Below are positions 1 through 47,771 of a stretch of 47,771 nt of DNA, piece by piece. Position 1 is the stretch's first letter. Every line of letters starts with the position of its first letter. The stretch is from the IMG/VR virus record IMGVR_UViG_3300014868_000001, positions 1 to 47,771 of that record, one strand, 5' to 3'. The notes beneath the pieces are model-generated. The model was not told the DNA's origin. It ran no database searches and was given only the letters and a program-made list of their open reading frames with translations. Origin of the DNA: a virus. The position numbers and the translations under genes were made by a program.

Positions 1-123
1 AGGCATCTGTTCGCTGGAATGTCAGTGAGCCCAGCGCAGAAAGCGGCGGCCGTGCGGGCAGCGCGGGTTCAGGCACAGCGCGCCCGCGCCGCAGTCCTCG
101 TCGTGGTTCATCGGCAGATCGGG
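1..123. repeat. 123-bp direct terminal repeat, left copy
   Basis: Bases 1-123 are identical to 47649-47771. The repeat lies wholly inside the minus-strand gene at 22-222 and the gene that precedes it in that cassette, so the sequence reads through without a break when the ends are joined. An exact odd-length overlap is what a circular genome looks like after k-mer assembly. A true packaged direct terminal repeat cannot be excluded from sequence alone, but a packaging end in the middle of a gene would be unusual. Confidence 0.9.
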
Positions 124-222
124 GTGGTTCTCGCACACCAAGCCGTCGTCACACTGGCAGGGCTTCGCGCTGGGCGTCACCAGCAGGCTCAGCACGAGCT
201 GCGCGAACGTCCGTCGCTCCAT
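22..222 (-). CDS. small cysteine-rich protein of the minus-strand moron cassette
   Basis: A 66-residue protein read leftwards. After a hydrophobic stretch (residues 7-18) come six cysteines: CQC, then single cysteines in LVCENHPD, DEDCGAG, LCLNPRC. The spacing resembles small zinc-binding motifs (C..CE.H....HD.C.G.G..C) frequent in hypothetical proteins of phages and proteobacteria, so metal binding is inferred; the hydrophobic N-terminus could instead be a signal peptide. Function unknown. Joined across the contig ends it is the first of three minus-strand genes (then 47397-47600 and 47079-47357) with lower GC than their surroundings. A truncated second copy (its C-terminal part) appears at 47670-47771 only because of the terminal repeat. 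Confidence 0.6.
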   Translation of the reverse strand: MERRTFAQLVLSLLVTPSAKPCQCDDGLVCENHPDLPMNHDEDCGAGALCLNPRCPHGRRFLRWAH

Positions 223-257
223 GCCCTAGTCTACATCGTGCAGCAGCAGGGTCGCTC

Positions 258-470
258 ATGAAGCAGACACGGAAACAAAAGGTCGCCTTCCAGCAGCGCG
301 GCGCGTCGATGCGTGCGATGGACCAGCAGGCACGTCGGTTCAATGCCGCCGTCGAATCTGGTGAGTTGGTGATTACCCATCATCTCTGCGCGGGTGGCTG
401 TGGTCATCCTGTGGCGTCGCCTGGGCTCTGCGGGGAATGCGCCTGCGAGGACGACGGAGCGATCTGGTGA
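258..470 (+). CDS. small putative zinc-binding protein
   Basis: A 70-residue protein. The N-terminal half is basic (KQTRKQK) and the C-terminal half carries CAGGCGHPV and CGECACEDD, four to five cysteines plus a histidine pair in a treble-clef or zinc-ribbon-like arrangement. No family is recognised. Its stop codon overlaps the start of the next gene (ATGA at 470), which ties it to the plus-strand early operon running to about 3.5 kb. It is the first plus-strand gene after the minus-strand cassette, so its promoter must lie in or before that cassette or in 223-257; no clear promoter is seen there. Confidence 0.5.
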   Translation: MKQTRKQKVAFQQRGASMRAMDQQARRFNAAVESGELVITHHLCAGGCGHPVASPGLCGECACEDDGAIW

Positions 471-874
471 TGCCGAAGTGGCTCCATGGCGCCCGCGTCC
501 ATTCCGTGCTCCTCGAAGGTGAGGACGCCGCGCAGCCGCGCAAGCTCACGCTGACCGGGCCAGCGATCCGGATAGGCGATCCCGTGCTCGTAGATGATCA
601 CCAGGGCGTGATCACCGGGATCGAGGCGTCCACGGTCATGGTGCGAGTCGACGAGCGTGCGCGGCATGCTGAGAAGCCGCTGGACCCTCGCTGCCCAGAC
701 TGTCAGGCGCCGATGGTGTCGCGCACGGGACCGCATGGGCGGTTCTGGGGATGTAGCCGCTATAAAGGCGGCTGCCGCGGCACGCGCGATTCGATGGGTC
801 GATCACCGCGTGAACGGAACGAAGGCCGAACAGAGAACCCGGCACCACAACGTCGGAACAGGTGGATCGACTGA
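470..874 (+). CDS. protein with topoisomerase-type C4 zinc finger
   Basis: A 134-residue protein if the ATG at 470, overlapping the previous stop, is used; an in-frame ATG at 437 is less likely. Residues 1-60 look like a small beta domain (GDPVLVDDHQGVITGIE). Residues about 73-106 form a C4 finger (CPDCQAPMV, GRFWGCSRY, GGCRGT), the pattern of the topoisomerase I C-terminal zinc finger that binds single-stranded DNA. A nucleic-acid-binding role is inferred from that finger; the catalytic topoisomerase domain is absent. It lies directly before the replication initiator, so a role in replication is plausible but unproven. Confidence 0.6.
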   Translation: MPKWLHGARVHSVLLEGEDAAQPRKLTLTGPAIRIGDPVLVDDHQGVITGIEASTVMVRVDERARHAEKPLDPRCPDCQAPMVSRTGPHGRFWGCSRYKGGCRGTRDSMGRSPRERNEGRTENPAPQRRNRWID

Positions 875-875
875 T

Positions 876-1640
876 ATGAGCTGGTTGGGCGTCAAGTACG
901 CACTGGCGTGCCGCGACGAGCGGGTGAAGGGCAGCACCAGGCTTGTCCTCGTCGCGCTCGGCGTGCGCGTGGACCATCGGCGTATCACGACGTGCCCGAC
1001 GTCACTCGGAGACCTCCGATGGCTCACGTTCCTGTCGGTCGAGCAGCTCCGGCGCATCCTAGACGACCTCGAGACATGGAGCTACGTCCGCCGGCTGAGT
1101 CGAGGAAAGAACGCCGTCTACGCGCTCCCGCTGATGGCCGGCCCGCTGTTCTCGGTGGACGCCGGAGATCCGGTCAAGATGACCGATTTCATTATCGAGG
1201 GACTCCCGAAGGAAATCGGGCAAGATGCCCGGAAAGTCACCGGACGAATGACCGATTCTCGGCGGCGGATGACCGATTTTTCGGGCCGCCGTGCCGGAGG
1301 TGTCCTTTTTTCTGAAGTACGTATTACGGAAGTACCTACTACTACTGATGGAGCAGCAGCAGATTTCCTCGACTGGTTCTCCGCGACGTTCCAGGCGAAG
1401 CGCGGCTATCCGTATCGAGTGAAGCGCGAAGCCGCGCTCGTGGTGATTCATGACCTCTTGCGCGATCGCTCGGTGCGCCGGCTCGAGGCGATGGCGTTGT
1501 GGATGTTCGCGGCGGAGCGTGACGAGTGGATCGTCCGGTCGGACTACAGCCTGTTCGTGCTGCAGCACAAGGCGAGTTACCTCGAGGGCGTCGTCGTGCA
1601 GAACGACGGTCACGGCCCGATGGAGGCAACCGCGTCATGA
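876..1640 (+). CDS. winged-helix replication initiator (lambda O-like by position and architecture)
   Basis: A 254-residue protein starting at ATG 876, one base after the previous stop; an upstream extension to 657 is an arginine-rich shadow. Residues about 35-85 form a winged helix-turn-helix (CPTSLGDLRWLTFLSVEQLR, then a long helix and YVRRLSRGKNAVYAL), as in phage replication initiators of the O/helix-turn-helix type. A linker carries repeated MTD peptides, and residues 165-250 form a second helical domain. The linker DNA contains three iterons followed by an AT-rich segment (see 1179-1355), the arrangement known from lambda O. No helicase or loader was recognised, so host DnaB recruitment is inferred. 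Alternative: a regulatory DNA-binding protein. Confidence 0.65.
   Translation: MSWLGVKYALACRDERVKGSTRLVLVALGVRVDHRRITTCPTSLGDLRWLTFLSVEQLRRILDDLETWSYVRRLSRGKNAVYALPLMAGPLFSVDAGDPVKMTDFIIEGLPKEIGQDARKVTGRMTDSRRRMTDFSGRRAGGVLFSEVRITEVPTTTDGAAADFLDWFSATFQAKRGYPYRVKREAALVVIHDLLRDRSVRRLEAMALWMFAAERDEWIVRSDYSLFVLQHKASYLEGVVVQNDGHGPMEATAS
1179..1355 (+). other. putative replication origin inside the initiator gene
   Basis: Three direct copies of ATGACCGATT occur at 1179, 1248 and 1269, all in the initiator linker. They are followed by an AT-richer stretch (about 1304-1350) with two GAAGTAC repeats at 1314-1320 and 1329-1335. A CGGGC/GCCCG hairpin lies at 1217-1231 and a GGCGGC/GCCGCC inverted repeat encloses the third copy. 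Iterons plus an adjacent AT-rich element within the initiator gene are the known layout of the lambda origin; that this is an origin here is inference. Confidence 0.5.
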
Positions 1641-1888
1641 GCAGCCGGCGCAAACGTCGAGCGACCTACGTGCCGCAGAAGCGATGGCAGCGCATCGAGC
1701 ACCACATCGTCTGCGCGAACGGTAGCCACCACGTGTATTCGGGCTATGCGCTGTTCTGGCCCTGGCGGCCGGACCGACCGCGGTATGTGCTCTGCGAGAA
1801 CCACGCGAACGCGATCGGGTTCGTGCGCGTCGAGACGCGGATGCCACCTCGAGACGGCAAGGTCGAGGCGCTCGGGAACGATCAATGA
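1637..1888 (+). CDS. hypothetical protein of the replication operon
   Basis: An 83-residue protein whose ATG overlaps the initiator stop (ATGA at 1637). The N-terminus is basic (MSSRRKRRATYVPQKRW). The middle has an aromatic and histidine-rich stretch (HHIVCANGSHHVYSGYALFW) and a single later cysteine (YVLCENHANA). No family is recognised. The tight coupling to the initiator and to the next gene suggests co-expression in the early operon, possibly as an accessory DNA-binding or partner protein. Confidence 0.6.
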   Translation: MSSRRKRRATYVPQKRWQRIEHHIVCANGSHHVYSGYALFWPWRPDRPRYVLCENHANAIGFVRVETRMPPRDGKVEALGNDQ

Positions 1889-2262
1889 ATTGCTCGGAGT
1901 GCCCGAACATGTTGAACCGCCGGCAGGTGCGGAACGGGAACCATACCTGTAGTCGCAAATGTGCGGGGCATCGACGCAGCCGGTTCATCACGGAGGCCGA
2001 GGCGCAAGCGTTGACGGCTCGAGCAGTGGACGCCAATCGCCGGCTCTCGGCACGCCGCATCATCGGGAAGATCACCGACGACCTGAAGCCCCACGTCACG
2101 CCAGACGGGTTCGTGCCGGCGACGATCGCGGCGCGCGTCGCGGTGAAGTGGCGCCGTATCGGGTATTGCCGAGGGTTTGGAGCGAGTTATCAGCGTCGCC
2201 GGCGGAGTGCGCGCGACGATTCACGTGTGCAGGTTTCACGAGGAACACAGGGAGGCAGTTGA
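1885..2262 (+). CDS. zinc-finger-like hypothetical protein
   Basis: A 125-residue protein overlapping the previous gene by 4 bases. Residues 3-26 carry a CxxC ... CxxxC arrangement (CSECPNML ... HTCSRKC), a typical short zinc finger. The rest is basic, with a helical middle (EAEAQALTARAVDANRRLSA) and a block (RVAVKWRRIGYCRGFGASYQ) that resembles a DNA-binding helix. No specific family is recognised. The C-terminal end, arginine- and serine-rich, is unremarkable. A nucleic-acid-binding role is inferred from composition only. Confidence 0.55.
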   Translation: MNCSECPNMLNRRQVRNGNHTCSRKCAGHRRSRFITEAEAQALTARAVDANRRLSARRIIGKITDDLKPHVTPDGFVPATIAARVAVKWRRIGYCRGFGASYQRRRRSARDDSRVQVSRGTQGGS

Positions 2263-2924
2263 TGCAGACGACGTGGCAGCCGAAACATGATCAGTTGTTG
2301 GTGCGACCGTTGACGCCGGCAGACCGCACGCTCGGCGGAATGTTCATCATTCCCGAAGAGCATCGCGAGCGCCCGATGATGGGGGTGGTGATTGCCGCCG
2401 GGCCCGGCATGGTCGCGACGGAGACCGGACGGACGGTGCCGATGTCGAGCGCGATCGGAGACCTCGTCGCGTTCGGGCGCTTCGCCGGCTCGGATTTCGA
2501 CATCGACGGGCAGAAGGTGCTCGTCATGCGCGACCTCGAGGCCATTCTCCGGAAACCGCTCGGCACCTACGAACTCGTCGAGCACGAGGACGGCCGCTAC
2601 CGGCACGAGGCCGGCTACCTCTGTGAGCATTGCCCGGCATCGACGGCGCTCGAGGATGAGCGGAAACGACTACTCGAGGAGACCGACGCGCGAGAGGGCG
2701 TCAAGTTGTGGAGCGACGCGCAACAGCTCTACGCCGGGCGCTGCAATGCGGAGTCGCCGGTGGAAGCCGAGGGCGAGCTCGCGATACGTTGCACGCGGTC
2801 GGCGTATCACGGCGGTGACCACGTGGGCGCGATGCACGGAACATCGTCCGCGTTGTTGCGCCGGTGGTCCGCAGTGGATCAGGGTGGAGTGGAATCCGTT
2901 GACCACGCGATCGCAGTGCCGTAA
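2262..2924 (+). CDS. groES-like: GroES-like co-chaperonin with extra C-terminal zinc-type domain
   Basis: A 220-residue protein, about twice the usual GroES length. Residues 6-97 fit GroES: LLVRPL at the N-terminus, a mobile-loop region with GGMFIIP in place of the GroEL-binding GGI[VI]L, then VVIAAGPG, a second strand set (GDLVAFGRFAGSDFDIDGQ) and a terminal VLVMRDLEAIL. Residues 100-220 are not GroES: CEHC at 121-124, an acidic helix, then C161 and CTRSAYHGGDHVG at 177-189, suggesting metal binding. ATG 2262 follows a good site (AGGGAGG). No groEL is present, so it would have to work with host GroEL, as T4 gp31 does; a role in capsid folding is inferred. It lies upstream of the packaging genes. 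Confidence 0.8.
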   Translation: MQTTWQPKHDQLLVRPLTPADRTLGGMFIIPEEHRERPMMGVVIAAGPGMVATETGRTVPMSSAIGDLVAFGRFAGSDFDIDGQKVLVMRDLEAILRKPLGTYELVEHEDGRYRHEAGYLCEHCPASTALEDERKRLLEETDAREGVKLWSDAQQLYAGRCNAESPVEAEGELAIRCTRSAYHGGDHVGAMHGTSSALLRRWSAVDQGGVESVDHAIAVP

Positions 2925-2935
2925 TCTCGCAGCTC

Positions 2936-3526
2936 ATGAGACCGTTCGACGACAGCTATGCGCTCGCAGAGGAGCCACAAGCCATCGTCGAGCGGCTCAT
3001 TACCGACCTCGACGAGTTCGGCCATCTCACGAAGGCGTTCGTCGTGTGTGTGTTCTCGCAGCGTACGCCGATGCTCCGCGGTGCGCCGTGTGCCGCGTTC
3101 ATCGGTTCGCCAACCGTGCAGGGGCCATTCGCCTGGCTCTTCGACTGGTTGATTGCGAGCCTGACCGTCCCGCTGCTCGACGGCGACGCGCCAGATTTCC
3201 TCATCATCATCGACGCCGCTTTGTGGCCGGAGCTCGACGCCGAGCGCCGGGAGCGGTTGATGTATCACGAGCTTTGTCACCTGCAGCCGAAAGAGTCTGC
3301 AGAGGGGAGCGGGATACGCCTCGGTCGCGATGGTCGCCCAATCCTCAAGGTGGTGCCGCATGACACGGAAGTCTTCCACGCCGAAGTCCGCAAATACGGG
3401 CCGGAGCTCATCGGGCTCGAGGACCACTGCATCGCGATCGTCGAAGGGTCGGCGGCGGCGCGCGAACGGCGCCTCGAGCGCCTCGCAGCCGAAAGCCCTG
3501 AAACCGCTCGACCTCGACGACGTTAA
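2936..3526 (+). CDS. putative phage metallopeptidase
   Basis: A 196-residue protein matching the putative phage metallopeptidase family. Residues 85-95 form a hydrophobic strand (DFLIIIDAALW) and residues 111-115 give the zincin motif HELCH within LMYHELCHLQ; HDTEVFHAEVRKYG follows at about 142-155, as in the family. The substrate is unknown for the family. It is cytoplasmic, with no signal peptide. The C-terminus overlaps the terminase small-subunit reading frame by up to 167 bases; third-position GC favours this frame up to about 3450. Its role in the phage cycle (protein processing or host take-over) is not established. Confidence 0.75.
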   Translation: MRPFDDSYALAEEPQAIVERLITDLDEFGHLTKAFVVCVFSQRTPMLRGAPCAAFIGSPTVQGPFAWLFDWLIASLTVPLLDGDAPDFLIIIDAALWPELDAERRERLMYHELCHLQPKESAEGSGIRLGRDGRPILKVVPHDTEVFHAEVRKYGPELIGLEDHCIAIVEGSAAARERRLERLAAESPETARPRRR

Positions 3527-3986
3527 GCAGTTCGAGCAGGCGCTCGTCCGGTTCGAGGCTGAGGACGATCGGAAGAGATCGGAAACGGTCATTTTCCGAC
3601 CGACGCCGAAAATGCGGCTCTACGTGCTGAAACTTCGAGGGGCGATGTCGAACAATCGCCCGGTGTCACAGCGCGCGATTGCGGCAGAGTCCGACGTGCA
3701 TGAGGACGTCGTCTCGAGGTGGCACAAGGTGCCGGGGTTCGATGCGTGGATGGGTGAGGAGCTGTTCGGAGAAGCCCGGCGCATCTACCCGCTGGCGGTG
3801 GTCGCAGCTGCTCGACGCGCGGTGCGAACGGGTGACCCGGCGGAAGTCGAGAAGGTGGGCCGGCTGCTCGGTGAGCTCCCGAGCGGCTACGAGTCTGGTG
3901 ACCCGCAGCAATCACCAGGCGTCGCGGTGGTGGTGAATCTGCTCGTGCCGCGGCCGGAGATGCCGGCGCCGGTGAACCAGCGGTGA
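3360..3986 (+). CDS. terS: putative terminase small subunit (helix-turn-helix)
   Basis: The recognisable part starts near 3500 and runs for about 160 residues: an acidic helix (DDVKQFEQALVRFEAEDDRK), MRLYVLKLRGAMS, a helix-turn-helix (VSQRAIAAESDVHEDVVSRW) and a long helix with IYPLAVVAAARRAV. This domain order and its place two genes before the large terminase fit a small terminase that binds the packaging site. The start is unclear: in frame there is only ATG 3360 (basic serine/arginine-rich tail, 167-base overlap), a non-standard CTG near 3507, or ATG 3612, which would cut the domain. The longer start is given here. Function is inferred mainly from context. Confidence 0.6.
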   Translation: MTRKSSTPKSANTGRSSSGSRTTASRSSKGRRRRANGASSASQPKALKPLDLDDVKQFEQALVRFEAEDDRKRSETVIFRPTPKMRLYVLKLRGAMSNNRPVSQRAIAAESDVHEDVVSRWHKVPGFDAWMGEELFGEARRIYPLAVVAAARRAVRTGDPAEVEKVGRLLGELPSGYESGDPQQSPGVAVVVNLLVPRPEMPAPVNQR

Positions 3987-4007
3987 AAAAACACCCAAAC
4001 AATCTAC

Positions 4008-4036
4008 TTGATGCGCGGAAAGTGAGGATTTAGGCT
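4008..4036 (+). promoter_or_regulatory. possible promoter of the moron gene at 4044
   Basis: TTGATG (4008-4013) and TAGGCT (4031-4036) are separated by 17 bases. The -10 ends only 7 bases before the ATG at 4044, so a transcript would begin at or very near the start codon, as at the Cro-like and repressor genes. The match to consensus is modest, especially at -10. A dedicated promoter is expected for an inserted gene of foreign composition. Confidence 0.35.
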
Positions 4037-4043
4037 GTGGGCC

Positions 4044-4694
4044 ATGCTCGACAATATTTTCCGAGACTTCACTGCCGAATTCGCGCTTGGGACGATAGCC
4101 GCTGGCTATGTGTTGACCGGCATTGAGCGCGCGATCATGTGGGTCTTTAACGCGCCAGTCCGGCGGCAATGGGCGTTCTGGTCGATTCTGCCCTTCGCCC
4201 AGGTTGTGCTGATCATTCTAGTGGTGGGCTTGTTTCGACCTACGCAGGAACGCCCTGATTTCAGTCGTTCAAGTGTGATGGATTACACCATCGGCGAGAT
4301 GGATGGAGACGAAGAGGTTCCTGGGCGATCAAGCGTGACGGGCATCACTGTAAGGGTAGCGCTGAGGAACACGGGAATCGCGAGCGCTATCGATTCTCCA
4401 AACATCAGCGTGGTCACGTTGGCAGGTAAAGCTGTTCCTGGGCGATTTACTAACGCAGCCACACTTGTAATGAAGGATGGGAGGAAGGTTAGGCGCCAAG
4501 GTACGTCGATAGACCCTTCAAGCATTGTATCGAAGGGCGGCATAGGTACGCTGATCCTTGTGTGTCGATTTGAGAATATCCGCAAGGAAGAGGCCGCGCG
4601 CGCAGGGTCCAAGCTGGTGCTGAAATTCAAGGACACATTTGGCCGAGATTATGTGGTCGAAACGGTCATGGATGGCACTGGGCGACTGTTATGA
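4044..4694 (+). CDS. membrane protein, probable moron between the terminase genes
   Basis: A 216-residue protein with two hydrophobic segments (about residues 13-33 and 44-64: AFWSILPFAQVVLIILVVGL), then a soluble beta-rich domain of about 150 residues (VTGITVRVALRNTGIASAID, ISVVTLAGKAVPG, KLVLKFKDTFG). No family is recognised. Codon use is visibly less GC-rich than in the neighbours (for example aacacggga, gattctcca), and the gene separates the two terminase genes that normally adjoin. This suggests recent acquisition as a moron, perhaps expressed in the lysogen to alter the host envelope or exclude other phages. Function is inference only. Confidence 0.7.
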   Translation: MLDNIFRDFTAEFALGTIAAGYVLTGIERAIMWVFNAPVRRQWAFWSILPFAQVVLIILVVGLFRPTQERPDFSRSSVMDYTIGEMDGDEEVPGRSSVTGITVRVALRNTGIASAIDSPNISVVTLAGKAVPGRFTNAATLVMKDGRKVRRQGTSIDPSSIVSKGGIGTLILVCRFENIRKEEAARAGSKLVLKFKDTFGRDYVVETVMDGTGRLL

Positions 4695-4749
4695 GGACGG
4701 CGCGTTACGAACCAGACCACAGGGGAGACCCCGCATCACCTGAGTCCCC

Positions 4750-6507
4750 GTGAGTGAGCGCCGCGAGCGCTTCCTTCGGGCCCAGGAACGTCACCGATCT
4801 AAACCGCTACCAGTCGAGTTCACCTTCGGGTATCTCCACCCGGACGGTGGCTGCCCGCATTCCCCGCCGTGTAGTCCGCCGGCATCCAAACCCTACGGAG
4901 GCAACGACGAGGGCTCGCGCTGCCGGCCGCAGCCGAAGCAGTCGCTCGCGCACGTCAGCGTCGCGGACATCCTGTTCTACGGTGGCGCGGTCGGCGGCGG
5001 GAAGTCGGAGTTCGCGATCGTCGAAGCCATTACGCTGTGCCTGCAGTATGCCGGCAGCAAGGTCGCGATCTTCCGACGCACGCTGACGCAGCTCGAGCAG
5101 GAGCTCGAGGGCCGCATCATCCTGCTGGCGTGGGCCGACGACAAGAACTTTAAGGGTCCGAACGGCAAACTGTTCTGCAAATACAACCGCCAGCGTCACA
5201 AGTTCACGTTCTGGAACGGCTCCGAGCTCCATCTCTGCTACTGCGACCGCGAGTCAGACGTCTACAAGTATCAGTCGTTCCAGATCATCGGGCTGTTCCT
5301 CGACGAGAGCTCGCACTTCACCGAGTTCATGGTGAAGTACCTCATCACGCGCGTGCGGTCGGCGCGCAAGGGCGTCCCGAAGGTCATCCGGCTCACGTCG
5401 AACCCGGGCAACGTCGGGCACGGCTGGCACAAGCGCTGGTTCGTGCGACCGACGCCGGAGGAGCTCGGGGACCGGTCGGCGCCGGAACCCTTCGAGACCT
5501 GGCGCCCGCTGCCGATGGCCGGCGATCGCACGCCGCCCGAGAAGATCCTCACGCGGCAGTTCATCCCGGCGTGGTTCCACGACAACCTGGCGCTCTACGC
5601 GGCCGATCCGGACTATCTCGCGAAGGTGTGGGCGCTCGGTGGCGACAAGGCGCGGCAGCTCGCGGAAGGCGATTGGGACGCGAACGACTCGATGATCTGC
5701 GGGCCGTTCTGGCGCGAGCGGGTGCGCGTCTCGAGCACAGATACGCAACTGCTGCGCATGGGCCTGCGGCTCGATCAGGTGATGCCGTGGCACGTCATCC
5801 CTGACCGGACGTGGCGTCCACCAGTCGGCTCGAAGATTTACGGTTCGGTCGATTACGGCTATGGCGCTCCGTGGAGCTTCCACCTCCATGCGTCGATGCC
5901 CGGCGGCCACACGCGCACGTTCTTCGAGTTCTACAAGGCGCGCGTGCAGGACTCCGACCAGGCGAAACGCATTTGGCGCGCGCTGTCACAGGACGTGCTC
6001 TTCGCGGACGGCAAGACGCCGGTGCTCGAGGGGCTCGAGTGGGTGGTCTACGATCCGCAGATGGGCGGGTCTCGTCAGGAAATGGGACTCGCGAAGAGCA
6101 TCATCGAGGTGTATCAGGAGGAGACGCACCAGAAGGTGCAGTTCCTGTCCGGCGCCGGCGGCCGGAGCGCGCGCATGTCACGCCCCGGTCGATGGATGGA
6201 CGCGCTGTCGACGTCACCGGACGGCCTGCCGAATTGGAGCGTGACCGCGGCGTGTCCCGACCTGATTCGCACGGTGCCCGAAGTACCGTGGGACGAAGAC
6301 GACCCGCAGGTGGAAGACGACGACAGCGAGAACCACGCCTACGAGGACGTCGGGCGGTTCTTCGAGGCCAGGCCACACGCACCGCGGCAGGCGCCGCCGG
6401 ACCCGCTCGAGAAACTCGACCCGATCTCGAAGGCGCACCACGAAGCGCGCGCTCGACGCGACAAACCGGTCACGCGGCTCGACGTGCGCGGTTTCGGCGG
6501 TCAGTAA
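4750..6507 (+). CDS. terL: terminase large subunit
   Basis: A 585-residue DNA-packaging motor protein. The ATPase half shows Walker A GGAVGGGKSE (78-87), an arginine-rich strand (VAIFRRTLTQLE), Walker B GLFLDES (181-187) and the coupling motif TSNPGN (216-221). The nuclease half shows a catalytic-type aspartate in GSVDYGYG (about 368) and another in VVYDPQMG (about 435), as in RNase H-fold terminases. It starts at GTG 4750. It cuts and pumps DNA into the prohead through the portal encoded at 7430. The C-terminal 70 residues are charged. The packaging mode (cos, pac or terminal repeat) cannot be told from this sequence alone. Confidence 0.95.
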   Translation: MSERRERFLRAQERHRSKPLPVEFTFGYLHPDGGCPHSPPCSPPASKPYGGNDEGSRCRPQPKQSLAHVSVADILFYGGAVGGGKSEFAIVEAITLCLQYAGSKVAIFRRTLTQLEQELEGRIILLAWADDKNFKGPNGKLFCKYNRQRHKFTFWNGSELHLCYCDRESDVYKYQSFQIIGLFLDESSHFTEFMVKYLITRVRSARKGVPKVIRLTSNPGNVGHGWHKRWFVRPTPEELGDRSAPEPFETWRPLPMAGDRTPPEKILTRQFIPAWFHDNLALYAADPDYLAKVWALGGDKARQLAEGDWDANDSMICGPFWRERVRVSSTDTQLLRMGLRLDQVMPWHVIPDRTWRPPVGSKIYGSVDYGYGAPWSFHLHASMPGGHTRTFFEFYKARVQDSDQAKRIWRALSQDVLFADGKTPVLEGLEWVVYDPQMGGSRQEMGLAKSIIEVYQEETHQKVQFLSGAGGRSARMSRPGRWMDALSTSPDGLPNWSVTAACPDLIRTVPEVPWDEDDPQVEDDDSENHAYEDVGRFFEARPHAPRQAPPDPLEKLDPISKAHHEARARRDKPVTRLDVRGFGGQ

Positions 6508-6513
6508 GTTACA

Positions 6514-6551
6514 AGGCTTTGTGGCTTTTTTCAGGCTCTGTGACTTTTTTC
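6514..6551. repeat. two abutting 19-base repeats with T6 tracts
   Basis: Positions 6514-6532 and 6533-6551 are tandem copies of AGGCTYTGTGRCTTTTTTC, identical at 17 of 19 bases, directly after the terminase stop. Each ends in six T residues, rare in this GC-rich genome. No strong stem precedes the T runs, so an ordinary intrinsic terminator is not clear. The following bases contain a weak promoter-like pair, TTGCAT (6552) and GATATT (6575) with a 17-base spacer. Confidence 0.7.
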
Positions 6552-6643
6552 TTGCATTCGGATCTCGACTACCCGATATTGGGGTCACTCCAGTTTGAGC
6601 ACACCAGATGAGAGCAACCGGGCCACGGGTGGGACGCACGTAG

Positions 6644-6994
6644 ATGGGCGCCGCTGAACGCGTGAGTCGTCGTTCTGTGCTTCGCTCTGCGACGGAAGCC
6701 GTCGAGAAGACGAACGACGTGATCGAGCGCTACAACGATTGCGTGGCGGCCGTCAAAGAGCTCGGGCTCGACCTCACCACGGAAACCCGTGAGCGGAATG
6801 CCGACGTCACGCTGCTGCAGGCGCAGATCAACATCCGCGCGAATGTCCAAGCCGACGACAAGAAGTTCGCCGTGAGCGTCGATCGACGGTGCGACCACCT
6901 CGAGGCCAATCTCTCCGGTGTCGCCGGCCGCGTGAACGACCTGTTCGGGCGCTCGTTCTTTGGCCGGCTGAAGTTCGTGGTGCTCGGACGATGA
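6644..6994 (+). CDS. coiled-coil hypothetical protein
   Basis: A 116-residue protein, almost entirely helical: heptad-like runs from about residue 14 (ATEAVEKTNDVIERYNDCVA) to residue 95 (LEANLSGVAGRVNDLFGRSF). It ends in a short hydrophobic patch (FGRLKFVVLGR). No transmembrane helix or catalytic motif is seen. It overlaps the next gene by 4 bases, a small membrane protein also with a helical tail, so the two may form a complex. The position between terminase and portal does not define a function; a head-morphogenesis or lysis-accessory role would be guesswork. Confidence 0.55.
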   Translation: MGAAERVSRRSVLRSATEAVEKTNDVIERYNDCVAAVKELGLDLTTETRERNADVTLLQAQINIRANVQADDKKFAVSVDRRCDHLEANLSGVAGRVNDLFGRSFFGRLKFVVLGR

Positions 6995-7320
6995 CGATCT
7001 CAGTGGCGGGGCTTGTCGGGTTCGCTGCGATCGCGGCTGTCGTCGGTGTCGCCATCGCGTACGCCATCTTTATGGCGAAGGTCGCGCGGTACGACGCGAC
7101 ACTGACCGCGGCGCTCGAGACGGTGAAGACGCTCGAGACCGACCGCGGTTACTGGCGCTCGAGGTGCGAGCAGTTGCTCGACGCGCAGCTCGTGCGGTCT
7201 ACCGGCGGGCCGGTGATGCAGGAGAAGACCCTCGCACCGAATGAGCCGTCGAAGCAGTTGCTCTTCGGGATGGCGGTGACCGAGATCGACTCACGCAAGA
7301 AAGGTTCTGCCGCCAGCTAA
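6991..7320 (+). CDS. small single-span membrane protein with helical tail
   Basis: A 109-residue protein starting at the ATG that overlaps the preceding stop. Residues 3-30 form one long hydrophobic helix (VGFAAIAAVVGVAIAYAIFM within it), followed by a coiled-coil-like segment (ALETVKTLETDRGYWRSRCE) and a polar tail. The topology, an N-terminal anchor with a helical domain, resembles inner-membrane spanins, but no partner outer-membrane lipoprotein is visible and no lysis genes are recognised next to it. It is best called a membrane protein of unknown function, translationally coupled to the coiled-coil protein before it. Confidence 0.55.
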   Translation: MTISVAGLVGFAAIAAVVGVAIAYAIFMAKVARYDATLTAALETVKTLETDRGYWRSRCEQLLDAQLVRSTGGPVMQEKTLAPNEPSKQLLFGMAVTEIDSRKKGSAAS

Positions 7321-7348
7321 CGCCATGAGCTGAGCCTCCGGATGGTTC

Positions 7349-7386
7349 GTCGGGTTGACATCGAGCGGCAGAAACGGCAACCCGAC
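7349..7386 (+). promoter_or_regulatory. inverted repeat before the portal gene
   Basis: GTCGGGTT (7349-7356) and AACCCGAC (7379-7386) are perfect 8-base complements separated by 22 bases, in the 109-base gap between the gene ending at 7320 and the portal start at 7430. They are followed by AATTTA. The structure could be an RNA hairpin that attenuates or protects the transcript; the long loop makes a simple terminator less likely. Confidence 0.3.
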
Positions 7387-7429
7387 AATTTACTCCACCA
7401 AAGCGACCGGGCCAGGACGCGGATGACGG

Positions 7430-9835
7430 GTGGTCGAGGAAGAGGTAGACGTCGAGACAGCGACGAGCGAGCAGCAGCCAGCGGCAGCGCCGGCGGCTGA
7501 GCGCGGGCGTCGCATCGACTATGCCCGCGATGCTCGCGCCCTCATGGACCGCGTCAAGGCCGACGCGCAGTCGAACACCGGACGTCTCGACCGCGACCGC
7601 GCCAACTGGTTCAATCTGAAATTCGACCGCGGCGGGCCTGACAATCAGTGGATCGTCTGGGACCAGGGCACGAGCCGATTCGTGCGCCGCGGCACCGACC
7701 CGAAGCAAGGCGGGATTCCCGAGGGGATTCCGCGCGTCGTCTCGAACGTCTTCTCGAACAAGGTCAGCGCCATCGCGTCACTGCTCGACCAGTCCGAGCC
7801 GGCGCAGCTCTGGAAGCCGGCGACCGACGACGACGAGGACATCGCCACGGCGGAAGTCGTGGGCGACGCGATCCCGGTGCTCTTGGAAGAGATCGACTAC
7901 GTCAATGGCGGTTTGCGCTCGGCCGTCAACAAGAGCATTTGCCTGCAGGACAAAGTCGCGCTCTGCGTCTGGTACGACACCGACGACAAGTATGGCTTCG
8001 CACCGATTCCCCTGCTGCAGTGTCAGGACTGCAGCACGGAAATCTCCCCGATGGAGTTCGAGGATGCCGGCGAGGTCTGTCCCGAGTGCGCGAGCGAGAA
8101 CGTAGGCGACGCCATCGACCCGACCGGTGTGCCGCGCGACATGATGCTGCCGAAAGGCAAGATGTGCTCGCGCATCTTCGAGAGTTTCGAGGTGTCGATC
8201 CCGCGGTCGGCGCGCGCCATCGATACGAAGCAGGTGCCGTGGATTCTCACGCATTCCCGGTATTCCGATGGTGAGTGCGTCGCGAATTGGGGCGAGAAGG
8301 CGAAGCGCGCGCTGAAGGCGGAGGGCTCGAGCGGTTCGGCCGGCGGGGTCCAGCGGCAGTATGCCGACGCGATGCGGAACCTGTCGTCGCCGCGCGTCTC
8401 GAGCGAGGCCGCGATGTCAGGCCAGGGCCAGCAGGATGGCCCGGTGGTCTTCTGCGTCTGGCATGACCCCATCAACGACGGCGAGATTTACCTCCCGCAC
8501 GGCCTGTACGCCGTCGAGATCAACGGGATACTCGTCGAGCAAGGGCCGCTCCCGGTCGAGGACGATGACGAGCGCCCGGTCAAGAACGTGCTGCTGCGCA
8601 CGTTCCAGCATCAGCCCGGCAGCGGTCACGGCAAGCCGCCGGCGGACGACCTCGCACAGCTCCAAATCTCGCGCAACCTCGTCGAGACCCTGATTCAGTT
8701 GATCTTGATGCACGACGCGGCGCCGCGGACGTTCGTGCCGCTCAGCGTCACGCTCGAGGACGAGATCACCGGAATGCCCGGCGAGACGATTCGGTATCGC
8801 TCGCACGTGCCAGGCGATCGGCCGCAGACCGACCGCGGCACGAGTCCTCCCGAGGGGCTCTACAAGTACCTCGAGATGATCGACGCGAAGTTCGACGAGC
8901 TCTCCAACCTCAACGCGGTCCTGCAGGGCGCGCGTCCCGAGGGTGACCCGACGCTCGGTGAAGTCGAGATTCTCCGCGAGCGCGGGATGAGTGCGTTCAG
9001 TGGTCCGCTCGGTCTCTTGATTCGGTTCGAGATGGACCTCTCGAGGTTGCTGATTTGGATTGCGAAGCGCTCCGCGTGGTCCGAACGGTTCCGGCAGCTT
9101 CGCGGGGAAAACGGCGGGTGGGAAGTCAAGCAGTTCAATGCGTCGGACCTGAACGGCCGCGTCGATGTCACGGTGGACCCGGCGAGTGCATGGCCGCAGA
9201 GCCCGATGATGCAGCGTCTGCGCTTGAAGGACGCCTTCGAGATGCAGCTCTTCGCGCCGCCGGCGCAAGACCCCGAGCTCGCGACGAAGCTCCTCGAGCT
9301 GTTCAACCTCGCGAAGCTGAAGCCGTCGATGGACGTGGACCGCAAGCAGGTCGCGCGCGAGCTCGATCGCTGGAAGGCCGCGCGCACGCCCAACGAGATC
9401 GGGCCGCCGGACCCGCTGAACAATCTGCCGATGCACTTGTTCCTGAAGACCCTCTTCCTGAAAACCGAGGAAGTCGAGCAACTGCAGCGTGACAACCCGC
9501 CGGTCTACATGGCGATGCGTCAGCACGTGATGATGATTCAGCAGATGCTCGCGCAGGCCGCAGCCGCGCAGATGGCTGCGGAGAATCCCGACACGCGCAC
9601 GGCCGCCGAGAAGGGCGACCAATCCGGGGTCGATGCCATGGTGGAGAGTGGCGCGATCACGCCGGCCGGCTCGAGCGCCGGCGGTGTCGACGAACTGGTG
9701 AATGCCGGCGCACTGGTGCCGGCCGGAGTAGGCCAGGCGCAACAGCCTGGGGGACCGTCGATCGATGACCTGATGGCCGCGAGCGTAATCTCGCCGGCGC
9801 AGGCGCCCGGCGGTTCGGAGATGACCGCGTCATGA
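7430..9835 (+). CDS. portal protein with an inserted zinc ribbon
   Basis: An 801-residue protein starting at GTG 7430. Its size, its position after terminase and blocks such as NVFSNKVSAIASLLDQSEP (106-124) and ISRNLVETLIQLILMHDAAP (about 415) fit podovirus-type portals, the dodecameric ring through which DNA is packaged and ejected. Two CxxC pairs (C198/C201 and C217/C220) form an inserted zinc ribbon not general to portals. After about residue 690 comes a glutamine/alanine-rich helix, then a low-complexity tail with degenerate repeats (VDAMVESGAITPAG, VDELVNAGALVPAG, IDDLMAASVISPAQ). The tail may sit inside the capsid. Confidence 0.85.
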   Translation: MVEEEVDVETATSEQQPAAAPAAERGRRIDYARDARALMDRVKADAQSNTGRLDRDRANWFNLKFDRGGPDNQWIVWDQGTSRFVRRGTDPKQGGIPEGIPRVVSNVFSNKVSAIASLLDQSEPAQLWKPATDDDEDIATAEVVGDAIPVLLEEIDYVNGGLRSAVNKSICLQDKVALCVWYDTDDKYGFAPIPLLQCQDCSTEISPMEFEDAGEVCPECASENVGDAIDPTGVPRDMMLPKGKMCSRIFESFEVSIPRSARAIDTKQVPWILTHSRYSDGECVANWGEKAKRALKAEGSSGSAGGVQRQYADAMRNLSSPRVSSEAAMSGQGQQDGPVVFCVWHDPINDGEIYLPHGLYAVEINGILVEQGPLPVEDDDERPVKNVLLRTFQHQPGSGHGKPPADDLAQLQISRNLVETLIQLILMHDAAPRTFVPLSVTLEDEITGMPGETIRYRSHVPGDRPQTDRGTSPPEGLYKYLEMIDAKFDELSNLNAVLQGARPEGDPTLGEVEILRERGMSAFSGPLGLLIRFEMDLSRLLIWIAKRSAWSERFRQLRGENGGWEVKQFNASDLNGRVDVTVDPASAWPQSPMMQRLRLKDAFEMQLFAPPAQDPELATKLLELFNLAKLKPSMDVDRKQVARELDRWKAARTPNEIGPPDPLNNLPMHLFLKTLFLKTEEVEQLQRDNPPVYMAMRQHVMMIQQMLAQAAAAQMAAENPDTRTAAEKGDQSGVDAMVESGAITPAGSSAGGVDELVNAGALVPAGVGQAQQPGGPSIDDLMAASVISPAQAPGGSEMTAS

Positions 9836-9934
9836 CGCGCGGTCAACAGACGGTGATGGGCGGCGCGACTCACACGCTGAGAGTTCCGGCCCGGTCCGCT
9901 CGGTCTCGAGCGCGCTGTTCATCGCCGCAACACG

Positions 9935-9954
9935 CCGACGCCGCGGGGCGTTGG
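9935..9954 (+). promoter_or_regulatory. hairpin between portal and scaffold genes
   Basis: CCGACGCC (9935-9942) pairs with GGCGTTGG (9947-9954) across a GCGG loop, with one G-T wobble, and GCAA at 9927-9930 can extend the stem with TTGC after it. The hairpin sits just before the ribosome site (AAGGGAG, 9959-9965) of the scaffold gene, in a 139-base gap otherwise without a gene. It may tune scaffold expression or mark an RNA processing site; there is no T run. Confidence 0.35.
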
Positions 9955-9974
9955 TTGCAAGGGAGAGCCTCCGT

Positions 9975-11018
9975 ATGTGGATGACGCTCAAGAATGTCAG
10001 CCTGCTGCAGCCGTTCTATGCCCCTGACGGGGTGGCTGGCAGTGCTGGCGGCTCAGATACCGGGAGCGAGGACGGACAGTCCTCCTCCGCTGATGACAGC
10101 GGTGATGCCGGTGACCTTGGGGACGATGGCGGTGACGCTGGCGACGACTCTGGTGACCACGCCGGAGACGATGACGCCGGTGACCGCGAAGAGAGCCTCG
10201 AGGATCTGCTCGTAGACGGGGACGACGACGAACACGCGGACGATCAGCGTACCGCCGATCAGCGCATCAAAGCGCTGTCGAAGAAGAACCGGAAGCTGCG
10301 TCGCCAGATGGCGAAGTATCTGCCGGCTCTGAAGCGACTCGGCACCGTTGATCTCGATGACGTGCTCGACCGTGCGAGGCGCTACAACGACTTCGAAGAA
10401 GCCGCGCGCCGAAACCCGAAGCTACGAGCGCTCGTTCGTGGTGGTGATGACGTTGACGACGACGCCGACGACGACACGCCACGCCGAGGACGGAAGACCG
10501 ATGCCGCACCCGAGTTCGATGAGTCGAAGCTTCCCTTCGACCCGAACAAGGACGCGGTGCATCGCTATTTCGCAGACGTCGCGAAGGGGAACCACGAGTT
10601 GCGCCATCAGATTACACAACTGATGAAGCGGCTCGACGGGTTCGAGACCCGCGACCAGCAGCGAGGCGAGGCATCCGCGAAGAGTCAGTGGACGTCTGCG
10701 ATCAAAGCCGCCGGGGAAAAGATCACGGACAAGAAGATTGCGAAGCTGGTGCGCGATGCGATGATCGGCGCGTTCAATACGCCCGGTGTGCGCGGTCGCT
10801 ACTCAGCCGACCAAGTCCTCAACCACTACCTCAAAGAGTACGGTGCCGATCCCGCCCAGGCGCGACGTGTGAAGGACGCCGCGAAGCAACGCATCGCTGA
10901 ACGCAACAAACATCTGCCTCGACACGCGAGCACCGGCGGGATGGCCGCCGGCGCACGGGACGGAAAGCGGGAAAAGCTTTCGGACGTGCGCAAGCGGTTG
11001 TCTCGAGCGGTCTCGTAG
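9975..11018 (+). CDS. putative scaffolding protein
   Basis: A 347-residue protein from ATG 9975, preceded by AAGGGAG. Residues about 12-95 are extremely acidic and low in complexity (runs of D, G and S such as DDGGDAGDDSGDHAGDD), followed by a basic coiled-coil (IKALSKKNRKLRRQMAKYLP). A second acidic patch (GGDDVDDDADDDTPRRG) and a helical C-terminus rich in lysine and arginine complete it. An acidic N-terminal region, a helical core and a basic C-terminus directly before the major capsid gene are what scaffolds look like; the basic end would contact the capsid protein. Identity is inferred from composition and position. Confidence 0.75.
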   Translation: MWMTLKNVSLLQPFYAPDGVAGSAGGSDTGSEDGQSSSADDSGDAGDLGDDGGDAGDDSGDHAGDDDAGDREESLEDLLVDGDDDEHADDQRTADQRIKALSKKNRKLRRQMAKYLPALKRLGTVDLDDVLDRARRYNDFEEAARRNPKLRALVRGGDDVDDDADDDTPRRGRKTDAAPEFDESKLPFDPNKDAVHRYFADVAKGNHELRHQITQLMKRLDGFETRDQQRGEASAKSQWTSAIKAAGEKITDKKIAKLVRDAMIGAFNTPGVRGRYSADQVLNHYLKEYGADPAQARRVKDAAKQRIAERNKHLPRHASTGGMAAGARDGKREKLSDVRKRLSRAVS

Positions 11019-11041
11019 ACGAGGCGTAGCGGAGTATTCCG

Positions 11042-12385
11042 ATGCGACACCTTGGACCATACGCTCACGTCGCGCAGCTCGGCACCGTGCTGGACCGTCA
11101 GTACATGCCGGGCTCCGACGTGACTCAGTGGGACCCGCTCTTTAAAGACGACTACGGCCCGGCCGTCATCAACGAGCTCAACGAGGAAGTGAACGCGCTG
11201 AAGTTCATGGAATCCGAGACGCAGGATGACACGTGGGTCGGTCGTCAGAAGATCATTCCCACGAAAGTCGGCCGCAACTGGTCGGTCGGCTCGATTCCTG
11301 CTCAGGGCGCACTTCCGCAGCAGGGCCGTTCGGTCTTCAAGGAATTCAAAGTTCCGATGAAGTCCACGTACGGCCGTGTCGGGTTCGAGCGGAACGTCAT
11401 GGCGCAGTCGCGCAACAAAAAGGGCTCCTGGCAGCAGGTGATCCCGGCGGAAATGGAAGGCTTGGTCGCAGACCTCGCGTTCCTTCGTAACCGGATCGCG
11501 TGGGGCTACGGCTCTGGGATCCTGGCGCTCGTCAACGGTGCGCAGACGGCGGACACCACGATCGAAGTCGATACGCCCGGAAACGTGACTGGTTCGGTCA
11601 TGGGCAACCGCTATCTGTTTGGCGATACCACGTCAGGCATGATGGTCGCGTTCCTCGACTCGAACAACGCGATTCAGGGGACGGCGACGATCACCGGCGT
11701 GGCTGCCGCTGGCACGTCCATCACGGTGGACACGGCGATCACGTGCGACGACAACGCGAAGATCGTCATCGCGCAGACGCCGACGCAGACCTCCTTCGGC
11801 GTCGAGCCGGAAGGGCTTCTCGCCGGCATCGACGACGGCACCTTCGTCGCGTCGTACCACAACATCAGCCGCACCACCTATCCGATTCACACGTCGTACG
11901 TCGTGACGGGTGTGGGTGCGCTGTCGTTGGACGCGATTCAGGAGCCGATCGACGCGGTCTCGATTCGTGTCGGCAAGAACGTGGACCTGTTCGGTTGCGA
12001 GCACGCGGTGCGCCGCAGCTATCTCACGTTGCTGCAGACCGACCGACGCTACACCGGCGCCGACCTGATGTCGCCGGACGGCGGAACGAAGGCCGCGAAG
12101 AAGCCGACCGGACGTCAGATCACCTACGGGGACATCCCGTTCATGGTCGATCGCGACGCACCGTATCGGATGCTCACGGGCATCAACAAAGCGTCGTGGA
12201 CGCGCTACGTCGAAGCCGAAGGCCAGTGGGCCGACGACGACGGCAGCGTGCTGAAGTGGGTCACCGGCTACGACCAGTGGACGGCGTTCTACTACATCCT
12301 CGACAACTTCCATTGTCAGAACTCCAACCGGAACTTCCGGATGGAGGGGATCGACGTCAATCAGATCGCGGTCCACGCCTACTAA
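11042..12385 (+). CDS. major capsid protein
   Basis: A 447-residue protein directly after the scaffold candidate, in the classic portal-scaffold-capsid order. The N-terminal half has a loop-like segment (VGSIPAQGALPQQGRSVFKE) followed by VPMKSTYGRVGFERNVMAQS, compatible with the E-loop and spine helix of HK97-fold shells. The middle is beta-rich and threonine-rich (ITGVAAAGTSITVDTAITC), an insertion-like domain. The C-terminal half has long conserved-looking stretches (GDIPFMVDRDAPYRMLTGIN). No protease gene or delta domain is recognised. A stable hairpin follows the stop, as often after major capsid genes. Confidence 0.9.
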   Translation: MRHLGPYAHVAQLGTVLDRQYMPGSDVTQWDPLFKDDYGPAVINELNEEVNALKFMESETQDDTWVGRQKIIPTKVGRNWSVGSIPAQGALPQQGRSVFKEFKVPMKSTYGRVGFERNVMAQSRNKKGSWQQVIPAEMEGLVADLAFLRNRIAWGYGSGILALVNGAQTADTTIEVDTPGNVTGSVMGNRYLFGDTTSGMMVAFLDSNNAIQGTATITGVAAAGTSITVDTAITCDDNAKIVIAQTPTQTSFGVEPEGLLAGIDDGTFVASYHNISRTTYPIHTSYVVTGVGALSLDAIQEPIDAVSIRVGKNVDLFGCEHAVRRSYLTLLQTDRRYTGADLMSPDGGTKAAKKPTGRQITYGDIPFMVDRDAPYRMLTGINKASWTRYVEAEGQWADDDGSVLKWVTGYDQWTAFYYILDNFHCQNSNRNFRMEGIDVNQIAVHAY

Positions 12386-12400
12386 AGCGTGAGCCGTGAG

Positions 12401-12428
12401 GCCGGCGCGCTCGAGAGGGCGCGTCGGC
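12401..12428 (+). terminator. hairpin after the major capsid gene
   Basis: GCCGGCGCGC (12401-12410) pairs with GCGCGTCGGC (12419-12428), 10 base pairs with one G-T wobble and an 8-base loop, 15 bases after the capsid stop. A smaller hairpin, CACTTC/GAAGTG (12428-12442), follows before the next start. There is no T run, so partial termination or RNA stabilisation are both possible. The position resembles the terminator after T7 gene 10. Confidence 0.5.
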
Positions 12429-12450
12429 ACTTCGATGAAGTGAGGCATGA

Positions 12451-13164
12451 ATGTCCGGACAGACGTATCAGCAACCGCAGCTTCCCGCCGGCGCCGAAGT
12501 GGCGATGCTGCGCCGTGAGGACGACAAGGCGAACGAGCTCACGCCCGAAACGTTTGTCACGTGCATCAACCGTGGCCGACAGGTGCTCGTCGATATGTTC
12601 GACAGCCAGCGGTATGCGATTCCGCCCGGCTACTTTCAGTGCCAGTACGGCGCGGCGCTCCACTTCCAGCGTCGCCAGGTCGTGCCTGGCACGCGCATCC
12701 CAGGCCAGGGACATAAGAGCTGGATCGGGATTCTCAACGTGGACAAGCCGGTCATGTGCGAGCCGTTCACCGATGCCGAGCTCGAGGAGTTTGGCGAGGC
12801 CGTCGAGGCGATCAACCGCTCCGCACTCCCGGGTGCAGACGGTGACGTGAAGTATCTCGGCACGTCCGGCGCGCGCTCGACGCTCGAGGGCGAAGGGCTC
12901 GTCGGCGGTGGATTCCAGTCGTCGCTCGGCGGTGGCGCCCCGCGACCGCAGTTGAATCTCGAGGCAGACACCGAGGCCGGCCGCTCAGCTGCGGATACCG
13001 CGATGCAGCCTGCCGGCAGCACGGCGCGACAGGAAGAGGCCGAGGCCGCCGGCGAAGGCTGGACGCCGCCGGTCGATGACGGACGGTCCGCGAGTGTGCC
13101 GCGACCGAACGCGGGCCGACTGGCGGACGGTATGAACCGCGGCGGGTCGAAGAAGAGACGGTAA
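12451..13164 (+). CDS. head-region hypothetical protein
   Basis: A 237-residue protein. Residues 1-125 look folded (LTPETFVTCINRGRQVLVDM, YAIPPGYFQCQYGAALHFQR, WIGILNVDKPVMCEPFTDAE). The C-terminal half is low-complexity, glycine-, alanine- and proline-rich, and ends in a basic tail (GGSKKRR). It lies directly after the major capsid gene, so a capsid-associated or head-completion role is likely but not shown by any motif. Such post-capsid proteins are usually virion components. The start follows GTGAGG with a second hairpin just upstream that may modulate translation. Confidence 0.65.
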   Translation: MSGQTYQQPQLPAGAEVAMLRREDDKANELTPETFVTCINRGRQVLVDMFDSQRYAIPPGYFQCQYGAALHFQRRQVVPGTRIPGQGHKSWIGILNVDKPVMCEPFTDAELEEFGEAVEAINRSALPGADGDVKYLGTSGARSTLEGEGLVGGGFQSSLGGGAPRPQLNLEADTEAGRSAADTAMQPAGSTARQEEAEAAGEGWTPPVDDGRSASVPRPNAGRLADGMNRGGSKKRR

Positions 13165-13168
13165 CGCG

Positions 13169-13708
13169 ATGAGCACCCCGCACGTGCCGCTCTCGTCTGC
13201 GCTTCGGCTGCCGCCGACGTACGCGCACGTGCAGGGGTATCTCGACGCGATCGACCCCGACCTTCGGATTCGACGGAGTGCCGAACGGCCGCAGCTCTAC
13301 GTCCTCGAGCGCCGGTGCCGCCGGCGGCCGGCGGTGAACACGGGGATGCGGGACGTGAGCGACATTCACGTGGCCGCTCGAGACGGCTACATCCACGTGG
13401 CGACCGTGCATCCGAACTACCTCAATAAGCCGTGGAACATCGTCCGCGCGCTGCATGAGGAAGGCGTGGACCTGTGGGCCCAGGGCGGTGCGCAGAGAGT
13501 CTCGAACGAGCTCGAGTACGAAGAGGCGTGGATGAAAGAGACACGCCGGCGCCGGCGGCAAGGGTTGTTCCGCGACATCGCGAAAGAGGGGTACGACGTC
13601 CTGAACCGTCTGAACATCGACGGCGAGCGATCGCGGATTCAGAACGCCGGCACGAAACCGTGGCAGACGCTGCAGCCGCTGCCCGTCCGATCGATTCAGG
13701 CTGCGTAA
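13169..13708 (+). CDS. head-region hypothetical protein
   Basis: A 179-residue protein starting 5 bases after the previous stop. Its central block (DGYIHVATVHPNYLNKPWNI, then VRALHEEGVDLWAQGG) is the most conserved-looking part, and is followed by a charged helix (ELEYEEAWMKETRRRRRQGL). Proteins with this look occur in head modules of environmental podovirus-like phages as hypothetical proteins; no function is known to me. Its place between capsid and decoration-type genes suggests a head or connector component. Confidence 0.6.
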   Translation: MSTPHVPLSSALRLPPTYAHVQGYLDAIDPDLRIRRSAERPQLYVLERRCRRRPAVNTGMRDVSDIHVAARDGYIHVATVHPNYLNKPWNIVRALHEEGVDLWAQGGAQRVSNELEYEEAWMKETRRRRRQGLFRDIAKEGYDVLNRLNIDGERSRIQNAGTKPWQTLQPLPVRSIQAA

Positions 13709-13727
13709 CGGAAGGGAGATCCATCCG

Positions 13728-14111
13728 ATGAGTACTCGACTCGAACGACGGGTGGTCGGAAAGGCCGCGAGCTACACGATCCGGCCGAACTCCGACTCAC
13801 CAGGCACGGTGTTCACCAACAAGGGCGCGACAGGCTCGATCACGTTCACGCTGCCGACGCCGACCCGCGCGCTGCTCGGGTGGTGGTATCGCATCAAGGT
13901 CGTCGTGGACCAAAACGTCGTCCTGGCGCCGGCCACGGCAGACACGCTCGTGCTGCTCAACGACCTCGCGGCGGACTCGCTCACGATCTCGACCTCGAGC
14001 GAGAAGATCGGCGCCGAGATCGAGGCGCAGTGCGTCGAGACGGCTGACGGCACGTTCAAATGGGCCGCGAGCGGCATCGCGGTCGGGCACACGTACACGG
14101 TCGCGACCTAG
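13728..14111 (+). CDS. small beta-domain protein, paralogue of the next gene
   Basis: A 127-residue beta-rich protein preceded by GAAGGGAGATCC. From about residue 14 to the end it is clearly related to the C-terminal 120 residues of the next gene. Both have GT[VL]FTNKGA/RGA, then a [IV][TI]FTLP.P strand, a TADTLV/VDTLI...NDL.ADS block and the terminal HTYTVAT. The domain resembles small beta-sandwich decoration or fibre-tip domains, but the family is not identified. A capsid decoration or head-fibre role is inferred from location after the head genes and from the beta-rich composition. Confidence 0.65.
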   Translation: MSTRLERRVVGKAASYTIRPNSDSPGTVFTNKGATGSITFTLPTPTRALLGWWYRIKVVVDQNVVLAPATADTLVLLNDLAADSLTISTSSEKIGAEIEAQCVETADGTFKWAASGIAVGHTYTVAT

Positions 14112-14142
14112 CGGTCGGACTTTTCTGAAGGGAGATCCTGAC

Positions 14143-14718
14143 ATGTTCCGACAGTTCCTTCGTTCCAAGGCCGCGACGGCGATCGGTGTGTTGCTCGCGG
14201 TGGTCCTCGGTGACCTCGCCCTGCAGTGGGCGGGGTTCGAGAACCATCTCGTCTACTCGGGCTTCGGCCTGATGATGTTCGGCGGGCTCAACATCCTCGA
14301 CGACGTCATCAAGTACCTCATCGCGCATGGCTTCCTCGACTCGGCCGGCGGGTGGAAGTACAGCGACGTCAAGGCGAAGACCGCGGACTACACCGTCGTC
14401 ACCGGCACGGACGCCTCCGGCACGCTGTTCACGAACCGCGGCGCGGCCGGCACGGTGATCTTCACGCTGCCGGCGCCATCCCAGGCGATCAAGGGGACGT
14501 TCTACACCTTCGCGGCGGTTGTCGCGGCGCAAGTCGTGACCGTGAAGACCGCCACGGTGGACACGCTCATCACGTTCAACGACCTCACGGCCGACAGCGT
14601 CTCGCTGCAGACCACGAGTGAAATCATCGGCGGTGTCTTGCGCGCGGTGTGTGATGGCACGAGCTGGATCGTGTTTGGCGATTCCGGCGCGGCGCATACC
14701 TACACGGTGGCGACGTAG
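14143..14718 (+). CDS. membrane-anchor plus paralogous beta domain
   Basis: A 191-residue protein. Residues 10-60 contain two hydrophobic segments (AIGVLLAVVLGDLALQWAGF and VYSGFGLMMFGGLNILDDVI). Residues about 75-191 repeat the domain of the preceding gene, ending in the same HTYTVAT. The pair therefore arose by duplication, with one copy carrying a hydrophobic head. The hydrophobic part could be a membrane anchor or a buried virion segment. It is preceded by GAAGGGAGATCC and followed by a strong 10-bp hairpin. Confidence 0.65.
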   Translation: MFRQFLRSKAATAIGVLLAVVLGDLALQWAGFENHLVYSGFGLMMFGGLNILDDVIKYLIAHGFLDSAGGWKYSDVKAKTADYTVVTGTDASGTLFTNRGAAGTVIFTLPAPSQAIKGTFYTFAAVVAAQVVTVKTATVDTLITFNDLTADSVSLQTTSEIIGGVLRAVCDGTSWIVFGDSGAAHTYTVAT

Positions 14719-14732
14719 TTCGACTCGAGCAG

Positions 14733-14759
14733 GCGAAGGATGTCGGGCCCATCCTTCGC
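14733..14759 (+). terminator. hairpin terminator candidate
   Basis: GCGAAGGATG (14733-14742) and CATCCTTCGC (14750-14759) form a perfect 10-bp stem with a 7-base loop, 14 bases after the stop at 14718. The bases that follow are pyrimidine-rich (GGCTCTTCTC) rather than a clean T run. It separates the head module from the signal-peptide genes that follow and is the best terminator-like structure in the late region. Confidence 0.6.
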
Positions 14760-14786
14760 GGCTCTTCTCGCATGAGGGAGATCCAC

Positions 14787-15932
14787 ATGATGGCCCGTCT
14801 GTGCCGCACGCTCGCGATTGTGCTCGTCCTGCTGCCAGGACTCGTTCACGCCCAGGTCTCCGCCGACACCACCACGGGTGTCAGGACCATCACGAGCGCG
14901 ACGTCCGGCGACGTGATTCTCGGCCCGCTGAGCGCTCGAGGGTCCGGCAGCGTTCAGCTCTACGGCACGTGGACTGGCACCTACGTGATCGAGGGCAGTA
15001 ATAGCAATAACTGCACGACCGGCACGTACGCCACGCTGCCAGGCACCTCGGAACTGACCTCGAACGGGCTGACGAAGATCGACGTGTCAGCGGTTCGGTG
15101 TATTCGCATCAACGATTCCGGATGGAGCTCCGGCACCACGAGCGTCATCATCGCTGCCAGTAGCGCGGGCGGTGGGGGCGGTGGTGGTAGCGTCGCGAGC
15201 GGTACGGTGGCGATTAGCCAGACCGGGAACGAGAACGCGGTGGATGTCCTGACGTCGGGCCTTCCAGCGGGTGCGTCAACCGCGGCGAATCAAACCTCTG
15301 AGATTGCGCTCATCACCGACATCGAGACGGATATCGACGACATCGAAACCCTGCTGACCACGATCGCGGGCGACACCACAGACATCGAGGCGGCGCTTGA
15401 GGCCATCCATTTTGTCGATGACGAAGACTTCTCGGATGGCGTCTCTGCGTTCGCGCTTGTCGGATGCGTGGCCGAAGCGACACCGACCACAGTCACTGAC
15501 GGAGACGTTGGCGCCTGCGCGATGACGGTTGGTCGCGCGGTGAAGGTGGCGCTTGCCAATGCGGACGGCTCGTTGGTGTCGCTGTTCTCGAGCGTGAACT
15601 CCAGCGAGTACTACATCTCCGCAGGCGCCACCGAAGACGAGAACGAAGTCGATGCCAACGCCGGCACGATGCTGAGCATCGTCGCGCGGAACAACCACGC
15701 CAGCGCGAACGCCTTCATCCGCTGCACCGATGACGATGCGGCAGGTAGTGCGCCTGCGACCGCTGTGGTCATCTACGAGCTGATGGTGCCCTTCGGTTTG
15801 CCAACCAGGGACGACAACATCGGCATCCCGTATTCGACGGCACTCACGTGCTGGATCGTGCTGGGCGAAGCCGATGACGACGTCGCGGAAGTCGCGGCGA
15901 ACGACGTGGTCTACGTGTTGAGGTATCAGTAA
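14787..15932 (+). CDS. secreted-type fibre-like protein with signal peptide
   Basis: A 381-residue protein if ATG 14787 is used (GAGGGAG precedes it). Residues 1-23 form a Sec signal peptide: positive start, hydrophobic core (LAIVLVLLPGL), VHA before a Q. The mature part is beta-rich and threonine/serine-rich, with a glycine linker (GGGGGGGS, about residue 134). A helical segment of repeated isoleucine/aspartate/threonine follows (ITDIETDIDDIETLLTTIAG, about 175-195), typical of trimeric coiled-coil fibre necks. The last 170 residues look like a globular tip. It lies among virion genes, so a fibre is likely, but the signal peptide is unusual for one. Confidence 0.65.
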   Translation: MMARLCRTLAIVLVLLPGLVHAQVSADTTTGVRTITSATSGDVILGPLSARGSGSVQLYGTWTGTYVIEGSNSNNCTTGTYATLPGTSELTSNGLTKIDVSAVRCIRINDSGWSSGTTSVIIAASSAGGGGGGGSVASGTVAISQTGNENAVDVLTSGLPAGASTAANQTSEIALITDIETDIDDIETLLTTIAGDTTDIEAALEAIHFVDDEDFSDGVSAFALVGCVAEATPTTVTDGDVGACAMTVGRAVKVALANADGSLVSLFSSVNSSEYYISAGATEDENEVDANAGTMLSIVARNNHASANAFIRCTDDDAAGSAPATAVVIYELMVPFGLPTRDDNIGIPYSTALTCWIVLGEADDDVAEVAANDVVYVLRYQ

Positions 15933-16346
15933 ATGGCATATAACCTCGCGACAATCGTTCAGAAGGACGCGCCGGCAGACGATGGCCGCGTACACATCGT
16001 GGTGGCATTCACCGGCAATGCTGGCGAGCCGCGCATTCTCCGAGACAAATACATCGCTGGAGAGTCAATCGCGGACATCCGGGCATGGGCACGCGCTGAG
16101 GCGGCAACCCTACTCGGGAAGAAGACCGTCGCGGACTTGCTGGCACTCAACGTGACACTGGATCTGACGCCTCCGGCCGGACCCACGGCGGCGCAGATTG
16201 CGCAGGCGGTGTGGCTGGAGAAGGCTCAGCGTCTCGTGCGGATGCGAGAACTGGCGCTCACCAACGCGACGGCCGTGACGAACTTCAACGCCTTGGTGGC
16301 GGATGTCAACGCGACGTATCTCGCGGCATACGCGGCGGTGACCTGA
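15933..16346 (+). CDS. hypothetical protein of the fibre module
   Basis: A 137-residue protein whose ATG directly follows the previous stop (TAAATG). A compact alpha/beta N-terminus (VHIVVAFTGNAGEPRILRDK) and a helical C-terminus (VWLEKAQRLVRMRELALTNA) are seen. The size, helical end and place directly after a fibre-like gene would suit a tail-fibre assembly protein, but no family motif is recognised. It has no signal peptide, unlike its neighbours on both sides. It overlaps the next gene by one base. Confidence 0.55.
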   Translation: MAYNLATIVQKDAPADDGRVHIVVAFTGNAGEPRILRDKYIAGESIADIRAWARAEAATLLGKKTVADLLALNVTLDLTPPAGPTAAQIAQAVWLEKAQRLVRMRELALTNATAVTNFNALVADVNATYLAAYAAVT

Positions 16347-16588
16347 TGAGGATTATTGGACTCGCCATCGCTGCAGTGACTGCGGCTGCCATCGTCTCGC
16401 TGGTCGCCGTCTGGTATACCACTCCAGCCGCGGCGCTCTCGCCTGAACAAGCGGCACTCGCCAAACTCTACGAGCGCGGCGTCAAGGCGGCTGCTCCCGC
16501 GTGTAGCTCGAAGGGCGCGAAGGTCATCACACTGCTCGGCAAGGTGGACGGGCAGGCCGTCACGTTCGTGGGGTGCGTGGAGCCGTGA
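16346..16588 (+). CDS. small exported or membrane protein
   Basis: An 80-residue protein with a hydrophobic N-terminal segment (residues 3-23: IIGLAIAAVTAAAIVSLVAV) that may be a signal peptide cleaved near TTPAAALS or an anchor. The soluble part holds two cysteines (PACSSKG, FVGCVEP) that could form a disulphide in an exported protein. The start overlaps the previous stop, and the stop overlaps the next start (GTGA). No family is recognised. Confidence 0.55.
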   Translation: MRIIGLAIAAVTAAAIVSLVAVWYTTPAAALSPEQAALAKLYERGVKAAAPACSSKGAKVITLLGKVDGQAVTFVGCVEP

Positions 16589-17277
16589 AGACCGCCGCGC
16601 TCATCCTCGCGTGTCTCCTGCTGTGGGCGCAGCCTGCCCAGGCACAACCCGCTATCGAAGGATCTGGGGGTAGCACCATCCCGCTGTCCGCAACGTGCGC
16701 AGGGACTAATAAGGTCCTGTATGCGTGGTCAACCAACGACGACGCCAACGATAACAACCATGTCCTCGTGTTCAACACCACCGAGACGATGACAGAGGTG
16801 ATCGAAAACATCGGCGCCGGTCGGTACATCGCCATGCACAGGCTGGTGAATCCCACATCGACAACCGCCAACATTACCGCGTCGTCTGGCACTCCAGGCA
16901 TCGTGGCCTATATATGCCTGTCGGGCGTTGATCAGGGAGATCCTGACGATGCCGCGCAATCGGAGAATAACGGAGGAGCACCGGCGGAAACGGCGAGTGG
17001 GTTGACTGTCTCAAGTGCCGTTGGGGATCTTGTCATCTCGGGGCTAGCCGCCAATAACAAAAACACAGGCTTCGCTACGGCCGCAGGTACGGGGCAGACC
17101 GAGCGTGTGGACGTGGGGGATACCTCGCTTGGCGTAGCGGTCAGCACGCAGACGGGTGCGGCGAGTGTCGTACCGAATTGGACGTGGACTGGCGCTGTGT
17201 CATTTGGTCATGTAGCGATGAACGTCAATGCCGCTGGTGGAGGCGGGGGCACACGCCGTCGTCAGGTGGTCGATTGA
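16585..17277 (+). CDS. exported beta-rich protein with signal peptide
   Basis: A 230-residue protein starting at GTG 16585 (GTGA overlap). Residues 1-21 are a clean Sec signal peptide (hydrophobic ALILACLLLWA, then AQA before QP). The mature part is a beta-rich domain full of A, G, T, S and N (VLYAWSTNDDANDNNHVLVF, GDLVISGLAANNKNTGFATA), resembling lectin-like or jelly-roll sandwiches. It ends in a glycine run and a basic tail (GGGGGTRRRQVVD). No enzyme motif is seen. It is coupled to the beta-helix protein that follows through a TTGA overlap, so the two are probably made together. Confidence 0.6.
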   Translation: MKTAALILACLLLWAQPAQAQPAIEGSGGSTIPLSATCAGTNKVLYAWSTNDDANDNNHVLVFNTTETMTEVIENIGAGRYIAMHRLVNPTSTTANITASSGTPGIVAYICLSGVDQGDPDDAAQSENNGGAPAETASGLTVSSAVGDLVISGLAANNKNTGFATAAGTGQTERVDVGDTSLGVAVSTQTGAASVVPNWTWTGAVSFGHVAMNVNAAGGGGGTRRRQVVD

Positions 17278-18866
17278 TTCGGACACTGCTGACACTCGCG
17301 GTGTTAGCCTGCGCTGGCTCCGCACAGGCGGCGGACCTGTGCGTCAAGGCTGGCGGCAGCGACGCGACTGCGAAGGCGTCCATCGTCTACGTCGCAGGCA
17401 ATGAAGCGGGCTCGACCTGTTGGGAAACCATCGGGCGGTCAGCGTGGGGTTCAACCGATCGGACCATGACGGTTGGCGCGCAAGCCGCCGCCGCTGGTGA
17501 CACGGTTTACATCTTCACCGGACCGTACACGCATCCGGCTGGGACCGGCGAGAACTTCGACCCCTATTACAACCCGGTCAACTCGGGCACGATGGGGAAC
17601 CCCATCGTCTTCCGCGCCGTGCCGGACGGGACGGTCACGCTCTGCGCCACTGACCTTGAACTGTTCAACGACGACCCGGATGGCAATCAGGGACCAACGC
17701 TCGGCGTCAACAACCGCGACTGGATCACCATCGGGCCTGGGTTCCTGCTTGATGAAGCGTGCGCGCCCACTCGCCCCGACATGGGGCCGGTGTCGATCAC
17801 GGACGCGACCGGGATCGTCTTCACCGGCAATACTCTCGTCGGCAACGAAGATGAGGATGCGTGGTGGGGCGACAATCACCCGGCTATCCGCGCGCAGACG
17901 GCTGACCAAATCACCGTCAGTCAGAACATCATCTCTGGTTTCTACAACACCGCTGCTGACGACCCCGAAGACGCACCGTGCTTAGAGACGTACACGACGG
18001 ACGAGATTCTTGTTGAGCACAACACCTGTTTTGATTCTGGTGGTGGGATCAACTTCAAGGGGAACACCGCCTCACCTGATACTCGCATCATCCGGTTCAA
18101 CCTGATTTATGGCGTGAGCACGGGGATCGTGATCCAGAACAACGGTGCCGATGCGGACGGGGAGACGCTGGTCTATCAAAACATCGTGCGGGATTGCGTG
18201 GCGGCGCCGACCGGCGCAGGCGAGGTCACGCTCGGGATCGGCGTCCACGGTTATGGCCTCGGCAGCGATCCGCAGAACCTCTATTTCGTAAACAACACGA
18301 TCGAGGACTGTCACGATGGCGTGGGTAGCGCCAACTTCTTCCTGAACGGCGGGCTCATCGCCGACGCCAATATCAAATGGTGGAACAACATCAGCGTTGA
18401 TTCCCAGTTCATGATCTACTGCGACAACGGCTGCGGGACGTCGGACGTGCAGGATCAGGCTGCGTTTGACGCTGAGCACAACCTCTATTTGACGTTCGAG
18501 ACGTTCGCCAACGATGGCAGCAATCGCACCTTCGCTACGTGGACCTCTGGCGGGTATGCGCAGGACGCGACTTCGCCAGCCAGCACCAGCACCACCGATC
18601 CGTTGTTCGTCAATCAGGCGACGAATGACCTTCACCTCCAGGGGGGCTCGACGGCGCTCACCCTCGGCCGAACGCTGACACTGATTCACGGCTCAAGCGG
18701 AGAAGTGGTGCCAGCGGGTGCCTACATCACAGGCGATGAAACCATCGGGGCTGGCGGTAGTGAGGAAGAGGAAGCGTCTGAGACGCCGAAGCGGCTCCCG
18801 CGTCCCTTGCAACGACTGATTGCCGCGCTGATGGTGCCGCCGATGCTGCACGCACCAGCGCCATAA
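17274..18866 (+). CDS. right-handed beta-helix protein with signal peptide
   Basis: A 530-residue protein starting at TTG 17274, overlapping the previous stop. Residues 1-19 are a signal peptide (TLLTLAVLACAGSAQA). The body shows regularly spaced N-x-I/V and G-I-x-F/I rungs (GIVFTGNTLVGNEDED, QITVSQNIISGFYNT, NLYFVNNTIEDCHDGVG), typical of pectate-lyase-like parallel beta-helices as in tailspikes and polysaccharide lyases. Several cysteines fit an exported protein. The C-terminus is acidic then basic. It may be a tailspike depolymerase or a secreted host-surface-modifying enzyme; catalytic residues cannot be assigned. Confidence 0.75.
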   Translation: MIRTLLTLAVLACAGSAQAADLCVKAGGSDATAKASIVYVAGNEAGSTCWETIGRSAWGSTDRTMTVGAQAAAAGDTVYIFTGPYTHPAGTGENFDPYYNPVNSGTMGNPIVFRAVPDGTVTLCATDLELFNDDPDGNQGPTLGVNNRDWITIGPGFLLDEACAPTRPDMGPVSITDATGIVFTGNTLVGNEDEDAWWGDNHPAIRAQTADQITVSQNIISGFYNTAADDPEDAPCLETYTTDEILVEHNTCFDSGGGINFKGNTASPDTRIIRFNLIYGVSTGIVIQNNGADADGETLVYQNIVRDCVAAPTGAGEVTLGIGVHGYGLGSDPQNLYFVNNTIEDCHDGVGSANFFLNGGLIADANIKWWNNISVDSQFMIYCDNGCGTSDVQDQAAFDAEHNLYLTFETFANDGSNRTFATWTSGGYAQDATSPASTSTTDPLFVNQATNDLHLQGGSTALTLGRTLTLIHGSSGEVVPAGAYITGDETIGAGGSEEEEASETPKRLPRPLQRLIAALMVPPMLHAPAP

Positions 18867-18877
18867 AAGGAGAGCGA

Positions 18878-19285
18878 ATGCGACGACTACTGTGCTGCTT
18901 GGTCCTGTTCCTGCCGGCGCTCGCGTCGGCTCAGACCCCGATCACGCGCGGGCCCGTGCCTGCCGGCGCCCGCGTCGCATACGAGACGCCAGACAACGTC
19001 ACCACGCTGACGCAAGCGGCGTCCTTCGAGGCGAGGTTCTACCGGAACGGGACGCCGCTGACCGCGCTCGTCAACGTGTCGTGTGCGCCCGCCGTGGCGC
19101 CACTGGTCGGGTTTACCTGCACATCGGTGCTGACGCCGTCGAATATCGATGCGCTCAATCAAGTGGGCGTGCACGCGTTGACGCTGTCGCTGTTTCGCCA
19201 GGACGTCGGGGAGGGTCCACACGGAGCCCCTTTTACCTTGACAACGCCGGCGGGTGTCCCTCGGGGGGGGCGACTTTTCCAGTAG
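18878..19285 (+). CDS. exported small protein, probably frameshifted
   Basis: A 135-residue open frame preceded by AAAAGGAGAG. Residues 1-18 are a signal peptide (RRLLCCLVLFLPALASA before Q). The mature part is a beta-rich domain (EARFYRNGTPLTALVNVSC, VGFTCTSVLTPSNIDALNQV). The frame ends shortly after a run of eight G (19263-19270). The -1 frame then continues with strong coding character to 19422 (see the separate entry). The full protein was therefore probably about 180 residues. Either a sequencing indel in the G run, a real mutation, or programmed slippage would explain this. Confidence 0.6.
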   Translation: MRRLLCCLVLFLPALASAQTPITRGPVPAGARVAYETPDNVTTLTQAASFEARFYRNGTPLTALVNVSCAPAVAPLVGFTCTSVLTPSNIDALNQVGVHALTLSLFRQDVGEGPHGAPFTLTTPAGVPRGGRLFQ

Positions 19286-19422
19286 GGACCGAGCTCCCTC
19301 AGAAGATCAAGCTCACGGCGTGGGACACGTGGCGGATCGGCATGGAAGCGAACGGGTGGCGCCTGGTCGTGACGCGGTGGAACACAACGTGGTGGTGGGG
19401 CTACACACGGTGCGACCGCTGA
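19263..19422 (+). other. G8 run and -1 frame continuation of the preceding gene
   Basis: After eight consecutive G residues (19263-19270), the -1 frame encodes GATFPVGTELPQ, KIKLTAWDTWRIGMEANGW and RLVVTRWNTTWWWGYTRC before a stop at 19422. It has high third-position GC and no start of its own in a sensible place. The upstream frame meanwhile hits a stop within five codons of the run. This is the usual signature of a homopolymer frame break or of ribosomal slippage. Confidence 0.65.
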
Positions 19423-19595
19423 ACTCGGAGGAAATCGCGGAGATTGACCGGCGACAAGTCGCACTGATTGATGCGGAATTAGCGCGCGTGAGGCAGGCAA
19501 CGTCGTGGTCGCCTCCGCGTGGGTTCTGGCGGCGCGAAGGAGCTGAGTTGTTCACGGCCCTCCGTCAGACGAAGTGGCGGAAAACGAGAGCGTAA
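19410..19595 (+). CDS. small charged hypothetical protein
   Basis: A 61-residue protein, start chosen at GTG 19410 because it overlaps the end of the preceding (frame-shifted) coding stretch; GTG codons a little upstream are also possible. The sequence is helical and charged (SEEIAEIDRRQVALIDAELA), then aromatic (SWSPPRGFWRREGAELFTAL), with a basic end. No family is recognised. It is followed closely by a GTAAGGGAGATCC ribosome site for the next gene. Confidence 0.45.
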   Translation: MRPLNSEEIAEIDRRQVALIDAELARVRQATSWSPPRGFWRREGAELFTALRQTKWRKTRA

Positions 19596-19608
19596 GGGAG
19601 ATCCGAGC

Positions 19609-19956
19609 GTGGGCACACTACCGAGGAACACCGTCACACTGGTTCGGAAGACCAACGGCATCACAGAAATCGGTGTCGCTGGTGTGGACATCGGCATGCC
19701 GGTCAAGGTTCGCGCGATGCCGGTGTGGAAGATGATCCTCGTGCGAGTCACGCGCGTCTATCTCTCGACCTTCCTTGGTCTGGTCACGGCGACTGGTACC
19801 GGGCTGATCACCTTACAGATTCCGTGGGCGCATGAATGGGGGCAGATCGCCACCGCGCTGATGGCCGCGACCGCTCCGGCCTTTCTGTCTCTCTGCCATA
19901 ACGCCGTGGACTTCCTGACCGCGATCGACGTGCATCGGCCGGAGCTGCGCGCGTGA
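19609..19956 (+). CDS. two-span membrane protein, holin candidate
   Basis: A 115-residue protein from GTG 19609 after AAGGGAGATCC. A 45-residue soluble N-terminus precedes two hydrophobic segments (about residues 48-65, VYLSTFLGLVTATGTGLI, and 77-99, IATALMAATAPAFLSLCHNA). The C-terminus is short and charged. Size and two spans would fit a class II holin, but the long soluble N-terminus is atypical and no endolysin is found nearby. It could instead be a virion or immunity membrane protein. It overlaps the next gene by 4 bases. Confidence 0.5.
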   Translation: MGTLPRNTVTLVRKTNGITEIGVAGVDIGMPVKVRAMPVWKMILVRVTRVYLSTFLGLVTATGTGLITLQIPWAHEWGQIATALMAATAPAFLSLCHNAVDFLTAIDVHRPELRA

Positions 19957-20141
19957 AGCGGCTCCGCGTCGTGCTCGACGGCGGCCCGGTCGAAGAGCCC
20001 TTCGAGGCCGTCGTGCTCGAGGACCACGAGCTCGCGGAGATCGTGCGGATGAAAGCGGCGCTGCGGACCATTAGCCAGGCTGCGGACGGCACGCCGATCG
20101 CTGACCTTGCCACGATCGCCCGGGAGGCGTTACCACGGTGA
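19953..20141 (+). CDS. small hypothetical protein before the head-tail adaptor
   Basis: A 62-residue protein from GTG 19953, overlapping neighbours at both ends. It is acidic and regular: two short strands (LRVVLDGGPVEEPFEAVVLE), then helices (HELAEIVRMKAALRTIS). No motif is recognised. Its position directly before the adaptor gene and full translational coupling suggest a small connector or chaperone. Confidence 0.55.
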   Translation: MKRLRVVLDGGPVEEPFEAVVLEDHELAEIVRMKAALRTISQAADGTPIADLATIAREALPR

Positions 20142-21085
20142 CGAGACGAGAATTCCTCGACGACTTCTTGGCGTTCGTCGGTGAGAGCGAGGACGACGAC
20201 GCCCGTGACGTGGCCGAGCGGTTGCTGAACCGCGCGATCGACGTCATCTACATGAAGCACGCCTTCCGGCAGTTTCGCGCGCCGACCGCGCACGAAATTA
20301 CGCTCGTCGCCGGCACGCGCTCGTATGCGCTCCCCTCGTGGTTTGGACGGCCGCTGCCGCGGACGCCGGCGTTCAACCTGACCGACCGCGCGCCCGTGCC
20401 GTTCGAGGACGAGGTACTGCTGAAGCAGAGCGACGCGACGATCGGCACCTCCCTCGAAGCCACCGGCGCACCAGAATGCGCGTATCTCGGTGGCGTCAGT
20501 GCGCTCGAGGTCGAGGTCAGCGCGAGCGGGACCGCGCTCGAGGTCGTCTCGGACAGCTCGAGCGATACCGATGTGGTCCTGTCGATCGAAGGCATCGACG
20601 CGAACAACCGGCAGAAGCGCACGAAGGTGACGCTGACCGGGACCATCGCGGTCGCGCTCGGCACGTGGAAACCGCCGGTGATGTTCGTGGGGAAGAGCTT
20701 TATCGCGGCGGTGGATGCCCCGACCGAGTTCACCACGAGCCGCGGAACCGTGACGGTGCGCGTGGCCGCGGCCGGCACGACGCATCTCACGCTGCAGGCC
20801 GATGAGAGCTCGAAACAGCAGCTGATGGTCAACGTCACGCCACTGCCGAACGCGACGAAGGTGCTCGCGCTGCCGTTCCTCATGAAGCCGAAACGGCTGA
20901 TGTACGATTCCGACGCGCTGCCCACGTGGTGGGACTCGGCCATCTGGGAAGAGATGTTGATTCAGTGGCGCGTCAACGCCGGCGAGTTGGCGACCGATAT
21001 CAACGTGCCGCGGCCGGAGTTCATCAACCTCTTGTCGTTCGACAACACGATCGGACCACCGATCACGAAGCGGCCGTTCCGATGA
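20138..21085 (+). CDS. putative head-tail adaptor protein with Ig-like insertion
   Basis: A 315-residue protein from GTG 20138. The N-terminus is helical (REFLDDFLAFVGESEDDDAR, AERLLNRAIDVIYMKHAFRQ) and followed by ITLVAGTRSYALPSWF, the pattern of adaptor proteins that sit below the portal. Residues about 120-230 are a beta-rich, threonine/valine-rich insertion resembling an Ig-like domain (VTLTGTIAVALGTWKPPVMF). The C-terminus (LMYDSDALPTWWDSAIWEEM) returns to helices. Identity is inferred from pattern and from the following tail gene. Confidence 0.65.
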   Translation: MTRREFLDDFLAFVGESEDDDARDVAERLLNRAIDVIYMKHAFRQFRAPTAHEITLVAGTRSYALPSWFGRPLPRTPAFNLTDRAPVPFEDEVLLKQSDATIGTSLEATGAPECAYLGGVSALEVEVSASGTALEVVSDSSSDTDVVLSIEGIDANNRQKRTKVTLTGTIAVALGTWKPPVMFVGKSFIAAVDAPTEFTTSRGTVTVRVAAAGTTHLTLQADESSKQQLMVNVTPLPNATKVLALPFLMKPKRLMYDSDALPTWWDSAIWEEMLIQWRVNAGELATDINVPRPEFINLLSFDNTIGPPITKRPFR

Positions 21086-23178
21086 GCCTGACGAGCCCGC
21101 GGTTCTCCGCCACGATTCGGAGCTTCTCGCCTGGCTATCTCGACACGCCAGAAGACGACACGCTGCCGCTCGGCGCGTTGCAAGAGGCGCGGAACTGCTT
21201 CCTCACGAAGATCGGACCCGGTGCGCAGGCGCGCGCTCTGCTCGGGAAACGAGACGGGCATCGGCTGCTGAACGCGACCGCGATCGCGGCCGGCAAGCGG
21301 GTGGACATCGTCGAGTTCGTGCGGGTGGGCGCCGATCCTGAGCTCGTGGCGGTCTGCGACGGCGCGGTCTACTCGTGGGACGGCGCCGCGTGGAACGCGG
21401 TGACAGGCGGCACGGGGTTCACGTCGAACACGCCGTGCCGATTCAGTCAGGCGAAGAACAACCTGTTCATCACCGATGGCACGGTGCAGAAGCGGTACAA
21501 CGGGACCGCGTGCTTTCCGATTGGGAACGCCGCGCCGGGCACGGCGCCGACGCTCGCAGTCGGGACGGCGACCGGGGTCACCGGCACGTATGTGGGGTAT
21601 TGGGTCGGCTACGACCCGGCGATGGACCACGAGACGAGTCCGAGCCCGCTGTCGGCAGAGGTCGCGTTCACCGACGACAAGCGCGATTGGACTCGGCCGG
21701 CGCACACGCTGCCGGCGAACTATACGCACTGGCGTGTCTACGCGCGGAACGTGACGACGACCGAGAACAACTTTTTTCGCGCCGGGACGCAGGTGATCGG
21801 GACGGCGACGTTGACGGAGTCGCTGAGCGACACCGCGCGCCGCGATCTCGGCGTCGGGCCGCTGTCGTCCGTCAACGATCCACCGCCGTTATTGGCGTGG
21901 ATGTCGTTCTGGCAGGGCTACGCGATCGGCGCTGAGCCGGGTGGTGCCGACTACCTCGTGAGCAAGCAGGGCGATCCTGAGAGCTGGCATCCACGTGACC
22001 GGCTGCCGGTGCGACGCAACCAGGCGCTGCGCAGCGGGAAACCGTGGCAGGACCGCGCGTTCATCCTGCAGACCGACACGCAGAGTTTCCGGCTCCTCGG
22101 GGACAAGCATCCCTTCCAGTTGAAGGAGCTCCACGACAGTCTCGGGAACGTCTGCTTCGACGCAGCCGTCGAAGGCCCGAATTGGTTCTATGCGTGGGAC
22201 CGCGTGCGCGGACCCTACCGGACGAACCTCGAGGTCTTCCAGCCACTAGCAGACGGACGCATCGAGACGTTGCTCGCGACCGTCAATAAGCTGTTCCTCG
22301 ACGACATCCGCTGTGTGCGGTACAAGCAGGGTGAACTCATTATTTGGAGCCTGCCGACACTGGTGAATCGTAAGCGGACGCTGATCGCGTGGCACGAGCG
22401 GCTCGAGTGCTGGCTGCCGCCGATTACCGGGTTCGAGTTCAATTCCATGTCGCCGTTCACGGACGAGACCACCGGCGCGATCGGGCTCTACATGGGCGAC
22501 TATTGGGGTCGCGTGTACGAGATGTTCTCGGGCCGTGTCGACGGGCCGCCGAGCGGCACGGTCACGGCGGCGATTACCGGCGCATCGTCCTCGACCGTGA
22601 CCGCGTCGGCGGCGACGTTCTTCACGACTGGCTCTGCGCTCGCGGGGATGCCGGCCGTTGTGATTTCGCCGGCGGGCACGGAGCAGTGGGTTCGCATTCA
22701 GAGCAACACCGGGACGGTCCTGACGCTCGACGTCGTGAACGGGCCGTCCCTGTCGCCCGTGCCGGCGACCGATGGCACGTGGACGGTGATCGTCGGCGCC
22801 ATCGACTGGTACGGCTGGCTCGGACGGATGGATTTCCAGGCGCCGGATCTGATGAAGCGCGGCGGGTTCCTCTTCGTCCAGGGGACGGCCGAGAGCGAAT
22901 CGCATACGCTCATCATGCGCGGACGGTTCAACGGGGCACCGTCGATCGGTCGCACGTGGAGCATCACGTTTCCGCCGTCCGGTGGCGTGTGGGGCGTCTC
23001 GGCGTGGAGTGAAGCCTTGTGGGGCGCGTCCGGCACGCGGTTCATGCGGAAGCGGCGCCTGTCGCGCGGGTTCCATACCGTGCAAATCGGCTTCAAGAAC
23101 TACTACCCGAATCAACCCTTCGTGCTGTCGTTGATCAAGGTCACGGCTGACCCGTTACCGCGCCGGGTGGTGGGCTGA
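21082..23178 (+). CDS. tail protein, gp10-like stabilisation / tail-tube B type
   Basis: A 698-residue protein, ATG 21082 overlapping the adaptor stop. It is beta-rich with repeated short motifs of propeller-like proteins (ELVAVCDGAVYSWDGAAWNA, NNLFITDGTVQKRYNG, FYAWDRVRGPYRTNLEVFQP), matching podovirus tail-stabilisation proteins that plug the portal. An inserted segment at about 490-570 is a small beta domain (VTAAITGASSSTVTASAATF). The C-terminus (RKRRLSRGFHTVQIGFKNYY) looks like the tail-contacting end. Function is inferred from family pattern and its place between the adaptor and the fibre genes. Confidence 0.75.
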   Translation: MSLTSPRFSATIRSFSPGYLDTPEDDTLPLGALQEARNCFLTKIGPGAQARALLGKRDGHRLLNATAIAAGKRVDIVEFVRVGADPELVAVCDGAVYSWDGAAWNAVTGGTGFTSNTPCRFSQAKNNLFITDGTVQKRYNGTACFPIGNAAPGTAPTLAVGTATGVTGTYVGYWVGYDPAMDHETSPSPLSAEVAFTDDKRDWTRPAHTLPANYTHWRVYARNVTTTENNFFRAGTQVIGTATLTESLSDTARRDLGVGPLSSVNDPPPLLAWMSFWQGYAIGAEPGGADYLVSKQGDPESWHPRDRLPVRRNQALRSGKPWQDRAFILQTDTQSFRLLGDKHPFQLKELHDSLGNVCFDAAVEGPNWFYAWDRVRGPYRTNLEVFQPLADGRIETLLATVNKLFLDDIRCVRYKQGELIIWSLPTLVNRKRTLIAWHERLECWLPPITGFEFNSMSPFTDETTGAIGLYMGDYWGRVYEMFSGRVDGPPSGTVTAAITGASSSTVTASAATFFTTGSALAGMPAVVISPAGTEQWVRIQSNTGTVLTLDVVNGPSLSPVPATDGTWTVIVGAIDWYGWLGRMDFQAPDLMKRGGFLFVQGTAESESHTLIMRGRFNGAPSIGRTWSITFPPSGGVWGVSAWSEALWGASGTRFMRKRRLSRGFHTVQIGFKNYYPNQPFVLSLIKVTADPLPRRVVG

Positions 23179-23495
23179 TGCCAACGACCGCGGCGGACCT
23201 CGAGGCCAGGATCGCGAAGATCGAGCGCGAACTCGCGGACCCGGTCGTCGAGGCCGCGCGCAGCAAGCCGCTCCGCGTGCGGTTCCCGGCTGCGGATACG
23301 CCGCGGGACATCGCGCACGGGCTCGGTGACGTGCCGACCGGCTACCGCGTCGATTGGGCGACCGCGCCGATTCATGCGACGCCGGGCTTGCAGTGGACGC
23401 GGGAGATCGCGTACCTGCAATCGACAGTCGCGAACGCGGAGGCCATCATCACGTTTTTTGTCGCCACCGAAGCGGCGATCGACGCGTATACTTAG
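23178..23495 (+). CDS. small tail protein
   Basis: A 105-residue protein, overlapping the previous stop by one base. A short coiled-coil (ADLEARIAKIERELADPVVE) leads into a beta domain with DTPRDIAHGLGDVPTGYRV and ATPGLQWTREIAYL, the HGLG.VP.GY pattern seen in small fibre or fibre-tip domains of environmental phages. No enzymatic motif is seen. A trimeric fibre adaptor is a reasonable inference. Confidence 0.6.
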   Translation: MPTTAADLEARIAKIERELADPVVEAARSKPLRVRFPAADTPRDIAHGLGDVPTGYRVDWATAPIHATPGLQWTREIAYLQSTVANAEAIITFFVATEAAIDAYT

Positions 23496-23534
23496 ACCGC
23501 GCACCACAGGGACCGGGCCAAAGGAACCTGTTCG

Positions 23535-24221
23535 ATGCGTCTCCTGAAACGGCTCCTCCCGCTCGTCGTCGTCCTCGTCATGGGCGGCGCGACGCTCGTG
23601 GTCGCACAGATCACGGTCCCATTCCCCACGTTCACGGCCGGGACGACCATCGATCCCGACCAGATGAACAGCAACTTCTCGACGCTGTCATCGCAGGCGC
23701 TCAATCGCACGGGCGGAACGGTCACCGGCAACATCGCGGCGAGCGCGAACGTCACCGTCGATGGCGCCGACATCTCCGACTACCTCGACGGGTCCGGCAA
23801 TCTCACGGTGCCTGGGACGTCCGCGTTCACGGGTGTCGCCACGTTCACGGCGGCGATTCCTGGCGCGACGATGACCACGCCGACGTTCACGAACTACGCC
23901 GAGACGTACGCGACGGCCAGCATCAGCACGAACACGCTGGCGCTGAACCTCGACAACGGCAATCACTTTTCGATTGCGCTGAACGCCAACATCACGACGT
24001 TCACGGTTTCGAACATCCCGACTGGTAAAGCGGTCACCGTCACGATGATCTTCACGGCCGATGGGACGATCCGCACGATCACGTGGCCGGCGTCGGTGAA
24101 GTGGCCGGCGGCGACGGCGCCGACGATGACGGGCACGAACGGCAAGGTGGACATCATCACGCTCTACACCGTTGATGCGGGTACCACGTGGTACGCCGTC
24201 CTCGGAGGCCAGAACTTCTAA
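23535..24221 (+). CDS. tail-fibre-like protein with signal peptide
   Basis: A 228-residue protein after AAAGGAAC. Residues 1-24 form a signal-peptide-like start (LLPLVVVLVMGGATLVVA before Q). A fibre stretch follows: FTAGTTIDPDQMNSNFSTLS and LNRTGGTVTGNIAASANVTV, the last being the classic repeat of phage tail fibres. The C-terminal 90 residues are a beta domain (FTVSNIPTGKAVTVTMIFTA, TITWPASVKWPA) of the fibre-tip type. A receptor-binding or structural fibre is likely. The signal peptide is shared with neighbouring genes. Confidence 0.7.
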   Translation: MRLLKRLLPLVVVLVMGGATLVVAQITVPFPTFTAGTTIDPDQMNSNFSTLSSQALNRTGGTVTGNIAASANVTVDGADISDYLDGSGNLTVPGTSAFTGVATFTAAIPGATMTTPTFTNYAETYATASISTNTLALNLDNGNHFSIALNANITTFTVSNIPTGKAVTVTMIFTADGTIRTITWPASVKWPAATAPTMTGTNGKVDIITLYTVDAGTTWYAVLGGQNF

Positions 24222-25129
24222 TGCTGCGTCGGTTCGTCGTCGCGCTCGTCGCGCTGCTGCTGCTCGCGCAGCCGTCGTCGGACGCGATCGGCCTGAAGCT
24301 GATCGGCGCGGACCTCAAGGTCACGTACTCGGGTGCGGCCAGCGGAACCCATAACTTCCGCGCCGGCGCGCTCGTGCTCACGACGCCAGGCAACTACACG
24401 CTCGTGTTCAACCACACGGCCGCGGCGGTCAACGTGAAGGGGGTTGCTGGTGGTGGCGGTGGCGATGACGGACACGCGGATTCCACTCGTTCGTTGGGTG
24501 GCGCCGGGGGCGGCGGTGGGGCCAGCAATACGACCGGGGTCTCGGTCACGTTGTCGTCGCTCACGTTCTCGGCGTCAGTTGGTGCGGGTGGCACGACCGG
24601 AGTCGGCGGTGGCACCACGCTGTTCCGGCTTCCTGCCTCAACGATCTATCTCCAACTCAATGGTGGCGCCACAGGCGTCAGTGAAGCCTCTGACCCTGAC
24701 ATACCGACGTCCACGGGCGGCGCTGGCGGTACGGCGGCCGTTGGGGCCGGCGGTGTCAACGGCACGGCCGGCGGGCCTGGCGGGCTGGAGTTCCTCTCGG
24801 TCGGCTCCGTGGAAGGCGTCGATAACGCCTCTGGCGCGGCCGGCGGCGGGGGTGGGGGATACGCCACGCAGAGCGGGGAGACCGGCGGCAACACCGGCAG
24901 CCAAACCGGCGGCGCTGGGGGTGGGGCTGGTAACGGTGGGGCGACTGCGTCCGGCGCCGGTGGTTTCGCTGGTAGTGGTGACTCCGGCGGTGGCGGTGGT
25001 GGTGGTGGTGGTGTCAGTCTCGGCGGCGGGTTTCGCGGCGGCGGCGGTGGCGGCGGTGGCGGCGCCCGTAGTTCCAGCGGCGATGGGGGCACCGGCGGTA
25101 ACGGTGTCCTTGTGATTCAGAGGCTGTAG
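24221..25129 (+). CDS. glycine-rich adhesin-like protein with signal peptide
   Basis: A 302-residue protein, ATG 24221 overlapping the previous stop. Residues 1-22 are a signal peptide (FVVALVALLLLAQPSSDA). A short beta part is followed by about 220 residues dominated by glycine, with runs of up to nine glycines and repeated GGAGG units, then the terminal GGNGVLVIQRL. Glycine-rich domains ending in such a hydrophobic strand occur in fibre-tip adhesins, where poly-glycine II helices form a lattice (as in T4-like gp38). Receptor binding is inferred. Confidence 0.65.
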   Translation: MLRRFVVALVALLLLAQPSSDAIGLKLIGADLKVTYSGAASGTHNFRAGALVLTTPGNYTLVFNHTAAAVNVKGVAGGGGGDDGHADSTRSLGGAGGGGGASNTTGVSVTLSSLTFSASVGAGGTTGVGGGTTLFRLPASTIYLQLNGGATGVSEASDPDIPTSTGGAGGTAAVGAGGVNGTAGGPGGLEFLSVGSVEGVDNASGAAGGGGGGYATQSGETGGNTGSQTGGAGGGAGNGGATASGAGGFAGSGDSGGGGGGGGGVSLGGGFRGGGGGGGGGARSSSGDGGTGGNGVLVIQRL

Positions 25130-25369
25130 ATGTTTCACGCGAAGGGGTTATCCGCGCGCCGCGTCGGGAGCGACATCGAGGTGCACGTCGCCATCATCGA
25201 CGACCGCGATGAGCGCCGGCCCGTGGTCGTGCGCAAGCAGTCGTTTACCGGAGCCACGCTTCAGGCGGTGCGGACGGTGATTCGCGCGGAACTGCAACGG
25301 ATGGCGGACAACGAGAACGACCAGTCGCTGAACGGGATGGTCGTCGATCAAATTCTTGCACAGGTGTAG
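25130..25369 (+). CDS. small hypothetical protein
   Basis: A 79-residue protein starting directly after the previous stop. Predicted beta then helix: SDIEVHVAIIDDRDERRPVV, FTGATLQAVRTVIRAELQRM. No motif is recognised. It sits between the adhesin and the internal virion protein group and has no signal peptide. Confidence 0.55.
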   Translation: MFHAKGLSARRVGSDIEVHVAIIDDRDERRPVVVRKQSFTGATLQAVRTVIRAELQRMADNENDQSLNGMVVDQILAQV

Positions 25370-25371
25370 CG

Positions 25372-25875
25372 ATGCCAGCATGGGTCTTGCCGGTGATCAT
25401 GGCCGCAGCGTCCGCGGCGCAGCAGGCCGCGGCGGCTCGAGCGGCGAGCCAGGGTCGGCAGATGTCCGACACGCAGCACAAGCGACAGCTCGGGTTCGAT
25501 GAGAGTCAATCGAATCCGTATCGCGAGCAACTGTCGCAGGCGCGGTCGCTCAACTCCGTCGCGTTAGCGAAGGGGAGTCGATACACGCCGTATCGCATGG
25601 GCGGTGGAGGCTCGTACACCGACCCGGTGACGTCCACCGGCGGCTTCAGTTTCGAGGAAGACCCGCGGACTCGGCCCGCGATGGACGCGCTCTTCGAGAG
25701 CATTCTGCGAGGTGAGACGCCGGCGCGGAGCTATCTCGAGGACGAGTCGTTCGGGCCGCCCAGGATGGGCCCTCGAGGCGCGATTCCTGGCAGTGTCGAT
25801 CCGAGTGGCGCTCGACCTCGACCACCGGCGCGTAGTGGTGGCGTGGACTTGTTATCGCTCTTGTCGCGCGTCTGA
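25372..25875 (+). CDS. putative internal virion protein
   Basis: A 167-residue protein. The N-terminus is an alanine-rich hydrophobic-amphipathic helix (VLPVIMAAASAAQQAAAARA), then a glutamine-rich stretch and a low-complexity region rich in R, G, P and S. Such an N-terminal alanine/glutamine helix is common in podovirus ejection proteins that insert into the host membrane. It opens a run of four genes (to 34033) with disordered, charged, alanine- and glutamine-rich proteins. The assignment is by composition and position. Confidence 0.5.
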   Translation: MPAWVLPVIMAAASAAQQAAAARAASQGRQMSDTQHKRQLGFDESQSNPYREQLSQARSLNSVALAKGSRYTPYRMGGGGSYTDPVTSTGGFSFEEDPRTRPAMDALFESILRGETPARSYLEDESFGPPRMGPRGAIPGSVDPSGARPRPPARSGGVDLLSLLSRV

Positions 25876-25889
25876 ACGGAGTAGAGACG

Positions 25890-27152
25890 ATGGCCTACAA
25901 CACCGACTTCAGCTATCGCTTCGAGGACGACGACACGCTCGAGTCATCGGGCGTCGATGGCGGGTTCTCCTTCATGAACACGCCTGGCATCGCGCCTGGC
26001 GAACCCAACCCGAACGCGCCGAACGTGCAGACGGCGACTCGTGGGGCGGTGCCTGGTGCGCCGGCGCCGGCACCACCGGCGACGACTCAGACCGCCACGG
26101 GTGGGAACGACCCGCAGGCCGCTCGAGATCAGGTCGCCGGCTGGTACAACCAACATCTCGGCCGCACCGGGACGACGGACGAGTATGACGCGCACATCCC
26201 GACCGATGGCAGTCTGCCCGGTTCGGAGCGAGAAGGCGTCATCAGGAACAGCCCTGAAGGGCGCAGCTACGGCGCCGTGCAGAAGTTTCAATCGCAGGTG
26301 TCGCAGATCAATCAGACCTCGGACCCGTCACAGCGCGCGCAGCTCCGCGACAAGCTCGCGCGTGACCTGTTCTCCTCGCTGCAGCAGCAGGGATTCGATG
26401 TCAAGTGGCAAGGCGAGCAGTTGAACATCAACGGTCGGCTCTACGACCTCGCCGGCGCGGAAGGCGCGACGTCGTCGCCAGCGGCCAGCTCGAGCTCCAC
26501 GCCCTGGGCGCCGGTCGATAACCTCGAGGATCTCAGCTTCGACCAGGCGTATCAGCACGCGCGGCCGTACGACTTCAACGACTTCGACAGTCTCGGACCT
26601 ACCGACCAGGCGACGGAGGATCTCGTGATGAGCATCCTGCAGAACCCGGAATCGATGTCGCCCGGGATGGTCGGCACGCTCAAGGCGCGATCGAAAGACG
26701 AGCTCGCAGAGATGCAGCAGTCTCGCGACGAGGATCTCGTCGGGCAGCGGTTCGCGTTGGGCTACGAAGACGACAGCCCGTTCTTTCGGTCCGAGCGGAA
26801 CGATGCGTTGCGCGACTACGACCGCGCGCTCGTGGGCAGCAACCGGGAGATCGACATCGGTGCCGCCGAAACGAACATGGCGGATCGTCGGGCCGCAGCC
26901 GGCACCGGGCAGAGCTACGTCGGTCAACGCATGGCGAGACAGCAATCGCGCGAGAGCAACCGGCAGGCCGCGGCGTCGAGCCGGCAGAACGCGACGGGTG
27001 TCGCCGGGAATCTCGCGCTCGGTCGCGCGAACCTGTTGACGGGCGATCGGCAGTTCAATGCCGACTACCTGCTCCGTCGATTGGGCCTCGAGCACGGCAT
27101 CGATCAAGACATGTGGGAGCGGTTCATGACGCAGTTCGCGCTCGGAGGGTAG
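25890..27152 (+). CDS. putative internal virion or ejection protein
   Basis: A 420-residue protein. The first 100 residues are low-complexity (FSYRFEDDDTLESSGVDGGF, GAPAPAPPATTQTATGG). A folded segment with ASSSSTPWAPVDNLEDLSFD follows, and then long helical runs rich in Q, R and E (DELAEMQQSRDEDLVGQRFA, RMARQQSRESNRQAAASSRQ). No enzyme motif is visible. It is clustered with the two following large genes and lies on the tail side, consistent with an ejection complex; unproven. Confidence 0.55.
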   Translation: MAYNTDFSYRFEDDDTLESSGVDGGFSFMNTPGIAPGEPNPNAPNVQTATRGAVPGAPAPAPPATTQTATGGNDPQAARDQVAGWYNQHLGRTGTTDEYDAHIPTDGSLPGSEREGVIRNSPEGRSYGAVQKFQSQVSQINQTSDPSQRAQLRDKLARDLFSSLQQQGFDVKWQGEQLNINGRLYDLAGAEGATSSPAASSSSTPWAPVDNLEDLSFDQAYQHARPYDFNDFDSLGPTDQATEDLVMSILQNPESMSPGMVGTLKARSKDELAEMQQSRDEDLVGQRFALGYEDDSPFFRSERNDALRDYDRALVGSNREIDIGAAETNMADRRAAAGTGQSYVGQRMARQQSRESNRQAAASSRQNATGVAGNLALGRANLLTGDRQFNADYLLRRLGLEHGIDQDMWERFMTQFALGG

Positions 27153-27155
27153 GCG

Positions 27156-28214
27156 ATGAACTTCGACACCATCCTGTCTGCGATCGCCGGCGCCCTGAGT
27201 GGTGGCGTCAGTGGCTACTCGTTCATGGAGGATCTCGAGCGCGAGGAGCGAGAGCGTCGCAATCGCACGAACATGCAAGGGCTCGAGCTCATGGGGCAGG
27301 ATGCCGAGCGGATGCACCGGGCCGACCGCGAGCGCATCGGTGACGAGCGCTACAACGACACGCGCCGGCGCGAGAACGCGGGTGTGATGGCGTCCCTGCT
27401 CGAGCCGAATCAGGACATCGACGAGGGGATGTTCGCGGACCTCGAAGGGACACCGTTCGAGGCTCGTGTCAACACGACGAGCACGCTGCCGTCGCGCACG
27501 GTGCCAGGCACGGGCGTGAACATCAACGACGCCGGCGGGCGGACCTCGCGGACGTGGCGCCCGACTGCCGCGCAGTCAAAGACGATGGCCTACACGACCC
27601 GGAAGAGGGAACTGCTCGGCACGTTGCCCGTGCAGGCCCGGCGCGTGGCCGAGGCGAACGACCTGGGCATCAACGTATCCGCGTCCGATCTGCAGACGCC
27701 GGAAGAGAAGGCCCGGCTGCAAGCCGAGGCCGACGCCCGCGCGTTTGGAGAGTTCACGCGGCGCGAGGATTACCAAGACAAGTTGGTGCGTGGACGCGAT
27801 CGCCGGCGTGAGTCGCTGGAGGATCTCGATCCGCACTACGCCCGCGACAAGGGCGAGTACGACATGTTCGTCCGGACGCACGACAAGCAGCAGGAGAGCC
27901 GGACTGGTGAGATCGACCCGCTCACCGGGAAAGAGAAGAAGCGCGCGTACGACGCACCGCTGACGTTCGAGCAGTGGCGCGCGAAAGAGAAGGGTCGCGG
28001 TCCTCTGGCCCGGCGCGCGGCAAGTCTGCCGCTCGAGATGCGTCCGATGCCATCGCATCGCAGCACGCGACCGCAGCCGATGCGGTCGCATGGGACGGCG
28101 CCGACGTCGTTGTCGATGCCGAAGCCGAATGACGTCGTGACCGTCCGCGGGAAACAGGTGAAGGTCACGAAGGTCAACGCGGACGGCACCATCGAAGGCG
28201 TACCGATCGGCTGA
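27156..28214 (+). CDS. putative internal virion protein
   Basis: A 352-residue protein whose ATG is 3 bases after the previous stop. A hydrophobic/glycine start (TILSAIAGALSGGVSGYSFM) is followed by a strongly charged helix (EDLEREERERRNRTNMQGLE, DRERIGDERYNDTRRRENAG) and long charged segments with few hydrophobics. The C-terminal 100 residues are basic and proline-rich, ending in a small SH3-like strand set (VVTVRGKQVKVTKVNADGTI). An internal virion role is inferred from neighbours. No membrane-spanning catalytic domain is seen. Confidence 0.55.
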   Translation: MNFDTILSAIAGALSGGVSGYSFMEDLEREERERRNRTNMQGLELMGQDAERMHRADRERIGDERYNDTRRRENAGVMASLLEPNQDIDEGMFADLEGTPFEARVNTTSTLPSRTVPGTGVNINDAGGRTSRTWRPTAAQSKTMAYTTRKRELLGTLPVQARRVAEANDLGINVSASDLQTPEEKARLQAEADARAFGEFTRREDYQDKLVRGRDRRRESLEDLDPHYARDKGEYDMFVRTHDKQQESRTGEIDPLTGKEKKRAYDAPLTFEQWRAKEKGRGPLARRAASLPLEMRPMPSHRSTRPQPMRSHGTAPTSLSMPKPNDVVTVRGKQVKVTKVNADGTIEGVPIG

Positions 28215-28216
28215 CC

Positions 28217-31200
28217 GTGGGGAGCCCAATCCGTTTCACGCTCGACGACATCGACCAGCCGTCGCCGGCTGGTGTGATGCGTTTCTCCCTCGATGAGATC
28301 GAGCCCGAGAATCGTCCCGCGGTGCCGCGTGGGATGCCGAACATCCCACTACCGCCACCGGCGCCGCTCCCTGAACCACATGCGGAGTTGATGCCGGCGC
28401 ATCAACCGCCCGCGTTGCCGTCCCTCAATGACATCCTCGAGGGCACGCCGGCGGAACGTCCACGCATTCCGGTCGCTCCGCTGCCGTCGCACGAGGCTGT
28501 TGAGCCCATCGTGCCGAGCTCCGGCGAGCAGCTCCTGCGAGCGCTGATCGGTGAACGCGCGTCGTCTCTCGTTGGTCAGGGAGTGCGGTCCTTCACACAG
28601 GGATTCGTCGGGACGCCGGCGGAAGGACTCGCGGCGACCGGCCAGTGGTTCGGGTTCGTTGATCCGGAGGTGCTGAAGAACGTGCAGGCGTCGAATGCCC
28701 ATGCGTTCCGCGAGGTCGAGCAGTTCGGCAGCGTGCTCGACGACCCGAAGGGCACGCTTGGGAATCCCGCCTGGTGGGCCCGTGCGGGTGGTCAGGTTGC
28801 CGGCTCTGTCGCCAGCCTGATGACGGCCGGCACGCTCGGCGGGAAGCCGGCCGCGGTGGTGGGTGAGTCGTGGCTCGAAGGCGCCACGGCGTATTCCGAT
28901 GCCATCAAGCGCGGGGCGACACCGATGCAGGCGGGGCTTGTGGCCGCCGGCGTGGTGGCGGTGAACCTGCCGTTCCTGGCCGTCACGAATACGCCCATCT
29001 TCGACGCGCCGACGAAGAGTGCACTGCTGAACGTCGTGCTCCGCTCCGTCGTGGAAGGCGGGCAGGAGGCCGGGCAGGGCGCCATCACGAATGCGGCGGC
29101 GCGCGCCGGCTACGACCCGAATCAGGAGGTCTTCACGAAGGATCTCTTGGACGAGGCGATCGTCGGCGGTATCGTGGGCCCGCTGGCCGGCGCCGGCGTC
29201 GACCGACTGACGCGGCCGTCCCTTCCAGTCACGCCACGTGCACGGACCCAGGCTGATCCGCCGTCGTGGCCGGATGACGGCGCCGGCGAACAGGACCGGC
29301 GCGCGCCGATTCCGGAGCTCGAGGCCCAGACACGTGCCGCGATCGAGCGCGAGGCGGCTGCGGCTGCAGCTGCGGCCATCGCGCCCGAACCTGTCGTCTT
29401 CCGGCCTGAGGAGATTGACACGCCCGCGCCGGCGGCGCAGACTATTGCTGATGAGTCCGCTCAACCGGAAGTTGGCGAGCGAGCTGGTGAGGAAGGGTTT
29501 GACACCCTCAGCGGCGTTGCGCAGAGCCTCCCAACCGGACGCGAATCTGCCCGCCAAACCGAAGCCCGCCGGCAGCAGCACAACGCCGACGTCTTCGGAC
29601 ACGTCCTCACCAAAGCCCGCGAAGTAGATCCCGCCGTCGACGAGACGGACCTCCGCGCCGAGTTCGACTATCGCCTGAGCGTGCTCGAGGAGCTCGATCA
29701 CGAGTACCGCGAGAGCGGGCACAATCCACGACTCCTACTCGAACAGATCGCAAAGTCCGGTGGGATCAGCCTCGACGCCGAGAAGAATGGAGGGCTGAGC
29801 GGAGAGCTGCGCTGGTTGCGCGAGAGCGCTGCGGGTCCGTACGGCAATTTCGCCGGCGTGCCCAACGTGTTCCGAACCAAGTCGAACGATAAGGTCAGTG
29901 GCAAGCGCATGACCGGGCTCGGCTTGGATGACATGCAGCGGCGGCTCAGCGAATACCCCGAGTTCAGCCACATCGAGAGCATTCAGGATCTGCTCGACGC
30001 CCTGTCGGATATCGCTCGTCTCGGAGACGTCGGCGCGCGTGGTGCCGCCTTCCCCGGGACGAAAGAGCTCTACACCCGCGCCAACATGAAGGGGGAACAA
30101 CCCTGGTGGACAGACTCGTGGCGCGCACCGGTTGAAGACGTCGTCGAGACGAGCGAGACGGACGAGGCCGATCTCGACGCGGATACCACCACGTTCAACG
30201 TGGACGAGATCGAAGCGCCGGTGGCCGAACCACCCGGGAAGCCGAGTTATCGACCTGGCGACATCGTTGCGTTCAAGGGCTCACAGAACGGCGAGGCTGA
30301 AGTCCGCGAGGTCTTCTACGTCAAGGACAAGAAAAAAGGCGACCGATGGCGTGTGCGCGTCGTGTTCCCGCAGAAGCGAGACGGAGAGATCGGGCCCGCC
30401 GGTGCCATCGTCGAGTCGAATCGCGACCTCACGGATCTGCAGTTCCTGAGAGCGGCGCAAAGTGAAGCGTCGGATGAAGGGATCGGTGATGAGCCGATCA
30501 CGTTCGACGTCGATGAGATCGAGGGTCGCGGGCCAAAGTCGATGGCGTTGCCCCGCAACAAGCGGTCGCAGGGCACGGACCTCTTCGCAGCCGGCGAGTC
30601 TGATACCGACACGCTCGATACCGGCGAGCACCAGCCGCGGCTTCCCGTCGTCGGCAAGGTGCGTGAGCAGGACGTCGAGACACCAGAATTCGACGCGCCG
30701 TTCTCGCTGACGCCAGAAACCGATCGCTCGAAGAAGGGGAAGCAGACGACGCTCTTCGACTCGAAGGCGAAGGAGGTGTCGACGGGCCTGACGAAGTCGT
30801 TGCCGGCGAGGAAGCCCGGTCAGCCGACGATTCCACTCACGGGCCGGATGCGACACACCGAGATCCTAAAGAACCTGCAGCGGGTGCTCGGCAATGTCCC
30901 GACGCGCACCGGGCACTTCAATCAGCAGGCGTACGGCATCTACAAGACCGACGTCCGCGCGATTCGATTGAAGGTCGCGAACAACCTGCAGACGTTCTTC
31001 CACGAGGAAGGGCACCACGTCGATTTCGCGATACTCGGGATCGACCGCAAGGATGCGCGGTGGCAACAGGAACTGATCGATCTGGGCCAAGCGACGTCGC
31101 GGCCGTCGTACACGAAGACCGAGCAGCGGCAGGAAGGTGCGGCCGAGTTCCTACGGTTATGGCTCACCGAGCCGGCGACCGTGAAGAGCCGCGCGCCGAA

Positions 31201-34033
31201 CTACACGGCCGAGTTCGAGCGCCGACTCAACGACCATCCCGAGCTCCGAGACGGATTGCTCGAGGTGCGCGAGGACATTCAGGGACTCATCAGCCAAGAC
31301 CCGGCGACGCGCGGCCGACTGCGTATCGATCGACGCACAGCTCGAGAACGCAAGCGAGAGGCTCTGCGCGAGGCCGCTCGAGATCCACACGCGGTGATCC
31401 GCAAGGTCGCGTCCGTCACGATCGATGACCTCCACCCGTTGCGCGCGGCCGTCGAGCAGATGCGCGACGGGCGAGACCTCGAGTACCGCATGAACGCCTA
31501 CGTCCTGGCGCGCGTGGCTCGAGGCTCCGCCGGCAAAGCGGAAGCGTTCCTCGAGCACGGTGTCCGCGGTCGGAACGGGAAGTTCATCGGGCCGTCTCTC
31601 GCGGACGCGCTCGAGCCGGTCCGCGACCATCTCGACGTCTTCGGTGACTACCTCGTGGCGCTGCGGGCCGCGGAGCTCCACAACCGCGGCATCGAGCCCG
31701 GCATGGCGAAGGACGAGGCGCAGGGCATCATCACGGAGACCGAGGCACGGAGCGACTTCCAAGCGTTCGAGCAGGCCCGTGACGCCGTCTATAGCCATCA
31801 GGACGCGATCCTCGAGTACGCCCGGCTGTACGGCGCGATGAGTAAGGGGCAACTGAAGGCCATCAAGCAGTTGAATCGCGCGTACGTCCCGATGCAGCGT
31901 GTGCTCGACGCGACCGAGGAGTCGCTCCGCGGCGTCGCGAAGCGCATCGCGAACCGCGAGCTCCCCGTCAAGCGTATTCGTGGGTCCGGCCGCGACATCA
32001 TCAATCCGCTCGAGTCGATGGTGAAGAACGCCTTCGCGATCGTCGACATGGTCGAGAAGAACCGCGCGATGCAGGCGCTCGTCCGCCAGGCGGAGAGCTC
32101 CGCCGGCTCGGCGCGGTGGATCGAGGCGATTCCGACACCGAAGGTCGCGACGCGCTTCAACCTGTCCGAGCTCACGAAGGATGTCCGCGCCGCGCTCGTG
32201 AACAATGGCGCCGTCGATCCCGACGCGCTGCCGTTCAATCTCGACGAGGCGCTCGACGCGCTCGTGACCGTGTGGACGCCGGCGACGTTCGCGAAGGGGA
32301 ACGAGCAGATCGTGACGGTGCTCCGGAACGGTGTCCGGCAGTTCTGGCAGGTGAACGACGACGCGCTCTATCAGGCGCTGACCATGATGGGCCCGCGCAC
32401 GACCTCGCGGTTGATGCAGTTGTTCAACAAGCCGACGAAGCTCCTGCGCGCGGCAGCCACGTTGACGCCGGGTTTCATTCTGCGGAATCCCGGGCGTGAC
32501 ACGTTGGTCGCGTACATGCAGTCGCGCTATGGGTTCATCCCGGTGTACGACACGCTCAAGGGGCTCATCAGCCAGGTGCGTGGCGACGAGGATGCGAAGC
32601 TGTTCTACACGTCCGGCATCGCACAAGCGGCGATGGCGGCACAGCATCGCGACCAGCGACAGACCGCCGTGAAGCAGGTGACGAAGGCCGGCGGGCTCCG
32701 CGGCGTGCCGCTCAATCCGATCGAGCTCCTCCGCGCGTTCTCGCAGTGGACCGAGACAGCGACACGGCTCGGAGAATTCAAACTCGCGCTCGACGCCGGC
32801 GGTGTCGAACGTGGTGTCTGGCGCCGGCTGCTCAGCACAGGCCAGCGGGCGCCGGTGTCGGAAGAGTCCATCACCAAAGCGACGATGGCGGCGCGCGACG
32901 TGACGACCGACTTCTCGAGGGCCGGCGATCTCGCGCGTGAAGTGAACGAGTTCAAGGCGTTCTTCAACGCGGCCGTGCAGGGGAAAGTCCGCATGATCGA
33001 GACGATCGCGCGTGACCCCGGCGGCACGGCACTGAAGGCCGCCACGATCGCGCTGTTCTCCGCGGCCGTCTGGGCGCTGAACGAGGACGACGAGGAGTAT
33101 CAGGAAAAAGAGGCGTGGGAGAAGTCGTCGTATTGGTTCGTGCCGTTCCCTGGTGGCGGGGTCACCATCAACGGCTACGAAGTGAAGTGGCTGAAGATCC
33201 CGAAACCGTTCGATTGGGGATACGCGGCCGACATCACCGAGGCGGCGCTCGACTACATGCGCCAGGGCGACGCGACGCGGTTCCGCGAGATGAAAGAACA
33301 GCTCGTGGGCACGAACCCGGCGCAACTGATTCCCGCGCTCCTGCCGACTGGCATCCTGCCGCTCGTCGAGGTGTGGGCGAACTACTCCGCCTTCCGCGAC
33401 ACGCACATTGTGCAGCCGTGGGATCTCGACCTCGAGACCGACTTGCAGTACTCGGAGTGGACGAGCACGGTCGCGAAGCAGCTCGGTCAGGTGATTCCCG
33501 TGGCGCCGGCACACATCGATCACCTGATATTCGGATTCACTGCGGGGTTCGGGCGTGGTGTCGTCTCCGGCATCGACACGGCGCAAGGGTTGCTCGGGAT
33601 CGTGCCGCGCAGGGACATGCCGGCCGGACACGTGCAGCAGCTGCCGATCGCCGGGACGTTCCTGTCGGATGGATCGTTCGGATCCGGCGCACAGAGCCTG
33701 CAGGACCTCTACGACCTCGCTGACGCGCTCGAGAAGGTCGAACGGAGCGTGGCTGAGGATCTGAAACAGGGCAACCGGGCGAGCGCTGTCGAGCGCACTG
33801 AACGCGCTGAGGCCAGGTTACCGATCGCCTGGGGCGAGCGCGGACGCATCACGGCAGCCCGGCAGAGTCTGAAGGATCTCGCGCCACGGATTCGACAGAT
33901 TTACGCGGCGCCGGCGAGCGAGGTAACGCCGGAACAAAAGCGCGAGCAGCTCGATGCCGTGCGGGCGCAGATGGTCAGCATTGCCCGCCGGGCTCTTGGG
34001 AAGTCCGCGCTGCCGGAGCGGCAGGCCCGATGA
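28217..34033 (+). CDS. giant (1938-residue) polyvalent protein with zincin motif, putative ejection protein
   Basis: Starts at GTG 28217. Residues 1-770 are mostly disordered and proline-rich and contain five short motifs of the form F-x-[LVP]-[DE]-[DE]-I-[DE] (starting at residues 7, 23, 395, 660 and 763). A folded patch at about 200-330 includes hydrophobic helices (AGLVAAGVVAVNLPFLAVTN). Residues 929-933 give HEEGH within TFFHEEGHHVDF, with a downstream EGAAEF at 973-978 that could supply the third zinc ligand. The remaining 950 residues are helical, with one hydrophobic helix near 1615 (AATIALFSAAVWAL). Size, helicity and position match large polyvalent or internal virion proteins injected with the DNA. 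Protease activity is inferred from the motif only. Confidence 0.75.
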   Translation: MGSPIRFTLDDIDQPSPAGVMRFSLDEIEPENRPAVPRGMPNIPLPPPAPLPEPHAELMPAHQPPALPSLNDILEGTPAERPRIPVAPLPSHEAVEPIVPSSGEQLLRALIGERASSLVGQGVRSFTQGFVGTPAEGLAATGQWFGFVDPEVLKNVQASNAHAFREVEQFGSVLDDPKGTLGNPAWWARAGGQVAGSVASLMTAGTLGGKPAAVVGESWLEGATAYSDAIKRGATPMQAGLVAAGVVAVNLPFLAVTNTPIFDAPTKSALLNVVLRSVVEGGQEAGQGAITNAAARAGYDPNQEVFTKDLLDEAIVGGIVGPLAGAGVDRLTRPSLPVTPRARTQADPPSWPDDGAGEQDRRAPIPELEAQTRAAIEREAAAAAAAAIAPEPVVFRPEEIDTPAPAAQTIADESAQPEVGERAGEEGFDTLSGVAQSLPTGRESARQTEARRQQHNADVFGHVLTKAREVDPAVDETDLRAEFDYRLSVLEELDHEYRESGHNPRLLLEQIAKSGGISLDAEKNGGLSGELRWLRESAAGPYGNFAGVPNVFRTKSNDKVSGKRMTGLGLDDMQRRLSEYPEFSHIESIQDLLDALSDIARLGDVGARGAAFPGTKELYTRANMKGEQPWWTDSWRAPVEDVVETSETDEADLDADTTTFNVDEIEAPVAEPPGKPSYRPGDIVAFKGSQNGEAEVREVFYVKDKKKGDRWRVRVVFPQKRDGEIGPAGAIVESNRDLTDLQFLRAAQSEASDEGIGDEPITFDVDEIEGRGPKSMALPRNKRSQGTDLFAAGESDTDTLDTGEHQPRLPVVGKVREQDVETPEFDAPFSLTPETDRSKKGKQTTLFDSKAKEVSTGLTKSLPARKPGQPTIPLTGRMRHTEILKNLQRVLGNVPTRTGHFNQQAYGIYKTDVRAIRLKVANNLQTFFHEEGHHVDFAILGIDRKDARWQQELIDLGQATSRPSYTKTEQRQEGAAEFLRLWLTEPATVKSRAPNYTAEFERRLNDHPELRDGLLEVREDIQGLISQDPATRGRLRIDRRTARERKREALREAARDPHAVIRKVASVTIDDLHPLRAAVEQMRDGRDLEYRMNAYVLARVARGSAGKAEAFLEHGVRGRNGKFIGPSLADALEPVRDHLDVFGDYLVALRAAELHNRGIEPGMAKDEAQGIITETEARSDFQAFEQARDAVYSHQDAILEYARLYGAMSKGQLKAIKQLNRAYVPMQRVLDATEESLRGVAKRIANRELPVKRIRGSGRDIINPLESMVKNAFAIVDMVEKNRAMQALVRQAESSAGSARWIEAIPTPKVATRFNLSELTKDVRAALVNNGAVDPDALPFNLDEALDALVTVWTPATFAKGNEQIVTVLRNGVRQFWQVNDDALYQALTMMGPRTTSRLMQLFNKPTKLLRAAATLTPGFILRNPGRDTLVAYMQSRYGFIPVYDTLKGLISQVRGDEDAKLFYTSGIAQAAMAAQHRDQRQTAVKQVTKAGGLRGVPLNPIELLRAFSQWTETATRLGEFKLALDAGGVERGVWRRLLSTGQRAPVSEESITKATMAARDVTTDFSRAGDLAREVNEFKAFFNAAVQGKVRMIETIARDPGGTALKAATIALFSAAVWALNEDDEEYQEKEAWEKSSYWFVPFPGGGVTINGYEVKWLKIPKPFDWGYAADITEAALDYMRQGDATRFREMKEQLVGTNPAQLIPALLPTGILPLVEVWANYSAFRDTHIVQPWDLDLETDLQYSEWTSTVAKQLGQVIPVAPAHIDHLIFGFTAGFGRGVVSGIDTAQGLLGIVPRRDMPAGHVQQLPIAGTFLSDGSFGSGAQSLQDLYDLADALEKVERSVAEDLKQGNRASAVERTERAEARLPIAWGERGRITAARQSLKDLAPRIRQIYAAPASEVTPEQKREQLDAVRAQMVSIARRALGKSALPERQAR

Positions 34034-34266
34034 CGTGTGCGACGTGCGGCGCCGGGATGACGGAGCTGCGCGTCGAGGTGGATCTCTCCGAGCCGCCACT
34101 TCACCTGTACTGGTTGACGAAGCGACTCGGTCAGCCGGCGCGATTGGCGCCGGCGAACGTCGCGCTCTGCGACACGTGCCAGCGTGCCGACCTCGTGCGG
34201 CCGGCGCCGGCACCTGTCGCCCCTGACGCGAGGGGTCTCGTGGTGAGACTCTTCTTTGGCGGCTGA
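34030..34266 (+). CDS. small zinc-ribbon protein
   Basis: A 78-residue protein overlapping the giant gene by 4 bases. C3, C6 (CATCG) and C58/C61-type partners (LCDTCQRADLV, about residues 55-60) form two CxxC pairs, the zinc-ribbon pattern. Between them lies a basic amphipathic stretch (LHLYWLTKRLGQPARLAPAN). A nucleic-acid or protein-binding role is inferred. It has no signal peptide, unlike the next gene. Confidence 0.6.
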   Translation: MTCATCGAGMTELRVEVDLSEPPLHLYWLTKRLGQPARLAPANVALCDTCQRADLVRPAPAPVAPDARGLVVRLFFGG

Positions 34267-34276
34267 AGTAGGCACC

Positions 34277-35755
34277 ATGAAACATCTTGCGCTGCTACTC
34301 ATGTTCGTCGTCGCCGCGCCAGTCTCCGTCTCCGCGCAAGTCACCATCCCCGCTGGGGATTCGATCCAGGACGCGGTAAACCTCAACCCGGCCGGGACCA
34401 CCTACATCCTCGGCACGGGCTATCACCGCATCACGACGGGCGTCACGCTCAAGAATGACGACATCGTCGAGGGCGTGATGGGGACTATCGTCTCGGGCGC
34501 TCGAGTCCTCACGGGCTGGACCGCCCTGGATGGCCGCTGGTATGTGACCGGCCAGACGCAGCAGGGCACGGCCGACATCCCGGCCGGGTCCTGCCTACCG
34601 GCCTACCCGCGGTGTAACAACCCAGAAGACCTGTTCTTCGACAACATCCAGAAGTACCACGAGGACGCCCTGGCCGACGTCGGGCCCGGAGAGTACTTCT
34701 TCGACTACGCCGCCGATCGCATCTACGTCGGAGACGACCCGACGAGCGCCACCGTCGAGACGAGCGTCACGCCGCGGCCGTTTCTCCATGGCGGCGCCAC
34801 GGGCGTCACGATTCGCTACCTGACCATCGAGAAGTTCGCGGCGCCCACGGGCGACGGGGCGCTCGGGCTCTGGTCCGGCTGGCTCGCCTTCCAGAACACG
34901 ATCCGGTGGAACCACGGCGGCGGCATCTATCAGGTCACGCTCAGCACGGCGACGCAGAACGTCGTGACCTACAACTGCGGCATGTCCATGATGGGCGCCG
35001 GCAGCGGCATCCTCGTCTTCCAGAACGAGATCAGCTACGGCAACGTGATGGCCGGGAGCGCCCAGACGTGCGGCTACGACGTCCTCTGGGGCGCTGGGTG
35101 CTCCAAGTGGGTATCCACGCAGGATCTGATTGTTCGAGGCAACTACGTCCACGACTGCTACGGTCCTGGCATCTGGGCCGACATCGACAACGAAGACGGA
35201 CTCATTGAAGACAACGTCGTCTCGTTCTGCCGACGGTCTGGCATTTTCTGGGAACTCAGTTTCGCGGCCGTCATCCGCAACAACACGCTGACCCAGAACG
35301 GGCTCGACACCATTTATGGGTTCTACCCGACGAACGGCGGGATCGAGGTCACGGCCGCCGCGAACGTCGAGGTCTACGGAAACCTGCTGTACGACAACTA
35401 CAACGGGATCATGGTCATGGACGACGACCGGAACGGCGCGATGGGCGAGTTCAATTCGGTGAACGTCTACATCCACAACAACCTGATCGACCAGCGCAAC
35501 ATCCCAGGGACCAGCGGGTACAACGGGCTGATGGATTTCGAGGACAACACCCCGACCGGGCCAGCCTTTCAGCCGATGGCAAACAACCGATGGGCGAACA
35601 ATACCTATTGCCTGGGGGCTGGCCCGCTCTTCTTCTCCTGGGAGGGCGAGGACCTGACCGCGGTTGAGTGGCGGGCGCAGGGTCAGGATACGGCTGGCAA
35701 CTTCGCGTGCGGGGTCGGGCCACCGGTTCGGTTGCGTCTGATCAGCGTGCGGTAG
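34277..35755 (+). CDS. second right-handed beta-helix protein with signal peptide
   Basis: A 492-residue protein from ATG 34277. Residues 1-21 form a signal peptide (LALLLMFVVAAPVSVSA before Q). The body has beta-helix rungs (GVTIRYLTIEKFAAP, GILVFQNEISYGNVM, NVEVYGNLLYDNYNGIMVMD) like pectate lyases and polysaccharide-degrading tailspikes, and a cluster of aromatic and acidic residues that could bind sugars. It is the last gene of the late operon and converges on the minus-strand lysogeny block. It resembles the gene at 17274 in overall fold and export signal but not closely in sequence. An acidic-residue active site cannot be assigned. Confidence 0.75.
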   Translation: MKHLALLLMFVVAAPVSVSAQVTIPAGDSIQDAVNLNPAGTTYILGTGYHRITTGVTLKNDDIVEGVMGTIVSGARVLTGWTALDGRWYVTGQTQQGTADIPAGSCLPAYPRCNNPEDLFFDNIQKYHEDALADVGPGEYFFDYAADRIYVGDDPTSATVETSVTPRPFLHGGATGVTIRYLTIEKFAAPTGDGALGLWSGWLAFQNTIRWNHGGGIYQVTLSTATQNVVTYNCGMSMMGAGSGILVFQNEISYGNVMAGSAQTCGYDVLWGAGCSKWVSTQDLIVRGNYVHDCYGPGIWADIDNEDGLIEDNVVSFCRRSGIFWELSFAAVIRNNTLTQNGLDTIYGFYPTNGGIEVTAAANVEVYGNLLYDNYNGIMVMDDDRNGAMGEFNSVNVYIHNNLIDQRNIPGTSGYNGLMDFEDNTPTGPAFQPMANNRWANNTYCLGAGPLFFSWEGEDLTAVEWRAQGQDTAGNFACGVGPPVRLRLISVR

Positions 35756-35802
35756 GCTGCACCAGTCAGCGGGGGCGTCGAGGTGGCCGACGACCGGCGC
35801 GT

Positions 35803-35910
35803 TCAGCGATTGAGCCACCACGCCATCACGATCAACGCAACACTTGCCACGACAACATAGGCCAGCGTCTCCAGGCAGGACGACGGCTCCGGTCTACGGC
35901 TTGGCTTCAC
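35803..35910 (-). CDS. 35-residue single-span membrane peptide
   Basis: A very short frame from GTG 35910 to TGA 35803. A basic head (KPSRRPEPSS) is followed by one hydrophobic span (LAYVVVASVALIVMAWWL) and NR at the end. The start lies inside the end of the preceding minus-strand gene (17-base overlap), with GGAG eight bases upstream, so translational coupling is likely. Miniature membrane proteins of this type are common in lysogeny regions. The codons keep the genome's GC-rich third positions only in part, so this is a cautious call. Confidence 0.45.
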   Translation of the reverse strand: MKPSRRPEPSSCLETLAYVVVASVALIVMAWWLNR

Positions 35911-36076
35911 GGCCAAAGCTCCACCAGATCGGGACGACATCAGCGGTCGGCTCGATGTTCATGCGCGTGCAGTGCTCGAGGAAGGACGCGCGCTGGTCTG
36001 GCGTCATGGTCTCCAGCGTGGGGCACTGATCGTCTGCGGGCGGATCGGGGCGCGGGTGTTCAGGGTGGTGTCTCAT
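35894..36076 (-). CDS. small hypothetical protein downstream of the integrase
   Basis: A 60-residue protein read leftwards, with a good ribosome site (CCGGAGTC, GGAG about 9 bases before ATG). It contains MTPDQRASFLEHCTRMNIEP and ends IWWSFGREAKP, with a proline/histidine-rich N-terminus. No family is recognised. It follows the integrase gene in the same direction, so it may be expressed in the lysogen. It overlaps the start of the membrane peptide at 35803-35910. Confidence 0.5.
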   Translation of the reverse strand: MRHHPEHPRPDPPADDQCPTLETMTPDQRASFLEHCTRMNIEPTADVVPIWWSFGREAKP

Positions 36077-36124
36077 CGGCTTGACTCCGGAAAGTCGGCG
36101 CCGCGGAGACGTTCGTCAGTGTGG

Positions 36125-37846
36125 TTACGCACTTCTCGCCTGCCGTTTCTGGCCGGCCGGTAGGTCGACGACGAATGTCCGACTACCGGCCGGTTGATGG
36201 AGAGAGCGATCGGTACGCGGAAATGGGCTGTCTTTCGCGAATGCGAGGTCTTCGAACGCGCCCGAACCGACTGCTCTCAGATACATGGTGCCATCGTCTC
36301 CGCGTGTCTGGTGTAGAGCAAAGCGGATGCCGAGCCGGTGGAATTCCAATCTCGCGCGTTCGGGTGTGCTGGCGACGAGGCCGGCGGCGTCCGAGAGTTG
36401 CTGCCTGACCCACGCGGGCATCACGGCGAGCCGTTGGTGTACCGGCTCGGTGAGTGCCGCTCTCTGGGTCGCCAGCGCGCGAATCTCGGCTTCGCGGGTC
36501 TCGATGGCCTGAAAGATCGTCGTGCTTCCTGCGCCATTCTCGACGGCCGCGACGAGGTGGCGGAGTTTCTCAACCGTTGTCTGGTGCGCCTGGTCGAGCG
36601 CCTCGCGCTGTGCCGGGCGTTGGTCGTGGAGCGCGTTGAGCGCCGCCGCGAGCTGTGTCGTGAGGTAGTCCAGCGTCTCAGGCTTCAGGAGTTCCGCCTG
36701 TAATCCAGCCAAGAGCGCCCGTTCGGCCGGCTCGACGCGGACGTTCCGGGTGTTGGTGCAGCTGTTCTCGCCACGATGGGCCCGCTGGCAGCCGTAGTAC
36801 CGATAGCGGCGCCCGCGATACGCCCGATTTGTCACGATACCGATGGTGGATCCGCACTCCCCGCACGAGAGGAACCCGCCGAAGAGTGTTTTCGAGTGGA
36901 CCCCGGAGTGTCGTCCGCGGAGCAAGTTCGAGCCCGGCTGCCGATGCGCGTCGAGTCGCGCGTCCGTCTCGATGCGTCGAGCCTCAGCGCGAGTCCATAG
37001 ATCGTCGGTGATGATGCGGAGCGCGGGCGCGGGGAGCGTGTGCCACTGGTCTTGCGCGACGAGTCGTGAGGCTTTGAACCGCGCGCCCGGGCGCCTGGTC
37101 CGCTGCGTCCGTCCCCAGACCAGTTGCCCGGTGTACTTCGGGTTTCGAAGGACGCGCTTCACGGCGCCGACGCGCCAGCCGTGGCCGCGTGGACCTCGCG
37201 GATACTCGGTCGCTACGCGCGACAGGATCGATGGGATGGTGTGTCCTGATGCGTACCACTCGAAAATCTGCCGCACGACATTCGCCTCGAGCGGGTCCAC
37301 CTCGAGCCGGTGCCCGATGATGGTGCCCGGCCGCTGCGGGTCGTGTACGGCGATGCTCTGATAGCCGAACGTGCGGCTACCGGCGCTGAACCCGCGCGAG
37401 ACCTGGCCCTTCAGTCCGCGCTTAATCTTCGCGGCCATCTCGCGAAGGTACAGCCCGTCCACGAGACCGTGCACGGCGATCAGTGTCTCGTGCTGCTCGG
37501 ACTCAGAGTCGATGCCCTGGCTGATGTAGACCACGCGCACGCCGGCGAACGTGAGGCGCTGCACAATGCGGAGCGCATCGGAGAGATCGCGCGACACGCG
37601 GCTGCTGTCGTCAACGAGTAGGACGTCGAAGGGCCGCGGCGAGCTCGCGGCGGCCGTCAACAGCGCTTGGAGTCGTGGGCGTCCGTCGAGTGACGCCCCG
37701 CTGACTGCGGCATCGGTGTAGACCTGATCGGGTTGCCACGTCCAGTCGTGACGTTCCGCGTAGTCCTGGCAGTTGCGGAGTTGGTCGTCGATCGAGGTGT
37801 CGCGCTGGAGGTCAGAACTGAATCTCGCGTAGGACGCGGTGCGCAT
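36125..37846 (-). CDS. int: large serine recombinase (integrase)
   Basis: A 573-residue large serine recombinase. The catalytic domain (1-150) shows the nucleophile in YARFSSDLQ (Ser10), RPFDVLLVDDSSRVSRD and the helical linker LYLREMAAKIKRG. The recombinase domain covers about 155-290 (FGYQSI, RQIFEWYASGHTIPSIL). A zinc ribbon follows with C328, C331, C353 and C363 (LSCGECGST, YYGCQRAHRGENSC). A coiled-coil segment (about 395-450) and a C-terminal domain complete it. It would integrate the phage by attP x attB recombination; excision needs a partner factor that is not identified. It lies leftwards beside the repressor, so the phage is temperate. Confidence 0.92.
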   Translation of the reverse strand: MRTASYARFSSDLQRDTSIDDQLRNCQDYAERHDWTWQPDQVYTDAAVSGASLDGRPRLQALLTAAASSPRPFDVLLVDDSSRVSRDLSDALRIVQRLTFAGVRVVYISQGIDSESEQHETLIAVHGLVDGLYLREMAAKIKRGLKGQVSRGFSAGSRTFGYQSIAVHDPQRPGTIIGHRLEVDPLEANVVRQIFEWYASGHTIPSILSRVATEYPRGPRGHGWRVGAVKRVLRNPKYTGQLVWGRTQRTRRPGARFKASRLVAQDQWHTLPAPALRIITDDLWTRAEARRIETDARLDAHRQPGSNLLRGRHSGVHSKTLFGGFLSCGECGSTIGIVTNRAYRGRRYRYYGCQRAHRGENSCTNTRNVRVEPAERALLAGLQAELLKPETLDYLTTQLAAALNALHDQRPAQREALDQAHQTTVEKLRHLVAAVENGAGSTTIFQAIETREAEIRALATQRAALTEPVHQRLAVMPAWVRQQLSDAAGLVASTPERARLEFHRLGIRFALHQTRGDDGTMYLRAVGSGAFEDLAFAKDSPFPRTDRSLHQPAGSRTFVVDLPAGQKRQARSA

Positions 37847-37855
37847 CGAGCGATG

Positions 37856-37861
37856 ATTGTA
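37856..37861 (-). promoter_or_regulatory. -10 element before the integrase start
   Basis: On the minus strand TACAAT is followed by 9 bases and then the integrase ATG, with no ribosome-binding site in between. A transcript would begin at or within a few bases of the start codon. No convincing -35 is seen at 16-18 bases. The inverted repeat GAGCG/CGCTC flanks the element and could be a regulatory or recombination site; attP is expected near here but is not identified. Confidence 0.35.
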
Positions 37862-37882
37862 GCGCTCGCGTCAAGAGCGGCT

Positions 37883-38107
37883 TCAGGTGTCGAGCAGTTC
37901 CGGATGCGTCAACGCGCGATAGAAGAAACAATGGTAGAACGCGCCGAGCAGCACGAAGATCCCGGCGCACAGCAGGTATAGGTTCGGTGATGCGCCGCGG
38001 CTTGGTGGACCGTTAACTATATGGACCGCGAGGCATAGCAACGCTGCGGCGTCCCACCAGAGAGCGATGAGGAGACTGCTGAACCAGCCGTGACGTGCCG
38101 CGCTCAT
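37883..38107 (-). CDS. two-span small membrane protein next to the integrase
   Basis: A 74-residue protein from ATG 38107, chosen because GGAGG lies 10 bases upstream; an in-frame ATG at 38134 has no such site. Two hydrophobic segments (SSLLIALWWDAAALLCLAVH and LYLLCAGIFVLLGAFYHCFF) make a small helical hairpin in the membrane. Such proteins beside the integrase and repressor are often lysogeny functions, including superinfection exclusion. Function is not established. Confidence 0.55.
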   Translation of the reverse strand: MSAARHGWFSSLLIALWWDAAALLCLAVHIVNGPPSRGASPNLYLLCAGIFVLLGAFYHCFFYRALTHPELLDT

Positions 38108-38317
38108 CGAATCCTGACCTCCGCTGTCACTCATCCGTGTAATTTTGGGCGTTGCCAGACTGCCGTCTCAAGTGTAACGTTCGCACCTCGGCCGTTTACG
38201 GATAACCCTATCCCTTCCCCCAGGTGGTGCCCATGTCGTCGGCGTCGCGTCGTCGCGTACTCGCGCTGCAACGATTCAACCGGTTAACGCTGGAAGATCA
38301 GAGACATACACTCGGGT

Positions 38318-38635
38318 TCATGGCGTCTCTCCTGAAGGCGCCCGCTCTCCCAGTAGTCGGTGCGCGTACCGCAAGACCTCGGCGCGCTGCTCGCGCTGCA
38401 GCCGGGCCCATACCGAAGGCGGCTTCTCGTGGGCGTCGGCCCCCCCACCGACGATCCTGATGTCGATGTTGAGCACGTGGGCGATTCGGTAGAGCAGCAG
38501 GATGCCGACGTTCCCGCTTTGCTCCGCGCGTAACACTAACTCCCGTCCCACCTTGGCCCGCTCCGCGACTTCTGCTTGCGAGAGCTTTTGTCGCTCGCGC
38601 TCCTTGCGTAGCACATCCCCGTACGGCTTCGCCAT
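38318..38635 (-). CDS. XRE-family repressor (CI-like)
   Basis: A 105-residue DNA-binding protein. Residues about 8-60 are a classic helix-turn-helix (VLRKERERQKLSQAEVAERA, VLRAEQSGNVGILLLYRIAH). The C-terminal 40 residues are charged. Lambda CI-type repressors carry a C-terminal self-cleaving domain; none is present here, so RecA-driven cleavage is not expected and induction must work differently. It is transcribed divergently from the Cro-like gene through a 143-base intergenic region with two matching operators. Which of the two regulators is the repressor is inferred from orientation with the integrase; it could also be an antitoxin-type regulator. Confidence 0.75.
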   Translation of the reverse strand: MAKPYGDVLRKERERQKLSQAEVAERAKVGRELVLRAEQSGNVGILLLYRIAHVLNIDIRIVGGGADAHEKPPSVWARLQREQRAEVLRYAHRLLGERAPSGETP

Positions 38636-38643
38636 TCCGCCCC

Positions 38644-38672
38644 ATCCTAAGCGTCGGAAGTATCCGACACAA
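38644..38672 (-). promoter_or_regulatory. repressor promoter with operator O1 in the spacer
   Basis: On the minus strand TTGTGT (38672-38667) and TAGGAT (38649-38644) are 17 bases apart. The near-perfect inverted repeat GTCGGA-AGTA-TCCGAC occupies 38653-38668, between the two. The -10 ends 8 bases before the ATG (38635), which implies a very short or leaderless mRNA. On the minus strand the operator reads GTGTCGGATACTTCCGAC and matches O2 at 15 of 18 positions. Confidence 0.65.
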
Positions 38673-38742
38673 GCGCAAATCCCTGACTACTAAGGACTTG
38701 TAGGTTATTTCAGGCAGAGTGTGAAAAAGGCGCATTTCGCGC

Positions 38743-38771
38743 TTGACACGGTGTCTGATATTTCCTACATT
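38743..38771 (+). promoter_or_regulatory. Cro-like gene promoter with operator O2 in the spacer
   Basis: TTGACA (38743-38748) and TACATT (38766-38771) are 17 bases apart, an excellent promoter. The segment GTGTCTGATATTTCCTAC (38751-38768) between them matches the repressor-side operator O1 (18-base form, 15 of 18). The GTG start (38779) lies 7 bases after the -10, so the transcript would begin at or next to the start codon. Binding of a dimeric regulator here would block the promoter, giving a two-operator switch. Confidence 0.75.
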
Positions 38772-38778
38772 GTCTGGC

Positions 38779-39021
38779 GTGGCGAAGTTAACCCTGCTTG
38801 ATGCGCGCGGGCTCCTGAACTGGTCGCAAGCGCGTCTGGCTGAAGAGGCCGGGCTGAAGACGACGGCGATTTCGGACATCGAGACCGGTCGCACGAAGAA
38901 CCCTGGATACACCAGCGTGATGCGTATCGTGGCCGCGTTGCAGCGCGGCGGGCTCGCAGGGCTGGTGGCCGAAGACATTTTTCCGGTACCTGACGATGCC
39001 GAGGTCAGAGCGTCCGTATGA
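38779..39021 (+). CDS. Cro-like HTH regulator, probably leaderless
   Basis: An 80-residue protein from GTG 38779, rather than the TTG at 38743, which is part of the promoter. An XRE-type helix-turn-helix is clear (LNWSQARLAEEAGLKTTAIS, DIETGRTKNPGYTSVMRIVA). It opens the plus-strand early operon and is divergent from the repressor. The expected role is to repress the lysogeny promoter and commit to lytic growth, by analogy with Cro. No ribosome site precedes the start, in line with a leaderless mRNA. Confident as a regulator; the Cro role is inferred. Confidence 0.75.
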   Translation: MAKLTLLDARGLLNWSQARLAEEAGLKTTAISDIETGRTKNPGYTSVMRIVAALQRGGLAGLVAEDIFPVPDDAEVRASV

Positions 39022-39023
39022 CC

Positions 39024-39281
39024 TCAGCGCTTCTTGGTCCTCCCTCCGTTGAACGTCTCGAAGGCGGCGAAGCCGTACTCCGCGTAGACCTCCAAGCACG
39101 TAATCAACACGAACCGAATCGAGCGGCCTTCAGCCAGCGCGCGGTCGGTGGCGCGTTTCCAGAGCCCTTTATCGATGCGTTTGAGCATGTAGCGGTGGGT
39201 CGTCACGTCTCCGATTGTCGGGGGGTGATTGCGTCGTTCGACCTCAACCGCGCTCACTTTCTGTCGCGCCGGGTTACCCAC
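39024..39281 (-). CDS. small minus-strand protein, possibly ribbon-helix-helix-like
   Basis: An 85-residue frame read leftwards, convergent with the Cro-like gene, ending 3 bases after it. The part from about residue 26 resembles small DNA-binding proteins (YMLKRIDKGLWKRATDRALA, then EGRSIRFVLITCLEVYAEYG). The N-terminal 25 residues may not be translated: GTG at 39281 has GGGG upstream, and GTG 39206 is an alternative. It is an isolated minus-strand gene within the plus-strand early region. Ribbon-helix-helix or AbrB-like regulation is a guess. Confidence 0.5.
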   Translation of the reverse strand: MGNPARQKVSAVEVERRNHPPTIGDVTTHRYMLKRIDKGLWKRATDRALAEGRSIRFVLITCLEVYAEYGFAAFETFNGGRTKKR

Positions 39282-39313
39282 GGATGCCCCGGAGCAGATC
39301 CGCAGGTGAGTCG

Positions 39314-39517
39314 ATGACGCCCGCGCTCAAGGGGTTCCTCGATCGCGTCGTGGTGCCGGCACTGGTGGATCGGTTCGTCTCCGAGACCAGATCGGTTGGC
39401 GACGATCAGCCTTCACTTGCAGGTAAGGCGGGGAGTGCGGCGCGCGGTCAGGACTCGAATGATCTGACGTCGGCGGGGACGGCACTGAGCGCGCCGGGCG
39501 GGGTGAGTCGTTCATGA
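39314..39517 (+). CDS. small hypothetical protein of the early region
   Basis: A 67-residue protein from ATG 39314. A hydrophobic N-terminal helix (LKGFLDRVVVPALVDRFVSE) is followed by a polar, serine- and glycine-rich tail. No family is recognised. It overlaps the next start (ATGA at 39514), so it belongs to the early operon. Confidence 0.5.
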   Translation: MTPALKGFLDRVVVPALVDRFVSETRSVGDDQPSLAGKAGSAARGQDSNDLTSAGTALSAPGGVSRS

Positions 39518-39855
39518 GCGGCAGTGTGGAGCCCGGCGATGACGCCCCACCAGTCCAACGTTTGGATGGGCCATCAAAGGGGGTCCAAAAATTGGACCGC
39601 ACGTTGCCGGACATCAGCCTCGAGATGGCGAAGGCGACTCTCGGCGGCGCCGTCGGTAGCGCGCTGCGACGGACCGATTCGGTCCTCAAGGACTTCGGGG
39701 ATGCGTCGCAAGTCAAGCGGGTTTGTGACGGTGAGATTCCGAGCGTGCTCGCGCGAGTCTGGGCCCGTCCGGACACGCGCCGTGAGTGGTTGCTCGACCT
39801 CCTTGAGAAGAGCGGTCTCTTCGAGGTTGAGCGAAGGATTTCGGAGCGGCGCTGA
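39514..39855 (+). CDS. phage regulator-like protein
   Basis: A 113-residue protein. The first 45 residues are variable and polar. The rest is helical and resembles small phage regulators of unknown subtype: LEMAKATLGGAVGSALRRTD, DFGDASQVKRVCDGEIPSVL (helix-turn-helix-like), WARPDTRREWLLDLLEKSG. It is coupled to the following gene by TGATG. A transcriptional control role in early lytic growth is inferred from that resemblance and from its location behind the Cro-like gene. Confidence 0.55.
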   Translation: MSGSVEPGDDAPPVQRLDGPSKGVQKLDRTLPDISLEMAKATLGGAVGSALRRTDSVLKDFGDASQVKRVCDGEIPSVLARVWARPDTRREWLLDLLEKSGLFEVERRISERR

Positions 39856-40193
39856 TGTGGGGCGTGTGGTCCGCCATCGTCGTCGTCGTGATCGTGACTG
39901 CGAAGCACCTCTATGACATTTGGAGAGACTATCCGCCGCGTCCGCGCGTCCGTGGCCGGCTTCGACGTGTCGGGACTTCGACGACGGCTCCGACAGCTGT
40001 GGTGCGGACTCCGCCCGCAGGGCCACGACTGGACCCTGACGATCTCGACGTGGCGTCTCCGCGTCTCGTGCCGATGCGGCGTCACCAGTCGTGGTTTCAA
40101 CCCTGTCGCTGTCCCGGCTGCTGTGCTCGGAGGCAACTGCTCGAGGCCCGCGGCTACGTCGATACAGGTGTCTCGATTGAATCTCGCAATTAA
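39855..40193 (+). CDS. possible single-span membrane protein (competes with overlapping frame)
   Basis: A 112-residue frame whose ATG overlaps the previous stop. It begins with a membrane span (WSAIVVVVIVTAKHLYDIW). After about codon 25 the third positions are no longer GC-rich, while the overlapping frame starting at 39913 then becomes GC-rich at third positions. The real gene may be short, may run on into that frame through a sequence error, or the two may both be real. The last part (LLEARGYVDTG) again looks coding, so a frame break is also possible. Confidence 0.4.
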   Translation: MWGVWSAIVVVVIVTAKHLYDIWRDYPPRPRVRGRLRRVGTSTTAPTAVVRTPPAGPRLDPDDLDVASPRLVPMRRHQSWFQPCRCPGCCARRQLLEARGYVDTGVSIESRN

Positions 40194-40215
40194 GCCGAGG
40201 GCGTCATGGCCGTAG
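39913..40215 (+). CDS. small hypothetical protein in overlapping frame
   Basis: A 100-residue frame inside the previous one. Its middle (LWCGLRPQGHDWTLTISTWR, LRVSCRCGVTSRGFNP) has a CxC zinc-like element and strongly GC-biased third positions, so this stretch is probably translated. The N- and C-terminal ends are less convincing. It has no ribosome site of its own. It is either a separate overlapping gene or the real continuation of the 39855 frame. Confidence 0.45.
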   Translation: MTFGETIRRVRASVAGFDVSGLRRRLRQLWCGLRPQGHDWTLTISTWRLRVSCRCGVTSRGFNPVAVPAAVLGGNCSRPAATSIQVSRLNLAIKPRASWP

Positions 40216-40556
40216 AGACCGATACCCGCGACTTTCTGGCTGAAGCGCAAGAGATCGCGCGCACGGGTGGTGACTGTCGCATTCTCGCGTCGCATCAGCA
40301 CGTGACGGCCCTGCTCGACTTGTTCGAGGCCACGAAGATCGACCTCGCGCACGTGGGCGCGATCGTCGCGAGCATCATCCTCGACCAGTTGCAGCCCGGT
40401 CATGAGCCGGTGATGTGGATACCCGCGTCGATGACGGATCGCATCGCGGCGGCGAAGTGCGGTGTCGTGCTCGAGCGGAAGCACGGCGCGAAACAGGAAC
40501 TGGTCGGCACGCTCGTGACGCTCGTGTTGCCGACGCCGGCGGCGAAGCAGATGTAA
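40206..40556 (+). CDS. hypothetical protein of the early region
   Basis: A 116-residue protein. It has an alpha/beta arrangement (DFLAEAQEIARTGGDCRILA, LVGTLVTLVLP), with a lysine/arginine-containing middle (AAKCGVVLERKHGAKQE). No family is recognised. A strong hairpin follows its stop, separating it from the zinc-ribbon gene. It is a stable-looking soluble protein of unknown role. Confidence 0.5.
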   Translation: MAVETDTRDFLAEAQEIARTGGDCRILASHQHVTALLDLFEATKIDLAHVGAIVASIILDQLQPGHEPVMWIPASMTDRIAAAKCGVVLERKHGAKQELVGTLVTLVLPTPAAKQM

Positions 40557-40559
40557 CTC

Positions 40560-40592
40560 GGGCCGCATCGCTGGTGACTCAGCGAGCGGCCC
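40560..40592 (+). terminator. strong 13-bp hairpin after the early gene
   Basis: GGGCCGC-A-TCGCTG (40560-40573) pairs with CAGCGA-GCGGCCC (40580-40592), 13 base pairs with a single bulged A and a 6-base loop (GTGACT), directly after the stop at 40556. It is followed by TTACC only, so a strict T-run terminator is not present. It may cause partial termination before the Sak4-like operon or act as an RNA stability element. Confidence 0.5.
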
Positions 40593-40625
40593 TTACCAGC
40601 ACAGCGCAACGGAGGCGCTGCACCG

Positions 40626-40808
40626 ATGGCGAAGAAGTTATCACGACATGACGAAGCCTGCGAGTGGTGCGGATCGTTACCGGGTGAAGACCACAAGCCG
40701 ACGTGTCCGGAGTCCGAGGACGACGGTATCAAGCAGTGCGGATGCTGCGGCGTTTCCTACCTCACGAATTGCGGCTGCGACGACGCCGCAGGAACGGCGG
40801 TGCGGTGA
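40626..40808 (+). CDS. small zinc-ribbon-type protein
   Basis: A 60-residue protein with two cysteine pairs (CEWCGS and CGCCGV) plus CPES and CGCDD, giving eight cysteines in all. It probably binds one or two metal ions. The stop overlaps the start of the Sak4-like ATPase (TGATG). It is one of several cysteine-rich miniproteins in the early region. Role unknown; a regulatory or nucleic-acid-binding adaptor is a guess. Confidence 0.55.
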   Translation: MAKKLSRHDEACEWCGSLPGEDHKPTCPESEDDGIKQCGCCGVSYLTNCGCDDAAGTAVR

Positions 40809-42055
40809 TGGGCCTGCTGACAAAAGCTGTGGTTGAGCAGTCGCACGCGAAGATCGCCGGCTTCGGCCCTGGCGGTTCTGGGAAGAGCCTCACGCTGACG
40901 CTCATCGCGATCGCGCTCTCGAAGACCTATCACGGTGGCGCACCGATCGCGTTGCTCGACACCGAGAAGGCGTCGGACTGGCTGGTGGATATCTACGCCA
41001 CCGAGAAAGTCGACCTGCTGCGGGTCAAGAGCAAGTCCTTCGTGCATATGAAGGATGCCCACAAGGAAGCCATCGCGGCCGGCTGCTGTGCGTTCCTGGC
41101 CGACAGCTACTCGCACCCGTGGGCCGAGCTTCAATCGACGCTGAAAAAGCGGCTCAAGGTGCAGAAGCTCGAGTTCCATCACATGCAGGAGCTGCAGGAT
41201 CTCTGGAGCGAGTGGGTCGACGACTTCCTGTACAGCCCAATCCATTGCCTCTTCGCCGGGCGCCTCGCCTACGAGTGGGAGAACGAGGTCGATGTCGACA
41301 CCGGCAAGATGGGATTCCACAAGGCCGGCACGAAGCTGCGGTCCGAGAAGGATGCCGGCTACGAGCCGCACCTGCTGTTCGAGATGCAGGCCGAGCGGGT
41401 GATGACCGAGGAGCGCGAGACCAAGGGCGCCGGCGGCCGGAAGAAGCGCACGCGCGTCGATCGGAAGGCGGGTGGGCACTTCATCCACAAGCTACACGTC
41501 CTGAAGGACCGCGCCCGTGTGCTCAACGGCAAAGAGTTCACGTTTAAGGACATCAACGACTACAAGGCCGGTGACTGGAAGACGGTCTTCAACGCGCTCA
41601 AGCCGCACTTCGAAAAGATCAACATCGCGAGCGGGGTCCACGCGCCGAGCGATCGAGGGCACACCAGCGAGGCGCTGCTCAGCGAGCGCGGTGACCCGGC
41701 GTATGCCCATCGGATCAAGCGTCTCGGCATCGTGCTCGAGGAGTTCGACGGCACGCTGCGGAAGCTGTGGCCTGGCGAGACGGCGAAAGAGAAGGCGCTG
41801 CGCAATCTCGTCGTCGAGACCGTGTTTCACACGCGGAGTTGGAAGGCCGTCGAGTCGAAGTCGTTGGAGAGCCTCGAGGCCGGCTATGCGGTCCTGCGGC
41901 TCTTCGAGCACGAGGCGACGCACGAGCATCCGAATGCGCTGACCGACGCGACGGAGACGGTGGGCGTCCTGAAGATTTGTCAGGACAAGCTCACCGAGGA
42001 TGCGCGGTTGGTGGCTGCCGCGGCCGAGGAAGCCGAAAGGAACGCGGTCCTCTGA
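40808..42055 (+). CDS. Sak4-like RecA-fold ATPase (recombinase)
   Basis: A 415-residue protein. The RecA/Sak4-like core shows Walker A GFGPGGSGKS (18-27), LLDTEK (about 49-54, the strand after the P-loop typical of the Sak4/RecA group) and FLADSYSHPW (96-105) as the Walker B-like strand. The C-terminal 200 residues are helical and charged. Sak4 proteins promote single-strand annealing and phage recombination together with an SSB, which is not seen here. It is the central enzyme of the early operon. It is longer than the smallest Sak4 proteins, so the extra C-terminal domain is unassigned. Confidence 0.75.
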   Translation: MGLLTKAVVEQSHAKIAGFGPGGSGKSLTLTLIAIALSKTYHGGAPIALLDTEKASDWLVDIYATEKVDLLRVKSKSFVHMKDAHKEAIAAGCCAFLADSYSHPWAELQSTLKKRLKVQKLEFHHMQELQDLWSEWVDDFLYSPIHCLFAGRLAYEWENEVDVDTGKMGFHKAGTKLRSEKDAGYEPHLLFEMQAERVMTEERETKGAGGRKKRTRVDRKAGGHFIHKLHVLKDRARVLNGKEFTFKDINDYKAGDWKTVFNALKPHFEKINIASGVHAPSDRGHTSEALLSERGDPAYAHRIKRLGIVLEEFDGTLRKLWPGETAKEKALRNLVVETVFHTRSWKAVESKSLESLEAGYAVLRLFEHEATHEHPNALTDATETVGVLKICQDKLTEDARLVAAAAEEAERNAVL

Positions 42056-42237
42056 TGGACCGCTACGCCAAACCGGAACCGTGGATGCTCGGCTACCTCT
42101 GCGAGCACTGCGACGAAGAGATTTGGCTCGAGCAGGCGGTGGTCGTCATCGACATCGATCACTCCGATGCGCGCGGCGGGCCGGTCGCGAAGGTCGCACA
42201 CGCCACCTGCGACGACCAGTCGAAGGCGGTGGCGTGA
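42055..42237 (+). CDS. small cysteine-containing hypothetical protein
   Basis: A 60-residue protein from ATG 42055 (TGATG overlap with the ATPase). CEHCDEEIW gives one CxxC pair, and HATCDDQ provides a further His/Cys for a possible zinc site. Beta-hairpin look: IWLEQAVVVIDIDHSD. No function is known. It is coupled to the neighbours on both sides. Confidence 0.55.
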   Translation: MDRYAKPEPWMLGYLCEHCDEEIWLEQAVVVIDIDHSDARGGPVAKVAHATCDDQSKAVA

Positions 42238-42590
42238 TGTTCAACACACGTCGCTGTTCCGACTGCCGAACCAAGTTCACGATGAAAACCGATCGTGACG
42301 AGCAGTGCCCGCGGTGCGCGCGAGGCGACGACGACGCGCAGCCTCGCAACATCGACCCGTCTCGCGCACGGGCCTGGCGAGCTCGGGTACTACAACTTCA
42401 AGCACGGCCGGCAGAACATCCCGCTGTTTCATCGCGGCGCCGGCCGCGCGAGGTCAGCCGAATGAGCATCATCGGTCTGTGCATTGTCGTCAGTGTCGGA
42501 GTCGTGCTCTTGGTGATGCGCGTGCGGGCCGGCCGCCGGCGCTATCGACCGGACTATCAGGAGCCCACGTCAGAAGCCGGTTTGTACTGA
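42237..42590 (+). CDS. zinc-ribbon protein with a probable frame break, plus small membrane tail gene
   Basis: The open frame of 117 codons seems to be a composite. Codons 1-41 (CSDCRTKFTMK, CPRCARG) form a zinc ribbon with two CxxC pairs and GC-rich third positions. Codons about 42-75 in this frame are arginine-rich, while the +1 frame is strongly coding over the same bases (see 42295-42465). Codons 76-117 (from ATG 42462) are a separate-looking membrane peptide, MSIIGLCIVVSVGVVLLVMR with a basic tail, coupled by ATGA to the +1 frame stop. Most likely there are two genes: a frame-broken zinc-ribbon gene ending at 42465 and a 42-residue membrane protein at 42462-42590. Confidence 0.5.
   Translation: MFNTRRCSDCRTKFTMKTDRDEQCPRCARGDDDAQPRNIDPSRARAWRARVLQLQARPAEHPAVSSRRRPREVSRMSIIGLCIVVSVGVVLLVMRVRAGRRRYRPDYQEPTSEAGLY
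42295..42465 (+). other. +1 frame coding stretch inside the zinc-ribbon gene
   Basis: The +1 frame is open from GTG 42295 to TGA 42465. From about 42360 it encodes GPGELGYYNFKHGRQNIPLF followed by HRGAGRARSAE, with almost every codon ending in G or C, whereas frame 0 there has poor third positions. A frame switch near 42345-42370 would join the zinc ribbon to this C-terminus. There is no homopolymer, so an assembly or mutation indel, or a separate overlapping gene, remain possible. Confidence 0.6.
42462..42590 (+). CDS. 42-residue single-span membrane protein
   Basis: ATG 42462 overlaps the stop of the +1 frame (ATGA). One hydrophobic span (MSIIGLCIVVSVGVVLLVMR) is followed by a basic and acidic tail (YRPDYQEPTSEAGLY). 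If the upstream frame break is real, this is an independent small gene; if not, it is the C-terminal domain of the 42237 gene. Function unknown. Confidence 0.5.
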   Translation: MSIIGLCIVVSVGVVLLVMRVRAGRRRYRPDYQEPTSEAGLY

Positions 42591-42603
42591 AGGGAGCAGG
42601 TGA

Positions 42604-42933
42604 ATGGACCCAGAGAGATTCGGGCCGAGTCAGTTGACCGCGTTGGAGATTGCGGCCGTGTGCCACGCGGCGAACCAGATGCTGTGTCTGACGCAGGGCG
42701 ACACGAGCCAGCCGGATTGGATGCAGGCGCCGCAGTGGCAGCGCGATAGCGCGGTCGCTGGCGTCATGGCGATCGTCAAGAACCCGGCGACGACACCGGA
42801 GCAGAGTCATGAGGGCTGGCTGGCGCACAAGCGCGCGGACGGCTGGACGTACGGCGAAGTCAAGGACGCGGCGGCGAAGACGCATCCGTGTTTCCGGCCG
42901 TACGCGGAACTGCCGGCGCGCCGCAGCGCGTGA
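42604..42933 (+). CDS. RyR-domain protein
   Basis: A 109-residue protein after GAAGGGAGCAGG. The C-terminal 40 residues match the RyR domain (SHEGWLAHKRADGWTYGEVK, KTHPCFRPYAELP), a small domain found in phage and bacterial proteins. The N-terminal 65 residues are helical (ALEIAAVCHAANQMLCLTQG) and look like a separate helical bundle. RyR domains of phage proteins have no proven biochemical role known to me; a ligand-binding or host-interaction role is speculation. It overlaps the next gene by 4 bases. Confidence 0.75.
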   Translation: MDPERFGPSQLTALEIAAVCHAANQMLCLTQGDTSQPDWMQAPQWQRDSAVAGVMAIVKNPATTPEQSHEGWLAHKRADGWTYGEVKDAAAKTHPCFRPYAELPARRSA

Positions 42934-43007
42934 AGGACGCACTCTTCGGCGCGGTCGCGCGGGCGTTGCTGTTCGAGGTGCACGAGCCGGCATCGGTCGG
43001 CGCGTAG
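42930..43007 (+). CDS. 25-residue peptide before the tRNA
   Basis: A tiny frame, GTG 42930 to TAG 43007, whose start overlaps the RyR gene stop (GTGA). The peptide is mildly hydrophobic (LFGAVARALLFEVHEP). The genome's coupling style makes it plausible but the length leaves little evidence. It ends 5 bases before the tRNA gene. Confidence 0.3.
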   Translation: MKDALFGAVARALLFEVHEPASVGA

Positions 43008-43012
43008 TTCGA

Positions 43013-43089
43013 CGCGGGGTGGGGGAGAGGTCTATCCCGGCAGCCTCATAAGCTGCATTTCGCCGGTTCGAATCCGGCCCCCGCAACCA
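43013..43089 (+). tRNA. tRNA-Met(CAT), initiator-like, with encoded CCA
   Basis: 77 bases fold as a full cloverleaf: acceptor CGCGGGG with CCCCGCA, D stem GGGG/TCCC, anticodon stem GCAGC/GCTGC with loop CTCATAA (anticodon CAT), T stem GCCGG/CCGGC with loop TTCGAAT, discriminator A and encoded CCA (43087-43089). Position 1 is C and position 72 is A, the C1-A72 mismatch that marks bacterial initiator tRNA, and pair 11-24 is G-C (purine-pyrimidine), also initiator-type. The acceptor and T-arm regions closely resemble bacterial initiator tRNA. The three G-C pairs of the anticodon stem (29-31/39-41) are replaced by A-T, G-C and C-G. It is the only tRNA seen. Confidence 0.9.
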
Positions 43090-43091
43090 GA

Positions 43092-43220
43092 TGTTGAGTT
43101 GCAGCCGATGGCGCTTCACAGCGCACTGTGACATCGGTGAGCCGTCAGCCCTTGAAACCTGACGGGTAGCAAATGGGGGACAGCCGGGAGAGACCGGCAA
43201 CGCATTTATTTTTCTCAACA
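43092..43220 (+). ncRNA. candidate structured RNA: multi-stem cloverleaf after the tRNA
   Basis: About 129 bases between the tRNA (3 bases away) and the HNH gene form four nested or adjacent stems, none of them a tRNA: A, TGTTGAG (43092-43098) with CTCAACA (43214-43220); B, CCGATG (43105-43110) with CATCGG (43132-43137), containing TCACAG/CTGTGA with a 4-base loop and a 5-base bulge; C, CCGTCAG (43142-43148) with CTGACGG (43159-43165); D, GCCGG (43183-43187) with CCGGC (43194-43198) and a GAGAGA loop. After D comes ATTTATTTTT (43204-43213). All stems are perfect. This is a prediction by eye with no energy calculation; D plus the T-rich run could be just a terminator. Confidence 0.5.
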
Positions 43221-43243
43221 ACTTGACGGTAGACGGTAGACCG

Positions 43244-43783
43244 ATGGCGACATCACCCATCTCGGACACCGAACGCGCGAAGACCAAACCGCTGTGGAAG
43301 CCGATGCGCGGCACGGCCAAGCGTGAGCGCGAGGACCGGCGCGACGGCGTGAAGTCTCACGAGGCGAAGAACAAGACGGCCGCTCGGAAGGGCGACGACT
43401 ACGCCTGTCGATTCCCGCGGTGCTTCTGCCATCGACAAAAGATTGCGCCCGCGGTGGCGCACCTCGATCACAAGGGCATGGGTGGGAACCCGGCCGGTGA
43501 TCGCTCCGACGATCGACTCCTCATCTGTCTGTGTCCCGCCCGGCATCGCGAGAGCCGTATCAGCCTCGACGCCGGCAGCATGAAGGTGCGACCGCTGACA
43601 AAGCTCGGCACGCGCGGTCGGTGCGAGTTCTACGTGGACCTCAACGCGCTCGACAAGGTGCCAGCCGCACCGAAGCGCCCGCGGTGGTTCCTCGTCGCCA
43701 CCGAGCGGGAACTACACATTTTCGAGATGTTCAGTCGAGAGCAGGCGCTGATTCTGGACCGCATCTCGGAGATCGTTTCGTGA
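43244..43783 (+). CDS. HNH-like nuclease-type protein
   Basis: A 179-residue protein from ATG 43244; a TTG at 43223 is less likely. A basic charged N-terminus (KREREDRRDGVKSHEAKNKT) precedes a cysteine pair (CRFPRCFCH) and the HNH-like core VAHLDHKGMGGNPAGDR, then LLICLCPARHRES. The HLDHK and CPARH pairs resemble the metal-binding histidines and cysteines of HNH endonucleases. The C-terminal 70 residues are alpha/beta with a helical end. Its target is unknown: homing endonuclease, packaging-associated nuclease and recombination nuclease are all possible. It follows the structured RNA candidate directly. Confidence 0.65.
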   Translation: MATSPISDTERAKTKPLWKPMRGTAKREREDRRDGVKSHEAKNKTAARKGDDYACRFPRCFCHRQKIAPAVAHLDHKGMGGNPAGDRSDDRLLICLCPARHRESRISLDAGSMKVRPLTKLGTRGRCEFYVDLNALDKVPAAPKRPRWFLVATERELHIFEMFSREQALILDRISEIVS

Positions 43784-43974
43784 ACGAAGGCGACCTGTTC
43801 GGGCCGGACATCAGCGACGCACCGCGTCAGACGGTCGATCTCGGTGACGCCGGTGATCCCATCGACCTCACGGCGCAACAGCTCGTGAATCGGTGGGTGT
43901 TCCTCGAGCATCAACGTCCGGCGGCGTTAAAGGAATTGCGCGAGCTCATTGAGACGGTCAGGGGTGGCGCGTGA
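43780..43974 (+). CDS. small hypothetical protein before the methyltransferase
   Basis: A 64-residue protein from GTG 43780 (GTGA overlap with the HNH gene). Acidic N-terminus (NEGDLFGPDISDAP) and a helical C-terminus (LTAQQLVNRWVFLEHQRPAA). Coupled to both neighbours. No family is recognised; an accessory subunit of the following methyltransferase is a guess. Confidence 0.5.
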   Translation: MNEGDLFGPDISDAPRQTVDLGDAGDPIDLTAQQLVNRWVFLEHQRPAALKELRELIETVRGGA

Positions 43975-44582
43975 CGGATCAGTCCCTGCTCTTCGAAGGT
44001 CTCGACCCGACCGCTCGGCACGAGGGTGACTTCTATGCGACTCCGCGATTCCAGCTCGAAATGTTGCTGTCACGGCTGTCGTTTCGACCCGCGCGCGTCA
44101 TCGAACCTGCTGCTGGCAATCTCGCCATCGTCACGCCGCTCCGGAAGTCAGGGATCGAAGTCTGGGCCAACGACCTTGTGAAGCGAGACGAGCCGCTCGA
44201 CTCGGTCATGGATGCCAAGCACTCGGCGTTTTGGGCCACGGCGATGAATCAGGGCTTCAGCGATGCCGTGGTGATCACCAACCTGCCGTTCAACGAGGCG
44301 GCGCCGATTCTGTTCTGGGCGATCCGGTTTTGCCGGGTCGTCTGCACGATCCTCCGTGTCACGTTCGACGAACCCACCGAAGACCGCAACGAGTGGCTGG
44401 CCGCGAATCCGTTAGCCGGGCGGGTCGTGATGCCGCGCTACAGCTACCGGAAGAACGGCAGTGGAGACTCAACAACGACGGCCTGGCACATCTGGTCCTC
44501 GATCCCGAACGTGGTGAAGCCGCATGACGTGGTGACGCTAGCCGAGCGGGATCGGCTCATCGCGAAGTACGGAGACCGATGA
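43971..44582 (+). CDS. DNA adenine methyltransferase-like protein with NLPF motif
   Basis: A 203-residue protein from GTG 43971. It fits the phage N6-adenine methyltransferase type: motif I EPAAGNLAIV (45-54), then IEVWANDLVKRDEP, and catalytic-position TNLPF (103-107) followed by NEAAPILFWAIRFC. The usual catalytic motif is DPP[YF] or NPP[YF]; here the second residue is L (NLPF), so activity may be altered. Methylation would protect phage DNA or regulate genes; the target site is unknown. No matching restriction enzyme is present. Confidence 0.7.
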   Translation: MTDQSLLFEGLDPTARHEGDFYATPRFQLEMLLSRLSFRPARVIEPAAGNLAIVTPLRKSGIEVWANDLVKRDEPLDSVMDAKHSAFWATAMNQGFSDAVVITNLPFNEAAPILFWAIRFCRVVCTILRVTFDEPTEDRNEWLAANPLAGRVVMPRYSYRKNGSGDSTTTAWHIWSSIPNVVKPHDVVTLAERDRLIAKYGDR

Positions 44583-44848
44583 ACCTCGCCCACGAGAAGC
44601 CCGGCGACGAGCTCGAGGCTGATGCTGCCCTTGCGGCCATCGAGACGAAGCTGCGGTCGGCGCTGCCGGACTTCCATCTGTACGGCCACGTCAAGGCGCT
44701 CACGGTCTCGAAGGCACCTCGAGGCGTGTTCGTGGACGTGACGTTCTCGAGGCGCCGCGGGATCGGGGTGCAGCGGGTGCGGGGCATCGTCTCGAGAGCG
44801 TGGGCGGAATCGTTGTGTGGGCAGTTACGGAGCGTGCTCGATGCCTAA
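44579..44848 (+). CDS. small hypothetical protein after the methyltransferase
   Basis: An 89-residue protein, ATGA overlap. Helical then beta: EADAALAAIETKLRSALPDF, HLYGHVKALTVSKAPRGVFV, DVTFSRRRGIGVQRVRGIVS. No family is recognised. It is soluble and coupled to the methyltransferase, but there is no other evidence for a functional link. Confidence 0.5.
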   Translation: MNLAHEKPGDELEADAALAAIETKLRSALPDFHLYGHVKALTVSKAPRGVFVDVTFSRRRGIGVQRVRGIVSRAWAESLCGQLRSVLDA

Positions 44849-45047
44849 CCCCATCGACGAGGGGCTCGAGCAGTGCGACCGCTGGCTCCATGCGCTCGAC
44901 GTCGAGCGGGACGAGGTCATGCAGTTGATGACCGACCTCCGCGCGCTCCGCGACAAGGTGCCGATGCTGTTCGAGCAGCGACCGCGGCGGAACGTGACGG
45001 CGGTGCTGCCGGCGATCAAGAAGGCGCTTAGGGTGAAGGCGAGTTGA
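44841..45047 (+). CDS. small helical hypothetical protein
   Basis: A 68-residue protein from ATG 44841 (8-base overlap with the previous gene). It is a continuous helix candidate (IDEGLEQCDRWLHALDVERD, EVMQLMTDLRALRDKVPMLF) with a basic C-terminus (AIKKALRVKAS). No family is recognised. A small DNA-binding or coiled-coil protein is possible. Confidence 0.5.
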   Translation: MPNPIDEGLEQCDRWLHALDVERDEVMQLMTDLRALRDKVPMLFEQRPRRNVTAVLPAIKKALRVKAS

Positions 45048-45059
45048 AAGGGGAGGGTG

Positions 45060-45419
45060 ATGCGGACGTTCACAGAGACAGTGCGGGATTTGCGTCAGGG
45101 CTCAGCGGAGTCAGACATCAGCCGCGACCTGGCCGATCTGGTGCAGGCGATTCGCGAGACCGGGCGGGCGGGCTCGATCACGGTGACCTTGTCGTTGAAG
45201 CCGGTCACGGCCGGCGACGGCACACAGCTCATCGTCGAGGACAAGGTGACGGTGAAGAAGCCGATGCCGCAGCGTGGCAGCACGGTTCTTTTCGCCACTG
45301 AGGATAACGAGCTGTCGCGGCGCGATGCCCGGCAGCCGGAACTGAGCGGTCTGCGTGATGTCAGCGCAGCGCCGGCGCGGGTGATGGAGTTCCAATCGGA
45401 GGCAGCGCAGCAGTCATGA
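45060..45419 (+). CDS. hypothetical protein preceding the DUF2303 gene
   Basis: A 119-residue protein from ATG 45060 with AAAGGGGAGG upstream. N-terminal helices (TVRDLRQGSAESDISRDLAD) lead to a beta hairpin (GSITVTLSLKPVTAGDGTQL, IVEDKVTVKKPMPQ) and a polar tail. Small proteins of this look often precede DUF2303 genes in temperate phages; function unknown. Overlaps the next gene by 4 bases. Confidence 0.55.
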   Translation: MRTFTETVRDLRQGSAESDISRDLADLVQAIRETGRAGSITVTLSLKPVTAGDGTQLIVEDKVTVKKPMPQRGSTVLFATEDNELSRRDARQPELSGLRDVSAAPARVMEFQSEAAQQS

Positions 45420-46297
45420 ACCAAGACACCACGATTCCTAACGTCGCCAGCATCCTGGCGGCTATCAACGCCGGCAAGATCATCGGCGGCGCCGAACCAC
45501 GGACAGGTGCCTACGATCGCAACGAAGAGGACGGCGTCGATGCGATGCCGTTCGTCATCGTGCCGAAGGACTGCGACCTGAAGAGCCTCGAGCATCTGCT
45601 GCAGCGCGATGTCCCGAAGCGCCGGACCGCATCAGTCACGCTCTACGACCCTGACAGCTTCGCCGGCTACGTCAATGCGTTCAAGGTGCCGGAGACCCGG
45701 CTGTTCGCGGACATCCAGCAGCGCACCATCCTCGCGATCGTTGACTACCACGAAGGCGGCGCCGCGGGAAAAGCCCGGTGGGGCTCGCATCGCGCGACGT
45801 TGACGCTACGCGCCACGGTGCCCTGGGCGACATGGAGCGATCAGAACGGGAAGCCGATGACGCAAGCCGCGTTCGCGGCGTTCATTGAAGACAACCTCGT
45901 GGATGTCGCGTCACCGGACGGCTCGGTAGTGCTGGCGGTGTCGCGGTCGATGGAAGCCACGAAGGGGTTGAAGTTCTCGTCGGATACGCGGCTCGACAAC
46001 GGGCAGGTGCAGTTCGCCTATCACGAAACCGTGGACGGCGCGGCGCGCATCAACGAGCGGCGCGTGCCGATTCCACCGGAGTTTATTCTGGCGCTCGCGC
46101 CGTTCGAGGGCGCGGAGCCTTACAAGGTCACGGCCCGACTGCGCTACCGCATTCAGGACGGCAAGCTGCAGATGTGGTTCGACCTCCTGCGTCCGCAGCG
46201 CATTGTCGAGGACGCCTTCGGCAAGGTGCTCGAGACGGTGGGTGTGGCGACTGGCAGCGTCATTCTGCGCGGTCAGGCGCCGGCGGCATTCTCGTAA
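45416..46297 (+). CDS. DUF2303 (YfdQ-like) protein
   Basis: A 293-residue protein matching the DUF2303/YfdQ family by length and by blocks such as PFVIVPKDCDLKSLEHLLQR, QQRTILAIVDYHEGGAAGKA and WGSHRATLTLRATVPWATWS. The family is common in early regions of temperate phages near recombination genes; its molecular role is not established. It overlaps the previous gene by 4 bases and is followed by a good ribosome site for the next. Confidence 0.8.
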   Translation: MNQDTTIPNVASILAAINAGKIIGGAEPRTGAYDRNEEDGVDAMPFVIVPKDCDLKSLEHLLQRDVPKRRTASVTLYDPDSFAGYVNAFKVPETRLFADIQQRTILAIVDYHEGGAAGKARWGSHRATLTLRATVPWATWSDQNGKPMTQAAFAAFIEDNLVDVASPDGSVVLAVSRSMEATKGLKFSSDTRLDNGQVQFAYHETVDGAARINERRVPIPPEFILALAPFEGAEPYKVTARLRYRIQDGKLQMWFDLLRPQRIVEDAFGKVLETVGVATGSVILRGQAPAAFS

Positions 46298-46313
46298 AAG
46301 GGAGAGCGCTCCG

Positions 46314-46442
46314 ATGCGGAAAATGCCGAAGGTCTCTCAGGAAGCCAAAGACGTCATCGTCGGCGTCGGCTATCTGGTCGGAGCGCTCTTCCTCATCGTG
46401 TTCGTGTTCGGGTGCGGCTTTATCGCAGGGCGGTTCTCCTGA
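46314..46442 (+). CDS. 42-residue single-span membrane protein
   Basis: ATG 46314 is preceded by AAAAGGGAGAG. A basic start (MRKMPKVSQEAK) leads to one hydrophobic span (VIVGVGYLVGALFLIVFVFG) and a short end (CGFIAGRFS). It overlaps the next gene by one base (TGATG). Role unknown. Confidence 0.55.
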   Translation: MRKMPKVSQEAKDVIVGVGYLVGALFLIVFVFGCGFIAGRFS

Positions 46443-46645
46443 TGGCGTCGTGTGTCACCGTCCCGTGCGCCGACGCCACCGAGTGCCCGATGGTCGGCGG
46501 GTGCCAGCAGAAGACCGCGCCGCCGGCGCCCATCCTCGAGCCGAACGAGCTGCGCGACGACGCGCGGGCCCTGGCCGGCGGGAAGCCGAGGCCATCGAGG
46601 GACCCGCACAAGATCAAGCGCAATCGGAAAGCGTTGACACCATGA
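46442..46645 (+). CDS. small cysteine-containing hypothetical protein
   Basis: A 67-residue protein from ATG 46442. Four cysteines near the N-terminus (SCVTVPCADATECPMVGGCQ) suggest a small metal site or disulphides. The rest is polar and basic (RPSRDPHKIKRNRKAL). No family is recognised. It overlaps the ASCH-like gene by 4 bases. Confidence 0.5.
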   Translation: MASCVTVPCADATECPMVGGCQQKTAPPAPILEPNELRDDARALAGGKPRPSRDPHKIKRNRKALTP

Positions 46646-46989
46646 GGAATATGAGTTTCGCGCTGACCACCGAGCAGGTGAGGAACCGGACGAAAACCGT
46701 CACGCGGCGGCTCGGGTGGAAGTTCGCGAAGCAGGGCGACATCGTGCAGCCGGTCGTCAAGGGGCAAGGGCTGAAGAAGGGCGAGACCGTCGAGAAGATC
46801 GGCGCCCCGATTCGCGTGCTGAACGTCCGGCGCGAACCGCTGCATCTCATGGCGACCCGCTACAGCATCGAAGCCGTTCGTGAGGGATTCCCGCAGCTCA
46901 CCAACGAGGCGTTCATCGCGATGTTCTGTCAACACAACGATTGCACGCCGGACACCGAAGTCACGCGCATCCAGTTCGAGTACCTCTGA
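46642..46989 (+). CDS. ASCH-like domain protein
   Basis: A 115-residue protein from ATG 46642. The pattern MSFALTTEQVRNRTKTVTRR, then GDIVQPVVKGQG, RVLNVRREPLHLM and a terminal VTRIQFEYL is that of small phage ASCH-domain proteins, which have a PUA-like fold and are thought to bind RNA or modified nucleotides. No catalytic residues can be assigned. Its stop overlaps the remnant of the DUF5131 gene (ATGA at 46989). Confidence 0.7.
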   Translation: MRNMSFALTTEQVRNRTKTVTRRLGWKFAKQGDIVQPVVKGQGLKKGETVEKIGAPIRVLNVRREPLHLMATRYSIEAVREGFPQLTNEAFIAMFCQHNDCTPDTEVTRIQFEYL

Positions 46990-47076
46990 TGAGCGCAAAC
47001 AGCTCGATCGAATGGACGGACACGACTTGGAACACGGTGCGCGGGTGCTCGGTCATCTCACCCGGCTGCGTGAAAC
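46989..47076 (+). pseudogene. N-terminal remnant of a DUF5131 (gp37/gp68) gene
   Basis: The first 27 codons read MSANSSIEWTDTTWN, TVRGCSVISPGC, the signature N-terminus of phage Gp37/Gp68 (DUF5131) proteins, which normally continues into a CxxCYA radical-SAM-like cysteine cluster. After SPGC the sequence changes at once into the antisense of the minus-strand gene at 47079. No C-terminal part is found elsewhere in the genome. The ATG overlaps the ASCH-like stop as in an intact operon, so the gene was probably whole before the cassette arrived. Confidence 0.7.
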
Positions 47077-47078
47077 TG

Positions 47079-47357
47079 CTACGCCTTGGTGGGTGTCTTG
47101 TTGTTGCGAATGTTGTTGAAGGTGTTCTCCACGAGGGATTTCATGCCGCCGTGGTACAGCGCGGTAAGGAACTGGAGAGTGTTCTGGGCGTTCCCATCGA
47201 AACCCCAAGTGCAGTCGTTCGAAAAGGAGCAGTGGGTCATATTCGGTGGTGGTCCTCCGTTGAAGACCAGTTCGCATTTTTGAAAGTCGCAGTGGTCGAA
47301 CGATTGGCCGTCTATCTGAATACGCTCGTTGTTGAACTTAACGTCCTTGTGCGTCAT
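47079..47357 (-). CDS. conserved hypothetical protein of the moron cassette
   Basis: A 92-residue protein read leftwards. It has a short repeat-like start (IQIDGQSFDHCDFQKCELVF) reminiscent of pentapeptide-type turns, then NGGPPPNMTHCSFSND, CTWGFDGNAQNTLQFLTALY and KSLVENTFNNIR. This order (FENC.F..C.L.F.GG, then N.L.FL.ALY, then TF..IR) matches a small widespread bacterial family of unknown function. GC is lower than in the surroundings. It ends 3 bases from the point where the DUF5131 gene is cut. Confidence 0.75.
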   Translation of the reverse strand: MTHKDVKFNNERIQIDGQSFDHCDFQKCELVFNGGPPPNMTHCSFSNDCTWGFDGNAQNTLQFLTALYHGGMKSLVENTFNNIRNNKTPTKA

Positions 47358-47396
47358 GGGCCTATTCAGCTAATGCGTTTCATGTGGTGCTCGGCT

Positions 47397-47600
47397 CTAC
47401 GTCCTATCGCCAACGAAGCCCTCGTTGTCGGCGCGGAAACGCATGTTCTCCTTGTTGCAGCCGGAAATATCGCGGCAGCGTGGGCATCGCACGACGTTTC
47501 CAATCAACGTGGACGTAAAGAACGCTTGCTCGCTGCCAAACTGAATTGGCGAAGCGAACCATTCTTTGCACTTCTCGCATCTGATGTCGCAGGTCGGCAT
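47397..47600 (-). CDS. zinc-ribbon protein of the moron cassette
   Basis: A 67-residue protein read leftwards, with AAAGGG before the ATG. It has CEKC and CPRC pairs (about residues 8-11 and 39-42) around a hydrophobic core (WFASPIQFGSEQAFFTSTLI), a typical small zinc ribbon. A longer frame from 47724 in another register is less convincing. It is the middle gene of the minus-strand cassette. Function unknown. Confidence 0.65.
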   Translation of the reverse strand: MPTCDIRCEKCKEWFASPIQFGSEQAFFTSTLIGNVVRCPRCRDISGCNKENMRFRADNEGFVGDRT

Positions 47601-47648
47601 GTCGGGCCCTTTCGCTTGTTGCGTGGCAGTTGGAGAAGCCTTTTTTCA

Positions 47649-47771
47649 AGGCATCTGTTCGCTGGAATGTCAGTGAGCCCAGCGCAGAAAGCGGCGGCCG
47701 TGCGGGCAGCGCGGGTTCAGGCACAGCGCGCCCGCGCCGCAGTCCTCGTCGTGGTTCATCGGCAGATCGGG
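47649..47771. repeat. 123-bp direct terminal repeat, right copy (with partial gene)
   Basis: Identical to 1-123. On the minus strand 47670-47771 is the C-terminal third of the cysteine-rich gene that is complete at 22-222. The base before the repeat (47648) joins directly to base 1 of the window when the contig is closed into a circle. Confidence 0.9.

Follow-up and report, generated by a model that had tools for sequence, protein, structure and literature searches.

Conserved signal-peptide-like leaders on fibre and appendage-type genes in the virion module of a podovirus-type phage lineage

The window studied here is a whole stretch of viral DNA of 47,771 bases (IMG/VR record IMGVR_UViG_3300014868_000001). 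Its first 123 bases are identical to its last 123 bases, and we therefore consider the genome to be complete. The gene content is of podovirus type, with terminase, portal, capsid, and a nozzle-type gene in conserved order, and a short-tailed particle is predicted on this basis. All features described below lie on the plus strand. The terminase large subunit (4750 to 6507; phrog_979, E 1e-38), the portal (7430 to 9835; phrog_156, E 3e-9), and the major capsid protein (11042 to 12385; phrog_14242, E 4e-42) are followed by a gene at 14143 to 14718, a paralogue of 13728 that has an N-terminal membrane-type stretch and no clean signal peptide; both paralogues are kept across the clade to which the window belongs. 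An adaptor-like gene (20138 to 21085) and a gene of the tail nozzle/stabilisation type (21082 to 23178) serve as clade markers, as their order and position are conserved; their putative functions are suggested by position and by phrog_511. Further downstream is a large polyvalent or internal virion-type protein of 1,938 amino acids (28217 to 34033; PF18857 LPD38, E 9e-29). The window also encodes an integrase-type serine recombinase and a GroES-like protein.

The lineage is remote from characterized phages. A nucleotide search of cultured phages returned no match to the window, and its capsid protein has matches in only seven records, the best being that of an uncultured podovirus genome, Podoviridae sp. 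ctLwi270 (38% identity), which is also the only genome with a match to the portal. As to a possible host, one capsid relative sits in a contig of a Myxococcales metagenome-assembled genome (possibly a binning error), and there are three weaker matches in Myxococcota. Relatives were recovered by capsid and terminase searches, and their records were then scanned for leaders; a search with the nozzle alone recovered no relatives.

Eight genes between 14787 and 35755 had been singled out in a first-pass annotation as beginning with signal peptides or similar hydrophobic leaders. All eight are open frames, and the N termini of seven are convincing or plausible substrates of Sec and signal peptidase I, with the eighth (16346) uncertain. 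We scored every possible start with a hand-made rule based on charge, hydrophobic core, and the residues at -3 and -1, with a cut-off of 6.5 for leader counts and a looser one of 5.5 for the count in variable slots. Six genes of the window exceed the cut-off (14787, 16573/16585, 17274, 18878, 23535, and 34277), and 24221 is weaker. A predicted A^Q cleavage site (the caret marks the cut) is present in five of the eight; the first pass had noted a clean A-x-A before Q in several. The rule assigns the leaders to the signal peptidase I type. None of the eight has a lipobox with cysteine at +1, which rules out a lipoprotein (signal peptidase II) reading.

The first of these genes (14787 to 15932; leader ending LLPGLVHA^QVSA, score 7.4) encodes 381 amino acids comprising the signal peptide, a sugar-binding-like domain, and a C-terminal domain, with six cysteines in the mature protein; signal-peptide-bearing homologues occur in G006, L121, and ctLwi270. 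The small protein at 16346 to 16588 has two cysteines and a 20-residue hydrophobic stretch followed by TTPAAA^L, an ambiguous cleavage site, so that its N terminus may be a signal peptide or an uncleaved anchor. It is followed by a leader protein (16573 to 17277) with a GTG start at either 16573 or 16585, a leader ending LLWAQPAQA^QPA (score 8.6), two mature cysteines, and a signal-peptide-bearing homologue in L121. The next gene (17274 to 18866; 530 amino acids) has a TTG start, a leader ending LACAGSAQA^ADL (score 7.6), and ten mature cysteines. Its viral homologues at L120 to L122, two of which are near-duplicates, are 32 to 35% identical to it and have diverged signal peptides in all three cases. 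Next in the window is a single-domain type protein of 135 amino acids at 18878 to 19285 (leader ending LPALASA^QTP, score 8.7; two mature cysteines); similar small signal-peptide proteins adjoin the homologues of 17274.

After the nozzle-type gene and a leaderless conserved gene at 23178 lies a tail-fibre protein (23535 to 24221) that consists of a signal peptide ending ATLVVA^QIT, the module F..GT..D..VN.NF..ALNRTGGT, and a phage fibre C-terminal domain. It is a true fibre by homology (phrog_9017 tail fiber, E 6e-18). The glycine-rich assignment of its neighbour (24221 to 25129) comes from a match below threshold (E 0.013), and its leader (LLLLAQPSSDA^IGL) is plausible but below the cut-off; the same slot in G006 holds a gene with a signal peptide and a glycine-rich product. 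The last of the eight (34277 to 35755; 492 amino acids; leader ending APVSVSA^QVT, score 7.0) has nine mature cysteines and no viral relatives in our search. Two beta-helix proteins had been proposed, of which 34277 is clearly of the right-handed type (PF13229, E 3.9e-16), although a single-sequence AlphaFold model of it is poor (pLDDT 31). The other, 17274, is probably also a right-handed beta-helix, though only weakly so: an AlphaFold model from three sequences has a pLDDT of 41, and its matches in a fold search, beta-helix enzymes that act on glycans, have E values no better than 0.02 and serve only as a hint. Taken as a mark of tailspike depolymerases, the fold is thus seen by Pfam in 34277 and only at low confidence in 17274.

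The leaders are not a chance product of the scoring. Of 16 textbook signal peptides, 15 were recognised at all and 14 scored above 6.5, whereas none of 122 virion-module genes from eight control phages (T7, P22, BPP-1, epsilon15, LUZ24, Mel-JY34, ctEqG8, and BL198) reached the leader score. When N termini of the window's virion proteins were shuffled, each using the protein's own residues, the score was reached in 4 of 4,800 trials. Mis-annotated starts are ruled out by conservation, by stop/start overlaps (TGATG at 16346, GTGA at 16585, TTGA at 17274, and TAATG, shared with the fibre gene, at 24221), and by Shine-Dalgarno sites (AGGGAGA at 14787, AAGGAGA at 18878, and AAAGGAA at 23535).

The clade shares a gene order of terminase, portal, scaffold, capsid, four small genes, a variable slot, adaptor, and nozzle, and then a small gene, the fibre, a second variable slot, and the internal proteins. 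Leaders are concentrated in this virion module: among nine clade genomes, the window included, they occur in 29 of 158 virion-module genes versus 5 of 326 other genes (Fisher p 7e-11, with related genes counted as independent). The variable slots in particular hold leader genes (40 of 81 at the 5.5 cut-off, a few of which are anchors or spanin-like). A leader on the major capsid protein was rejected as a general rule, as only the capsid of G002 has a signal-peptide-like N terminus, the remaining members having short arms of various kinds or no arm.

The set also occurs beyond the clade. The locus L121 belongs to G407, a genome with repeated ends and without a terminase that matches the window's. 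This locus carries neighbouring homologues of 14787, 16573, and 17274, each with a leader, and next to them a small leader protein at the position that 18878 takes in the window. The set thus moves between phage types. No cultured phage was found to carry it. The 14787-type proteins of L121 and ctLwi270 end in a domain different from that of 14787 itself. We found this domain at 35 viral loci; its cysteines are kept in all 31 loci examined, and of the 26 whose 5' end is complete, about 25 have a signal-peptide-like leader (three were judged by eye). The domain has no match in the phage record collection. It was also not found in 284 Myxococcota genomes, a search that had no positive control and shows little.

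The fibre family offers the best test. Each of the 12 distinct clade members that have a nozzle homologue bears a leader on the gene after the nozzle, as does the distant G021. In every member, the protein starts with the leader, A^Q, and the module F..GT..D..VN.NF..L..ALNRTGGT, followed by C-terminal fibre domains that have been exchanged. The leaders have diverged in sequence, yet both residues at the cut, A and Q, are the same in all six that were aligned. The first-pass annotation had raised the possibility that homologues start after the leader. This was not seen inside the clade, but four distinct contigs of unrelated phages, which carry the fibre module without a nozzle match, have methionine directly before it. 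The leader is therefore a lineage-specific addition or retention. Phages that share only the C-terminal domain of 23535 had no leader in those checked. In several relatives, short genes 3' of the fibre look spanin-like.

Proteins that fold in an oxidising compartment tend towards even cysteine numbers. Of 44 mature leader proteins, 39 contain cysteine, and the count is even in 32 of these, compared to 49 of 108 conserved leaderless virion proteins and 172 of 415 among all other genes of the same genomes (leader proteins versus all other genes, Fisher p 8e-7, again with related genes treated as independent). Counted by family, roughly 17 of about 22 cysteine-bearing families are even, so that the excess is weaker but remains. 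Exceptions include 34277 (nine cysteines), G023_15831 (15), and the window fibre, which has none. A homologue in CV-1-33 is leaderless yet has two cysteines, and the even-cysteine rule is thus a tendency. In one comparison, leader and cysteines go together: gp15 of Octadecabacter Antarctic DB virus 2 (OANV2) has neither, and the homologue in G006 has a signal peptide and four mature cysteines.

The textbook view is that tailed phages assemble entirely in the cytoplasm. Export signals on fibre-like and sugar-binding-type proteins are unexpected because such phages normally make these parts inside the cell. The first-pass annotation proposed either secretion by the infected cell, for coating, receptor masking, or capsule degradation, or another use of the leaders, such as anchoring or assembly in the periplasm. 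This is partly supported: conservation despite divergence, absence from the control phages, and the even-cysteine bias indicate real export signals, from which we infer actual export, and the purpose may be any of coating, receptor masking, capsule degradation, or periplasmic assembly. We consider it likely that the leaders function as Sec signal peptides and that an appendage-type set is exported, cut, disulfide-folded, and met by particles at lysis. Late in infection, the host Sec system would carry the tail fibre, sugar-binding-like, beta-helix, and glycine-rich proteins through the inner membrane. Cleavage at A^Q by signal peptidase I would then free them of their leaders, and they would fold in the oxidising periplasm, many of them with disulfides. 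Heads and tails would form in the cytoplasm and meet the exported proteins at lysis.

What would happen at that meeting is less certain. Late addition of fibres is possible in other phages. Attachment of the fibre to the particle, to which we give close to an even chance, is favoured by the fibre domain and by a conserved position within the virion block. Free action, in which the set would bind or trim glycans on the surfaces of debris and of nearby cells, is favoured by the secreted counterparts in bacteria and by the passage of the set from one phage type to another; we regard it as a real possibility, somewhat short of even. The fullest form of the proposal, that this lineage finishes its particles outside the cytoplasm, with Sec-exported and periplasmically disulfide-folded fibres and appendages joining finished heads and tails at lysis, is advanced only tentatively.

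Of the alternatives, the one that fares best holds that the proteins are secreted accessory factors that bind or cleave glycans and are never part of the particle, acting instead to loosen the matrix, to occupy receptors on debris, or to block competitors. We take it as credible, if doubtful. Secreted proteins of Myxococcota share the signal peptide and VN.NF start (one then runs into collagen-like repeats), so the module need not mean attachment to a virion; the presence of the set in G407, next to an unrelated terminase, resembles that of an exchangeable cassette; and the leaderless 23178 could be a separate tip. However, the leader genes occupy conserved slots inside the virion block, 23535 has at its C terminus a domain that known phage tail fibres carry, and free copies would be in competition with adsorption of the phage itself.

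It is improbable that the leaders are relics of bacterial secreted donors, left uncut or unused on virion parts that assemble in the cytoplasm. Related N-terminal modules do occur in bacterial secreted proteins, and leaderless forms serve as fibres in other phages, but a relic should decay, whereas charge, hydrophobic core, and A^Q are kept despite divergence in every aligned clade member, and the even-cysteine bias of the mature proteins is likewise at odds with this origin. Quite unlikely, too, is a role as uncleaved anchors tethering assembly, or the proteins themselves, to the inner membrane: the hydrophobic stretches of 16346, 14143, and 19717 lack a clear cut site and the spanin-like genes after the fibre would fit, but in the main set the h-regions are short and, like the AxA^Q sites, typical of leaders that are cleaved. 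An artefact of wrong starts or chance hydrophobic N termini, to which the weak Shine-Dalgarno site of 34277 and the TTG start of 17274 might be taken to point, can be dismissed as extremely improbable given the start overlaps, ribosome-binding sites, conservation, and clean controls described above.

A whole group of phages with export signals and paired cysteines on its fibre and accessory genes would mean that assembly follows a split route or, alternatively, that there is a systematic secretome late in infection, and it supplies sequences that can be tested. There are also practical consequences: an expression host would export the product of a fibre gene cloned with its native start, and analysis of particles alone may miss proteins in the lysate.

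In the open-licence literature, we found no relevant report of signal peptides on virion proteins. The P22 ejection protein gp7 is a virion protein whose N terminus is cut by a host protease (according to a record note), but the protease is OpdA rather than signal peptidase, and gp7 differs too in being an ejection protein. The uncultured ctLwi270 (MW202554) has a distantly related capsid and portal and, after the portal, signal-peptide proteins of 846 and 195 amino acids; it differs from the window in having no nozzle match and only low (38%) capsid identity. In the podovirus isolate OANV2 (PMC9239159), gp15 has a sugar-binding-like domain and a C-terminal domain as in the 14787 type (E 6e-7) and adjoins a nozzle-type gene. 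Unlike 14787, it has no signal peptide and no cysteine. Fibres of the phrog_9017 type (Roseobacter phage CRP-13 gp46, Cronobacter phage GAP52_016, and Pseudomonas phage PSA28) have the C-terminal domain in common with 23535; all those checked are without the leader. The other end of 23535 is matched by the secreted proteins of Myxococcota, in which a signal peptide directly precedes the F..GT..D..VN.NF module, as it does in the phage fibre, although the bacterial genes are chromosomal and one continues into collagen-like repeats.

The window genome is complete, because its first 123 bp (1-123) are identical to its last (47649-47771), forming a terminal direct repeat; among related contigs, terminal repeats of 123 bp and 100 bp are present in G023 and G020, respectively. 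An integrase-type large serine recombinase (36125-37846, minus strand), with Resolvase, Recombinase, and Zn-ribbon domains, suggests that the phage is temperate. A tRNA-Met gene (43013-43089) lies outside the virion module. The 321-aa frame at 1959-2924 encodes a protein whose central part (residues 107-192) is a GroES/Cpn10 domain. A close relative (L039 / G015:C398; capsid, 77%) lies on a 31.9-kb contig of a Myxococcales MAG, which is either a hint of the host or a binning error.

Two adjoining genes in the window (13728-14111 and 14143-14718) encode paralogues of one small domain, both of which are kept across the clade; the second has an additional N-terminal membrane stretch relative to the first. 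The major capsid protein of one related record (L004 9938-11284, equivalent to G002 12445-13791) has a signal-peptide-like N-terminus, MKNRMSLAGTLVLLMSGQASA^H. Elsewhere in the clade, capsid N-termini consist of short variable arms preceding MPGSD, or there is no arm. Short genes also lie 3' of the signal-peptide-bearing tail-fibre gene in six related contigs (G002 23306, G011 14410, G017 23126, G014 18779, G019 23482, and G023 22857). Their products, hydrophobic at the N-terminus and otherwise coiled-coil-like, are possibly spanin-type lysis proteins.
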